Assembly: GCA_037952775.1 (NCBI GenBank)
Contig: JBANAY010000003.1
Location: forward strand, 124,001-188,000
Length of the DNA stretch: 64,000 nt
Reading direction: 5' to 3'
From: Clonostachys chloroleuca
Lineage: Eukaryota > Ascomycota > Sordariomycetes > Hypocreales > Bionectriaceae
Shown here: positions 1-64,000 of the stretch, piece by piece
How positions within the stretch are numbered: the first letter of the stretch is position 1
How the letters are laid out: each line of letters begins with the position of its first letter
Notes under the pieces: model-generated
The model's database searches: none
The model's input: only the letters and a program-made list of their open reading frames with translations
Told to the model about the DNA's origin: nothing
Position numbers and translations under genes: made by a program

Positions 1-467
1 ACATCCTTGGTACATCTACGCCAAGACGGCCTAGACCTAAAGTTCAAACTAGCCTCGCTAAAGTAAGCTGGCGGGATATTGTAAAGATCCAATTGGTACA
101 GGGCCCAGTGATAACGATTTCCCCGCATTACTGGGTTCCACTGGAAATGAGATTTGAAGCTACCTGGCCGCCAGCTCCCTCCTTGCCTATCAGGGTCCCA
201 GATAAACCAAGGATAAAAACCCATCAGGTCCCAGTCCCCCCTTCAATCATCCAACCTTACTAGTAGATCGTAGCCTGTAAGATACTTTCCAGTTCACCCA
301 CTGCCTGATCTGATAGACCTTTGATGCCGTGGAGATCCCACACATCGATCAACACTTGAAACCAAGCCAAATCAACAACACACTTGCCCGTTCTCTCCCA
401 CAATATCTATCTCGACAGTCCGTGGCGCTTCATCCCAATTGGCGTGCTCTGACGCGGCACTCTTGTC
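1..467. other. Upstream region of first regulator gene
   Basis: No protein-coding signal that I trust. The last 140 bases are probably the 5' leader of the Zn2Cys6 gene that starts at 468. Short open frames around 329-765 overlap that gene's first exon in other frames and have no family resemblance. Confidence 0.5.
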
Positions 468-2929
468 ATGGGCGGCACAAAGCGCTCATCGGCGTCCGAA
501 GCGCACGAGGCGTCCAAACGACGCGCGCCCTACGCTCCGCGGGCTTGCGATGCCTGTCGTCGACGAAAGGGTCGTTGCAATGGACAGAAGCCATGCGGAT
601 ACTGCCTGGGTCGCGTCATGGAATGTTGCTACTCACACAACCCGGAGGAGCGCCGATCGAATACGGCACAAAATAACAAAGATGCTCAAGACCAAGCTCC
701 AAAGCCAGCGGACTGGGCACCAAAGTAAGCCGTCTTGGCCAGCGGATTTCTCAAAGCGTTACTAATGTGTTCTTAAATCGGACAGTGCAATCCAGTCACT
801 AACCGACCTGGTCGCCACATTGCAGGGACAGTTGAATGCCATCGCAGCACACACCAACGTCTTCCCCGCCGGAAATGGGAGCCTTGACAATCTAGAAGGG
901 ATGGAGCCAGTTTCGCTTAAACAGGTCCAAAGCTTTCCCGTCAGTGGCATGTTGCCTGTCCCAACAATCCCCCCGGCAGTCTCGAAACGTACATCGCAAC
1001 GATTCTACGGGCCAACGAGCCCTGACTACAGTCTGAAAGCCGCCCAGCGACGGGTGCAACAGATGGAGGGCAGTGACACAAGCCCAAGCGGTCAAACGGT
1101 TTCCACCCTCGATGATGACCAGAGCGAAGACGACGAAGAATCCAGCCCCAGCGTGACTGGTCAAATCGCAAATGCCCATTCGATGGGCCACGTACGAAGC
1201 ACAGCGCCGTTGCAATTTCTGGCTCTTTTCACGAGGCACGAGGCCATGCGCCTCATCAAGGTATACCACGAAGCGATTGGCGAGCTTCATCCCATCTGCG
1301 ACATTGATAAGCTCCTAGAGCAAATGGAGTGGCTGTACAGCTGGTCAAATGGCACACGGGAAGAGATTGATCCTACGGTAGACGAGGACGCCATTTTGAT
1401 TCTCAACCTTGTCTTATCTATTGCCTTGTGCGCCGAGGAGGCCTCGAAGTCCTTTGCGGCTGGTGCACTCTACAACAGCTATCGCGATCTTGTTGTTGCG
1501 AGGCAATCAACGCCGGCTGTCAACATTCGGCATGTCATCATCGCCATACTGGAGGTTTGCGCCCCTTGTCCCCCCTCCTGGGAAAGCCTATTATCCTGAC
1601 ATCTGGACTCATTACAGGGCTTCTTCCATTTCTACATGTGTAGCCCCCGTTTGGCTTGGCGAATGATTGGACTGGCTGGCCGCATCGCCATGGAAATGGG
1701 GTTCCATAGCCTGGACGTTTGCAAAGAGTATATCCAGACTGATCGACAACGCGCCGAGGTGTCCATCATCTCCTGTACCATAGTCATTTTGGACCGGCAG
1801 TGGAGCGCGGCCACGGGCTTGCGACCAAACTTTCAAACCTCAGATTTTGACATGGCACAGGCATCTTTGGTAGGAAAGATCCCAGACGCTCTCTCCGTGG
1901 ACTATAGACGGACCCTTGGTCAAGTGGACTAACTCATCTTTACAACAGGTCGATACGCCCTATTTGAAAGCCATGATGGCATTCACACTCGTAAGCGACA
2001 ATTTCAACGAGCCCATCGCCCGAGCCGCTCGAGGAAACATGTATGTGGATGATGATGGCCTCGAGGTAGCTGCATTCCAGATCAAGCAGTGGCGAAAGCG
2101 AGCTCTGGAGAATCACAACTTCATACACCCAAACGAATGGTCCGATTCCACCCCCAAGCCTCCAGCTTGGACACTGGTCCTTTATCTTCGATCTATTGCT
2201 GTCCAGGGCATCCTGCTCCGTTCATTTTTTCTTGCCAACCCAGACGTAACCGACGTGAAGAAGATCAAGATCGGCTTGAAGCTTGTATCAGACTCAATTG
2301 GGGTCCTCTCCATCCTGGATAAGACAACGAATATATACAGGCTGCAGCATCCACATTTTCAACACTTTTTGTCGACCTCGTGCGCCCTATTGTTCCTCAT
2401 CGTAGCATATACAGAACACAAGAGAGCAACCTCGTCACCGGAATTCCCGAACGACTATGCAGAAACAGTCGGCTCAAATTTCGAGGCTGCACTCAATCTC
2501 TCGGCCGCCTACAGAAGAACATTCCGGCAGTCGCACAAGCTTTGGAAGCGCATAATCGCTATGAAAGAACCTCTGATTCGCCTGAGCATTCTACCTAATG
2601 AAGCCCGACGTGAAGGAAAAGCTGCATTCAGCGGGCCAGTAGCTGTTACTGAGGTCCCAATAGACCAGAGGAGTCAGAGCAGCGAGATGTCTTTGAAACC
2701 ATCCGACAAGGGCTCGTCGTCCATGTTAGACCCAGTCATCACAGACGAGGATTGGGTAGAATTCGACATGCAGTGTGGGCCTCAACGTAGTAACTTGAAC
2801 GTGATGGGTGCATTGCCCGCTGCCATTGCCGACAGCGACTCCACCATGGATGTGCTTGATCCGCTCTTCCTGGACTGGCCCATGTACGCGGCGCCTACGC
2901 AGAGGTTCTTTTCGGAGAGCACGTTCTAA
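468..2929 (+). CDS. Zn2Cys6 fungal-specific transcription factor (regulator 1)
   Basis: Nuclear DNA-binding regulator, about 752 aa from four exons: 468-724, 786-1554, 1618-1869 and 1949-2929. The exon sum is in frame. A binuclear zinc cluster lies at about residues 27-52 (ACDACRRRKGRCNG, then CGYC and a final Cys), followed by a basic, acidic-serine linker. The fungal_trans middle domain follows at about residues 240-500, with a typical RMIGLAGRIAMEMGFHS helix. The third intron uses donor GTAGGA at 1870 and a CTAAC branch site just before acceptor 1948. The gene sits at the left edge of the aromatic catabolic cluster, next to the N-acetyltransferase, so it is a candidate pathway activator. 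That role is inferred from position only; the effector and target genes cannot be read from the sequence. Confidence 0.9.
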
Positions 2930-3536
2930 GACTACGCTCGAGCTCGCCTTGGTATCAATACTACTACATCGCAGCAATACTACAACTATCAAGAGACAAA
3001 CAGAACTTGTCCATCACACAACAGCAATACAAAACAATTGAATATGATCCATGAGGCGAGAAACACTGGTTTGCTAGCCAGGCCTAGCGCCTATGCGGGA
3101 AAGAACAATACATCCACACAGGTAGTATAGCCGCAGTTGGTATCTCCCAGAAGGAAGCTCGCTTATTACCCGGATCGTGATTACAAATCACAGTCTGCAT
3201 GCATATCACCCGAAATGCGGGTCGATTGGAACTCGCTGTCATTTCGGGGACCTCGGGAGGGAGTCGGGGCTAGTTCCGGATACCTAGGAGGCACAGAGAA
3301 GATAGAGACAGTGTCCGTATCCATGATGGGAGTGGTTTCATACTGTACTATATTGATCAGTCCCGCTGTGTCCCTACCCGACGTCAACGAAGGCACCGTC
3401 CTCAGTGATGAACTAAACTCGGATAATGTGCACTAAGGAATATGTTCAGAACGACCGTAAATACTCACTCCAACGCGTCGGCTAACGCTTTGGCCAACAG
3501 CCAAATACACGACACGTAGCAAGGAGAGCAAACACA
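2930..3536. other. Intergenic region between regulator 1 and NAT gene
   Basis: About 600 bases without a convincing gene. It contains GC-rich CGG-type motifs at 3241-3281, including TTCCGGAT at 3274-3281, a near match to the palindrome found in other promoters of the cluster. It probably holds the terminator of the regulator and the NAT promoter. Confidence 0.45.
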
Positions 3537-4517
3537 ATGATAGGCAAGAGGACCTACAATCAACAGGAGCTGAACGCTTATTTCTCCCGTATTGCGCTTC
3601 CTTCCAGGCACCAAAAACAAGATGTGTCTTCGTGGACGCCTCAGGAGCAGTTACAATACCTAGGCCTACTTCAAAAGCATCAGCTCATGACCGTTCCGTT
3701 TGAAAATCTCGACCTTCATTACTCATGGAACCGCGTTATTCACCTAGGTGCAGATCATCTCTTCCGGAAAATCGTGCTGAGTCCGGGCCGGGGAGGCTAC
3801 TGCATGGAGAACAACTCGCTCTTTCATTTTGTGCTTTTGTCTCTAGGGTTCAAAGCCTACATGGTCAGCGCGCGAGTATACGATAGCGCCAAATCATCGT
3901 ACGGAGGCTTTACACACTGTCTAAACATTGTCAGAATCGGTGACTTGAGTTACGGTGTCGATGTCTGCTTTGGGTCGCATGTGCCTGTGCATCCGTTCAA
4001 ACTAACGGAAGGCTTGGTGCAACAGCATCTGCCACCAGGCCAACTAAGATTACGGTACGACTCGTTGCCTGGTGGGCTCTCAGCACAGAAGCTATGGATA
4101 TACGAGCAAAGGATCACCGATACGTCGACTTGGTCCCCATTCTACTGCTTTGCCGATTTTGAAATCCTGCCTCCTGACTTGGCGGTGATGAATCTATGGC
4201 CGTCTAAGCAACCCTCAAGTTTCTTCACGTACAAAGTGATGCTTGTGCGATTCACAACAGAGGATGAGTTTTACTACCCAAGCCTTGATGAAGAGCTCAA
4301 CACCCCGCCTAACCCTGGGGCTAGAGCTGGCGATATTGACGGGCAGCTGATACTGGATGGGCACACTATGAAATGGCGGAAACAAGGTATTAAGCAATGG
4401 GAGATTGTTTTGAAGAGCGAGACGGAGCGAATTCAGGCCTTGAAGACGTGGTTCAACATCAGTTTATGTACAGATGAGCAGAATGCGGTCCTGGGAACAG
4501 CGGCAGCAATATCTTGA
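3537..4517 (+). CDS. Arylamine N-acetyltransferase (NAT)
   Basis: Cytosolic enzyme expected to transfer an acyl group from acyl-CoA to arylamines through a cysteine intermediate. It is an intronless frame of 326 aa, slightly longer than bacterial NATs (about 280) and usual for fungal ones. The catalytic triad is readable: Cys89 in RGGYCMENN, His127 in GGFTHCLN and Asp142 in YGVDVCFG. The N-terminal FENLDLHY segment is also typical of the family. In Fusarium, homologous NATs detoxify aminophenols derived from benzoxazolinone, so a role in an aromatic catabolic cluster fits, but the substrate here is unknown. The gene converges on the flavin prenyltransferase gene with only 28 bases between the stop codons. 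Confidence 0.92.
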   Translation: MIGKRTYNQQELNAYFSRIALPSRHQKQDVSSWTPQEQLQYLGLLQKHQLMTVPFENLDLHYSWNRVIHLGADHLFRKIVLSPGRGGYCMENNSLFHFVLLSLGFKAYMVSARVYDSAKSSYGGFTHCLNIVRIGDLSYGVDVCFGSHVPVHPFKLTEGLVQQHLPPGQLRLRYDSLPGGLSAQKLWIYEQRITDTSTWSPFYCFADFEILPPDLAVMNLWPSKQPSSFFTYKVMLVRFTTEDEFYYPSLDEELNTPPNPGARAGDIDGQLILDGHTMKWRKQGIKQWEIVLKSETERIQALKTWFNISLCTDEQNAVLGTAAAIS

Positions 4518-4545
4518 TCAAGAATCTGTTGGTCGCGAGCTAAAA

Positions 4546-5382
4546 TTACATTGCTGCAGCCATTGGCTCTGCCTCCGCTATTGGCCGTGCTTGCCCCCTT
4601 TTAGGCTTTTCAAATCCATTCCACCTTGCAAAATCATCCGTATATATCTCAAAGCAGTCCAGCATCCTCCCGACACTTTGCATGATAATATCATCTAATG
4701 AGTTTGGCCGCGTATAAAATGCAGGAACAGGAGGGAAAATGATGGCGCCTGCACGGCGGAGAAATAACATGTTATCGAGGTGAATATCACTCAACGGCGT
4801 CTCTCTCACCGCCAGCATTAGCTTCCGGTTCTCTTTGATTGAAACATCTGCAGCTCGGGATATAAGGTCGTCGCAATACCCTGATCGGATAGCCGCAAGA
4901 GTCTTCATGCTGCAGGGCAGCACGGCCATGCCATCGTGGATGAAAGATCCGCTGGCTATGGGAGCCGACATATCCTTGGCCGTATATACTCGGGAAGCAA
5001 GGGCATGAATTTCATATTCCGTCAAGGATGTCTCATACTTCAGCGTCGCTAATGCCCACTTGCTCATGATGAGATGAGTCTCTACACCGAGATCACGAAG
5101 CACTTTTAGCATATGAACTGCAAATAGAGCGCCTGTGGCACCGGTGATGCCAATAACAATTCGTTTTGGGCGACAAGCCTTGGGTTCTGACGTTCCGTAT
5201 ATCCGATTTTGTGATCGTGCGTTGGTCTCAACTTGCAAGGGCAATCGTACGCGTCCAGCTTGACTGGAGCTGTGAGATTGCCGCTGCGATGGTGATTGAA
5301 ATTGGTCAACTTTCCCCAAGACTGAGGGTTGTGAACCAAGGCGCCCATACAATAATCTTGGACAACGGTTGAATCGATACAT
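4546..5382 (-). CDS. PAD1: Flavin prenyltransferase, UbiX/Pad1 family
   Basis: Makes prenylated FMN, the cofactor required by UbiD/Fdc1-type decarboxylases. Single exon, 278 aa. The first 65-70 residues are rich in Arg, Ser and Gln and poor in acid residues, consistent with a mitochondrial presequence as in yeast Pad1. The catalytic flavoprotein domain follows, beginning with IVIGITGATGA at about residue 72, with the family segments MSKWA, SGSFIHDGMAVLPCSMKTLA and the C-terminal VPAFYTRP. It is divergent from the UbiD gene at 5725 and shares a 342-bp promoter with it, which is the expected partnership of cofactor maker and user. The call is secure at family level; targeting is inferred. Confidence 0.93.
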   Translation of the reverse strand: MYRFNRCPRLLYGRLGSQPSVLGKVDQFQSPSQRQSHSSSQAGRVRLPLQVETNARSQNRIYGTSEPKACRPKRIVIGITGATGALFAVHMLKVLRDLGVETHLIMSKWALATLKYETSLTEYEIHALASRVYTAKDMSAPIASGSFIHDGMAVLPCSMKTLAAIRSGYCDDLISRAADVSIKENRKLMLAVRETPLSDIHLDNMLFLRRAGAIIFPPVPAFYTRPNSLDDIIMQSVGRMLDCFEIYTDDFARWNGFEKPKRGQARPIAEAEPMAAAM

Positions 5383-5724
5383 GATGCGTTATTGAAGTGA
5401 TGCTGAACCTACAATTAACACACAAAAAGAGACCTGAGGAAGCTTGAACTTATTGTCCTCTAGGTACCTAACCTAGTCTGAGTCAATAGCCCGAATTAGC
5501 TGGGTGAAATCGAGATGTTCCCTTGACGGAACCTTCTCCGGAACCATCGTTCCGATAGTGTGGGACTTGCATGAACTCTGATAGTAGCTCAACGTCCGAC
5601 TAGGGACCACTTTGATAAAGGCATGTATCTACAGTCTTGAGAAAAGACATCTCATCGCAAAGTGTATTGAAATTTCGCAGCACCTGAATATAACACTCTG
5701 TGAAATTCACACGGCAAAATCAAC
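5383..5724. promoter_or_regulatory. Shared divergent promoter of UbiX and UbiD genes
   Basis: A 342-bp spacer between two divergent starts. It carries TCTCCGGAACC at about 5535-5545 and GTTCCGAT at about 5549-5556, two close copies of the TTCCGGAA-like motif seen upstream of other cluster genes. A CAAT-like and A/T-rich stretch precedes the UbiD start. Co-regulation of cofactor synthesis and decarboxylase is inferred. Confidence 0.5.
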
Positions 5725-7331
5725 ATGGCCACCTTGAACACCACAGACGACATCACAACGAAGGCCCAGCTGGACTTCCGCACGTTCATCGACCTTTTAC
5801 GACAAGACAATGACTTGGTAGAAATCGATCGCGAGATTGACCCTTACCTCGAAGTCGGTGCCATAGTCAGACGGGTCAGCGAGACCAACGACAAGGCGCC
5901 TTTGTTTAACAACATCAAGGGTGCCCAGAAAGGCCTATGGAGGATGTTTGGGAACGCCGCGAGTCTTAGAAGGGATGAAAAGGAAAAATACGGAAGGGTT
6001 GCCCGGAACCTTGGCCTCTCTAGCGACTCAAGCTGGTCTGACATCTGCGTCAGAATTCAAGCAGGCAAGCGAGCCACGCCGCTTGCACCCAACGTCTTGT
6101 CATCCGGGCCTTGCAAGGAGAATAAAATATTTGGTGATGAGATTGATCTCAACAAATTGCCTGTGCCAATGCTTCACATGGAAGACGGTGGAAAGTATCT
6201 TCAGACATACGGCATCCATGTCTTGCGTACCCCTGACGGCTCATGGACCAATTGGTCGATTTTCCGCGGCATGGTTCACGATAAGAACCACCTTGTCGCT
6301 CAAGTGAATCCTCGCCAGCACAACTATGTTGTAAGAGAGAAGTGGAGAGAGGCCGGTCATTCAGAGGTCCCATGGGCGTTGGCGCTCGGCGTGCCACCGG
6401 CAGCGACAATGGCGGCCGCCATGCCCATTCCGGAGGGAATATCCGAAGGTGAATACGTTGGATCAATCGTTGGAAAGCCCTTGGACCTCGTCAAATGTGA
6501 ATTGAGCGATCTGCTGGTTCCTGCCAATAGTGAAATCATCCTAGAGGGCACCACGTCACTGACAGAAACTGCCTACGAGGGTCCGTTTGGAGATTATCTG
6601 GGCTACGTGTTTGACGATGATCGTCGTCTTATGCCGCTATTCAAAATCAACGCGATTACATATCGTAACGATGCCATTTTGCCGGTTTCTGTACCTGGTA
6701 GAATTACTGACGAGTCGGTAAGTGCCTCACCATGCCCTCATTGTGTTTCCTTTCATCTTGTTTCTGGCAAAAGGCTGACCATGGGTCCTGAAGCACACCA
6801 CTGCAGCGATGGCTGCTTCCGAAGTACTCGAATTCTGCAAGAAGCATGGGCTGCCAATCAAGGATGCCTATGCACCCCTCGAGACGCATGCGACTTGGTG
6901 TGCCCTGCAGGTTGACACTGATGAGCTACGTAAACTGCAGACCAACTCTAGAGACTTCTGTATGAAGCTTGGAGGGCTCTTGTTTCACAAACAAGTCTTC
7001 AATGCTCATCAATAGGTTCTTGGTTGTTGGGGATGACATCAATATTTACGAATTCAAGGATTTGATATGGGCGTTCGTCACACGCTGTCGTCCTGGGAAT
7101 GATGAATATTTGTTTGATGATGTGCCTGGATTCCCTCTTACACCTTACATGTCTCACGGTACTGGCAGCAAGACACGTGGTGGCAAGTTGATATCGGATT
7201 GCCTATTCCGCATGGAGTACACAGATGCGAATAGTTTCCGACCAGTCAACTTTGATACTTCGTATCCAAGCTCTGTGAAGACAAAGATTGAGTCTATGTG
7301 GAAAGAGCTTGGGTTTTTGGGCCAAGATTGA
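5725..7331 (+). CDS. UbiD-family decarboxylase (Fdc1-like), one-base frameshift in exon 2
   Basis: Prenyl-FMN-dependent reversible decarboxylase of aromatic or alpha,beta-unsaturated acids. Exons are 5725-6717 and 6794-7331, with a clean intron whose join reads GRITDES|HTTAAMAASEVLEF. Family landmarks include TNWSIFRGMV (the active-site Arg region) and ETAYEGPFGDYLGY. The family acid after EGPFG is Asp here, where Fdc1 has Glu282. From VDTDELRKLQ to GLLFHK the protein is in one frame, but the conserved continuation NRFLVVGDDINIYEFKDLIWAF is one base out of phase. A single surplus base near 6985-6995 explains this: removing it gives exactly 509 aa, the normal family length. This is either an assembly indel or a recent null allele. 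The partner UbiX gene is divergent next door. The substrate is not determinable. Confidence 0.85.
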
Positions 7332-7750
7332 ATGGCACGCGCAACCTAGATAAGCCTCGGAAATGATATGGAATGAACACTCTAAGAACAAATTCAATTT
7401 GTGCGTTGTAAGGACCCAGCCTTCTGTGAGCTACCCAGATTGCACCCTAGACGAGCATGATTAGCGTAGCAAAGATAAGACAATGACGTTCCGGAACCGG
7501 TATTCTAGGAATGATGCAGGACGAAAAGCATGCTAACCATATCGGAGCATCCCATTTATCCCCTATCACCCTTGATATCGGGGATACACCCGGTGTCACG
7601 ATGGAAATCGATTTGAGCAAAAATATATAGCTTCCCCCGCAAGTCTCGGCTCCCTCGACACAAAAGGCCTATTCAAAATCGCCCACCACACACAGAGTGC
7701 ATACACTTAAAGAAACTCTGAACATCAATTTGAAAGCAATACAATTGGAA
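7332..7750. other. Intergenic region upstream of MFS permease
   Basis: About 420 bases with no gene. It contains a perfect TTCCGGAA palindrome at 7489-7496, about 255 bp before the permease start, and an A/T-rich TATA-like stretch (AAATATATAG) near 7620. Confidence 0.5.
7489..7496. promoter_or_regulatory. TTCCGGAA palindrome, candidate cluster operator
   Basis: A perfect octamer palindrome in the context GTTCCGGAACCGG. Overlapping inverted CCG/CGG triplets are a common target type for Zn2Cys6 regulators, and two such regulators are in this cluster. The same octamer occurs in two other intergenic regions of the cluster. Binding is inferred. Confidence 0.4.
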
Positions 7751-9560
7751 ATGGCTAACACTTTGCAGTCGAAAATTGACAAGGCTGCTGTTAACTTCAA
7801 GATGAGAGATGAATCAGTTGTGCCGGTTGACAAAATTTCGGTTGATGATTTGGATCACGTCACGTCTATTGCGAATGGACAAGGAGAACAGTGAGACAGC
7901 CCCTATCCTTAGAATGTTACCTCCTAATCATAACCTAACATTTGGAACTGTTAGGGCCTTTATCGCAGATGCGGCTTCTGATTCCAAATTGAGGTTGAAG
8001 ATTGACTTGTATATTCTGCCAATGGTCACCATCATCTATTGTTTGTCACACCGTCACCCGCCCCGCTAATGGGCGTATGGAATTCCGTACTAATAATGAC
8101 AATTCGACATAGTGCTCTGCTTTATTGACCGCGCAAACATTGGTGAGCCTTTTCATTATCGGATTTCTCGAGTTGAAGCAAGCTTACACTCTCATAGGCA
8201 ACGCGAGAATTGCTGGTCTGGAGGCAGACCTCAATATGAAAGGGTACGATTTTAACATTTGTCTGTCAGTTTTCTACATCTCGTACATCATCTTTGAGAT
8301 TCCAGGCAACATTCTCTGTAAGATTATGGGCCCAGGCTGGTTTATCCCAGCTTGTTGCTTGGGCTTTGGCATATGCACGATTTGCACCGCTTTTGTTCAA
8401 AGCTTTGCCGCTTTATGTGGCCTCCGCTTTGTATTAGGCATTTTCGAGGCTGCAATGTTGCCAGCCACAGTCTATTACTTGTCGAGGTGGTACAAGCGGG
8501 ACGAGCTTACGTTCCGACTCTCTTTTTTCATCATCTCCGCCTCATTATCTGGTGCTTTCGGTGGTCTTCTCGCTTCAGCGATATTATCCATCGGTCGGAT
8601 GGGTAGCATCACTTCGTGGAAGATGATATTCGCTATAGAAGGTTCGTCATTCTTTCTTCAAGCATCGATGTCATGCCTATGTAGTATTCTAACATTTGCT
8701 CGCAAGGCATTGTCACAGTTGGATTCGCGCTGCTCGGCTTCGCTGTCATGACGGATCGAGCAGAGACTGCTATCTGGCTCTCGAATGCGGAAAAGGAGCA
8801 AATATCGGCTCGCATCAAGGCGGAGCGCATTGGCACAACCGAGGTTCTGGACAAGTTTGACAGGAAGAAATTCAAACGCGGCATCTTTAACCCAGTCGTG
8901 CTGGCCACCTCCATGACGCTTTGCTTTAACAACATCACGGTCCATGGCTTGTCATTTTTCTTGCCGACCATTGTGAAAACAATCTTCCCAGACAGGACTG
9001 TTAGAGATCAACAACTCTTGACGGTTCCCCCCTATGCGTTGGGAACAATTACTTGTCTCATAATCTGCTATCTGAGCTGGAAAATGGACAGGCGAACTAT
9101 TTTTCTCATCCTTTGCCCGCCTTTTTCCATCATTGGCTACAGCATGTTCCTGGCTTCGACAACCGCTCATGTCAGATATGGAGCCACATTCCTTCCTGTT
9201 GTGGGCATATTTGCTGTCGGGGCACTCACCAATTCCCATGTCTCGGCAAACGTGGTTTCGGACACTGCCAGGTCATCTGCTGTGGCTACCAACGCTATGT
9301 TTGGTAACATCGGTGGATTGGTCTCGACTTGGGCCTTTTTGCCGTTCGATGGGCCCCTTTACCCAATTGGAAATGCTTTAAATCTGGGTGTTCAAAGTGG
9401 CATTTTTGCAGTTGCCCTGGGCATGTACTTCTGGATCAATCGCAACAACAAAGCCAGAGCTCAGAGGGATGCCGAGGCCGAACTGGCCGTAAAACATTGC
9501 TGGAAATTCAAGATCTTGACTGGAAACACCCTGGGTTCCGATGGCACAACTGAAACGTAG
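7751..9560 (+). CDS. MFS permease, anion:cation symporter (Dal5/Tna1-like) family
   Basis: Plasma-membrane uptake carrier, probably for an organic anion such as an aromatic carboxylate. Five exons (7751-7890, 7955-8040, 8113-8142, 8198-8641, 8707-9560) join in phase to 517 aa. The first ATG in frame, at 7751, is used. A hydrophilic N-terminus of about 60 residues leads to KIDLYILPMVTIIY, then the split motif CFIDRANIGNARIAGLEADL, the ACS-family signature after helix 1. About twelve hydrophobic segments follow, with a central charged loop (about residues 250-290) and the usual late motif NVVSDTARSSAVATNAMFGNIGG. Exon 3 is only 30 bases. It lies between the UbiD and FMO genes, which suggests import of the pathway substrate. 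Family members carry allantoate, nicotinate, pantothenate or phthalate-like acids, so the substrate is open. Confidence 0.9.
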
Positions 9561-10436
9561 AAACTATGGACGTGTACTAGCAGTGTGGCTCTCGATTAGA
9601 TGAAGGGTGGCTCTCCGACGCATGGTGGATTTATCTGTCAAATCGGATCGCCACCTACAACGGGCTTCACGTTGGCTGCTTAGTGTAGACTGATCCCCCC
9701 AAGTGGCTAGAGTGAGTGCCGGGTTGCCTCGTCGCGAAGATACACAATATTGTTAACGTACCTATTCGCTGAATTGTGATGAGTGCGCGCTATGTCATGT
9801 ACGAGAGAACTGTCTCTTGATGTACTCTAAGTTCAACTATGACTACTCAAGTGCACGATATTCTACATATCCAATCGCCCGTATCTTTCGGGCATGGCTG
9901 TCTAACCTGTGACGGATGTTTACATTGCGATATCCTGATCTCATTCGAGTGGGAAAAGGAAAACAATCACGTTTCATAGTCAAGGCCTCCATAAGTCGAC
10001 CTTTGTCTTGTAGGGTAGCATGGGCAATTTTTCACAGTATCCAAAATTCTCCTCCTTGCGTAACGTGGCACTGGGTTTTTTCTGGCTCACCCATCGGTTT
10101 GAAGCTAAGCCGGGGAGCCGTCGGAAGCGTTACCCACATTATACGGAGGCCGGTTGACCTCCGCAGTTCCTATGATTCTAAGCCAGATAGTTTCATTCCG
10201 GTTCCGAATGCGGCTAATGAGGAGCTACGGAAGGAACTTACCCTCTAATCATAAGCGGCTATCCGCAATGGAAGCCCCGAAGGGTATCAAATCACACGAT
10301 AGCCTTATCTTAATGTCTCCTAGTTTAGATGGCAAGAGAGGGTTAGCAAAAAGTTGATTAAATACTCAAAACCCACACGACATCATCACTTCAGTATTGG
10401 ACAAATATTTATCAAAATTGTTCGAGCGCTTGGAAG
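9561..10436. other. Intergenic region upstream of FMO-like gene
   Basis: About 880 bases with no supported gene. An open frame at 9916-10248 has no family resemblance. At 10195-10208 there is TTCCGG followed directly by TTCCGAA, a variant of the cluster motif about 235 bp before the next start. Confidence 0.45.
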
Positions 10437-12206
10437 ATGCAAGAAGAGTTGGATCTCGTCGTAGTTGGCGCAGGTAGGTCCCACCAATCTTCTTCCCCCC
10501 GTTGCCCGCCGGTACTTGCAAGTGCTAATATAGATTTAGGCTGGTTTGGTCTGGCCGCCGCAAAGACTTACATTGAACTCCACCCCAATGAGAAGATAGT
10601 GGTCATTGAAGGAGACAATAGCATTGGGGGGACCTGGTCTGAGGGACGTCTCTATCCTGGTTTGAAATCGAATAACCTATGCGGATCATATGAATATCCG
10701 GATTTCCCAATGGAAGAGAGCGTCTACGGTGTCAGAGCCGGCCAAGATCATATTCCCGCATCGACTCTGCATCGTTACCTGACAGACTTCTCCAAGAAAT
10801 TTGGAGTGTACGAGCGGACACGTCTCAATACCAAAGTTAATACTATACAGCCAAGCGATGGCGGCGGCTGGCAATTAAGCATAACCTCCAAAGAAGGACA
10901 ATACCAACTACAAACGAAGAAGCTGATTCTCGCCACTGGTTTGACCTCGACGCCGAATATTCCCAGCTACCCAGGCCAGGAACACTTCACGCCACCTTTT
11001 TTCCATGCTAAAGACTTCTGTACCAATGGCGAGTTAGTGGACACGGCTCAGAATGCCGTAGTTGTCGGCGGTGGAAAGTCTGCGTATGACTGCGCCTATG
11101 CATTTGCAGAGAAGGGCTCACAGGTGGACTTGGTTGTTCGACCAACAGGCCAAGGACCAGTATGGCTATGTCCTCCCTTTGTAACCCCATTCAAACGAAT
11201 GATGGAGGAGTTGCTTCACACGAGAGCCCTCACATGGTTCAGCCCTTGCCCTTGGGGAGGCGAAGATGGTTATTCTGTCGCACGAGACTTCCTTCACGGC
11301 ACAGCCTTGGGCAGGTTGTTGGTCGACAACTACTGGAACCGATTGACCAATGAGGTTATTGAAACACATGGGTTTGATGATCACCCAGAAACCTTTAAGT
11401 TGAAGCCTTGGTACTCGGCCATGTGGACGGGCAGCGGCGTGGGGATTCACAACTTCTCCAGCAATTTCTATGAGATGGTGCGAAACGGGAAAATCAGGGT
11501 TCACCTCGCTGAGATCACAAACCTCGATGGGGATTCAGTGACTCTGAGCACTGGACAGACCGTTCGTACCGATGTGGTCGTATGTGCCACCGGCTGGAAG
11601 AAGGAGTCGACTATCAACTTTGAAAACTTGGGTAAAGGCGGCATGGGCGTAGCCCGCAGTCACGAAGAGATTGAACGCTTGAGTAGCAACGCTGACAAGG
11701 AGATTTTGACCCGATTTCCCCGCCTCAAGTTTCAGCCAGTTCTCAGGTATGAACAGACGAAGGAAGCCCCACTGCGAAACTACCGCTTCATTGTCCCAGC
11801 GTCCCTGGTCTTCCAGCGCAACATAGCATATGCTGGTATGGTGTCAACCGTCAGTACTGCTGCATTTGCCAACGCTCAAGCTCTTTGGATCTCAGCATTC
11901 TTCGATGGGAAACTCAAGAGGACGCCAAGAGATGATGACGAGGTCACAAAAGAGGTTATGCTCCACACCCAATTTGGTAAATGGAGATATCCTTGCGGTT
12001 ATGGGGCCAATCTCCCTGATTTTGCTTTTGATGCTTTACCGTATATTGATCTACTCCTCAACGACATTGGCGTGAAGAACCATCGTAAGGCTACACAAAT
12101 TGCCGAATTTACTGAGGCGTATAAGCCAAAAGACTACAAAGGTTTAACTGAAGAATTTCTTGAGTTGCATGGAGGGAAGTTGCCAGCAGCTACGAATGGC
12201 TTCTAG
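10437..12206 (+). CDS. FAD/NADPH-dependent monooxygenase, FMO/Baeyer-Villiger-like
   Basis: Two-dinucleotide-binding flavoprotein monooxygenase. Exons 10437-10473 and 10540-12206 give 567 aa. The 66-nt intron is a multiple of three, so the reading frame stays open across it, but splicing restores the FAD motif VVVGAGWFGLAAAK. The NADPH-binding Rossmann motif is VVVGGGKSAYDCA at about residue 205. GTWSEGRLYPGLKSNN and the ATGLTS and CATGWK motifs match fungal class B monooxygenases. It has no signal peptide and is likely cytosolic. It lies between the permease and the BBE-like oxidase, with TTCCGG-type motifs upstream. It could hydroxylate a side chain, oxidise a heteroatom or insert oxygen next to a ketone; sequence alone does not decide. 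Confidence 0.88.
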   Translation: MQEELDLVVVGAGRSHQSSSPRCPPVLASANIDLGWFGLAAAKTYIELHPNEKIVVIEGDNSIGGTWSEGRLYPGLKSNNLCGSYEYPDFPMEESVYGVRAGQDHIPASTLHRYLTDFSKKFGVYERTRLNTKVNTIQPSDGGGWQLSITSKEGQYQLQTKKLILATGLTSTPNIPSYPGQEHFTPPFFHAKDFCTNGELVDTAQNAVVVGGGKSAYDCAYAFAEKGSQVDLVVRPTGQGPVWLCPPFVTPFKRMMEELLHTRALTWFSPCPWGGEDGYSVARDFLHGTALGRLLVDNYWNRLTNEVIETHGFDDHPETFKLKPWYSAMWTGSGVGIHNFSSNFYEMVRNGKIRVHLAEITNLDGDSVTLSTGQTVRTDVVVCATGWKKESTINFENLGKGGMGVARSHEEIERLSSNADKEILTRFPRLKFQPVLRYEQTKEAPLRNYRFIVPASLVFQRNIAYAGMVSTVSTAAFANAQALWISAFFDGKLKRTPRDDDEVTKEVMLHTQFGKWRYPCGYGANLPDFAFDALPYIDLLLNDIGVKNHRKATQIAEFTEAYKPKDYKGLTEEFLELHGGKLPAATNGF

Positions 12207-12691
12207 AGTTAGATGAATCCAATTTAAATTTTCCTCTGTGAGTGACAGGTAACTTCTTTCTTGCAGACCGGCAACGGTCCAGATTAACAGAACTGTCGTC
12301 GTCAACCTACGTCCTTCTAGAAGGGGGTATCAGGAAAAGACCTTTTAACAAAAGCGCGTGCACCAAAGTAGTGTTTCCGAAGACTTCTGTATTAAAATAT
12401 CATGCTTTTCAAGTTGTGTTGATGTAGCAAACCCCTAGTAGATACCATCACTCCATGGTACCTAGTTAGGATAAGATAAATGTCTACGTGTTCTACCAGA
12501 TGACTTAGCTCCTATCATCTGACTTAAGGGTACAGCTCGACAACGGCTCGCGTTCATATGTGCCAGACTCAGGGTGTAAGTGGTAGAGAAAAGGCCACGA
12601 CTTTTCAGCTATCGATGTAAACAAGAGCTAAGAGGAATCCTCCAATCTATACTAAACGACTTAACTCTCTACTTATTATTAGTCCTATCTT
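12207..12691. other. Convergent intergenic region, FMO and BBE-like genes
   Basis: About 485 bases between two converging 3' ends. No gene or repeat seen; presumably both terminators. Confidence 0.5.
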
Positions 12692-14278
12692 TTACATTTT
12701 AGCCTTAACAACAGAGTTATTGACCTTATGGTGAGTAGCAATGATCTTCTTGTAGTTGGGGAAAAGCTCTTGAGGGTCCCATCGTTGTCGAATCTTCAAG
12801 AACTTCTCCAATGCAACATCTGACATGACCTTCCCCTATATGACGTATAAGTTAGTGGTCGGTTCAATAATCGACGTGAATGTGCGCAACATACGTTAGA
12901 ATCGTCGCAGGTAACATCATAATCAGCCACATAAATACCACAGGCGGCTGGAAGAGCCTGCTTATACCGGTCCCTCATATGTTGGTAGATATCAGGCTCC
13001 AAACCCGGGTCCTTCCACTGCGTGATGGTGGAAATATAGTACTGCTGTGGCATGCTGAGGAGTGCGTCGCCGTCCTCGTCTGGTTTAATGTCGCAGATGC
13101 ACATGAATGCTGACGACAGGCGCGTGGGGAGCTCACACAGAGCAGGCTTAACAGCCTTGATAAGCTGAAAATTTATTGTCAGAGCTACCATTGACTCATC
13201 AGCGTGGCTGTATTCAACATACCTGTGGTAGTGGCAACGAGGGCTCGTTGAGCATGCTGAGGATAGACCACCGCTGGCCAGCACTTCCAATGAGCCCCCT
13301 CTTTTTCTTGTAAATATGCTCAAAGGACGATGCCTGAAGTGGTTTCACTTCAACCAATAAGTCCTTGATTGAAGGAGGAATGTCGTCATAGGCACTGAGT
13401 AAAATGGAAGCTTGTGCCTTGGTGTCAGCGTAGGCCTGCAAGCTCAAGCCCATGTGAAGCTTTGCATTGGCCGGGATCTCGTCGGTGTCCAAAGTGGGAT
13501 CATATTTCTCTGGATAGAATATTGTCATGTTGAGATCCGTTCCCCATTGCGGAGTTTTGTTTCCTGACTCAAACGCCCAAGTCATGAGCTCCTCGTACTT
13601 GTCACCGAGTTCGAAAGTCAAAGATCGGTCCCAAAGATTGGATGCTCGCATCGTTCGGGCCCAAAACTTCGTGACTACTCCGAAGAATGCGAGCCCGCTT
13701 CCTCTTGCCGCCCAGAACAGGTCGCGATTCTCAGTTCGACTGGCAGTAACAACACGACCATCAGGAACAACTATCTCCATTTTGGTGATCCAAGTCTGGG
13801 AAGTTGCACCCCACCCTCGGACAAACCAGCCTTGTCCACCAGCGAGCAGGAATCCACCCGCTGCAACGGTTGGTGCATGGCCGTGTGGGAAGAATCTCTT
13901 GACGGAGGCCAGCTTTGCGGAGATTTCCTCAACCCTGACAGCTGGTCCAAAATGAATCTCTTGTGTAGTTCGGTCGTATACAGCTTCCCTGTTGAGATTG
14001 GTCGTGTCTATCATAATACCATCATCAACAATAGCACCGAGAGAAAAAATATGACCGGACGACCGGACTCCGATACTGACTCCAAGCTCAGAAGCTCTCT
14101 TGATAGCCTTGGAAACATCTTCAGTAGTTTCAACTACGTGAATTTCGTGCGGGTAGCGCTCTGGGGTGGCTGCGCTTGGATTGTTTGACCGACAACGTTC
14201 ATAATCGTCAGTACCTCGTTGGAGAATTTTGGCAGAGTATTTTCCTTTAGTGGTATACATGATTGTTTTGGGGTTCAA
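12692..14278 (-). CDS. FAD-linked oxidase, berberine bridge enzyme-like (PCMH fold)
   Basis: Flavoprotein oxidase with covalently bound FAD, acting on alcohols, amines or phenolics. Three exons on the minus strand (14278-13223, 13164-12895, 12835-12692) join to 489 aa. The PCMH FAD domain includes VRSSGH at about residue 74, whose His is the usual covalent flavin site, then AAGGFLLAGGQGWFVRGWG and DGRVVTASRTENRDLFWAARGSG. The C-terminal berberine-type end is FPNYKKIIATHHKVNN. I see no N-terminal secretion signal, unlike many fungal BBE-like enzymes, so an intracellular catabolic role is plausible. It is divergent from the thiamine-diphosphate decarboxylase and shares its promoter, which suggests that the two catalyse consecutive steps. 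The substrate is unknown. Confidence 0.9.
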
Positions 14279-14716
14279 AGTAATGCTGCCCTTGAGAGCT
14301 TCGTAATAACAATAGTTTCGAAATCAACAAAACAACTAGCCTTGTGAATATAATTTCAACCTTGCGTCGTGAGATTGCTTACTGTTACCAGTCGGCAAAA
14401 TTACGGATACTACCGCTGAGTACAGTTCAACCAGATCCACTTCACAATTTAGACTGCTTGCCCCTACTAATCGCTATTCCGGAATTCCGGAATTCCGTAC
14501 AGGTTTGGGGGAACACCACCTCTCCGGAAGCTAGGATCGGAATGACAACTCACAATGATTTGGTTTCGGGAGATACCGAAGTTTATGGTATTTTGCAGTT
14601 TTAGTAGTCCGGGATATGCCCATAGTCGGTTGCTTAAAGCGGTGTCGTCAAGCGAGAATAGGAGCAGTTACAGTCCCAAAGGCAAGGGAACTGACAAAAG
14701 CTCAATCACATCAACC
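14279..14716. promoter_or_regulatory. Shared divergent promoter, BBE-like oxidase and ThDP decarboxylase
   Basis: A 438-bp spacer between divergent starts. It contains two TTCCGGAA palindromes back to back at 14477-14492 with an extra TTCCG at 14493-14497. A further TCTCCGGAAG is at 14521-14530 and ATCGGAAT at about 14536-14542. This is the densest set of the motif in the window. Confidence 0.6.
14477..14497. promoter_or_regulatory. Tandem TTCCGGAA sites
   Basis: Two perfect, directly adjacent copies of the octamer palindrome plus a half copy, centred between the divergent oxidase and decarboxylase genes. It is a candidate binding array for one of the Zn2Cys6 regulators in the cluster; binding is inferred. 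Confidence 0.5.
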
Positions 14717-16735
14717 ATGTCTACAACGTGAGTACACCTTTGTTTCAAATGATATTACTAACTGACACGGACAGGATGGAAAAATACTCTGCTTCAAGTG
14801 CATTCTTCGAGTCCCTTGCAGAGGTTAGTTCCTCAAGGTGTCCACCCATGCCTCTCGTATGGTTACATATGCTGACAGCAAATAGGCGGGAATAAGCTAT
14901 GTTTTTGTCAATCTTGGATCTGACCATCCTGCCATCATGGAGGCATTGGCAAAGGATAGCAAAGGAACAAAATTTCCCAAAGTTATAACCTGTCCTCACG
15001 AGGCAAGCACTCTACCGCACTTCATGCCAGATTTGTAGTACTAACTTGTGATACAGTATGTTGCTATGTCAATGGCCGACGGTTTTGCTCGTTTGACAGG
15101 TAAACCTCAGTGTGTCTTGGTGCACGTTGATGTGGGCACGCAAATGCTCGGGTGTGCTATGCATAATGCATCTATAGCCCGCTGCCCAGTTCTTGTATTC
15201 GCTGGCCTATCTCCTTTCACCATTGAAGGAGAAATGCGAGGTTCTCGCACAGAATACATACATTGGCTCCAAGATGTGCCCGATCAGAAGCAAATCGTGG
15301 CGCAGTATTGCAGGTATACTGGAGAATTCAAGACCGGAAAGAACATCAAGCAAATAGTCAATCGGGCGCTCCAACTTGCCAACAGTGGTGCCAAAGGCCC
15401 TGCATACTTGGTCGGGGCCCGCGAAGTGATGGAAGAAGAAATCACGCCCTACTATCTTGATCAAACGCTCTGGGAACCCGTGGCTCCTATAGGACTTCCT
15501 CAAGAGGGCCCAGAAACCATCGTGTCTACGCTTTCTAAAGCTGAGAAGCCGCTTATAATAGTCGGGTACTCGGGCCGCAACCATGCCACAGTGCCCCAGC
15601 TAGTGAAGCTTGTTGAATCAATTCCTGGAGTCAGAGTTCTAGATGCTCTAGGCAGCGATGTGTGTTTCCCTTTCTCCCACCGAGCATATTTGGGAGTACG
15701 GATTGGAAAGCACGAGGCGATCCGCGATGCAGATGCTATTGTGATTTTGGATTGCGATGTCCCATGGATTCCCACTCAATGTCAAACAAGACCAGACTGT
15801 AGGATTATCCAGATCGACGTCGACCCCTTGAAGCAAAATATTCCAGTCCACTATGTGCCTGCTTTCCGCAGGTATCAGGCAGACTCTGAGACCGCTCTCC
15901 GGCAGATCAACGACTATATCGCTTCCCACCCAGATCACTCTCGTCTTTCGCAGCTTGAGCCATGGGTGTCCCGTTGGGAAGCTCTAGGACAGGACTGTCG
16001 ACAGCGATTAGAGCGAGTGACGAAGCTTGCGGCTCTTCCTTCAGGAGGAAACCATCTGGCACCATCTACTTCCTATCTCTGTTCACAGCTCAGACAGTCA
16101 TGCCCAGCAGACACTATTTGGTGCATAGAAGCTGTTACAAATGCCATGTACGTTTATGACCAGCTACAGGTCGATAAGCCTGGTCATATCGTCAACGGTG
16201 GGGGCGGCGGTCTAGGCTGGTCTGGAGGTGGTACTATTGGTGTTAAGCTTGCCACAGATTGGCTTTCTGGGGGAATTGGCAAGGGTAAGTTTGTTTGCGA
16301 GATTGTCGGAGACGGTACCTACATGTTCGGAGTTCCATCGACGGTTTACTGGATTGCCCGGAGGTACTCGCTTCCAACATTAACAGTTGTTTTGAGCAAT
16401 AAAGGTATGAGTGTCCTCATTTGACCGCAACGTAGTCCATCGGCTGACCCAATTACGCAGGATGGAATGCTCCCAGGAACTCGATGGAACTGGTGCACCC
16501 TAATGGATATGGATCCAAAATCTCGAATGAGGAGCTGAATATTTCCTTCTCGCCCACACCAGACTTTTCGGGTATTGCTAAAGCAGCGGCTGGAGGAAAT
16601 GCTTGGGCAGGTGTGGTGGAGAGCGCGGATGATGTCCAGAGATTACTCCCGGAGGCTATTGCCGCGGTGAAGAGTGGGATATCTGCAATTATGGAGGTGC
16701 GCCTTGCAGGCTCGTGGGGTGCGGGAAAATTGTAG
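14717..16735 (+). CDS. Thiamine-diphosphate-dependent 2-oxoacid decarboxylase (benzoylformate decarboxylase/ALS family)
   Basis: Cleaves a 2-oxoacid to aldehyde plus CO2, or condenses 2-oxoacids. Five exons (14717-14727, 14775-14823, 14886-15002, 15057-16404, 16461-16735) join to 599 aa. The cofactor-activating Glu is in CPHEYVAMSMADGFARLTG at the exon 3/4 join. The central domain has VLDALGSDVCFPFSH and the cofactor-binding segment runs GDGTYMFG to VVLSNKGWNAP, where NK replaces the usual NN. Intron 3 has a GC donor (GAG|GCAAGC) and an AG acceptor. The family includes acetolactate synthase, oxalyl-CoA decarboxylase and benzoylformate decarboxylase. Placement with an oxidase, an aldehyde dehydrogenase and a hydroxyacid dehydrogenase relic favours an arylglyoxylate decarboxylase, by inference only. 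Confidence 0.9.
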
Positions 16736-17118
16736 ACGTGCAACTTGAGAAGAAAAAAGCTGAACTGTTCTATCCTAAAATTCTACCATTTACTTCCTCG
16801 GCAGTTATGTATCTCCAGATGTTTGTTTACCTTGCTTACGGGAGAGAGTTCGAGTGTGAAGTTAAAACAAACAATAGAAGATGCCAGACCCAACATCTCA
16901 ACACAATGAACAGTTTACATTGCTTAAAACTACCTAAGGTAGGACTAAATGCGCGGCCATAATAACGACTTCCTGGATGGGAGCTGAATGGAAGGGGTAG
17001 GAGTATTGAAAAGTAGCGGGAAATTCATCAATTATATAGAACTACCTTTCCCTTAATATCTGTCTACGGAGCCTAGAATCAAAGGCTATGTCGGCCATAA
17101 CGCAGCACAACAGTAATC
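16736..17118. other. Convergent intergenic region, decarboxylase and SDR genes
   Basis: About 380 bases between converging 3' ends; A/T-rich, with no gene or notable repeat seen. Confidence 0.5.
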
Positions 17119-17969
17119 CTAAGTTCCAATCCGCCCGACGTGCAAGCCTCCAGTGATGGCGATGTCAGTGCCTGTGGTGTAGCTAGATGCATCACTCAGC
17201 AGATAAATGATGGCACCAACAAGATCATCGCATGTCCCAATTCGTTGGAGCGGCGGCGTCTTGACCATTATGAGGTCCATCTCCGGATTCTGCTTTCGAA
17301 CATGCTGCGTCATCTCCGTGTCTATGAAGCCAGGCGAGATGCTGTTGGTGCGGATCTGGTGTGGTGCGAGCTCAACAGCAAGGGACTCAGATAGAACCTT
17401 GACAGCACCCTTTGTCGCGCCATACGCAGACATTCTATGATGGGGCAAAACCGTATGGGACGTGATGGAGGCGATCAAAACGATGCTACCGCCCTTGCTC
17501 TGTTGCTTCTTCATTTGAGCCGTGGCGAGTTGAGCAGTAAGGTATGTCCCCACGACCTACATGTGTCCGTTAGTTTCTTGAAGGTGAGAGAATCACAGAA
17601 TGGATTTCTTACATTCACGTCTTGAAGCCTTTTCGTTTCCTGAAAAGTTGTTTCTTCAAAAGCTTTCTCCAGTGCAATGCCTGCACAAGTGACACACCCA
17701 TCGAGGCTCCCCAAAGCGTCAACAGCCAGTTTGAAAGCTGATGTTAGGCTCGCCTCATCGGTCACGTCGCCCTGAAAATACTTTGCTTTCACCGAGAATT
17801 GCTTCTCAATGGCATCGTAGTCTTGGCCAGGCTTGTTCTTGATATCGATCCCCACCACGTTGGCGCCAGCCTGGGCCAGAGCATTCACAACAGAGAATCC
17901 TATGCCCTGCGCTCCCCCGGTCACAATGAAATTGCGATTACTAATGTCAAAGCGATTAGAATTGCCCAT
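17119..17969 (-). CDS. Short-chain dehydrogenase/reductase (SDR)
   Basis: Classical NAD(P)(H)-dependent SDR of 264 aa from exons 17969-17613 and 17556-17119. It has the cofactor motif TGGAQGIG near residue 18, an acidic residue after the second strand (VVGIDIKNK, which favours NAD(H)), the structural motif CAGIA (in place of NNAG), and the active site Ser in SITSHTV with YGATK supplying Tyr and Lys. The C-terminal SPGFIDTEMT and GTDIAITGG are standard. It is divergent from the aromatic hydroxylase gene at 18616. In this context it probably oxidises an alcohol, reduces a ketone, or dehydrogenates a cyclic diol, but the substrate cannot be read. Confidence 0.92.
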
Positions 17970-18615
17970 GTTTTGGTTGTGCGACGATATTCTTTGGTAT
18001 GAGCCTAGTATGTTATTAGACAGACGATAATGCCAAGGAGTTGAAGACCATTTGCAGACGTCAAAATAAAAGAAGTACCGTCGCGATTGTTATCCAGGCT
18101 CATAGGACATTTCTTGAAGACGGTAATGTCGGAAAACTACGGTTCGGGGAATAAACCTGCATTGCACAGGAGAGTGTTATTGGCAAAGCTGAGTGGAGAT
18201 GGCCAATCCGGAGCCTACCAATGCTTACGGAAGTTCGGAAATTGATACCATCATTAGTTTCCGGAACACATAGGAAAGGCTTAACCTTGTTATGTAGTAT
18301 ACGCATGGATTTAGCGGACAATTACTTGTGCTAACTTTAACAATCCTTGATCGTGCGCCCAGGGCTGCTAGTTTCTCCAAGTGATAGATGAGACGGGGAT
18401 AGATCGGGAGGCTCCTTGTCACTTCCACAATGCTTAGAAACCCGAGATCGGCTTTGGCCGTTACTATTTTCAGATTCGAATCCTTTTAATGGCTTCAATT
18501 CAAATCGTAAAAACGACCTTGATGCTTGACAATCCTGGTTTGGACAACAACAACATCTCGAGTAAACAGTGCCGTTACGAATTTCTATAACCCACCCAGT
18601 TCACAATCTTGAGAA
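17970..18615. promoter_or_regulatory. Shared divergent promoter, SDR and aromatic hydroxylase
   Basis: A 646-bp spacer between divergent starts. A perfect TTCCGGAA lies at 18259-18266 (context GTTTCCGGAACAC). Related CGGAA elements lie at 18226-18240 and CGG-rich elements at 18129-18150. Confidence 0.55.
18259..18266. promoter_or_regulatory. TTCCGGAA palindrome, candidate cluster operator
   Basis: A perfect copy of the octamer between the SDR and hydroxylase genes, flanked within 35 bp by two CGGAA half sites. Function inferred from recurrence. Confidence 0.4.
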
Positions 18616-20175
18616 ATGGCTACCACACAAGGATGGAGGCAGCTTGACATTGCCATCATTGGGGGCGGTATTGGTGGCCAAGCTAGCGCGACATCGTTGC
18701 GTCGACAAGGCCACAAAGTGACCATTTACGAGAGAGCGGACTTTGCTGGTGAAGTTGGTGCTTCCATCTCGTGCGCTGCCAACGGGACAAGATTTCTAGA
18801 GGATTGGAAGGTTAACATTGAGCTTGGTGATCCCGTCATACTGAAAAAACTTATCAGCCGTGACTGGAAGACGGGTGAGCCTGTCAGTGTGTATGATTTG
18901 GCTGACTACAAGGAGCGGTGGGGATATGTAAGTGCTCCACTCGGATGTCAAGATTTGGATCTTTGAGTAACATTTCTAATTGAATTGCAGACGTATTACA
19001 TGTTCCATCGGCAGTACATGCACACCATGCTAATGGACAGTGCCCTCTCGGAAAGTGGTGACGGAATTCCAGCAAAGTTGATTGTCAATCACAAGGTGGG
19101 CCGCTTGAATGGGCTTCTTCTAAGACCTCAACTTACATTCTTTCCAGGCTGAAACCGTTGACCCTGAAACTGGGGAAATCACCTTCTCCAACGGGAACAA
19201 GGCAAAGCACGATGTCGTCATTGGAGCCGACGGAATCGGCTCAGCCGTCCGCAAATCTCTGGGCATTGAAGTCTCCAGGACTCCCGCCACTTGCACCTGT
19301 CTACACGCCAACGTAGACACGGAGAAAGCAGTAAAGCTAGGCCTGATTGATTACTCTCAGAACTCAGCCATTGAGTACTGGGGTGGCTATCACACGCACT
19401 ATAAGATTGTCTTGTCCCCGTGCAATGGTGGTAAGCTCCTGTCGTACTACTGCTTCTTTCCTCGAGAGGCTGGCGACGTCCGCGCTCAAAGTGGGATGAG
19501 GCATCCACCGTGGAAGAGCTCCTAGCCCCATACCCCGACCTTGATCGAAATGTGTTCAAGCATCTTGCACTTGGGTACGAGGTACGACCCTGGCGCTTGT
19601 GGCTTCACGAGCCCTATCCCCTTTGGCAAAAGGGTGTTACATGCATTATAGGCGATGCAGCTCATCCAGTAAGTCGACGACCGGCAGTTAGAAGCCTTCC
19701 CACTGACAGGTTCAGATGATGCCGGATCAAAGCCAGGGCGCATGCCAGGCGATAGAGGATTCTGGCGCGCTTGGCCTCGTTTTCAGCAAACAAAACTTCA
19801 ATGGAGATATCAAGCAAGCATTGGAGGTCTTTGAAGAAGTACGCAAGCCACGGGGAACAAAGGTTCAAGCTGCATCGGCAAGGGCTCGCGAAAATATTAA
19901 CGAGAGAATTGGTAAGATTGGATGCTTTATCAAAACTCCAATTGGCTGACCCTATCTAGGCTTCTCGAGCAATACCGACAATGAGGTGTATTCAGTTGCA
20001 AACGAAGAGGGCAAGCTGACCATTGATGAAATGAACAGGCAAGCCCTAAATCTCGCCGAATTATCAGATAACAACTAATAATCTTTGTTTCAGGTACGAT
20101 ATGAAGGCTCACATTCGAGAGGTACTCTTGAGGCGAAGGGGAGAAGTGTCGGAGCCTACCAATGGCAAAGCGTAA
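18616..20175 (+). CDS. FAD-dependent aromatic hydroxylase (salicylate / 3-hydroxybenzoate hydroxylase-like), frameshifted
   Basis: Group A flavoprotein monooxygenase. Seven exons (18616-18927, 18991-19095, 19148-19668 treated as two parts, 19716-19911, 19960-20038, 20094-20175) would encode 431 aa. FAD motifs are IAIIGGGIGGQASATSLRR at the N-terminus, DVVIGADGIGSAVR, and CIIGDAAHPMMPDQSQGACQAIEDSG. Within exon 3 the frame moves by one base at about 19485-19492: FFPREAGDVRAQ is followed by WDEASTVEELLAPYPDLDR in another phase, and adding one base gives a whole codon count. The last intron has a GC donor (AACAG|GCAAGC). With gentisate dioxygenase and FAH hydrolase in the cluster, hydroxylation of 3-hydroxybenzoate or salicylate to gentisate is a reasonable inference. 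Confidence 0.85.
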
Positions 20176-21378
20176 ACTCGGGATTGCAACCAGCTCGGGC
20201 AAGAAATTCAAATCCTATCACATACACTTGCCTCTACAATATAGCAAGAACTCCAGGTTGAATTTCGCGACGGCTTGGAATATAAATAAAAGGCAATTCC
20301 ATCTGCTCTAAATTTGTGTGGAAAACATCTGTGGACTTGAGTTAAATACTAACCACCACTTGCTAAGCATTAAGTAGTTGTACCTTGTATGTTCCATTTA
20401 ACTCAGTGATTTAATTACCGAATTACCCTTGGCATGCCTCTAGGTGTTTTTATTGTTGATTAGATACTTCTCCAATGAGATTAAAGCTTGGGTCCCAGCG
20501 CCGCTGCTTTAATTGAAGATATTTGGAGTGCATTTGCAGGTGGTCAAGTTAGTATGCCCTGATATTAACTACCCTAGATGCCACTCTTGTCTGTAGTCCC
20601 TGGTCCGACCTCTGTTCATTTGTTTTTTTGTTGTAATTAAGCAAGGCGTATCAGACCACGTGACTTTGTTTCATAACTTTTTATACCAAATTAAAGTCTG
20701 CCCGAACCTTCATATGGATATCCTGTGTTCATGCCTACCCTACGGCCCCAGCCTCTTGACTCCCATACAGGAAATATTCCAGCAATGAGAGATTGATTAA
20801 GATGGGTCCAATATTTGAGATGCAATACATTCTTCCTTCACACTAATGGAGCCGTTTTCCTTCATCTTGGATGAGCTTTGAATGTATAAAATTTCTCAAC
20901 CAAAAGAAAGCGTTCTGGACACCATCCGAGAGATGTCATATTTCCAAAGCAAAAGAGATTTCTGCTTAGAAAGCAGAATCGCCACCCCGGTAGGCTAAAT
21001 TCTTGTACCTGATTGGTCCAAACAAGGGTACTGTGGGCGTCTCGTACATGTCTAACTATAACCAGGATAGTACCTCCTAATCTTTCGGTCAGCGGGGGAA
21101 GCTGTTCCACTTGCCGGGGAAACGACTCACAATCGGGGAAACGTCCCGACACATGCGGAATATTACCGGTTTCCTCCAATTACGCTAAACTCGTTTCACT
21201 CAGCAGTAGGGAACTATGGTGTTGAGGATCTTTATAAGGTGGCATCCAAATAATCAACGACTGGAGCGAAATATTATTACGTCGCGTCATTCTTGCACAT
21301 GCAGAAAGAGAGAAAATTGATTGATCATTTTAAGAAAAAGCACACTACGTGAACTGGGCTGAACAACACAACGTTGCA
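20176..21378. other. Intergenic region before aldehyde dehydrogenase
   Basis: About 1.2 kb with no supported gene. It is A/T-rich on the left. At 21113-21160 there are two direct copies of CGGGGAAACG and a GCGGAATATTACCGG element, about 220-270 bp before the aldehyde dehydrogenase start. These are candidate CGG-type regulator sites. Confidence 0.45.
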
Positions 21379-22974
21379 ATGGGTGGTCTTCCTAATGGCA
21401 ATCACACCAAGACCCATTTCGGAACCAATCTTCCTCTCATTGTTGATGGTAAAGATGTCACAACAGAGAACGTCATTTCTGTCATTAGCCCTCTGACCGA
21501 TAAAGAAGTGTGGACAGCATCTGCTGCATCTACAAAAGAAGCTCTTGATGCGGTGACGGCGGCTGAAAAGGCATTCCCAGCTTGGTCTAAAACAAAACCC
21601 TCTGAAAGACGTGACCTTTTCTTGCGCGCAGCAGAACTGTTCTTGGAGAGAAAAAAGAACTGCAGACAATCATTCATCACGAAATTGGGGCCGACGAGCA
21701 TTATCAAGAGTTCATCATTGGCCTAGCTGTCGAAGGACTGAAAGACACCGCTGGCAGAATAGCGAGCGCGGTCGAAGGCCACGTTCCAGCTTCTATTCAT
21801 GATGGCATGAGGGCTTTGATCCAGAAAAAACCATATGGTGTCGTCTTGGGGATTGCCCCTTGGTAAGTTTTCAGGCCAGCACAACCATCTGTTATCCACT
21901 AATACTCTAGTCAGGAACGCGCCGTATCATCTTGGCCTAAGGTCTATCAGCTTCGCTCTTGCAGCTGGAAACACGACAGTTCTCAAGGGTTCCGAGCTCT
22001 CTCCCCTCTGTTACTGGGCCATTGCCGACATATTTCGCCGAGCTGGGTTACCAGATGGGTGTTTAAATTTGATCCTTCACCGGCCGCAAGACGCGGCGGA
22101 GGTTACGAGCGCGCTGATTGCCGACCCTCGCATCAGAAAAGTCAACTTCACCGGAAGCTCAGGCGTAGGCAGCATCATTGCAAGTCTTTGTGGTCAGCAC
22201 CTCAAGCCAGTTCTTCTGGAGCTCGGTGGAAAGGCAAGCGCCATAGTTATGGGCGATGCGGACCTGGAAAATGCCGCAAAGCATTGCGCTCTTGGAGCTT
22301 TCATGAATGTGAGATATAGCCCTCTAATTTCGTTCCCGAACTAGTTGATCAAAGCGTTATTGCTAATTTTAGCCTAGGCGGGTCAAATATGTATGTCGAC
22401 GGAACGAGTTGTGGTACATGCATCAGTTGCCTCCAAGTTTCAGCAGCTCTTTGCCGAAGCCGTTGACAGACACTTTTCTTCGGCTACTAATAAGCCAGCT
22501 CTGATAACATCTGCTTCTGCCAAGAGAAACAAGGATCTTGTGCAAGATGCACTCTCTAAGGGCGCGCAGCTGCTGCATGGAGACAAAGGGTCGACTTCTG
22601 CAGAAGGTGATGTAGCAACGAAAATGTCCGCAACAATTCTTAGTGGCATCAACGAGGACATGAAACTGTACGCAACGGAATCGTTCGGTCCTAGTACTTC
22701 ATTACTTGTCTATGATTCCGAGGAAGAAGCTTTACGTTTGGCAAATGATACCGAGTATGGTCTGTCGGCAGCAATCTTCACTAATGATCTCGGGAAAGCC
22801 TTTCGATTTGCTGATGGCCTGGAGTCTGGCGCTGTACACATCAATTCCATGACTGTACACGATGAATTTGCTCTTCCTCATGGGGGAGTCAAAAAGAGTG
22901 GTTATGGGCGGTTCAATGCTTCCCAAGGCTTGGATGAGTTCTTGTACTACAAGTCAGTGACTTGGATGGAATAA
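21379..22974 (+). CDS. NAD(P)-dependent aldehyde dehydrogenase, frameshifted in exon 1
   Basis: Oxidises an aldehyde to the acid; closest in motif to salicylaldehyde/vanillin-type aryl aldehyde dehydrogenases. Exons 21379-21862, 21915-22308 and 22378-22974 give 491 aa once a one-base loss in the A-run at 21651-21656 is allowed for. Before it the frame reads FLRAAELFLERKK; after it ELQTIIHHEIGADEHYQEF continues in the other phase. Motifs: N of the oxyanion hole in IAPWNAPYHLGLRS (split by intron 1), VNFTGSSGVG, catalytic Glu in LELGGKA, catalytic Cys in GQICMSTERV just after intron 2, and C-terminal HGGVKKSGYGRF. The likely role is oxidation of the aryl aldehyde made by the upstream decarboxylase. 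Confidence 0.88.
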
Positions 22975-24184
22975 TTCATTGAAGCTCGAAAGCACTCAGC
23001 AATGAAAAATATTGGACCGAAAAAATGACTGATTAGAACTTTGTGTGATTGGATGCTTCGAGTAAAATGTACCAAGTTGATAATTGACGCCCACTAGAGA
23101 AGCACCCAATATTCATACGCCGTTGAAGTATAACATAACTCTTTCTACAATTTAGAACGATTCTTCTTTGAGATTATCCTGTATGGCGTCTTTCTTGCTA
23201 GATGGCTTATATCTCAGCTTGGAGGGCTATTGAGTGCCATTCAGTTTTGAAGCCCCTTTCCCAATAATAAGGATAGCTCACTCTTGACAGCGTGCTTAAC
23301 GCCCCCTTGGCCACATTTGACGGCATCCTTGAAGTTTCGCTCAAATCCAACAGCTGAGACCCCACGACAAATAGCTTTAAGCACATTGGAACTTCTGCAG
23401 AAGCCACCATCAATCAGAATATGCATGTTAGTAAATACCTCTAGACAATTGGCATTGTTGTTCTCCTCCGATGTATCCCGGCCCGCAAAGCCATAGATTA
23501 TTGAGGAGTTGCATCAGGCTTTGAATCTGTTTAAAACCCACAATGGCTTTTGTGACAGCTGCCGGCTTGTCGCCCCCCCAGAATGGCTGGGAGTAAAGGC
23601 GGTGATATCATATATATTATTAGCAAAAAGTATTTCACATTATTAGGGTTGCTATGCTGATTAATCTCAGATATGGAGACTGGGCGGACGTTCTACCAAC
23701 TGCTGCACAGACGATATCGGCGTGATTTAGGGATACAAGGACAGTGATTAGGGCTTCTCACTATCAAAGGGATTTGAATCTTGAATTAGGACCCCTTTTT
23801 ATTCGCCGGCGTATGGCTTGCGAACCAGGAACGTTCCGAACGGCTTTCCGTGCCTATCTCCAAGACAAGTCCCACAAGACCCCGTAGTCTAGATCGTTCC
23901 CCACTGATGAGCATCCTGGTATTTCGACGGCTTGCGCTACCCGAAACGCGGGGAAAGTGCCGCTGGCGATGTGTCATCTCCCTGCCTTTGATTGGGTTGT
24001 TGTGACCCGCCTTGCATAGACCAAACTTAATACATACAAAGCCTGACCTTCCCATCTTGTTTCGGACGGCTGGAACGAAGAGAATTCCCATCGTCATTGA
24101 GATCTTGAGGCGACGCATCCTATCCACACATCTCAATTCTCCTTTGTCCCAGCTTGATCACTTCGAATTTCGAGCCCAAGATTG
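22975..24184. other. Intergenic region with enzyme relic
   Basis: About 1.2 kb. It holds the FMN-dehydrogenase remnant at 23241-23460 and, at 23828-23843, GGAACGTTCCGAACGG, a variant of the cluster motif about 350 bp before the permease. Nothing else recognised. Confidence 0.5.
23241..23460 (-). pseudogene. Remnant of FMN-dependent 2-hydroxyacid dehydrogenase (C-terminal part)
   Basis: On the minus strand this stretch reads HILIDGGFCRSSNVLKAICRG, then VSAVGFERNFKDAV and GQGGVKHAVKSEL. It follows, position by position, the C-terminal barrel of the lactate/mandelate dehydrogenase family (DGG-R-G-x-DV-x-KA, LGA-x-AV-x-x-GR, GxxGV). No upstream catalytic His region or start was found, and the alignable part is only about 60-70 codons, so it is a fragment. 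The family oxidises 2-hydroxyacids such as mandelate, the step that would feed the 2-oxoacid decarboxylase nearby. The identification rests on motif pattern only. Confidence 0.6.
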
Positions 24185-26020
24185 ATGAGGTTCCTCAAGA
24201 GTAAGTCCACAGTGTTCGGCCGGTAACTGTGAAATCTGGCTAACGTTCTCGTCTCTTGCAGTGGCCTCTAAAAAACCAACCGCCGTGTCGATTGAAGACC
24301 TTGCCATCGTCCCCACGAACGCCCAGTCGATTGTGGAGGTAGGCTATTGCCACCTATATCTTCTTGGAGACTTCTAGTTAATACTGCAAATAGACGTATA
24401 AGAACTTCAACACGCTCTCCATACTTTCCCTCGCCGTGTCCCTTATGGCAACATGGGAAGGACTCCTGAGCACATTTGGTCAAGGCCTCAATGCAGCCGG
24501 TCCTGTGTCATTGGTCTATGGGTTCATCGGTACGGTCTATTAGGTCACCCTTGATCAAGTATGAGAGGGCACATGCTAACCGTGTTTTCTTTTCTTAGTT
24601 GCGTTCATCGGCAGCACTGCGACCGCCGCGTCCCTATCCGAACCAGCGTCGAGGTTTGTTGTAGAATTGAAACGCCCGAGGCTTCATCGAACTGATAATG
24701 CTGTCCAAGGTACCCTACGGCCGGCGGCCAGTACCACTTCATGGCCATGCTGAGCTCCGACAAGCATCGGCCTTGGCTCAGTTGGTATGCGGGCTGGCTG
24801 ACGATTCTCGGTTGGCTCGCGTTGACTGCCAGTGCCCCTTTTGCTGGAGGAACTCTGATCCAGGGCCTCGTGACGCTCAACTACCCGGATTACGTGCCCG
24901 AGAGGTGGCATGGGACTTTGCTCTATCTCGCTATTCTTGCTATTGCCTTTGCCCTCAACTTATGGGGAAGCAAGCTGCTTCCACTGATAGAGAATGTCAT
25001 CATGGCTTTGCACATACTCTTTTTCTTCGCCATACTCATCGCCGTTGCGGTGCTTCCCCGCAATAGGAACTCTGCGAGCTTTGTGTTCACAAACTTCCAA
25101 AATAACACAGGTTGGGAGACTGACGGAATAGCATGGTGTATAGGACTTCTGACATCCGCCTACATTACAGTCGGTCAGTGGGCTGCTACCCTGCCTGGAG
25201 CTTAGGATTACTTGACTGGCTGACTCTGGATTATTGCTCAGGTTATGACTCTGCGACTCACATGTGTGAAGAGATGAAGAACCCTACAATGGGGGTACCA
25301 CGTGCTATGATAGGGTCCCTCCTCATCAACTGCACCATGGGATTTGCTGTGCTAATTGCTGTCCTATTTGGTATTGGAGACATCAATGAGGCGCTTGCAT
25401 CTCCAACTGGATTCCCCATTATCGCAGTGTTCACGGACATGACGCGTGGAAATACGTCAGCGAGCTCAGCCATGGTCTGCACCATTATTATATCCGCATC
25501 TTTGGCCACTGTCGGACTGATCGCTTCGACATCTCGATCATTGTGGGCATTTGCTCGTGATGATGCTCCGCCGTTTAGCCCTTGGCTCGCCAGACTTGAT
25601 AAGAAGCGCCACACTCCTTCTAATGCAGTAATTTGCTGTTCAGTTTTCCTGGCTCTCTTGGGCTTACTCAACATTGCATCTACGACTGCATTCACTGCCA
25701 TTCTGTCGCTTACCGTGGTTAGCCTGAGCTTGTCCTATGTGCTGCCGATTATTGCTATGCTCTATCGTCGAATCGCAAATGTCGAGAAGATCTCTTTTGG
25801 GCCTTGGCGAATGTCGCCTGTTCTGGGCACTGTTTTAAATATCGTTGCAATTTCTTACAACATATTCCTCTGTATCTTCCTTCTGCTGCCTCCTATTCAA
25901 CCAGTCACGGCTCAGGACATGAATTATGCTAGTGCTGTTCTTGGAGGGGTCTTGATTTTCATCACTGTCGACTGGTTCATTCGAGGACGAAAGGTGTATA
26001 GTGGACCTCAATATCTCTAG
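24185..26020 (+). CDS. Amino-acid/GABA/choline permease, APC superfamily
   Basis: Plasma-membrane uptake carrier of the fungal amino-acid/choline transporter group. Six exons (24185-24200, 24262-24338, 24394-24529, 24599-24653, 24710-25173, 25242-26020) join to 508 aa. The first exon encodes five codons only. About twelve hydrophobic segments are visible. Family marks are SLSEPASRYPTAGGQYHF after helix 2-3, the segment YDSATHMCEEMKNPTMGVPRAM around the sixth helix, and SRSLWAFARDDAPPFSPWL. The motif set fits GABA, choline or related amine transport. Its presence suggests that the cluster substrate, or a nitrogen-containing precursor, is amino-acid-like, in line with the NAT gene. The substrate is not resolvable. 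Confidence 0.9.
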
Positions 26021-26232
26021 ATCTCAGCGCAAGTTGTCTGTTCATTGAGCCTGGATGTTTGAGCCTGGATGTTGAAGGCCATATTTAACATTGACGAGAT
26101 CAACAAACCACTGTACTGCTTGCTCAAGTTGGGGAGTGCTTGTTTCAATTGGACAGTTATATTGACAAGGCCTTGCACATCATTCTGATGATCTGAGCTA
26201 TGAACATTGAGCTAGGCTGAGAAAATTTATAC

Positions 26233-28987
26233 TTATAGAATATCTGCTGACCATGCATTGTCGTCGAACCATCGTTGAAAGTCATTACTTAGAGAAGGAT
26301 CGAATTCCAGGTTCTGAATTAAGCCGATACTGTTATCAAGTGCCATTCCCTCCAATGGTAAATCGGTATTAATGCTGACAAGCCCATTCTTGTTTATTAG
26401 GATATGAGGTTGAGATGCTGATAGATTTGCATAGGTGGCTGTTGTAGACGGCGTAGCTAGAACCGAAATTATGGCCGTGAGCAACAGAACGACAATGAAA
26501 TAAAATGCAGATAGAAGCTAAGCTTACCCCATTCCTTGACCACTCGTTGTAGATCTTGGAGGTACTTGATACATCCGCTGAGAAGTTGATTATCTTGGTC
26601 CAACTGCAAGAGTGCTTCGATAGCTTGTCCCAAGATATGCTGCCCCATCTCCAATTGACTGACGCTATCTACGCTGACATTATTATCGGCTTTGGGCACG
26701 AACAAGCTCCCAAAAACTAATAAACTTGCGTTGAAGACTGCGAATGGAAGTTAGTTGTTGCACCGATTGACAAGGAAGGGTTTTTGAAGTTCTAACCGTA
26801 GTAGAGAGTAAACCACCAAGCGCCCAGGAAATGCCTTCCAAGGTCCGGCCGAGTCAATACGCCGTGGGCAATGAATATCATTTTCCGAGCATAGACTGTG
26901 CAGCTGTCACTGAGATTCAGTTGCATTTGGCTAATGGTATGCTGTGACAGCGACGAGTCAAAGTCTGTGCTGAGTAGTTTGGTGAGAACAGGCCGGTATA
27001 GCAAAAGCTGGGCATGGAGGTATCTCATTGTCAGCACGAATCTGTACCTCTCCCCCACGGGATTACTGCTATCGACATTTAACATATTTTCTGGCGTGAC
27101 TAGACTCAAGCCGGGACCTAGTGAGTCTTGCCACTCATTCAGCTCATGCTGAATGAGAAAGATCTGTGTGATCATGTTGGTGCCAGATGTCTCCTCGCAT
27201 CCCAGGTTATGCCCATAAAGGCTGCCCATGATGTGCCATAGAATCTTGTAGAGTGAGCTAACTTCATTAGTTCAATGTTGGTAATCTTTTGGCCGAGGCA
27301 CTCGCTTTGGTTCTACTCACACAGTTCCAGCGAAGAACGATATCCCAGTACGATCAATGTGATCACCTTGCACAAGCTGTGGAACGTCCAGGCGCACATA
27401 ATCATCCGGTATCGCACTTGGACGCCCAAATGTCATGCTAAGATGTCTAGAAGATGGTCAGCATGCGCTGAATTGCCTCGAGGAGGCAGCCGCGTCACCT
27501 GTCAAGAAGAACACAGCTGAGCCATGTCCGTTTCCCCATCTCCTGCTCAACATCTGGCAATCTGCGCAATGCTTCTTTGGAATGGATCCCTATTGACATG
27601 GCTGCTTTGACTGCCAAACCGTGCACGGCCCATGTTTGGACGGACTGCTGGGTTCCTTGGAGGTACTGGCTCGTCAAGAGGAGAAATTGCACTTGCGTGG
27701 ACAATGTCAGAAATGGATTGGTCGACATTGGAAAGTTTCCCGTTTCTTACCCGTCTCCAAGCTAGTTCCGCGCTGCATCGACTTTCCACAAAGCTCTTGG
27801 GCGCGTTGATAGAAGATGGCAGATTCAAAATGCGAAGTCGTCTCAGCAGTGCTTTGCCGCCCGCTCTCACTCCAAGCTGCCATCGCAAGTACCATGTTCA
27901 AGAGTCCCAGAAATGTTCGGCGCACGTTGCCACGAAAGTTTTGCTCGCAAATGTGACTATAAGTCTCGACAAAAGTAGGTTTATGGATGTATGGAAATAG
28001 CATGCCGGTATTTGAGAAGTATCGGTTGACTAACTGCTCTGTTTGCTCATGAGAGGGTAGGATGTTGCATCCTCCCGGACTTGACGCATCTCCGCTCGCA
28101 GTACACACATTTGGCGATTCAGGGAATGCTCGAGCAAGATTGATGGCGCTGGTGCGGTTTGCATCGGCCGGGTTCTTGAAGCCTGCGATGGCATTATTCA
28201 TATTGGTAGCCCGCTTGTATGCCACTGCACGGAATATTGTGCGCATCAGGGCGATGTTCGACGTAGGTCCTGGAGAATTTAGTATGTGTCGATAGAAGGT
28301 TTCAACGCTAGAAACGAAACGCACCAAAGAAGCTGCAGTCTTCATCTTTTACCAGAGACATTGCCATCCCGTCAGTCTTGTCGTGCTGTGACTGGGCGTC
28401 AGTCTCAAGAGGGTCTTGAATGCTAATAACAATCATGCCGGGGGGCGCGGATATTGTGCGTTCCCCATTCCTTTCCTCACTGTTATCAACCGACGAAGGA
28501 GCCTTGGTGCCTTCATCTTTGCTTGACGGGCCTGTATGATTAGATTGTCTCCTCAACTGCCTCTCAACCGCCTCTACTCTGGCTTCAAGAGCAGCAAAGA
28601 TACTGGCAGGGCTTTAGCGACTTAGGCTAGCTGAGGTAGATGGAGTTACCCAACTCTGGTTGGACTTGGGGCACCTACTCTTTGCCAATAATGAGATTGG
28701 ATGATGAATTGGGCATCTCATAGGTACACTCGAAGCCCATCCGCTCACACAGTGAGCATTTCGGGCGCTGACCATTGCACTTCCGACCCATTATCTGCAG
28801 TCAGCACTTGGATCTCGGGACCAACATTCTGGCTTAAGAGACACACCCTCGATTTGCGCGTGCGACAAGCACTGCACGCCAAGGCAATACGCCGTCGCTT
28901 GCCATTGTTTGGCCCGCTCTCTTCTTGATGATTATCCTCGTGTGTGCTCTCAACGGACGGACTTGCGCTGCTGCGGCCTCTCCACAT
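26233..28987 (-). CDS. Zn2Cys6 fungal-specific transcription factor (regulator 2)
   Basis: Nuclear regulator of about 747 aa from nine minus-strand exons: 28987-28847, 28779-28679, 28602-28325, 28269-27751, 27691-27499, 27437-27321, 27257-26797, 26737-26528 and 26456-26233. Their sum is a whole number of codons. The zinc cluster is split by intron 1: ACSACRTRKSR | CNGQRPKCSLC, with a last Cys before TYE. A short heptad-like linker, IFAALEARVEAVERQLR, follows at about residue 80. The fungal_trans domain includes FFGPTSNIALMRTIFRAV, LFPYIHKPTFVETY, RGTSLETVQFLLLTSQYLQGT, VKAAMSIGIHS and MTFGRPSAIPDDYVRLDVP, which is the xylanolytic-activator type. It lies inside the catabolic cluster between permease and ring-cleavage genes and is the best candidate for its specific regulator. 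Confidence 0.92.
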
Positions 28988-29824
28988 CTTTGGAAATCGT
29001 CAATCTGCACGATTGCCTGAGTTGAGTGTTATTTATCCGATCGATCAAGATTGTCGAGCGCAGGAGGCTAATAATGGAGATTATTTGATGACCATTCTTT
29101 AACCCCAGACTGGGTGGACAGTGATGATCTGGTCCACATGCCATAAATGGTAACATGTAATTACATCTTCTCGGGATCACTTACGGACTTGATCTTCGCG
29201 CTCACCTCCACTTCGGTTCCCCGCACATCTCGTTCCGCCAATTCCGACATCCCAAGTTGCACTTTGGCCACTGGTTTGATGCCCCAGAACTGGCTTATCA
29301 TACGTATCTGTTACGTCTCGACCTCTTACCTCTTGGGAGAAGCTAGAGCAGTAGTATGTAATTGGCAGGGGGTTGGTTGGTGTGATAACGTTAGGAAATC
29401 ATCGGATAGGAGATACTTCTTGTTAGAGATCGTTTCACCGTGTTGGAAGTACCGCTGATCCCGTAGCCTGCTTCAGTAAACCTCGCCACCAATTATAATC
29501 CCATCTAAAATTCAATCCTAGAAAGGCTTGATAAGTACTCACCATTAAATAGCGGGGAAATAAATTATTGCTGCTCTAGCTGCTTCAAAGAGATAGCCAT
29601 CGTCCCGATTTGTGTTAGATGGGCCACGAGTCTGAGCTCGATGCGTTTGGCGTCGCATCAAGAGCGCATGTTATGAAATGTGAATTTAATCTATATAGAT
29701 CAAGGTTCTGGACATTCTATCATTGCTGACAATTCAATGTCTGAAGCTGCTGAGAGTCTTAAATTCAACTCATACGGTTATATGCGATACCCGCACCTCA
29801 ATTAACTGTTACTGTAGGTGGCCA
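28988..29824. other. Upstream region of regulator 2
   Basis: About 840 bases. It contains CGG-rich elements at 29208-29250 (TTCGGTTCC, GTTCCGCC, ATTCCGAC) and a 46-codon minus-strand open frame at 29161-29301 with coding-like composition but no recognised family. Otherwise A/T-rich. Confidence 0.4.
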
Positions 29825-30922
29825 TCACGCGAACTCGACCCCGTTACGAAGTGTTCCAATCTCACTGACGCTGACCTCCATCTTGGTCCCAGGGACAAGG
29901 TAACGCGGGGGCTTCAGTCCTGCACCAACTCCTGCAACAGTTTCTGTTAGTGTGTCTGACTCAGTTGTGCAAATAAAGCATCATGCACCCGACGTACCTC
30001 CTGGTGTACCGGTCATAATGATGGAGCCTTTCTGGAGGGTCGTGCCTGTAGAGAGATAGGAGATGAGGTACGGAATACTGAAAAGCAGGTCGTCAAGCCC
30101 AGAAGACTGTCGTAATTCTCCGTCGACGACCGTCTTCAGCTGCAATTTAGCTGGGTTTGGAATTAGAGCCGAGCTGACCAATACTGGGCCAAGAGGTGCA
30201 TAAGTGTCGAAACCCTTTGAGAAGCCCCATTGTGGCACAGGGCCTGCAAGTGTGCTGTCACGCTGCAGCTTCCGGCTAGAGATATCGTTACCTACGGTGT
30301 AAGCCGCAACGAAATCGAGAGCATCAGCCTCAGAGACATCCTTGGCATCCTTTCCAAGTACCACACACTGTAGAAGTCTTAGTAGGCGATTTCCAAAGTT
30401 TCCCACAACATGCACTTACTAGCTCGCCTTCATAGTCTGCTTGGTCGTCCTGAGCAACTTTTGGCACAACAACGTTTGCGCCGTGGTCTAATACTGCAGG
30501 GGACCCTTTGCAGAACATGAAAGGGTATGTTGGTGGTTTTCTTCCCGTCTCACGAACTTCAAATGAATTCACCGGTAAGAAAAGAATGCTAGCGAACAAG
30601 ACACAACCCAGCGGCTGCGCCAGTAGATGAATGAGGTCAACTTACTGTGGGTTGCGTAGTTTAGTCCAATGCACCTGATAATTGGAACCTCTGATGGTTC
30701 TACAGGTCCTAGAAGTGTCTTTACGGTCACGACTTCGTCTGTCACAGATGTCTGCCCAGACGTGTCATAGAGATCTTTACCGGCGATAACTTTGGCTTGC
30801 AGTTTAGTGCTTTCATCTGTCCTGCCGAGGTCGAAGTCAGGTGTTGGTAAGATTGGTTGTCCTCGCAATGTTCGCCCATCAGTGGCGATGAATCGGATGG
30901 CGCGATCCCATGAAACCTTCAT
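29825..30922 (-). CDS. Fumarylacetoacetate hydrolase (FAH) family protein, likely fumarylpyruvate hydrolase
   Basis: Metal-dependent hydrolase of acylpyruvates. Four minus-strand exons (30922-30646, 30556-30420, 30367-29998, 29931-29825) join to 296 aa. Motifs: IRCIGLNYATH|IRETGRKPPTYP across intron 1, the metal-binding acids in DYEGEL, VAAYTVGNDISSRKLQ, KGFDTYAPLGP, and the C-terminal MTGTPGGVGAG. It is divergent from the gentisate 1,2-dioxygenase-like gene and shares 450 bp of promoter with it. In the gentisate pathway the ring-cleavage product is hydrolysed by exactly this family, so pairing with the dioxygenase supports fumarylpyruvate or maleylpyruvate hydrolysis. A maleylpyruvate isomerase gene is not visible in the window. 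Confidence 0.92.
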
Positions 30923-31372
30923 CTTGTTTGTAGTGTGGCTGCTGATAATACTGACATAGATTTGTGAAGAGAAAGAGCAGATCTCACCCAAGAAAACTAA
31001 TAAGGCAAAACTACTAGTGGTCCAAAACCGAATGGTCCATTCGAGCCACAACCTTCATGTACCGAACTTTCCGGGGACTGACAGGCTGATTCCCGATCGT
31101 TCCCCGACCTGCCGCTTCCTGGTGGGGACATGCGGGTGTGTCGGAAAGACACCCGATCCGTGGGAGAGGTAGTCACTTGGCATGGCCGGGAAAGCCACCT
31201 TATGATGCAATACTATGGAGGCCAGTCATCCGGATCCCAACCAGAAACAAGGCTTCCATGACTAAGATCTAATCAATCAATCTATAATAGAAGGCCTTTC
31301 CAAGGCATCTTATCATTCCAGTTGTTGAAGATCAAATTCAAAGCTTATCATTCCTGCAAAAGACACTTCATC
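30923..31372. promoter_or_regulatory. Shared divergent promoter, FAH hydrolase and gentisate dioxygenase
   Basis: A 450-bp spacer between divergent starts. At 31061-31150 it has a G/C-rich block with TTTCCGGGGA, ATTCCCGAT, GTTCCCCGAC and GTCGGAAAG, degenerate relatives of the cluster motif. The gene pair is probably co-regulated. Confidence 0.5.
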
Positions 31373-32562
31373 ATGGCAACTCAGACGATTAGCGCAAGAA
31401 TCCAGAACGGAAATTCTCTTCCGGAGAATATAGCTGTAAAGGGCAACAATGGCTCTCACAAGTTTGAGACTGGCGAAGCCTTGGTTGAAGCTCTTACGGA
31501 TGTTAACGTACTCCCTCTATGGGCGCAGATGGCAAGACTCAACCCTGCGCTTCCAAACCCAACTACCAAGCCCTTCATTTGGGAGTATGAGAAGATCCGA
31601 CCATACTTGGTGAGCGCTGGTGAGCTCATCAAGGAAGAGCAAGCTGAGCGACGAGTTCTTATGCTAGTCAACCCCGAAAGAAGTATGCATAAAGAGACAA
31701 CCGTAGAGACATACTCATAATATACTGACACACACATAGCTGCTCCTTATACTACCGACACACTGTACGCTGGACTGCAGCTGGTTATGCCACGAGAGAC
31801 GGCTCCTGCCCATCGCCATTCTGCCTTTGCCGTGCGCTTCATCATTGAAGGGCAAGGTGGTTTCACAGCTGTGCATGGTCGCCGCGTCGAGATGAGACCT
31901 CGCGATGTTCTTGTCACACCAACATGGAACTGGCATGATCACGGCAAGAAAGGGGCAGGAGAAAAGGGCGGTGATGACTCCCCCGTCATCTGGCTCGATG
32001 GCCTGGATCTGCCCGAGTTCATTCACTTCCCAGTCCACTTCAACGAACACTACTCGGCTTCGCGATATCCGGCCGAGAATGTTGATAACTCGCCAATTGT
32101 CTTCCCGTGGGACAAGATGCAAAAGAAGCTCGATAGCCAGACGTCGGCGTGGGCCCAGGCACGTTATTTAAGAGAGAATGGTTCTGAACGTAAGTCACTG
32201 AGGGAGATGATCACTTCCAGGAGTCGAAGAATGCGTGTATAAGTACTAACCTTTCCGAAGTGAGTAAGACAATTGGAGCATGCGCTGAGCGCATCGAGGC
32301 CAAGTCCGAGTCGCCATCAATCCGCGAGACTTCATCAGCAGTCTACCATGTCATTGAAGGAAGCGGTTATTCGCAAGTAGGGGATAAGAAAATACACTGG
32401 AAGGCTGGTGATACATTCTGCATTCCGGCATGGTATCGCTACCAACACTTTGCTGGCGATGAGAAGGCTTACCTATATCGTTTTGATGATCATCCTATGC
32501 TCAAGGCACTTGGATTTTACCGCTACGAAGGTCAAGACTCTGAATCACTGGTTTCGGAATAG
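31373..32562 (+). CDS. Gentisate 1,2-dioxygenase-like bicupin
   Basis: Fe(II) ring-cleavage dioxygenase opening gentisate to maleylpyruvate. Exons 31373-31682, 31740-32189 and 32261-32562 join to 353 aa, the usual size of the family. The catalytic first cupin shows [19 protein letters not shown], which supplies two of the iron-binding His, and [10 protein letters not shown], with the third. The second cupin ([26 protein letters not shown]) is structural. The N-terminal part has [16 protein letters not shown], typical of gentisate dioxygenases. The first in-frame ATG downstream of the leader, at 31373, is chosen. It converges on the P450 gene with 164 bases between them. The related 1-hydroxy-2-naphthoate and salicylate dioxygenases share this fold, so the exact substrate is inferred from the neighbouring hydroxylase and FAH hydrolase. 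Confidence 0.92.
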
Positions 32563-32726
32563 ACATGACCTTGCTAGGGGACCCCATTCCTTATTATTCA
32601 CCGAGACTAGTCGAGAACAAACATTGCATCGAACACCATTTAGCCAGTGCTGATCCTTTAGATATGACATAAGTGACCATTATGATAAGGTCTTATCTGA
32701 GAACAGGCATCGATTATCATCAGTCA

Positions 32727-34402
32727 TCACTCCCCGCCCGCTTGCTGCCGCTCTTTAAGCTTCAATACAGGTCCATCGTGAAGAGACGTAAACACATCAT
32801 AGAGTTGGAACTCATCTTTCCTGCCTCTGCCATCCTTTCTACCGACAGTACCAGCGCCAATCTGGCCTTGCGGTCCAGGGGCGATCTCCAGGTCAAAGTA
32901 ATACAATGTTTTGGCCATGGTCAGGCTGATTTCGAGATAGGCCACTGCCTTTCCAGCACAGGATCGACCACCCACCCCAAAGGGAGCAAATGCGCGCCGC
33001 ATCAATGATGAAGAGTCTCTTCCTTCAGCTGTCAGCCACCTTTCCGGAATGAACTTGAAAGGGTCTGAGAAGTATTCCTCATTATGATGCAGAGCGTATA
33101 TGTTAACAGCAACCTGACTTCCACTGGGGATGACATGACCGTCAACCACAAGAGGAGGGTCTTCTTTGCCACCGTCGGCCAGCTTTTTTGGTGGGATTTT
33201 CTCACGCCATAGCATGCCTGGAGCAGGGGGAGACATGCGCAATGCCTCATCGATGCAGGCTCGGAGGTATACGCAATCTCGGAGTGCCTTTCCAGAATGA
33301 ATATCCTCACCGGATTGAAAATGAGTTCGTATCTCTTCATTCAGCTTTTCATAGACTCTTGGATAGCGTGTCAAGTAAAAGAAGAGCGCAGCCATGGCGG
33401 TTGCTGAAGTGGCACCTCCAGCTACAACGAAGAAGAAAGCTTCAGCCCACAGCTCACTGTTGATGAGGCTTGTGCCACCTTTCATACTGTCCGCGGCATA
33501 TGCATAAAGATCTCGCTTGGCATCTTTAGGCATGCTGGTGCGATTGACGATCATCTTCCCAATGATGCTCCTGTACTTGTTGCGAATCTTGCTTCCCAGT
33601 ATCTTCAGGGCAGGCTCAATGAAGGCTAACTTGGGAAACTGCATGTAGATATTAACACGCACATTGACAAAAGACAATCCCCACATCAACCACTGATTAG
33701 TTTCCTCTGTCTGCATCTTGAGCGGGTATCCAAATCCGAGATGCCCTACTACGTCCCCCCCAAGGTACTCGAGACGTTTCGTCATATTGATTGGCTCCGA
33801 CAGACGGCATGACTTTCGCAGCTGCTGGACAAATGTGTCGATCTGTTCTGCCATTGTAGGTTCAAAGTCCCGCATGGCTTTCTCTGAGATGGGCTGGCTG
33901 ATGATCTTTCGCTTTCTACGATGCTCGTCGACTTCAGGAGTATCGAAAACATTTCCCAAAGGTGTCATTCGTGTCAGGACATAAACTTCGGACTTTGTCA
34001 CCAAGGGGTTCGCGTATATGTCTAAGAATAGGTTAGCATTGTGTTTTAGGTCGCAAAGCCTTGCTAGTATTTACCTTGAACTGCCGTGATCGTATTGAAA
34101 ATTAATCTATTTGGACCATACCGTACCACAGGGCCGAACTTGACATGGTTTTCGTAACTTGCCAAATGGCCGCGTCTCCTTATAGCTTGTATGCCGCCAT
34201 AGAGATTGGTCACTTTTGCGAGAAAAGGCCCTGGGATATTCTTGAATGGATGAAGGAAAAGGCGACGGGAGAAGAGTAAGAACAGCTGTCCCTATGTCAA
34301 TCAAAATACACCCAGACACTGCGAGTGCTTTGGACTTACCCATGCGATGAGCAGATAGAGAAAATATGTCCCTACTACACCTACAATACCCGTCCAAGCC
34401 AT
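32727..34402 (-). CDS. Cytochrome P450 monooxygenase
   Basis: Membrane-anchored haem monooxygenase of the endoplasmic reticulum, 524 aa from exons 34402-34340, 34291-34075 and 34021-32727. The N-terminal helix (IVGVVGTYFLYLLIAWGQLFLL) is followed by NIPGPFLAKV. The I-helix has VAGGATSAT in place of the common AGxDT, the K-helix ExxR is EALR, PERW is present, and the haem loop is FGVGGRSCAG with the ligand Cys. Its sequence does not show the CYP53 benzoate hydroxylase pattern that I would expect, so I do not assign a family. It lies at the right edge of the catabolic cluster, converging with the dioxygenase, and may hydroxylate the aromatic ring or side chain. Confidence 0.88.
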
Positions 34403-35179
34403 ACTTGGGGTAAATAACAAGAGGTATACACTGTTGATTATGGGTATTGGTGAGGTGGCTAGAATCGATGCTTATTAACGTGGAGAGTTGTCGAGAAAAT
34501 ACAGGGCGATTTGAATGAGCATTAGGAACTGTCACAGTCTACCCGTAAGCATAATATTGAGCTTGCCAGGGTCGTGACTAGGAGGTGGTGTGTGATTAAT
34601 ATTGTGTCAGACAAACAATTGGAAGGGGTGTCATCCCTGTGCTTGGCAGGAAATCCTGATTTGAATCGAAGTACCAACGCGTAAGGGCATTGTTACGTTG
34701 TTGAGGCCGCCGTTTAATCTAGTAAGATTCATTACCAACAAACTATTGAAACCCTGCCACCCGCGCATAATAAGTATCAATCCCGGCCCTTTTTCGTGTT
34801 AGGCAACTAAATCACGTCAGTATCATGCAGGAGATGCAAGCCGATTACGGTTGTCCTCAGTATTAGATGAGCTCTGGAATGTTTCGCTAACTAGGGGGAT
34901 GAGGAGATGACATGTCTATATTTGGCGTATGCTCAATAATGTATGACACAGCAGAACGAGTCCAAGACGGGTAGCTATCAAGCTCGAGAGTCAGACACAT
35001 ATCCAAAAGTAGTTGACAACCTATTGCGTAAACTGTCTCTAAAAGAAGCGGTCGTCGGTGTACTTTATCGCAGTTCAGAGTCGATTCGGAGAGAAATACA
35101 ATTACTCCACTACTGATTTTTCTAATAAATGTTTCTTGAGAATGTTCATTTGCGACCAGGAGCGCGAGGTGATATCTGC
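34403..35179. other. Intergenic region, P450 and receptor-like gene
   Basis: About 780 bases. A minus-strand open frame (34887-35279) overlaps the end of the receptor gene and looks like a chance frame. No other structure seen. Confidence 0.45.
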
Positions 35180-36704
35180 TTAATGAGTCCCTTGCTTTGT
35201 GGTCCACGGATGCTGGCTTGTTGCCAAGTGTGAATACACCTGTTCTGGAGCAGCGGGATACTGCTCGTTGGTATCCCATTCTACTGTGCGAACAATACCA
35301 GAATTGTGGCCGTGTCTTTCCCTCGCTTCGTCCGCCCCGTTCCCAACAGGCCGGGCTGTTGTAGGCGCCAGCTCATGCCCAGAGTCGCCATCCTCCATTC
35401 TATCATACGGGCTGATTGGCATGTCTGAGACCTTCACGGCTCCTTTACTTGCCCAGCTACCACTACCAGCAGTTACAGTTCCCCTTGATGATTTGCGCAT
35501 GGAAGTAACCCATGATTTAATCGATGAGAACATACTGGTGAAGAAGGGGCTTTGGGTAAATAGCTTGGGAATCGCTGGCACAGAGAGCACCATGATGACG
35601 CATGAACACTCAGATAGTCCCCAAAGGTATGCCCCAGTGACTGCGTAAGTCACATCTCCTTGGTAATTCAACGTAAACGTAGATTGAATGCGGCCCGCGG
35701 CGCAAGCACAAGCGCTATAAAGGATGTTAATGCGAGCAAGACAGAAGGGAGCAGTGGCGGAGACGTACAGCAGTCCAATGGAGAAGATGATGGATACTCC
35801 GAGACGGCGTTGCCCCGTCATATTTAGTTTCCAAATGACTCGCTGTGGGAGTAGCAGGATTATGACATCCATGACCAGATTGAATACCGCAGATGGTGCA
35901 TCAACTCTTTTGCGGTCGAGACACGTTCCGTCGATCCACCTGTTCCAAATCTTCTCTCGTGGGTTGCAGTAAAAATGCACCACAATAATGAAAGCCAGAT
36001 AGAAAAGAATATTGACAACAATAAGTACGTGGCAAGTCCAGAAGAATTTGTTCCGAACACCGTTTGGAACAAATATATGAGTCCATTCCAAGAGGACTGC
36101 CGATTTGGCGAATAGCATTGTGAAGCAGTACATTATCGGGTTGATGTATAGCCGCTAGTTAGTATGGCCATTAGAAAGATGTTCTCTATGTTATTACCGC
36201 AAGTAAAAGCCATGCAATAGGGATTGGAATCTTACATAGGAGACTTTGGACATGTCCCAGGCCGAGACATTCCACTGGTGGACCCAAAGACCGACAACGC
36301 TCCCGATTGAAACGCCAGCCCATACTACACCGGCATAGAAACCCTGTCTTGGTCAGTGTCTTTCTTGGTCTCATAGAGAGGTAGTAGCATACGATGGCAA
36401 TAAAGCCCATGACTATTCAAGAGTAAGTAGATGCTCCAAGGTTCCACCTATGGGGCAGATGGAGGGAGGGGGCTCGTACCATCCTCAGCCCTAACCTTCT
36501 GGAGTAGAAAGACTCGAGTGTATAGACGTGTTGCGAAGCAAAGGGTCGAGATAGCAGTAATGATTGATATGCAGACCATCCCAGCAACGGTATGATTAGG
36601 GGGTCGACGAAATTCGATACAATACCATCGGGAGGAGTCAGTGCTGGCCTTTTCTCCAGCATAGCCTGTTGAAGTGAAGGCGGTAATTTATTGAAATTCT
36701 CCAT
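35180..36704 (-). CDS. Pth11-like seven-helix (rhodopsin-domain) membrane protein, frameshifted in exon 1
   Basis: Integral plasma-membrane protein of the large fungal family related to the Pth11 receptor. Exons 36704-36480, 36412-36393 (only 20 bases), 36343-36236 and 36154-35180 encode 442 aa if one base is restored in the five-base G/C run at 36599-36603. Before the run the frame reads DGIVSNFVDP, and after it PNHTVAGMVCISIITAISTLCFATRLYTR. Family marks are GFYAGVVWAGVSIGSVVGLWVHQWNVSAWDMSKVSY, INPIMYCFTMLFAKSAVLLEW, the Cys in FYCNPREKIW, and DVIILLLPQRVIWKL. About seven hydrophobic segments are followed by a long polar tail. CFEM is absent. Ligand and coupling are unknown; it may sense a surface or nutrient cue. 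Confidence 0.85.
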
Positions 36705-38424
36705 TCTGTACAAGGGTCAGCCGAAGAAAGACAATCTAAGATCAAAGACTTTAGATTGCGTTGGTTGGTGTTAGGGAAGACTGGACATTGAAGACTTATT
36801 CAAACATGCGACGACGAATGGGATGGATCCCACCGCATTAATACCTACAGGCTCAGGAGAATACGGAGTAGGATCTTATCCAACCAAAAAATCGACTTAA
36901 AAATAAATGAAAAAAAAAAAAGAGACCAAGCAGGAACGGAACCAAGAGATCTCGGAAGAATGAAATTGAGGCGGTTACTCAATCCAGCGACATCCTCCGA
37001 ACGACTCCGCGTTGCGTCCTTGAATCCTTCAAGGAGACATTCATCAAATCAGGGAATGCTTGGCCGAGATATCGCGCACCAGATTGCGGAATCCAAGTGC
37101 CAAACTCGCCACCACGGTCGCATTCGATTGTTGGGGCCATTTTCTTCATAGTACCTGCACATCGAAACAAACTACTTTCAGAAGGGTGCTACCAAACACT
37201 ATTTATCCCTGTAAATATTGGCAAACGGGAAGGACTACGGTGTCGAATGCTACGCTGGAGACTATGTGTGTACCATTTCAGGGGTACGCAGTTCGTTTGA
37301 AAGATGTATACGATCTTGGGTGTGTGTGTATATCGATATGGATTAGAAATGTACCTGTGATGATGATATCCAGGATATTGAATATAGGGTAGGCTGATAT
37401 GTGCCTTGGCATGGAGGCTGAGTCTTCTTCACCCTAACTGGGAAGTGAGCGGCTGATCTCTTCTCTGTAATTTACCTGCCCTGAATGAAAAAAATATCTG
37501 CTGTCTTGGAGACATGAGTCGAGGGACTTATTATTTTCTTCAACTGCGTTAAGGCGCTGGGCATAGTGCGAGATATTCGCAAATGGCGTGTTCCAAGATT
37601 AAGATCCTACGGGGAAAATGGATGCCGTCTCCGGCGTTGTTTCAGCTTCGTGAGTAGCATTTTGTTTCTCAGAAGGATTTATGAAGATAAGCGGTTTATC
37701 GAATGTGGCGAAGGCATTCCGGAACCTACGGGAAAGGGTTATGCTTGCACAAGGGCTCATATGTCCACTTACGCTCGTATTTACTACTGATAATGGTGTT
37801 ATTCCTTGGCGACAATGCAACAGACAACCCGAATAGGCGCCAACTGCATTCGCTTGGCTCTGCGACGAAATCCAGCCAATGATGCACTTTGAGTCTCATT
37901 ACCTAGACCCCTCCCCCTGATGGATGCCTTGCGAAGGCGTTGAGAGAGCATCCATCAATGCAACCCGCCGGTGCCTACTGGCTGGCTGCCCTCTCCTGTG
38001 CCATTGACAAAGAACCTTTCCGAGCCCCTGTCACAGGCGCGTACATCTGAACACATTGATTGATTCATACCAATGCCAACAATGCAACATCATGTGGGTG
38101 CACTCGCCCCCGTGCCATTAAATTCTAGCCCCCATGTTACAGGCGTCAACACCTGATTGATTGATTAATTCATTCCAATGCAACATGCGGGTGCTTACCC
38201 GTTGGCTGTCCCTCCCTTGGGTGGTGCCATTGTAAAAAGATGCTGACCACACTCAACTTTTGTTCCCCGGCCGCAAGCAAAGGGCATTCTCCAAAAGTGT
38301 GGGATCCCATTCCTTTTTAAAGAAGAATCCAGGCCTGTAAGTCGAATTAGGATGACACATCTGTCTCTACCATGCCAAGTGGCCTAAATTGTCCCAGCCG
38401 CAGCTAGGCATTACACTTTAGCCC
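36705..38424. other. Gene-poor region upstream of exporter
   Basis: About 1.7 kb without a supported gene. It contains an A-run near 36910 and the imperfect tandem repeat at 37950-38235. The rest has only short frames without family resemblance. Confidence 0.5.
37950..38235. repeat. Imperfect tandem repeat, period about 107 bp
   Basis: Nearly three degenerate copies. Each contains a GATTGATT(GATT) segment, CCAATGCAACATG-like and GGGTGC boxes, then CGT(TGGCTG)CCCT and GTGCCATT. Recognisable copies of CAATGCAAC occur near 37956, 38081 and 38176, and GTGCCATT near 37998, 38112 and 38224. It ends about 190 bp before the MFS exporter start, so it could be part of its promoter. Confidence 0.6.
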
Positions 38425-40424
38425 ATGATGGACTCCATCAACGAACAGTCAGCCGCCCAGGGTGGCTCACAACAAGATCGAGATCCGAACACTACTATTG
38501 AGCCAGAGGGCAAGCGTGTTCGAAATACTGAAGAGAAGAGTCCCGATACCGCTATCTTGGAAGGCAACCAGGAAGTCGCCTACGAAAATGAGATTTTTTA
38601 TCTCGACGGCCTTCGCTTCTGGGGCGCCTGTGTGCTGTAGGTTGCATGGCCCTAAACCACCTGTTGACACGCTGACAGTGCCAGCCTTTCGATTATGTTC
38701 TTCCTGGTATCTATGGAGATATCTGTTGTTACAACGGCCTTGGTAGGTATATCGAAAGAGCTAGGGGAGTTCGATAGTGTCAGTTGGATTTTATCTAGTT
38801 ACCTCCTTGGATATGTCGCCGTTGTCATTATTTTCGCCAAGTTCAGCGATATCTTCGGCCGCAGACAAATCTTGGTAACTTGTATATTCATCTTCACAGT
38901 ATTCTCCGGCGCCTGTGGTGCGGCACAGACCATGACTCAACTGTAGGTCCGCTGTCTGTCCAAAGAGACGTCTTCTTTCTCGCTCCGTGGTTCGTTCATA
39001 CTGATTCTTTTTGTGAAGCATCATTCTTCGTGCGTTCCAAGGAATGGGTGGCGGGGGCTCATTTGCGATGAATATGATCTTCTTGATTGAAATGGTGCCC
39101 GCCAGCAAGTATGCACAGTTGGTTGCCAACATGGGCTTCCCCAGTGCAATCGCGTTGGGTTTAGGACCGGTCATCGGGGGTGGAATCACTTCCAACACGA
39201 CTTGGAGATGGGTTTTCCTCATGAAGTATGTAACTGGTCTCCTCACCCATCTCAAATTCTGACGGACCCAACAGCGTTCCAATTGGCGCTTCTGCCATCG
39301 CCCTCGCGTTTCTCGCGATTCCTCGGACCTTCCCCTACTCTGAGCATTCTTCAACCACGCTCCATTGGTCATCTCTTAGAGCGTTTGATCGTGTGGATAT
39401 TCTGGGATCTGGATTACTTCTCCTAGCAACACTCGCAGTAACGGCAGGCTTTGAGGAGGCTGATTCACGTTTCCCATGGAAGTCCGCCTACGTCATTTCC
39501 TTACTAACGATAGGTGGCCTACTCTGGATCTTATTCTCATTCTGGGAACGACATGTTACTCTTGCCAAGACAAACAGAGAACCTGTTCTCCCTTGGAGAT
39601 TCTTTTCGGAGCGTGCCCTCGTTGGTATCTTACTGTAAGCCCATTGCCCTTCCAAACCAACTCTTCAAATAGGCTCATTCCCAATACAGTGGCGAAGTAA
39701 TGTTAGGCGGCCCGATGACCGTCACTGTGTTTCAGCTACCGCAGAGATTCCAGATCATCAACGGGCTGTCAAGCGTGGATGCAGGTGTCAGGCTTGTTCC
39801 ATTTGGAGTAACTGTACCAATTGGCGCCATGCTGGGCAGCCGAATTGCCGGGAACCTCCGAGTCCCGCCTATTTTTGTAGCGATAGGTGGTGCCATTCTC
39901 CAGGTTGTTGGATTTGCTTTGTTGAGTCAACTGCCTTCCACCACTCAGATACCTCCCAGTGTCTATGGCTTTCAAGTTCTGTGTGAATCGGCGTTGGTGC
40001 AACCTACCAGAGCTTGTATATTTTGGTCCCGCTGATAGTAGGTATAAAGGATCAAGGTAAGCTGAACCCAATGCCATCTTGTTTACACTCAAAGTGAGTC
40101 TAATTATTGGTATCGTTAGCTGTTGGAATGGGAGCTGCCACACAATTCCGGATGATGGGCGGGGCTATCGTTCTGGCCCTCTCAACTTCGGTATTCAATA
40201 GCCACGTCTTGCCCGCTCTTGACGAATTAGGACTATCTGGGTCTACTAAAAATCTGCCCCAGACCATAGCCCTAATAGAGAAAACAGACGTGTTAGCCTC
40301 TTTGCGGTCATCACTATCAGAAGGATACAATAGACAGATGTATGTTCTATGCGCTTCCGCTGCAGCACAAGTCTTAGCTGCATTTCTAGTCTTGAAACGC
40401 AAGCAGTGGATTCTCCCGGAGTAA
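38425..40424 (+). CDS. MFS drug:H+ antiporter (DHA2, 14-helix type), frameshifted in exon 5
   Basis: Plasma-membrane exporter of the AflT/HC-toxin-pump kind often found beside polyketide genes. Six exons (38425-38636, 38679-38942, 39019-39225, 39275-39634, 39690-40056, 40120-40424) give 571 aa if one base is restored near 39984-39988, where CGIGVGATYQSLYILVP is expected but the frame slips after FQVLC. A long hydrophilic N-terminus of about 60 residues precedes the membrane part. Motifs include SVSWILSSYLLGYVAVVIIFAKFSDIFGRR (motif A), AFQGMGGGG and LGPVIGGGI (motif C). It converges on the serine hydrolase gene of the polyketide locus. A likely role is export of the polyketide or self-protection, inferred from position. 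Confidence 0.87.
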
Positions 40425-40557
40425 TAACGAAATTTGAGGAAAGAAATCTGAGTATTTCTTATTTAATACAAAAACTCTTTCCGGCTATCAGATATTGTGA
40501 CTGTGAAAACTGTTATATTCACCACCATACCGCGCATTGTATACTTAGTTGCCAAAG

Positions 40558-41404
40558 TTATTTAGCTCTCTCAATGGTTCGCTCAATAGCTCTTATAGCC
40601 TCCTCTAATCCTTCATCTGACCGAGACCCAGGGATTTCGTGCCCTAGCCGATGAATGGACTCCTCCCTTAGGCCTTCGTCACTAATTGTAACAAGATCTT
40701 TGCCCATATTCGCGAACTCGCCACCTTCAGTTGACCAGATGTGCGCTGTGGGAACTCGGAGCATCACGCCGTCTTCATCATAATTTAAAAACCTCGGCTC
40801 CCCTTTACCATCGGAACATGACTGTATATCAATAGGAGACAGCCCGCAGAAGAAGATTCCACACTTTAGTCTAAACACGGGCTGGGGAAGCTGTTCGTCG
40901 GCTATCATGATAGTAGCTGCAACGCAGGCGCCCTCAGAGAAACCTATAATGCCATCAAAGGGCTTAGCGCTCGCCATGAAATTGGAAACGCTGTCGATTA
41001 TCTGGCCGCACAAGGCAGGGTCATCAGGAGTAAAACCAAAATAACGTTCATCAGACTGCCTGGTTTTAAGAGCTATACCTGTGGTGCCCATAACAGATTT
41101 AGCAATGGGCAGAGGCGTTTCATGATTTCAGGAACCTAAGCACCTACCCGCCATGGGCTCTCGGGGGACAGGACCATTCACGAAGGTGAACTCATGGTCT
41201 GGCGTAAAGAATTCGCAAATCCTTGCTGATAATGGATATGTTGTTAATAAGGAAATATGCGCAGGCAAAGATAAAATCTTACCCATTTGGCTTCGAAGAA
41301 CCTGGTCACGGGACTTTTAGTATGCTATTGGCACTGACACTTTGATATTACGTCGCACATACCTCGGCATTCATTCCCTTTCCGTGCAGACAGAGAAAAC
41401 GCAT
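40558..41404 (-). CDS. FSH1-family serine hydrolase, possible polyketide-releasing thioesterase (LovG-like)
   Basis: Small alpha/beta hydrolase, 223 aa from minus-strand exons 41404-41363, 41313-41283, 41225-41148 and 41078-40558. The first three exons are short but join perfectly in phase to MRFLCLHGKGMNAE, then SRDQVLRSQMARICEFF, then DHEFTFVNGPVPREPMAG. The nucleophile elbow is GFSEGA. A catalytic His is in LGHEIPG near the C-terminus; the expected acid after VPTAHIW is not obvious. LovG, which releases the lovastatin nonaketide-derived diketide/nonaketide from HR-PKSs without a thioesterase, belongs to this family. Here the gene is divergent from an HR-PKS that also lacks a thioesterase, so product release is a well-founded inference. 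Confidence 0.9.
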
Positions 41405-42527
41405 GTTTGTTTTTCTTTGAGTGTCTCTATGTGTAATCTAGATGCAGGAAATTAGCAGCCACGCGGCATAGAAGTTCCTTCAACTCTATCACATTTGTGA
41501 ATTAACTTCATAGAAGCTGGAATGCGCTGTTTTTGCAAGGGGTAGCACGGAGGAACCGTTGACCAATGCATTCCAAGGACGAGTGTCTGAGCCACTGTAA
41601 CCTTGGGGGGTGAGAGATTTGAAAAAAGTGATATGCATACAACTGTGATATTTCGTTGTACCCCCTGGTCGCAAGAAATATCGCTTACGTGCAAATGTAA
41701 CCCTTTGGGGTGATATTTTGTGATAGAGTGATATGCATACGACTCTGACAGAGTCTTGTGCCCCTGAAAGGCAAGAAATATCACTCTAGGGTGTAACCTG
41801 TTGGCGCGAGTTTTGCATGCGACTTCAACCTTTATTGTGCCTCTCAGATGCAGGAAATATTGCTTGGGGTGCTACTGTAACCGTGGGCGAGCTGTTTTAA
41901 CATACTTACGACGCGTCCATTTGATAACGCCTCCGAGTTAAAATAAATATAGATATATGCCAGTGCCTGGCAGGATACGAATATGGATATGAATATTAGT
42001 AACGCCAGTGAGTCACTTTAGCTTATTGAGAGAACGTTGGAAAGAAAAATGTCGAAAGAACGGGCAATCAGCCACAAGCACGTATCGCCGAGAGTAACAT
42101 TCCTGTGACAATCGTACTCCGTCGGTCTCTACCTGGATCATGATCCTTCCATGCATGTTACGTGGTCACTATGGGCCCCGATATCAAGTGTTTTGGAAAA
42201 CCAAAGAACCTCCGCGGCTGGCAGGCCCGGCGTTGGCTTCTACTTGTAGTAAGGGCCTTATTGCTGTGTTGGTGATATGATTGGACTCGTACTTTTTCCT
42301 ACCTATTCAAGCAAGGTATTCGAGTAATCAAAGTCATACCAGGTGTCAATAAAATCAAAGTAATCGGATGAACGCAAGTGATAACTATCTTCTCGTAGAA
42401 TAAAGCCATAGAATTATCCAGAGCTTGCCTATACTTCAACGCCCCCTTATTTTGAAACCCACCACGGAGCCTAATCTGTGGAGCTAGTAGCCAATCTTGA
42501 GCAGCCTTTCTCGTGTTGACGGCCAAG
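41405..42527. promoter_or_regulatory. Divergent promoter region of hydrolase and HR-PKS
   Basis: A 1.1-kb spacer between the two divergent starts. Its left half is a tandem repeat array (41597-41920). The right half, 41930-42527, is A/T-rich with no gene recognised. Co-expression of hydrolase and synthase is the natural inference. Confidence 0.55.
41597..41920. repeat. Tandem repeat array, units about 84-102 bp
   Basis: About 3.5 diverged units. Each begins with GTAACC (41597, 41699, 41793, 41877). Within a unit come GTGATATGCATAC(G/A)ACT, or a decayed form, then a GTNCCCCT box and a G(G/C)(A)AGAAATATC(G/A)CT box. The units lie between the divergent serine hydrolase and HR-PKS genes. They may be regulatory repeats or an old minisatellite. 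Confidence 0.65.
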
Positions 42528-45500
42528 ATGGAACCTATCGCGATCATCGGCATATCTTTCAAAATGCCCCAGGAGGCATCTGACGAGTCAAGTCTTTGGG
42601 AAGTCATTGAAAAAAAGAAGAACTTGATGACAGAGTGGCCTCGCGAACGAACAAATATTGCAGCTTTTCACAATGGACCAGACCATGAACCTAATATGGT
42701 CAGTTAGAGCTACTTATTTATATTGAATCTTTAGACCGAAACCTTAGCTAATGATGGTGAACGGAATAGCTTTCTGGCCGCGGCGGTCATTTCATGAACA
42801 TTGACCCTGAAGCGTTTGATGCTCCATTCTTCTCTGTGACAGCGAAGGAAGCAGCTGCTATGGACCCGCAGCAGAGAATCCTCCTAGAAACATCTTTCCA
42901 TGCTTTTGAGAATGGTTAGTTTTTTTTATTTTTTTACCGTCCACCCTAATGGTAGTACTATGAGTCCATGGTACTAACGATGTCGCAGCCGGGATTCCGG
43001 TCGAAAACCTGAAAAACTCACAGATGGCAGTCTTCGAGGCTTCCATGTCTGACGACTATCTCAGAATGTATTCCAAGGATACGGAGAGCATTCCAGTCTC
43101 TGCAGCTACAGGTACTACTGCTTCTGTCCGCGCAAACAGAATCAGTTGGTACTATGGGTTGCTCGGACCAAGTGTTCATGTGGATACCGCTTGTTCAAGT
43201 GGAATGGTGGCGGTAGATCTGGCATGTCAGTCGATCCGAAGTGGTGATGCTTCTTCGGTATGTTTAACAAGCGAACTATAACATCTCCAAAGATGTGACA
43301 TGGCATCGTTTCAATGCAAACGTTGCACTTGCGGTGAATCAAAGACTGAATCGATTTACAGGCCCTCATCATTGGGTGTAACCTAATGCTGAGTCCGGAA
43401 ATGTCTGTTTCTCTCAGTAACCAAGGCTTCCTGTCTCCAGATAGCTTGTGCTATAGCTTTGACTCCCGAGCTAATGGCTATGCGAGAGGAGAGGGCTTTG
43501 TTGCTATAATTATCAAACCACTAACCGCGGCTCTGGAGGATGGCGACACAATAAGAGCCATCATTCGATCAGTTGGCTCAAATCAAGATGGACATACGCC
43601 AGGGTTATCGCAGCCAAGTGCCGATGCACAAGAACGCCTCATTCGTCACGTGTATGCGAAAGCAAATCTTGATTTCAAATATACTCGCTACTTTGAGGCC
43701 CACGGTACGTATCCTAGCTTTGCATTGATGTGAAAAATGCCATCATCGTGTTTTCTAGCCGTTAATAACTCGACAGGAACTGGGACACCTACTGGTGACC
43801 CCATTGAGATGAAAGCCATTGGAAGGGTGTTCCGAGCTTCTCGAAACAAACAAGAGCCTTTGTTCGTGTATGTGGGCAGCATCTCAGTCCTTCCTCCCCT
43901 TTCCGCAATAGAAATCTTATATCTATTGATCTAACTAATCAATATGTTTCGCACAGTGGCTCAATTAAATCGAATATTGGCCATTTGGAAGGCGGGAGTG
44001 GACTTGCTGGGATTGTCAAGGCAGTATTGGTCTTGGAACGCGGTATAATCCCGCCCAACGCTCTGTTCAAGAAGCTCAATCCAGCAATCGATGCTTCATT
44101 CTACAACGTACAGGTATGATCGCTGCGGACTAAACTTGGCCCATCTGGCTTCATGTGGCTAAAAGAGAGTAGGTACCGACGCAAAGCTATGCCTGGCCTG
44201 CTGCTGGATTACGCCGAGCATCTGTCAACTCTTTCGGCATGGGTGGAACAAACGCTCACATTGTTCTTGATGATGCATATCACTATATGGTAAATAATGG
44301 CCTAAGTGGTAACCATCAAGTGCAAATTAATGCTCAGCAGAATGGTAAGTTGCTATGGATCCCCTGCTCCCACCTTGGTTTAACACGAATGGGTGTTCTT
44401 GATAGGAAATGGCGTGTCATTGATCAATGGAGTAAACCTAAATGGTAATGGTGAATCTCACGATGATCAAGGTACCCACAGCCTCGACGAAAAACCACAT
44501 TTCCGCAATGGAGTCAACTCGTCGCCATCTTCGACGCTGTTGGTGTGGACAGCTCACGACGCGAATGCATTGAAGGGTCTGATCCAGGACTTTAAAGTCT
44601 ATTACGATGCAAATGTGGCTGGAAAGTCCATCATGGTCCAGAGATTGGCACATACTCTTGCCACACGGCGTAGTCGAATGCCATGGCGAGCCTTTGCACT
44701 TGTCAACGAGTCTGATAACTTAGCGACATCAACGCCAAATCGAGCAAGCTCCGAAGGTGGTAAAGTCGCCATGATCTTCACCGGTCAAGGAGCGCAATAT
44801 GCCGGAATGGGACGAGAGCTTTTGCATTACCCAGTCTTCAGACAAACCATGCAAAAGGTCAACGACGTTTTTGCAAAACTTGGATGTAACTGGTCAATAT
44901 TTGGTAAGCTCGTTTATATTTCGTTCATTCCACCTTATGATGATCCAACAAATATTGCACGGAGGATGATCATGGATGATGAGTAAACAGCTTCAACGAG
45001 AGACAAGAGCTAATATCTATACTTACCTTAGACGAAATACTGAACCCTGACACCATAAACAGACCGGAGTATAGCCAACCGTTATGCACGGCTCTTCAGA
45101 TTTCTCTCATAGAGTTGCTGAAAGAGTTTGGAGTTGTACCAGCAACTGTCGTTGGCCACTCGTCTGGGGAGATTGCCGCTGCTTATGCTGTTGGGGCACT
45201 TTCGCTAGAGGCTGCCAGCGTTGTCTCATACTTTCGAGGCCAATTAGCAGGAACTCTCGCAGGCTCTTCTGGTGCTATGATGTCTGTGAATCTAGACCAG
45301 GAGAACGCCCGGCAACTCTTGGACGAAATGGCATCCCGGAATGGTGATGCCGAGCCTCCGCTGCAGAGCGTTCATGTCGCCTGCATTAACAGCCCGGTCA
45401 ATTGCACCTTATCCGGTGCTGAAGCGTCCATTGACATCATCAAAAGCCGGCTAGATCAGGATGGAATATTCGCCCAAAAGTTAATACTGGAGGGTTATCC

Positions 45501-48500
45501 TATCACACACCAGCCATGAATGCCATCGCATCCAAGTATCTCGAAGCTTTGAGCTCAGCGCAGGCTATGATATCAAATGCAGAAAGAGGGAACAAGAATA
45601 CAGGCATTCCAATGATATCTTCTGTCACTGGAAAGGTGGCCACAGTGAAATCTCTTTCCAGCGCTCAATATTGGGTTGACAATTTGGTCTCCCCCGTCAG
45701 ATTTCTGCAAGCAATGCGGACTATTGCTGGTGATAACATCGCACTCACGGGCGATCTTAGCTTCGTAGGCTTTGATCCCCAAACGATCACTGATGTTATT
45801 GAGGTTGGCCCTCATTCAGCGCTCCGGCGCCCAATCAATGACACGCTACAGCTCTCGGCTGAAGGAGACGTTTCTACGCAAAGCCCAAGTTCGAGGAAGC
45901 GCAACATCAGATATCAGTCGACTCTCGTAAGGGGTAAATCCTCTCTAAATACGACTCTGGACCTCGTTGGGAGGCTGTTTACGTATGGTCATGCTGTCTC
46001 AATCTCAGCAAGCAACGGCTACATAAGAGATTCCAAGGGTCTTGAGAAGGCTTATTTGCGCGGTGGTGTTGAAAGCACAAAGATCTTGTCAGACTTACCA
46101 AAGTATCCTTTTGATCATTCTCACAAATATTGGTCTGAGTCAAGAATCAGCCGGGGGTATAGATTGCGCCATGAAAATATATCAGCCAGTGACGGAAGCG
46201 ACAGGCTTCTTGGAAAACCGGTCGATGATTGGAATCCACTTGAGCCCAGGTGGAAGAGTTTTCTAAGCATCGAAACTCATCCTTGGCTTGGTGGACATGT
46301 TGTGAATAGGATCACTGTGCTGCCAGGCACTGGAATGCTCGTCATGGCTATCCAGGCCGCAAGGCACCAGTTTTCCTACAATAAAACGTTCTCGTCGCGT
46401 CGAATAGTCGGCTACTACATCAACGAAGCTGAATTCAAAAGCCCGATAATGGTTGGGGATAAAGCACAGGACGCCACTGAGGTAATCACTCAGCTTCGCA
46501 ATGTTCAGGGCGAGAACAACAGTAACTCACTGGAGTTTGATATTGTGATCTTTTGCATTTCCAATGAAGATCTTTGGAACGAATCCTGTCATTGCCGAGT
46601 TGAGTTACAATTGGATGATTCTCGGATGAATAATGTCGATAGCGGAGCGGAGCAACGCTTCGAAGAACATGAATTGCAGGACACATACCATACCTTGGAT
46701 CTTGCCTGTCAAAAGAAGCTCGTGCCTGATGAATTCTACGATGCATTCAGGGACAATGTGGATGTTGACTATGGAACAACATTTAGGCTGTTGGAAAACA
46801 TCAAGTGGGATGGCCATCATCGGGCTATTGCTTCTGTCGATCTGGACTCAGAATCAGTTATCAGAAACGCCAACACATCACGGGTCCCGGTTACTGCCAT
46901 GCTGGATGCTTCTGTTCATCTTGTTCTTACTCAGGTATCAAAGGGCCTAGTCGAATTCCATCATACCCTTGTCTTACACAAGGTAACTGGCATGTGGATC
47001 TCTGACAAAGCATGGAATGATGCGAGCTCCCAACAACCCTCAAGCGTGAGACTGGCAAACTCCATGGTTCGTGGCCCAAGTAAGACGGGTAACGTCAAGA
47101 GCACGATTTTTGGTTTAGGTGAAGATGGTTCCGTCCTCTTTCGTCTCAAACATGTTGATATGGCTGCGGTTTCACAGATCAAGGGAGACGACCTGGGCAG
47201 CATCAGCAAGGAGCGTGGAAGGCTTCTGCACACCATTGACTGGAAACCCCAACTGAGTCTCTTGAACTCAGACCAACTTGGTCGGTTAATGGACAAGCAA
47301 ACGCCCATGGCAGGCAATGAGAGTCTCATGGTCAAGTTTTATCCCAAGATGGAATTCGCCATGATCATGGCAGCCCGTAAGGCTCTGGAGGACGGGGCAC
47401 GTCCACCCCCGGGGTACTTGGAAAGACTGGTGGCTTCGATCAACGCGCTATATATTCCCGATGGGGCGGTCGCCAAAGATGATGCGGTCAATGGCATCGC
47501 CATGTCGCTTGAGAACGGGCGGATCCCTCAGCCAACAAATACCGTGAGTGATGATGAGCTCGAGCTCTTGCTGAAAGAATGCGAGGATGATAATCCTTCC
47601 TGGGAGGCTTTCCCTGTAATTGCTCGCCAGCTGAAGCCCGTGATAAGCGGTGAGATGGACCCGCTGAATTTGATCTTTCCGAATGGTCTGGCCGAGAAGT
47701 ACTACAAATCTCTGTTTCAACAGAACTGCGATAACCGTTTTCGACTCTTTCTAGAGCTACTGTGCCATGAAACACCTGGAATTTCTGTGCTCGAGGTTGG
47801 CGGTGGAACTGGGGGTATGACTGAGCAGTTCCTGTCAGCTATCTCAGAGATAGAGAGCACCAAGGGGATCACGTGTATATCAGAGTACACATTTACCGAC
47901 ATCTCACCAGCTTTCTTCGAACATGCAAGCGAGAAGTTTGGAGATTACTCGGAGCGAATGATTATGAAAAAGTTCGATCTGGAGCGCGAACCTGAGGAGG
48001 AAGGTTTTACTCCAGCAGCTTATGACGTTGTCGTTGCGGGAAGTGTGGTTCATGCTACGCGTGATGTTACGAAGACACTTAAGAATCTCCGAAGACTTAT
48101 CAAACCGGGGGGCTATCTGATCCTCCTTGAAATTGTCGATGCTGGCTCTGCAAGTGGCAATGTGGGTTTCGGTGTCTTCCCTGGCTGGTGGCTAAGCTCT
48201 GAGGAGTGGCGTCCCCACAGTCCCTTGTTGACAGAAAAGCAGTGGGATGTGCTTCTCAAGAAAACAGGGTTCTCCGGCAATCATCTTGTGCTTCGAGACT
48301 ATTCAAGTGATATTTGTCACATCTCCAGCATCATTGTGTCAAAAACTGTCGGTGACGACACCATACAAAACCCTTGTCCCACAAACGGCGTTAACCACTC
48401 TCGCCCGATTACGTCTCCATATCAAATGGTTGTTCTTATTGATAAGCAATCCTCGGCCCAGGCTCACCTTGCAGAACTGCTGCTGCACAATAGCCAGCAG

Positions 48501-51284
48501 AAAGGGAACGCAATCAAGGTTCAGCTCTGGTCAACTGAGCTTCAGCAACCTGAGTATTTGAATTCTATTTTGCAAGAAGACACAGTTGTCATCTCACTCT
48601 TAGAAGTTGGCCAGCCATTTTTCTCCAAAATATCTGGAGAAGATTTTGCCACACTTAAAAGCTTCATCAGAACCGTACGCAATCTTCTTTGGGTAACTTA
48701 CATGGACGTTGAGGATCCAGAATTTGCATCTGCTTCATTAATGAAGGGCTTTTTCCGCACTATACGATCAGAAGCAGTAGAAAAGAACATTGTTACACTT
48801 TCTTTGGATGGTATAGCCGACACGGTCCCGTTTCAGACGTGGACTGACGATGCTTATCAGGCAGTGGTGGGCTACATATTGACCACCGTGCTTGGGACGT
48901 TCGTACCCTCTGCGGGGAGTTCAACCCCTCTAGTTGCGAAGGAACTAGAGTATGTTGTTGAAGGAGGCATGGGCTGTATTGGGCGACTCGTAGAGGAGTC
49001 GAGCATGAATCAGAAACTGCAAACCATCCTTAGCCCACAACTGAGAAGCGAGCCATGGTCCACAGGTCCAGGAGTTGTGCTAAATGTAGGAACCCCTGGC
49101 GCATTGGACACTTTGCATTTCGTGGAAGACCCCGCAAACAACCAACCGCTTGACCCCGACGAGATCGAGATTGAGCCGAGGGCTTGGCCTGTCAACTTTA
49201 GAGACATACTGATTGCCTTGGGCCGCATAGAGTATGACACTTTAGGCATGGAATGTGCCGGATTTATTACAAAGATTGGTGCTAATTATGATAATGAGCG
49301 GTCTGGGCTGTCTATTGGCGATAGGGTCTGTATCTGTTCATACGGAAGTATACGCAGGTACGCGCGAAGCCACGCCGAATTGGTGTACAAGATTCCTGAT
49401 AATGTCTCGTTCGAAGCCGCCGTATCGGCTATCACTCCCGGTACCACGGCGTATTATGGATTAGTTGATCTTGCACAGTTAAAACCGGGAGAATCAGTCC
49501 TTATACACTCGGCAGCCGGTGCGACAGGGCAGATGGCAGTTCACGTCGCTCAATTCCGTGGTGCAACTGTCTTTGCTACTGTGGGCCATGATGAGAAGAA
49601 AAAGTTCCTCGTCGACAAGTTTGGCTTACAAGAAGATCACATATTTTACAGCCGCGATTATTCCTTTAAAAAAGGAATCAAGCGCATCACTGGAGGTCGC
49701 GGAGTTGATGTTGTCTTCAACTCCCTGTCTGGAAAGGGATTACGAGCGTCCTGGGAGTGTGTCGCCCCGTACGGACGCTTTCTTGATATCAGCAAGGCAG
49801 ACATGATTGCAAACGCCTCTCTTCCGATGTCTTCGTTCCAGGGCAATGTTAGTTATTTTGGAATTGATGTTCATCATATGGGAAACCACAATATAGCCGC
49901 CATGAAGACTCTATTCACAAGGGTCATGAGTTTACTTGAAGATGGAACTATCCACCACCCAAAACCGCTGCATTGCTATTCTATAACAAATATCGAAAAT
50001 TCGCTGCGTTTCATGCAAGGTGGGAAGAATATTGGAAGAGTTATTATTACTGCCTCTCCGACGGATGTGGTCCCGGTACGTGTCGGCTCAAGCCGCATTC
50101 GCTTGTGTAGATGCTAATTTCTGAAATTCTAGAAGCTAAGCCGTGACCCTGATTTGTGGACACTCAACCCTTTGGCTTCCTACCTTGTTGTAGGAGGTCT
50201 AGGGGGACTTGGTCGTGCAATTCTCGCATGGATGGCAAATAAAGGTGCCAGACACCTGATTGTGCTTTCAAGATCAGGGCTTTCGGAGTCAAACACTGAA
50301 GCGATGCGAACAGTTAAAGAACTCAGAGAGCAAGGTGTTAAAATCATTACTCCAGCATGTGATGCTTCATCACTGCCCGATTTATCAACTCAGCTTGCTC
50401 AGTGCGCTCAGACTATGCCCGCTATAGCTGGCTGCATCAACGCAGCTATGAGCCTACAAGATGCCGTTTTCGAGAACATGGCATATGAGCAATGGGCACT
50501 GACTATCGACTCCAAGGTGAAGACAACATTCAATCTTCATCAACTGCTTCCAGTTGGCTCATTAGACTTCTTTGTTTTATTCTCGTCCCTCTCCGGAATC
50601 TACGGAAGTATCGCGCAATCAAATTATGCAGCCGGATGCACATATCAAGACGCGATAGCAAAACAACGAGCTTCCACAGGCGAGAATGCTGTATCCCTGG
50701 ATATCGGCTGGATGCGAACAATTGGTATCATTGCAGAGAAGACAGAATATCAACGCAATCGAGAAAACACTGGAGATATGATGGCGATTGAATCGGAGGA
50801 GCTACTGGGAGTCCTAAGCCAAGTCTGTAGGCCAGCCATATCCAATGCTAGGCACCAAGTGCTCATTGGAGCCGTCACCCCCGAGCACTTTTACGCAAGG
50901 GGTAAAAACCCGGCTCCGTCGCTTCAACGCCCTCTGTTTTCAGGATTTGGGACCAGAATTGCCGGCCGTTTCAAAGCCGCAAACCAGGAGAACTCGACAG
51001 AGGATGAACCGAGTAAACTGTTCAAACAAGCAACTAGTTCAAAGGAGAAGGCCCTCGTTGTTGCTCGAGCTATTATTATCAGGATAGCTCGTGCCCTTGC
51101 CATTCCAGCAGAGGAAGTTGAGTCTAGTAAACAGCTGTCTGATTATGGTGTCGACTCTTTGATGGCAGTTGAACTTCGTAACTGGATTGGCAGAGATTTC
51201 CAAACCAACGTCGCCGTGTTTGAGATTATGAGTGGTACAACTATACAAGGGCTAGGCCAATTAGTTGCAGAACGAGCTGGATGA
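42528..51284 (+). CDS. Highly reducing iterative type I polyketide synthase (KS-AT-DH-MT-ER-KR-ACP)
   Basis: Builds a reduced, possibly C-methylated polyketide. Ten exons: 42528-42698, 42770-42914, 42989-43257, 43362-43704, 43777-43867, 43957-44113, 44173-44344, 44406-44903, 45032-50075, 50133-51284. They give 2680 aa if one base is restored at about 45481-45486 in AT, where FAQKL should continue as [14 protein letters not shown]: Cys174 in [19 protein letters not shown] and [19 protein letters not shown] near 576 and GHSSGE near 657. [19 protein letters not shown] near 1031. Methyltransferase: LEVGGGTGG near 1535. [11 protein letters not shown] near 2108. [11 protein letters not shown] near 2315. 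[14 protein letters not shown] near 2637. There is no terminal thioesterase. All domains keep their main motifs. The product is unknown. Confidence 0.95.
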
Positions 51285-51642
51285 TGGAACGCTATTGAAT
51301 GGATATTTCAAGTAGACAACTTATAAGCTGTATTTCTTGCCAGTGGTTCTTCATAATACCTAAAGTAGTAACAGGAGGCCGAGAAAATTGGTCAACTGAT
51401 TTGTGATCACTCCCCATGTCCTTCGGTCAGACGTTGGTGATTACCAACCACAATCCTACTGCCGATCCGACCAAAAAAACGCTCAGGTCATACTAACACC
51501 GAGATAATTTACGCGTATTGAAGTAGTTCTCCGCAGGATGAGCGCGAATTGTTTCATTTAGACATCCCAGAATTCTTTCCACATTTATAGACTCATTACC
51601 TTACAGTAAGTATTGTTGTATCATTTTCTCTTGGCTGCCACC
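51285..51642. other. Intergenic region after HR-PKS
   Basis: About 360 bases; PKS terminator and promoter of the nucleoside hydrolase. No motif stands out except a CCACC context directly before the next ATG. Confidence 0.5.
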
Positions 51643-52743
51643 ATGAAACCGCTTCAATTACTGCCTTTCATTACCCTCGTCTGCTCTTACAAAGACAATC
51701 ACACAACTGGAGGGGTAAAAGTCATTATCGACACGGACTTCAATACAATCGGGGATGACGGCCAGGTCCTTGCCATGGCCGCCCAAATGCATGCCAGCGA
51801 GGACATACACTTGTTGGGGCTTACCATCGTCACGGGTAACCAGTGGCTGCACCAAGAAGTATCGGACTGTCTCAAGGCCGTGGAGCGCGTCGGGCTCGAG
51901 AAACAAGTGGGCGTCTACGTTGGCGCGGAAACGCCACTACTGCATGACTTTTCGTCGTTCCAGCTAGAGCAAATTCTATTTGGCAATGCGACCGCATATG
52001 TCGGTGCATATCTATCGGCACCAAAGCCGCTCGTTCCACCTCCAGACGGTTTCGCGACAAACACGGTTCCGCGGGAGCAGCATGCCATCGACTTCATCAT
52101 CGAGAGTGTCCACCGCTATCCAGGCGAGGTTACACTGCTCGCCATTGGACCGCTGACAAATATCGCGCTCGCGATACGCAAGGATCCCGCCATTGTGCCC
52201 CTCATTAAGCAGATTGTCATCATGGGCGGGCAAATCTACGCTCCAGGAAACTCGTATATCGGCGCCGGTGAGACTAACTGGTGGTTTGACCCTGAAGCCA
52301 CCCGTATTGTGCTACGGGCCAATGTTTGTCGCAAAATCGTGCCTCTCGATGTCACAAACACAGTTGTTATGACAGAAGAGCTGTACGACACAATTGCAGA
52401 CTATGAACCCGCAACCCCCATCACGAAGCTATTTGCCGGTATTGAGCGTTGGAGTTATGTGTACGATACCGTTGCGCTGGCTTCGTTGTATGATCAGAGT
52501 TTAGACCTCGATGTTCGAGACTTGTACGTCGATGTGAACAGTGACTTCAACGCAACTTATGGCAAATCGCTTGTGTGGAATACGAACCCCTATCCCGGCA
52601 TCGACGTCTACTCGGCTTCATCTGTGGTCTTTAAGGTTGATAATGATCGTTTCTTTGACTTGTATGTCGACTTGCTTACACGGCCAGTGCCTGTTGTCCT
52701 AGGTACAACTGCGCGTAATGCCAGCCGGGAACAAAGTGTATAA
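51643..52743 (+). CDS. Inosine/uridine-preferring nucleoside hydrolase family protein, probably secreted
   Basis: Hydrolyses the N-glycosidic bond of ribonucleosides. Intronless, 366 aa from the ATG at 51643, which sits in a strong fungal start context (CCACCATG). The first 17 or so residues are hydrophobic and look like a signal peptide. The calcium-binding segment is VIIDTDFNTIGDDGQ (Asp30, Asp32, Asp38, Asp39), two residues longer between the Asp groups than the bacterial DTDPGIDD pattern. Later family parts are LLAIGPLTNIALAIRKDP, IVIMGGQ, TNWWFDPEATRIVL and YDTVALASLYD. Several NxT/NxS sites fit a secreted protein. It need not belong to the polyketide locus and may serve purine salvage from outside the cell. 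Confidence 0.88.
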   Translation: MKPLQLLPFITLVCSYKDNHTTGGVKVIIDTDFNTIGDDGQVLAMAAQMHASEDIHLLGLTIVTGNQWLHQEVSDCLKAVERVGLEKQVGVYVGAETPLLHDFSSFQLEQILFGNATAYVGAYLSAPKPLVPPPDGFATNTVPREQHAIDFIIESVHRYPGEVTLLAIGPLTNIALAIRKDPAIVPLIKQIVIMGGQIYAPGNSYIGAGETNWWFDPEATRIVLRANVCRKIVPLDVTNTVVMTEELYDTIADYEPATPITKLFAGIERWSYVYDTVALASLYDQSLDLDVRDLYVDVNSDFNATYGKSLVWNTNPYPGIDVYSASSVVFKVDNDRFFDLYVDLLTRPVPVVLGTTARNASREQSV

Positions 52744-53057
52744 TAGCTACATCCAAGAAGGGGTGACGGGCGCTGGTGTTCTAAAGGTGCTCAATAATCT
52801 TTTAGTTTTCTTAGCGATTTCCTGGATTTTACTACGCTGCTTCTGCTAAAGGCGACTGTCGGTGACTGCAACGCATTGTTTTTTTCACTGAACCTCCCTC
52901 AAAATATACACAGTAGTCTCATTGTAATTGTCTTCCGTTCTGACTTGTCATACATGCATTCATAATACAGCACTCTTCAACTGCTATTTTGAATCATCTT
53001 AGTAATGAGTAGCTTACTCCTGCATTAGTACTTAAATGATAGACAGCCTCTATTCTT
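52744..53057. other. Convergent intergenic region
   Basis: About 310 A/T-rich bases between the nucleoside hydrolase and the end of the DUF3433 gene; nothing recognised. Confidence 0.5.
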
Positions 53058-56000
53058 CTACTTGCACTTTTTAATTGTCGAAAATTGGAAATTGGCATCG
53101 TCCGAAACTCCAATAGTGTAATTCTCTTTCTGGTCGACGGTGTGGAAAAACCACCCCATCCGAAATCGTGTATCTGCCAAACGTTGACAAAGAAGACTTG
53201 GGGTCATCAGATGCGCACCCTCTGGTAGGTGATGAATTGCGTTTGTGGAGCAAAGCAATGTATGAATCAATGCAATACTGCCAAATCCATCAGTGGCCAG
53301 CCCTCTAAGCTCCATATCAAGCAACCAACGATGTCCCTTCCCGAATCGACGAATCAGGATGCCTGACATCAAAGCATAGATATTGGTAATGACTGCCAAT
53401 GCCAAGATCGCAACCAAGACATAAGTAACGGCGGGGTCTTGCACCAGGCGACGCCTGTTGTTGTTGATAAGTTTTGCTTTCATTGGCCGCTGGTTTGGCG
53501 ATTGAGCTGGTTCCCCTGTTGAGGATTCATGGAGAGCCAGTCGATACTGCTTGCTTGCTATTTGGACACTAGAAAGACCGAGAGTGTAATGTAGTGTATC
53601 AAGAACATGACTAACTTGGCTTTGATTTCCGAGATCCTCCTGTTTTATTGGCCCAAATGGCTCCATGATGGTATTAAAATGAGGCGAGAACTTGATGGAT
53701 GATATAGTCTCAGTAGTTTTAAATGCCGGAAAAGCAGTATCCTGTGTGCGATCCAGAGTTACTTTTCCAACGGCAGGAACAGGAAAAGGTGGGCTCCATG
53801 GGCGAATATCTGTCATATCTTGGACAGGAGGATTATCATGGTCTATTTGCATTCTCCCATCTACCTCGACCATGGTTATGTTAGTCGGAACTTCAAACCA
53901 CGTATAGTTACATTTCCAGATGGAAAGATGCTCGAAAGAGGTACTTTGGTAGAGAAGTTCCCCCAGAGGTATGACCGTAAGCTCCAGTTCGGCCCTAGTT
54001 TCGTACGACATAATTCTGCGTCTGCGTTTTCTAGAGTGTTGATCGCCATTCCAATGTAGGAGAAACCATTTGTCTTGGCCTCTGGACCTACATAAAAGAA
54101 ATCCTGAAGGGGTTTGTCCTTCGGGATTCCGATTGCATCATAGGAAAGCGGTTACATCGGTGAGGAGCAATTGTATTCTCGTTTGATAGCAACGGCAAAG
54201 GACAGACTCTCTGTCTCTGATTCCGGGGTATTTGCGATTGGGTCTTCGTAAATGGATATACTTAGATCTTGCAGAGGAATAGGATTGCAGACAGGCAACA
54301 GCTTCGCGGCTGGAACTTCAAAAGTCGCTGAATTGGCTTGATCCAGTGTCTGGTTGAAGCCAGCTTCTTGAATTGTCTGAAATAAAAGATCCGCGTAAGT
54401 CGACTTCGGATAGGTGAAGTTGGAAAGATTATGTGAAAGGACCAGACTCGCTATCGCGTCGAGGGAAACATTCCTATCTGTCGTATTATCAGCTGGAATA
54501 CCAAACCAACTCTTTGGCTGAACCTCGGTGCTGATACTTCCAGAGCTTTTTTGAACGTTGAAGAGAAGAGAAGAAATCGTTATCAATAGAGCGCAAATTG
54601 CCGCCAAACATTGGGAAATGGTGACGGAATAGACTCTCATCAACATTGAAGGATATAAGGCCCGAAATCGGAGCATATCGTGCAGTGACATATCCAACTG
54701 AACCGCACTGCAGTTTTTGATGGAGAGACTTGGCAATATAGCTAAGTCCCTAATCTCAGAGTCTACTGTGTTGGCATATGAAGCCACCAGAAACATTGCT
54801 ACTGCAGGCACAACTCTCCACAAAAATGAAATGTATTGATTGCTACTCACAGTAGCCAGCCCATCGGACTTTTGTGAGACTCTCAGTGCGACAAGAAGAC
54901 CTGTGATGAGCCCTATGTCGTATAAAATAAATATCAGACGGAGATGTGGGCGGAGAATAACGGGAGAAGAGTTTGACCGGCCCCATCTGAAAAGACCATC
55001 TGGTTTTTTGGAATAATTCTCCTGCAAAGCGTGCTTGTCACTGGTCATGACAGTCATGAACCCTAAGATTGTTGTAGGATTTCTGTACCAGACTTTTGAG
55101 ATTTCGGCGAATTGAAAAATCATAGATAATATCGCAAGCAGAGAAATCGTCGACAGAACTATTATAGCAAGGCAAATTCCTTGGTTCACTTGTAAGATTT
55201 CCATCGCCGTGGTCAAAAAGCCGATAGTCTCGGTTTTGTTTGCTTGACGCAAGTAATAATGAGCAGCCCAAGGCCCAAGGCTCAAGCATTTTGGTCGCGT
55301 TCATGATTGCTTGTTCCAATACAGCGTTCTGAAACAGCCACTTATCCTTTTCATTCGGATGGTATCATTTCCGGAGCTTGTTGACAAACTTGACATACTG
55401 AAGTCCGTCCTTGGTTCGGTATACTGGGGTTTGATCTTCTACTGTAGCGGATAGGGAATTTCCCATCATATGCCAGAGATCAGACTTAACGAGAATAAAT
55501 GTTTGGTCTGGTATGACTGTTAAATTTGTAATGAAGCCATCATCAATGAATTCAACGTTGGAAAGACCCGCGGTTGATGAACAAATCATGGCTGTGCATT
55601 GATCTATTGGAGGAAGGCGTATTTCATTGATCTGAATTTGTCCCGGTTCAAAAAGCAACCAAAATATGCCAATTGCTTGTTCTCTTGGGGTAATAAGGGG
55701 CATGGTGGTTGCTCGAATGTCTTTGCCCACCAAATAGGTATAGGATCCTCATATTTCATCCGGAGATAGTTTACATAATCTCTTACTGGTGGATCACAAG
55801 ACTCGAATTCAAAATCTATCGTGATATTGAACGTGGTGGCATTGTGGTAATCAGGCACATATACCACAGTCGTGTGATAATCGATCATAGATAAGCACTT
55901 CATATCTATGAACAGCCCGTCCACAATGACTTTGAGGGGCTTGTCAAAGGTGCCACGTGTCGTATTTCCTTGGTTCCTTATTTCGAAGGTTTGATATGCA

Positions 56001-56917
56001 CCATTTTTGGCGATACCAAATGGAAGTTCCATGTCAAACTGCTCCACAGCATGTTGATTATAAATGAATTCTGGTCCAGCCTCGTCAGGAGCTGCGGATA
56101 TATCAAAAGAGTCAAAAATCTCAACGCTGGCAGGTTGCGATCGTTGTTGAGGCCCCCATAGGAAGAGGGCAGGCGAGAGAACTATTTGTATTCTCAAAAT
56201 GATCAGAGATGAGATGATCAGAGCCACTAGGACATGTTTGCGTTGGAATGAGCGGAAAAGCACCATAGGCAGTATCGTAGAAGAATAATTCAAATGATAT
56301 GCCTTTGGATTACAACTGTCCGAGTACTGTATAAGCGCCCAAGGGTAATATCGCAACACTTGAAGCTCCACCCGAGATAAAAGTACAGCAACAAGAGTGA
56401 AGACTTTGAAAACTGCGTCAGTGCATTCCTATACAAGATCGCTCGAAGGAAGACATACTTGCAGTCGAGCAAATCGATACAAACATCCAAGCTCTTGGTT
56501 TGCACTGCCTATTCCCCCATCACGGTTTGAAAGGAGTAACAAGATGAGGAGCGTAATAGTGCAGCAGAGGAACCAACAGAAAAAACCGACGAGGACGGAT
56601 TTTCGGAGCCAAAAGGGCTGCCATATTGGGACACTCTCTCGATGCGCCTCAGAATCTTTTAAAGCACCCCGCTCCACTGGTGTGATGGCACCAAAATCGT
56701 CTACTGTAGGGTTTGCAAGAGTTGAATTCATGCTGGTTTGGAATTCATTGCCCTCTAGACTTCGTTGTCGATGATCGTCGTACCCTGCTTCACTAAGATA
56801 TACACTATTTGTCAGCAGGGTCGAATGGCATGATACCGGGTTTCGGATAGAGTAGTGCGCGCGCACTGCACGGGTGTATATTTTCCGCTGTGGATCGAAG
56901 TCAAAGTCCGATCCCAT
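53058..56917 (-). CDS. DUF3433-family large membrane protein, frame interrupted several times
   Basis: Fungal integral membrane protein of unknown function, normally about 1200 aa with two similar halves. The N-terminal frame (56917-56459) has PIWQPFWLRKSVLVGFF followed by a hydrophobic helix and the SANQELGCLYR region. After an intron comes VFTLVAVLLSRVELQVLRYYPW and a second helix pair. The frame shifts at the T-run (plus-strand A-run) 55650-55654, at about 55270-55290, and between 54150 and 54011. An in-frame TAA is at 54152-54154. The first intron also needs one more base next to its donor at 56458. Hydrophobic helices and many NxT/NxS sites suit a plasma-membrane or vacuolar protein. Exon limits are not settled. 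It is either indel-damaged in the assembly or a pseudogene. Confidence 0.65.
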
Positions 56918-57312
56918 TTCGCTAGCAGAGACGAAAATCTATCCAATCACTAAGCAGTAGACACGGAATATGAGTCCTGACCACTCTGGCAGAGTGCCTA
57001 TTGCAGCATTACATCTCATTACGAGATAGAAGGGCGGGTTGCACTGCCATCTGTTTCATATGTTTGTGTGCAAGGTGCACCGATACCTCCGCGCAAACGC
57101 ATCTAAGCCCTCTCTCTGTGCACACCCTTGCTAGTGGACATGTAGCCTTCAATAAGTGACTCTAACATCTATGATTTATCTGGATTTGGCTAAAGAACGG
57201 ACCATATAAAGAAGAGACTTGAATAACTAGCCACCCTTTCATCTTCACGCCAAACGTCTCTTATGTAAGGAACAAAACAATAGCAACAGCATCGAAAATA
57301 GCCGCCGACACA
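56918..57312. other. Divergent intergenic region, DUF3433 and DUF2306 genes
   Basis: About 395 bases between two divergent starts. No motif recognised. Confidence 0.45.
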
Positions 57313-58468
57313 ATGGTTATCCCATCTAAGCCTCCTGCAAACTGCTTCGTGGCAGCAATGCGGAAAATCTATAACCCTATTGGTTTCTCCCACGGGTATA
57401 ACTTCTTCTTCTGCATTCTCTTTACCTTCCCTCTCACAGCATTCTGCGCCCTAAGCATGCGTAAGATCGACTTTGGCAATGGCTTCTGTGGTAAGGGAGG
57501 TAGTGGAGGTAGTGCCTCGGCCTGATTACATAGGATTGGCATATACATGCATTTGGCAGGCGTCCTTCCAGCCAGTGTTCTCGCATGCTTTCAGTTCGTG
57601 CCCGTTATCCGCCACAAGTTCATACTGTTTCATCGCATCAGTGGCTATATAGTCCTGAGTTCCAGTGCGTTCAGCGCTGTTGGTGGTCTCTTGATCGCAC
57701 GCAACGCTTTTGGCGGTGGGCTCGATGTTCAATCTGCCTCCGGCGCTATTTTTATTCTATTCTTCGGTGCGCTTATAATGGCGTATATCAACATCAAGAG
57801 ACTACAAATTGATCAACATCGAGCATGGATGTTGCGTGCCTGGTTATGTATGTCATCTTAACCGTTATAACCTCTTCCTCTAACTAATACAGCCTAGGGC
57901 GGGACGATTCTTATGGCAAGACTTCTTGACTATCTTGTTGCAGATATCATTTCGCAAATTGGAGGTTACTATTCTGCAAGGCCATGTGGGTGGTTAAAAT
58001 TTACCATTGGAGATGTTGATAGGCTACTGCGCCTCTACCCTGACTGCTCAACCTGGCTCAGCGGAGAGAACCCAGCGCAAATGGCAGTTGTTAGAGCTGA
58101 TTCGAGAAACCCTACTTCAGCTGCAGAGGCTGTGGTTGCACATCACCTTCCATTTGGTATGTCCGTCTGGCTTGGCTTGTTTATCAGTGGTGTTGTTATT
58201 GAAATTTATGTGAGTTATACCCATTCAGAAAAACAATCCACAGAACCAATCGTTGGAGCATTGTCTAATTGGCTTATAGCTGCAGCTTACACCCAAGGAA
58301 GCAGAGAGACTTTGCATGGTGTCATACCAGAGGGAGCTCGCTGCTGGCATGAGGCATCCTGGTAGTGCTGGACTGACTAGTGATCGCCTGGGAGATGCGG
58401 ACCAATGGTATCCAAAGAATATCGAGCAATCTGCTATGTCTGGCGATGACAACTCAAACAAGGAGTAA
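57313..58468 (+). CDS. DUF2306-family membrane protein, with probable indels at two splice junctions
   Basis: Predicted multi-pass membrane protein of unknown function. It begins MRKIYNPIGFSHGYNFFF at residue 16 and continues with MHLAGVLPASVLACFQFVPVIRHKF, IARNAFGGGLDVQS and IKRLQIDQHRAWMLRAWL, all hallmarks of the family. A likely intron 57491-57533 (GTAAGG to ATAG) is one base out of phase, repaired by one more G at its donor. A second intron after RAWL (from about 57849 to about 57897) is also one base out, at a GGG run. The last exon, 58280-58468, joins cleanly at EIY|LQLTPKEAERLCMVSYQREL and ends DRLGDADQWYP. Total size near 330 aa. The call is firm for family, less so for integrity. 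Confidence 0.7.
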
Positions 58469-58891
58469 CCCACGGCTTCAGCTTCCGCTTCAACCTAAAC
58501 AGGGGCATCGTCACATTGCCAAAGCAGCTGTGACCTCTACAAGAGTTAGGTTTGCCTAATACTCAGCCTTGGCACAGACATAGCTGCTGTTGCTTGTTCA
58601 TAGCAGCCGTTTCTGCACCTGTGATGAAGCTGTTGCTTTTTGGGGTTTTTATGGTTCTTTTCTTTTAGAAAGAAAAGAAATAGGGAGGATATATATTGGT
58701 CTATCAGGAGGTCTAAGTTGCGAGTAGTAGCAGAAAGCTGTCTCCTTAATCCTTTGTTTCTATATATTGGTATAACTTGTTTATAGTAATACTGCGAGAG
58801 AGTTTGACTATAATGGGAAACATAAATGGAAGAGGCCAGACCCGATATCTTAAGACAATGACTACTAAAGGAAAATAATTAAGTATTTTTG
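58469..58891. other. Convergent intergenic region, DUF2306 and P450 genes
   Basis: About 420 A/T-rich bases with poly-purine stretches near 58660-58690; no gene seen. Confidence 0.5.
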
Positions 58892-60481
58892 TCAGAGAGT
58901 TTCAACACAAACCCGCGTTGCCTTAATCCGAGCCTCAAATTGTTTTGGCTTAACAAACAAGAAAGTTTCCGTTGTCCATTCCTTATCCCCAATAAGGTCA
59001 AACTCGAAGTTCATCAGGAGGAGAGGTAGCAGCTTATTGATTTCCAACATTGAGATGTGCCTCCCAATGCAGGTCCTGGAACCTGCCCCAAAAGGGACCC
59101 ACGCCGCGTTGAGTGTCCTCAGCTCATCCTTGTCCGCTTCTAGCCATCTTTCAGGCCGGAACTCATGAGCATCGTTGCCAAAAACAGCCTCGTCATAATG
59201 CGCTACCCAGGTGTTAACCCCGACCACAGAGCCTTGAGGAAAGTGACGTTCGGAAATCTGCCTGCCGCCCTCTAGGACAATACGCCAGAGCGGCAGGCCA
59301 ACTGCGGCATGGACTCTAAGAGCCTCCTTGATACAGGCTTGTAAATAAGGCATCGATTGGGACTAGGAGAACGAGAAGCTCTCTCTAGTGCACTTTCCCT
59401 CAGCCTCAACGGCAAGGATCTCCCGAAGAAGGTTGTTTAGCGCCTTTGTATTTCGTGACAGATGATACAAGATAGCGGTTAAGCTCACTCCGATAGTGTC
59501 TCTTCCGGCACTGACATTGCTCCAGCCTAGTGCGAAAATGTGGCCGTCCGTCATCTTGGTTGGGACCTTGGCTTGGACATTCATGGCCTTGTCAAGGAAG
59601 TCTTCTGGTGCTTGTTGGTCTCCTGTATGTTTTGCTGTCGCTTCCTCTCCGCCAACACGCTTATCGGATCGCTGTTGCCTACGAGTAGCGATCATTCTTT
59701 TGATGAAACGCATCATCTTCCCCATCTCGGATACTCCTGAAGTAGGTATTTGCTCGAGAATAGGGTACAGATAGGGGTGAAGCTCTAGGTAGACTCCCGC
59801 CCATAACGAATAATTGTTGCCTTTGTCCAGAGCAGCCATTATGCTATCAATATCTTTCCCCTCGCTCAAGAACCCGAAAGCCTCGGAGAAGGTTATGGAT
59901 GCCATGGCGTTAAACACGTAGTACTAGAGCCAATAATCAAGCGGGATAGTTTCCCCGGTCTCCGCGAAGTGATGCAGCTTTTGCAGAAACGTTTTGTCGA
60001 TCTCGTGAATTTGAGCTTTATATGAAACTATTGTGGATATGGAGAGCATGCCTTGCACCCTGTGCCTGGACTTATTGTGTTGCTTAATGTTGGTATCTGA
60101 AAAGAGTGTTATATTCTCGGGGTCCGGGTATTTCCATGAGTCGTACCAGTCGCTTTTGGCAAAGTGACTTTCGGCTCTGTACACAGCCTTGTTGACGCTT
60201 GATATTGAATATATGTTGGGAGCAACCCTGATAATCTTGCTGTATGTCTCATGCAGCTTGATGATGTCAAGATGAAAATTGCCGGTATTGGATTTGTAGA
60301 GGTACCAGAGACGAGTATATCTGGCCCAGAAGGGGCCGGGAATATCGCTCAAAGGGGATATAAGTAGGTGGTAAATTGCATGAAGAAGCCAGCAGCTCAG
60401 CGCTGCTACAACCAGGTAGACACTCACGGAGGACCCTATAATCGCAATTTGAATATGCAGTAGAGAAGAGTTTTTGAGCAT
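58892..60481 (-). pseudogene. Cytochrome P450 (pisatin demethylase-like) with two in-frame amber codons
   Basis: An intronless P450 frame of about 529 codons, in one phase from the ATG at 60481 to the TGA at 58892, broken only by TAG at 59924-59926 and TAG at 59363-59365. N-terminus: a hydrophobic anchor, then SDIPGPFWARYTRLWYLYKS and YSKIIRVAPNIYSIS, typical of the pisatin-demethylase group. I-helix NVSAGRDTIG, K-helix EALR, PERW, and haem loop FGAGSRTCIG are all intact. The first TAG falls in LDYWL-stop-YYVFNAMASITF, where this family usually has Gln, so CAG to TAG is likely; the second follows RESFSFS. Both are explained by C-to-T change at CpA. It may have been a tailoring enzyme for the polyketide next door. 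Stop readthrough cannot be excluded by sequence. Confidence 0.8.
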
Positions 60482-61051
60482 GAAGTGAATTGTCTTGCTA
60501 TTCTCCTCTTTTTAACAAGATTGCTGCCTATTTATACAATATTTGATTAACTGTTAGTTGACTTCTTCACCGGGAATGCCGTAGTATAGGACTTGAACCT
60601 GTGATCACCACATAGATCTATTGCATCTAAGAAACTAAGCTGGTCTGAAGCTGTCTAATTAGCGATTGGCCAATCATACTGCACCGGATTAGCCGGACAC
60701 TACGGGAGCTTTCTGGTTGCGGATGCTGTGCCGACATTACATGAACCTCGCCTTCGTATCCCCGCTCTAAATTCCAACTATTCATCCATGATCCCTGTTC
60801 CTTATTCTATGTTTCTTCCCACGGTTTACTCGTTTATCATTTCCTATATCTTCCCTAGAATAGAGAAACAATCTCGTATTAAAGCATCGTTTCATTCGAC
60901 GACTCCCATAAAGGGCAAAATAAAGACTTGTTTTCGGGCCCCAGTCCCGGAAACTCCGAGGTTTCAGGGATTTCAGGTATGAGCGTATAGGTCCTTTCCA
61001 GCTGTCAGCTACTTATTTCCCTCCGTCTATTATCCTAGAGACTACCTCGAG
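60482..61051. other. Divergent intergenic region, P450 and regulator 3
   Basis: About 570 bases between divergent starts. A short plus-strand frame at 60728-60982 has no family resemblance. CGG-type elements occur near 60684-60700 and 60939-60960. Confidence 0.45.
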
Positions 61052-63622
61052 ATGAATAACCACTCTAGATTTCGGAGGTCGCGTGCTTCCAAAGCGTAAG
61101 CAGTCCATGCCCCTCTGTAAATTCTCATGCCAACTGTTAGCAACAATAGATGTGGCCGGTGTCGTGTGCAGAAAAGCAAGTGCAGCGGCTCGTATCCTTG
61201 TTTAGAATGTGTGAAGAAGAATGCACAATGCGATTTCGATCATGACTCAGAGATGGTCACTGTTTCTCGAGCGTGAGTACAAGCCGCATTACCCACGAGC
61301 GCCTCATTATAACATTTCTAGCTACCTCGCCCAACTCAAGGCCCGAATTGCCACGTTGGAACGGCACGGTGATGCTAGGGAGATAAATTCCCACATGGCA
61401 CAGTTTCAACCAAAAGGCACTCAAAAATTGAGCGCAAGAGGTCAGTCGTCGTAATGGCTCTAGAGAACTTAGCTAAGCCTACCAAGACCAAGGTAGCGGA
61501 GACTGTTCACCGGAAAAGGCCAGAGAGAGTACATCTGAGCATAAGAGGAACCCTAGTAGATTTGAAACGTTTGTGTCTTCCATAGAGCCGACTTCAAGCC
61601 CTGAGCCACCAACAGCCTTAGTCAATCCACTTGCGTCAGGCTACTCTCGATACTTCGCTGCTACAAGCGGCCGGCCAAGTATGTAAATACATTCCTTTGA
61701 TATTTCCCATTTTCCTATGCTCACTCTTATCAGTAAACCTGGGCACATGTTCAAGCTGGTCATTTGGCCGACGGGTCCTTGTAATGATGCATGAATCCGT
61801 AATGCAAGCCCCTCTGCCACTGGACAACCTCAACTTTGATGGTACGTCTTATAATTTGGGGTGGAAGCTAGATCAGCCAGTTATCCTCGGCTCTCTATCA
61901 CTCCCTACAGGAGAATACGCTTTGTGCCTCATCAGTGCCGTCAAGTTTCATTGCGGACAACTATTTCATCTCTACGATGAGAAGGATTTCATGCACCATT
62001 TCTGCCTTCATCATGAGAATCCATCCGGCTTATCGTCTCTCTGGTATGTACATTATTTGTTCATAATTGCATTCGGCGAAGCACTCGCCGCCAATGGCAA
62101 TAAGACGCGGACACCACCAGGCACAGATCGCTTCCTGCACGCCATGAAGAGGCTTAACCAGTTTGTCGTGTTTGACACATCTTGCAACCCGATAGAACTG
62201 GCCGAGTTTTTTGGTTTGCTTCCTACAGGATGGTGAGTATCGCCTATCGGCCGGATGGAGAGCGATCATTGACAAGATTGTCTTGCAGATTGGTCAAGCC
62301 ATCCGTGTGGCTCTTGGTGATGGGATGCATACCAAAATACATAGCCAAGATATGGACAGTACACGATCCGAGAGGTGCCACCATGTCTGGTGGACAATAT
62401 ATATTCTAGATCGTGAGATATCTTCTCTCATGGGTGTGCCGATGGGCATACCTGAGGAGCAAATCGAAGCGGGCTTGCCCACATTTCCGGGTCAACCCCA
62501 AAAGTCGATGGGTTTGGAGGTTCAGATCAAACTTTCCAAAGTTCTTGCACAAGTCTTACACAGTTTAGTTGATCCCTCTATCACCATTTGGATCCCGATC
62601 CTGCTAACCTTGAACACATGCAGCTGTATATGGCGCAGAGGGACGTCTAGACAAGTGCTTTCTTGCAATTATGAGGGATGCGTTGAAGAACGTTGCTAGT
62701 GTCACCGATCAGCTCAATGATTCCTTCGGGGTCGCTATGCATGGACTAGAAGGAGGTGTTTGCAGATTGTCATGTTCCCTTCATGTTCTTCACCATCAGG
62801 TATATTAGCCAGGACTGTGACAAATCTTTATTCCAAGAATACATCGCTGATGCTTTTTTTTGGTGTATTGTAATTGCAACAAGACCGCTCCTCTTCACCT
62901 TTCTACAAGCCAGACTAGGTCAGTCAGATTTATCGCTGGCCCATGTCCATTATCCTGGCAGCATTAGGAGCCTTATCCTCATGTGCATCGAGTCAGCGCA
63001 GCAAATATTAACCATACTCGCCGACTTGCAATGCGAGAACCTCTTAGGTCAGTTCATATAAAGCTTTCGGTACGTGAGGTAGTATCCGTTCGGCTTGCTA
63101 ATAGTGTGAGTACAGAATCCTTTCTACGCTTTGACCTAGGCGCTATATTTGCAGCATTAGTCGCTCTCGTCGTGGCTACCGCAATTGACGCGGCATTATT
63201 GAAGGACCAACAGTTTTGGTCAGAAAGCTTCTACAGCCTATTGAGCCACATGGTAGACAGGGGGAATATGCTGGCAGCCCAGTTCAAAGCCGAAATTGAG
63301 ATCTTGGAAGACATATGTGGTCGTTTACGGACTATTTAGGGAGCTCAAGATCATTGCCAATCTTTATCATCAGAAATAAGGCTACAACCCGCAATAATGA
63401 CTCGGAGTCTCTTATGCTGGGTACTTCGGATTAGATCCTCTTGATATAAAAGAAGAGTCGCCCAAGGCTGCAGAGGGAGATGGCGAGCTCAGGATGGTCG
63501 ACTTTGTCTGGCAAGAGGGGTATACTAAGGAGCAATTCCTTACTTTCGCAGACTCAATCGATCTTGGCTATTTAGACAGTCTGCAATTATCATCCTTTTC
63601 CCTTTTGTATTCATTGTGTTGA
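61052..63622 (+). CDS. Zn2Cys6 transcription factor (regulator 3), frame damaged
   Basis: Nuclear regulator with an N-terminal zinc cluster: A|CGRCRVQKSKCSGSYPCLEC and a last Cys before DFD, then a short coiled linker YLAQLKARIATLER. Clean exons are 61052-61095, 61150-61272, 61322-61440, 61493-61678 and from 61734. The fungal_trans region reads CSSWSFGRRVLVMMHESV, FDGTSYNLGW, then slips one base in the T-run 62207-62212. It resumes as RLSAGWRAI, IGQAIRVALGDGMH, RCHHVWWTIYILDREISSLMGVP and CIVIATRPLLFTF. The C-terminal part, SFLRFDLGAIFAALVALVVATAID and later DIKEESPKAAEGDG to SIDLGYLDSLQL, is clearly coding and ends near 63622. Some introns in the second half are unresolved. It may regulate the polyketide locus or the P450. 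Confidence 0.75.
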
Positions 63623-64000
63623 GATGTCGAGTCTGGCACCCTCCATTGCTGGTTTTTTTTGGGTTCAAACTCTTATCCGAAGCTCACGGTGTTGTTTATA
63701 AAAGCTAGAGCTTGGCCCCAAACGTGTTGCTCTTGGTTGGAGAGTGTTGCTCCTGTTTGGAAAGACTGCATGATGCCCGCTAAAACCTAAGAGAACGGGA
63801 AAAAGAGAAAGACAATCGCCCACGTTATTGATTGCATGGCTAGGACGGAGGCAGTTCCTTAATTTTATGATAAGCTAATTTCCAAATTGCCCCACTCTAC
63901 TAGCCGCTTATGAATCTTTAACTACTCGAGTTGAAATCCCTTTGTTGACAAGGATTGTCAACTGGTGGTTGTCACAGGGTAGACTAACACTGCTCGCTGA
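63623..64000. other. Right-edge noncoding region
   Basis: About 380 bases after the last regulator; contains a T-run near 63654 and a short direct repeat of TTGCTC(T/C)TG(G/T)TTGGA near 63728-63762. No gene recognised. Confidence 0.45.

What the first reader, a model, noticed from the sequence alone, without database searches (positions are those of the whole stretch)
468..34402. A large fungal aromatic catabolic cluster that combines four decarboxylation/ring-cleavage modules
One contiguous block encodes UbiX plus UbiD, a thiamine-diphosphate decarboxylase, an aryl-type aldehyde dehydrogenase, a salicylate/3-hydroxybenzoate-type hydroxylase, gentisate dioxygenase, FAH hydrolase, a BBE-like oxidase, an FMO, a P450, an NAT, two importers and two regulators. 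Gentisate clusters are known in yeasts (monooxygenase, dioxygenase, hydrolase, carrier), but I know of none with this full set. A coherent route is: aryl-2-hydroxyacid to arylglyoxylate to aldehyde to hydroxybenzoate to gentisate to maleylpyruvate to organic acids. The UbiD and NAT steps would add acid and amine substrates.
Basis: partly seen in the sequence, partly recalled or inferred. Interest (0 to 1): 0.85.

Follow-up and report, generated by a model that had tools for sequence, protein, structure and literature searches.

The report
Twin-decarboxylase gentisate cluster in Clonostachys
A soil fungus carries, near a chromosome end, a known ring-cleaving gene set joined to an uncharacterised pair of decarboxylases that recurs together in other fungi, which offers a testable candidate for how fungi shorten the side chains of plant aromatics.

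Summary
The genes are there and the edges (468-34402) hold. The genome is a Clonostachys, most likely C. chloroleuca; the site is 124 kb from a contig end. UbiD, FAD monooxygenase and aldehyde dehydrogenase change reading frame (the second regulator too, by coding model): assembly error or decay, I cannot tell.

The block is two things joined. Right: the known fungal gentisate set (regulator, FAH, dioxygenase, P450). Left: UbiX, UbiD, a ThDP decarboxylase and an aldehyde dehydrogenase. ThDP and UbiD relatives share a contig in 14 other records, six with tag numbers 2-6 apart; the dioxygenase joins both in Cephalotrichum and Periconia. The UbiD belongs to a clade apart from Fdc1/CdcA, with Asp for Glu in the catalytic network. 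The ThDP enzyme is PRK08327-type; two own-genome paralogues and four betaproteobacterial relatives sit with 2-hydroxyacid and aldehyde dehydrogenases, which favours 2-oxoacid decarboxylation. Fusarium verticillioides has a published cupin-FAH-ALDH-UbiD neighbourhood, so the combination is not unprecedented.

The parts
468..2929 (+). Zn2Cys6 regulator 1 (TF1)
   Evidence: Zn_clus above cut-off, Fungal_trans just below; 3' end from the ORF ending at 2929; my raw model fused it with NAT and was split by hand
3537..4517 (+). arylamine N-acetyltransferase family enzyme (NAT), read as one ORF
   Evidence: PF00797 1.2e-38; ORF 3537-4517; best solved relative 7qi3 arylamine N-acetyltransferase
4546..5382 (-). 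UbiX/PAD1-type flavin prenyltransferase
   Evidence: TIGR00421 255 bits over cut-off 108.9; 68-72% to the UbiX part of two Chaetothyriales UbiX-ThDP fused models
5725..7331 (+). UbiD decarboxylase, Glu-Arg-Asp type; reading frame changes between about 6969 and 6994
   Evidence: Pfam UbiD; 243 of 462 aligned positions identical to an A. niger Fdc1 chain; D at position 282; frame change by tblastn with P0121 and L042_3
7751..9560 (+). MFS importer (allantoate-permease-like; subfamily recalled)
   Evidence: PF07690
10437..12206 (+). FMO-type flavoprotein
   Evidence: FMO-like, Pyr_redox; weak matches to BVMO/FMO structures
12692..14260 (-). BBE/EncM-like FAD oxidase (FAD_binding_4)
   Evidence: nearest structures an FAD-binding oxidoreductase and EncM
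14717..16735 (+). ThDP-dependent decarboxylase, PRK08327 family
   Evidence: NF006203 528.7 bits over cut-off 456; 97% to Bionectria ochroleuca
17119..18103 (-).
   Evidence: adh_short_C2; 51% to the SDR beside UbiD in own-genome locus L042
18616..20078 (+). FAD_binding_3 aromatic monooxygenase; reading frame changes near 19494
   Evidence: solved relatives; frame change
21379..22974 (+). aldehyde dehydrogenase; reading frame changes near 21636, at an A run
   Evidence: Aldedh; 60-65% over two pieces to the ALDH fused to ThDP in Fusarium/Cylindrodendrum models
24185..26020 (+). amino-acid permease family importer
   Evidence: AA_permease_2
26233..28905 (-). fungal regulator 2 (TF2); frame change near 27529 by coding model only
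   Evidence: Fungal_trans; 41% over 185 residues to the regulator of own-genome gentisate cluster L044; zinc-cluster region by tblastn
29825..30922 (-). FAH-family hydrolase
   Evidence: PF01557; 74% to L044 FAH
31373..32562 (+). gentisate 1,2-dioxygenase
   Evidence: cupins; TIGR02272 250.3 bits, below its cut-off 442.1; best solved relative 2d40 putative gentisate dioxygenase; 97% to a C. rosea protein
32727..34402 (-). cytochrome P450
   Evidence: PF00067; P450 beside the dioxygenase as in the published Scedosporium cluster

Best explanation
A catabolic cluster near a chromosome end in which the ordinary fungal gentisate cluster (regulator 2, FAH, gentisate dioxygenase, P450) is continuous with a separate recurrent unit, the 'twin decarboxylase' unit (UbiX with a Glu-Arg-Asp-type UbiD, a PRK08327-type ThDP decarboxylase, an aldehyde dehydrogenase, and an SDR). 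Most likely working: UbiX makes prenyl-FMN for UbiD, which removes CO2 from an unsaturated or aromatic acid; the side chain is oxidised (FMO, BBE-like oxidase, SDR; inferred) to an aryl 2-oxoacid; the ThDP enzyme decarboxylates it to the aryl aldehyde; ALDH makes the benzoate; the FAD monooxygenase and perhaps the P450 bring it to gentisate; the dioxygenase opens the ring and FAH splits the product. Shown by sequence: families, UbiD clade, recurrent linkage. Inferred: order, substrates, and that the two halves are one pathway.
For: Families. ThDP and UbiD relatives on one contig: 15 of 46 listed ThDP hits of at least 65% identity versus 1 of 72 below 65% (118 of the 120 listed hits, of 3501 found); one of the 15 is this genome's own contig, where the two genes lie 30 Mb apart, leaving 14 of 45. 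In six of these the locus-tag numbers differ by 2 to 6 (Stachybotrys, Exophiala, Monosporascus, Neopestalotiopsis, Aspergillus nanangensis, Colletotrichum jinshuiense). Fused gene models: UbiX+ThDP in two Chaetothyriales, ThDP+ALDH in Fusarium and Cylindrodendrum. GDO shares the ThDP contig in 4 of 46, two of them with UbiD too, and in 0 of 72. Two paralogous ThDP loci in this genome have ALDH on one side and FMN_dh on the other (L041, L007). Of 80 prokaryote loci, ALDH matches in 24 and FMN_dh in 4; all four with FMN_dh also have ALDH and are betaproteobacteria among the closer relatives. Three anaerobe loci share a family whose L048 member is Ldh_2. A second gentisate cluster in the same genome shows that half can stand alone (L044: FAH 74%, GDO 68%).
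Against: A second UbiX-SDR-UbiD-permease group in this genome (L042) has none of the 19 own-genome ThDP matches near it, so UbiD and ThDP can be separated. UbiD is found in only 1 of 80 prokaryote ThDP loci, UbiX in 2. Of the 24 ALDH matches some lie up to 9 kb away; within 5.5 kb one ALDH family covers 11 loci, and most of the 80 loci have no FMN_dh. Same-contig evidence on megabase contigs without locus tags does not prove adjacency. Three or four cluster genes have frame changes here. No expression or metabolite data. The Gtf1 motif GGAN7TCC is not enriched.
Confidence: 0.65

Rival explanations
1. One reading: aryl-2-hydroxyacid (mandelate type) to arylglyoxylate to aldehyde to hydroxybenzoate to gentisate, with UbiD and NAT as side entries.
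For: ThDP relatives with 2-hydroxyacid dehydrogenase and ALDH in two own-genome loci and in 4 of 80 prokaryote loci; GDO on the ThDP contig in 4 of 46 records.
Against: No FMN_dh among the window's gene models; the ThDP protein is far below the benzoylformate decarboxylase cut-off (95.8 vs 493); UbiD relatives are linked to the ThDP gene in other fungi, so UbiD is unlikely to be a mere side entry.
Confidence: 0.3
2. Two independent clusters that are neighbours only because chromosome ends collect accessory clusters; no common pathway.
For: Relatives of each half lie apart in the same genome (L044; L041; L042); two regulators; site near a contig end.
Against: GDO relatives share the ThDP contig in Cephalotrichum, Periconia, Bipolaris zeicola and a Phaeosphaeriaceae, on contigs of 35 kb to 1.26 Mb, and in none of the 72 more distant listed ThDP hits.
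Confidence: 0.25
3. The cluster in this strain is a decaying relic.
For: Frame changes in UbiD, FAD monooxygenase and ALDH and, by coding model only, in regulator 2. The same scan found 4 in 39,293 coding bases of the window (UbiD's was missed, being modelled as an intron) and 4 in 49,078 of 17 other loci, three of these in one decayed ThDP paralogue, i.e. 1 in 46,561 without it.
Against: Homology continues on both sides of the three changes tested; an uninterrupted 509-aa UbiD is deposited for another C. chloroleuca contig (P0121); one change is at a homopolymer; a polyketide synthase outside the cluster also has one by the coding model, which fits local assembly error.
Confidence: 0.2

Closest known systems
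Gentisate cluster of Scedosporium (SAPIO_CDS0601-0605 plus regulator; PMC8283699, passages and outline seen)
   Same: P450 beside gentisate dioxygenase, FAD monooxygenase placed by its authors in the decarboxylating-hydroxylase clade, FAH, Zn2Cys6 regulator, MFS
   Different: The six-gene cluster as defined there has no UbiX, UbiD, ThDP enzyme, SDR or NAT
Fusarium verticillioides BOA-induced region FVEG_03387-03405 (PMC10512309, section 9 part 1 and passages seen)
   Same: FAH, regulator, FAD enzyme, cupin, ALDH, transporters, allantoate permease and UbiD in one stretch; not all of them significantly induced
   Different: No ThDP enzyme or UbiX named in that table; a carotenoid-oxygenase-type gene is; the word gentisate does not occur in the text
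Cinnamate/sorbate decarboxylation cluster cdcA-sdrA-padA of Aspergillus (PMC6776626, passages seen)
   Same: UbiX + UbiD + Zn2Cys6 regulator
   Different: A. niger Fdc1 is Glu-Arg-Glu type; the window UbiD is in the other, Glu-Arg-Asp clade with a different pocket; no ring-cleavage gene is named in the passages seen
Bacterial mandelate operons (mdlB-mdlC-mdlD; recalled)
   Same: 2-hydroxyacid dehydrogenase, ThDP decarboxylase and ALDH logic, seen with PRK08327 relatives in four betaproteobacterial loci
   Different: The window protein meets PRK08327 and not the benzoylformate decarboxylase model
FDB1/FDB2 benzoxazolinone clusters of Fusarium (PMC4726666, abstract and passages; gene lists also in PMC10512309 section 9)
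   Same: NAT (FDB2), FAD hydroxylase, amino-acid transporter and regulator in xenobiotic clusters
   Different: No lactamase or amidase domain found here; no UbiD, ThDP or cupin named in their gene lists

Membership tests
Fungal gentisate cluster | gentisate 1,2-dioxygenase | tested here: met
   scores below the bacterial equivalog cut-off TIGR02272
Fungal gentisate cluster | FAH-family hydrolase and Zn2Cys6 regulator near the dioxygenase | tested here: met
   regulator frame changes by coding model
Fungal gentisate cluster | FAD monooxygenase making gentisate | tested here: inconclusive
   family present, frame changed, regiospecificity unknown
Fungal gentisate cluster | induction by gentisate or its precursors | not testable with these tools
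   no expression data
UbiD decarboxylases | three UbiD domains and Glu-Arg-Glu/Asp network | tested here: met
   PMC5818171 abstract
Fdc1/CdcA cinnamate decarboxylases | Glu at position 282 and the Fdc1 pocket (A172, I187, M283, T323; pocket role recalled) | tested here: not met
   D282, F172, N187, Y283, S323; tree splits 63 tips (62 Asp, 1 gap, with the window) from 53 Glu tips (with A. niger Fdc1), support 0.997 and 1.0
Benzoylformate decarboxylase | NCBIfam equivalog NF005485 cut-off | tested here: not met
   95.8 vs 493 bits
PRK08327 ThDP family | NCBIfam NF006203 cut-off | tested here: met
   528.7 vs 456 bits
UbiX flavin prenyltransferases | TIGR00421 cut-off | tested here: met
   255 vs 108.9 bits

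The most novel reading that the evidence does not exclude
The twin-decarboxylase unit is the missing non-CoA side-chain shortening route of fungi: UbiD takes an arylacrylic acid (C6-C3) to a vinylarene (C6-C2); FMO, BBE-like oxidase and SDR oxidise the vinyl group to an arylglyoxylate; the ThDP enzyme removes the second carbon as CO2 to give the aldehyde (C6-C1); ALDH gives the benzoate, and with 2- or 3-hydroxycinnamates the product runs straight to gentisate. This would explain why the two decarboxylases travel together.
Probability: 0.15. Interest if true: 0.8.

Novelty: new variant of a known kind. Interest (0 to 1): 0.52.

Why it matters
[quoted passage not shown] niger (PMC12388069, passages), so how fungi get from vinyl compounds to benzoates is open. 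Two uncharacterised decarboxylase clades that are linked in fungi of several classes (class assignments recalled) give named genes with which to test that. The Glu-Arg-Asp UbiD clade is also a large little-explored set of likely prenyl-FMN decarboxylases with a pocket unlike that of Fdc1.

Tried and rejected
Considered and rejected: acetolactate synthase or another named ThDP enzyme (of the 25 of 43 NCBIfam families shown, only PRK08327 passes its cut-off); plain cinnamate decarboxylase for UbiD; chance open frames (family hits too strong); a common Gtf1-type promoter motif (GGAN7TCC is not above other spacers in intergenic DNA).

Led nowhere: paper searches for a fungal benzoylformate/mandelate cluster (0 papers) and for vinylguaiacol-vanilloylformate routes (0 papers). 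Gluck-Thaler and Slot 2018 is not held; its anchor list is known to me through PMC10735191 passages. Structure prediction was not used. Synteny in named fungal genomes could not be read directly: no fungal contig collection was open, so linkage rests on contig lengths and locus tags in the protein listings.

Weak points to tell: the contig-length lists were typed by hand, each a list of the best 120 (of 3501, 2089 and 5035 hits); P0001 and P0002 have no contig and were left out. One search was a partial version of the same test and is superseded. The 'longest_contig' column is for a 90% cluster, not always for the named record. Records are not independent, so the Fisher values (1.6e-6 and 0.021, with the own-genome record still in) are descriptive. 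Eight of the 14 records have no usable tags for adjacency. The UbiD tree used 116 sequences: hits of at least 450 aa, the A. niger reference, the window and L042; the partial L002 copy was dropped. The UbiD position-327 gap could be an alignment effect. The A. niger chain is a Glu282Asp variant, so the 243 of 462 count includes that position. In one search one of four ALDH pieces was read in a wrong frame and matched nothing. The UbiX match in L042 holds two in-frame stops, intron or decay. The frame-change scan missed the UbiD change, so its control counts are lower bounds too.
Full report
What is there. A gene finder trained on the window places sixteen genes in 468-34402, after I split one model at the regulator/NAT boundary and took two models as one regulator 2. 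Order: TF1 (+), NAT (+), UbiX (-), UbiD (+), MFS (+), FMO (+), BBE-like oxidase (-), ThDP enzyme (+), SDR (-), FAD monooxygenase (+), ALDH (+), amino-acid permease (+), TF2 (-), FAH (-), gentisate dioxygenase (+), P450 (-). Pfam supports the families, with two limits: the second half of regulator 2 has no Pfam hit, and the cupin is called a gentisate dioxygenase from NCBIfam and solved relatives. Just left of the window lie a dienelactone hydrolase and a protein with a sub-threshold SnoaL match, so the catabolic block may start earlier.

Where it is. The window is G000:C3:124001-188000 of a 59.4-Mb genome in four contigs. C3 is 37,472,460 bases, the contig length listed for Clonostachys chloroleuca proteins V2G26_005086 and V2G26_015803; the first (P0011) is contained letter for letter in my model L041_3 and the last 200 residues of the second (P0129) equal those of L042_3. 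The window's ThDP protein is 97% identical to a Bionectria ochroleuca (= Clonostachys rosea) protein. The cluster therefore lies 124 kb from a contig end in a Clonostachys, most likely C. chloroleuca; that the contig end is a telomere was not tested.

Broken frames. tblastn with an uninterrupted UbiD (P0121, 509 aa, from another C. chloroleuca contig) matches the window at 97-99% in three successive pieces, the frame changing between about 6969 and 6994; L042_3 gives the same picture. The FAD monooxygenase changes frame near 19494 and the ALDH near 21636. For regulator 2 (27529) and a polyketide synthase outside the cluster (45506) the evidence is the coding model only. The same scan gives 4 changes in 39,293 coding bases of the window (it missed UbiD's) and 4 in 49,078 of 17 other loci of this genome; three of those four are in one decayed ThDP paralogue, so 1 in 46,561 without it. 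The excess in the window is suggestive, no more; I cannot tell local assembly error from decay.

The right half is the known gentisate cluster. Scedosporium has MFS, P450, dioxygenase, monooxygenase, FAH and regulator in one cluster, overexpressed on lignin and, apart from the MFS gene, on gentisate (PMC8283699, passages). Candida parapsilosis and Aspergillus terreus have related clusters (PMC8929692 passages; PMC7842363 section 8). This genome holds a second one at C1:2.82 Mb with a regulator 41%, FAH 74% and dioxygenase 68% identical to the window's genes, a monooxygenase and an ALDH (L044); no P450 was seen in those 10 kb.

The left half is a recurrent unit. In two Chaetothyriales records UbiX and the ThDP enzyme were annotated as one protein, and in Fusarium oligoseptatum and Cylindrodendrum the ThDP enzyme and ALDH were; their UbiX parts are 68-72% identical to the window's UbiX and their ALDH parts 60-65% over two pieces and 56% over a 27-residue piece. 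Matching exact contig lengths between the ThDP and UbiD listings (best 120 hits each; two ThDP hits without contig dropped) gives 15 of 46 ThDP hits at 65% identity or more with a UbiD hit on the same contig, against 1 of 72 below 65%. One of the 15 is this genome's own contig, where the genes are 30 Mb apart, so 14 of 45 count. In six of them locus-tag numbers put the two close: Stachybotrys 03557/03555, Monosporascus 006553/006550, Exophiala 05938/05932, Neopestalotiopsis 12737/12741, Aspergillus nanangensis 008845/008849 and Colletotrichum jinshuiense 001357/001361. The dioxygenase shares the contig in Cephalotrichum and Periconia (with UbiD) and in Bipolaris zeicola and a Phaeosphaeriaceae (UbiD not among the listed hits), 4 of 46 against 0 of 72. 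Thus linkage of UbiD and ThDP is frequent among close ThDP relatives, and the further link to the dioxygenase is rarer but present in two fungal classes (classes recalled).

What the ThDP enzyme does. It passes the NCBIfam model PRK08327 (528.7 bits, cut-off 456) and falls far short of the benzoylformate decarboxylase model (95.8, cut-off 493), although benzoylformate decarboxylases are its best solved relatives. Two of its paralogues in this genome lie between an ALDH and an FMN-dependent 2-hydroxyacid dehydrogenase (L041, L007). A scan with an alignment of the family found 147 encoding stretches, of which the best 80 were kept; in these prokaryote loci 24 have an ALDH match, some up to 9 kb away, and 4 an FMN_dh match. 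The four (Herminiimonas, two Herbaspirillum, Pusillimonas) have the order FMN_dh, ALDH, ThDP. Within 5.5 kb one ALDH family covers 11 loci; three anaerobe loci share a family whose L048 member is Ldh_2, another 2-hydroxyacid dehydrogenase family. Most of the 80 show none of these, so the family is broad. The best reading for the window's member is a 2-oxoacid decarboxylase that makes an aldehyde.

What the UbiD is. It is close to Fdc1 (243 of 462 aligned positions), but at the third position of the catalytic network it has Asp, not Glu, with F172, N187, Y283 and S323 in place of A, I, M and T. On a tree of 116 sequences 62 Asp-type proteins and one with a gap fall on one side and all 53 Glu-type proteins on the other (support 0.997 and 1.0); all 15 contig-linked UbiDs are Asp-type, and the UbiD of the single low-identity pair (P0185) is Glu-type. 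In A. niger Fdc1 the Glu282Asp variant still decarboxylates cinnamate (kcat 0.63 against 9.4 per second; PMC5818171 passages), so the clade can be active, perhaps on another substrate. A second Asp-type UbiD with a UbiX match (two in-frame stops), a 51% SDR and an amino-acid permease lies about 100 kb from the other end of the same contig (L042); none of the 19 own-genome ThDP matches is near it.

How it most likely works. Shown: families, linkage, clade membership. Inferred: import of an aromatic acid or amino acid; side-chain oxidation to an aryl 2-oxoacid; ThDP decarboxylation; aldehyde oxidation; ring hydroxylation to gentisate; ring opening and hydrolysis. The place of UbiD is open. If it acts on an arylacrylic acid before the others, the two decarboxylases are consecutive one-carbon shortenings (C6-C3 to C6-C2 to C6-C1), which would explain their linkage; this is the boldest reading and is untested.

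Compared with what is known. The nearest published neighbourhood that I found is F. verticillioides FVEG_03387-03405, with FAH, regulator, FAD enzyme, cupin, ALDH, transporters and UbiD, partly induced by 2-benzoxazolinone (PMC10512309 section 9 part 1). Degradative-cluster surveys already use ferulic acid decarboxylase as an anchor gene (PMC10735191 passages). I saw no description of the UbiD-ThDP pairing in the listings of searches or in the papers opened; these cover only openly licensed papers, most seen as listings. Hence: a new variant of a known kind, of moderate interest, with one sharp open question attached.

Noticed in passing
window 38425-51284: A polyketide synthase (KS and AT domains in the first part; methyltransferase, enoyl reductase, KR and ACP only by eye) with an FSH1-type hydrolase and an MFS transporter lies right of the catabolic block; its frame changes near 45506 by the coding model. 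In F. verticillioides the UbiD/cupin region is also next to a polyketide (bikaverin) cluster (PMC10512309 passages).
   Followed up: partly
L125 (G000:C3:114001-124000) 6813-10000: A protein with a sub-threshold SnoaL match and a dienelactone hydrolase just left of the window, possibly part of the catabolic block.
   Followed up: partly
L042 (G000:C3:37369001-37379000): A second UbiX-SDR-UbiD-permease group about 100 kb from the opposite end of the same contig.
   Followed up: partly
L008 (G000:C3:19445819-19450150): A ThDP paralogue with 14 stops inside its match, probably decayed.
   Followed up: no
L043 (G000:C3:10185001-10195000): An uninterrupted relative of the FAD monooxygenase beside an Amidohydro_2 gene and an FMN_dh: another possible aromatic cluster.
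   Followed up: partly
window 12692-14260 and 4546-7331: In NCBIfam the BBE-like oxidase is nearest to BagG/FevA2, and UbiX and UbiD also match BagM/FevK and BagN/FevL, all below cut-off: proteins of the bagremycin/ferroverdin pathway, which I recall makes vinylphenol.
   Followed up: no
L107 (Halobellus rufus): An archaeal ThDP relative with UbiX, UbiD and ALDH matches in the same 20-kb locus.
   Followed up: no
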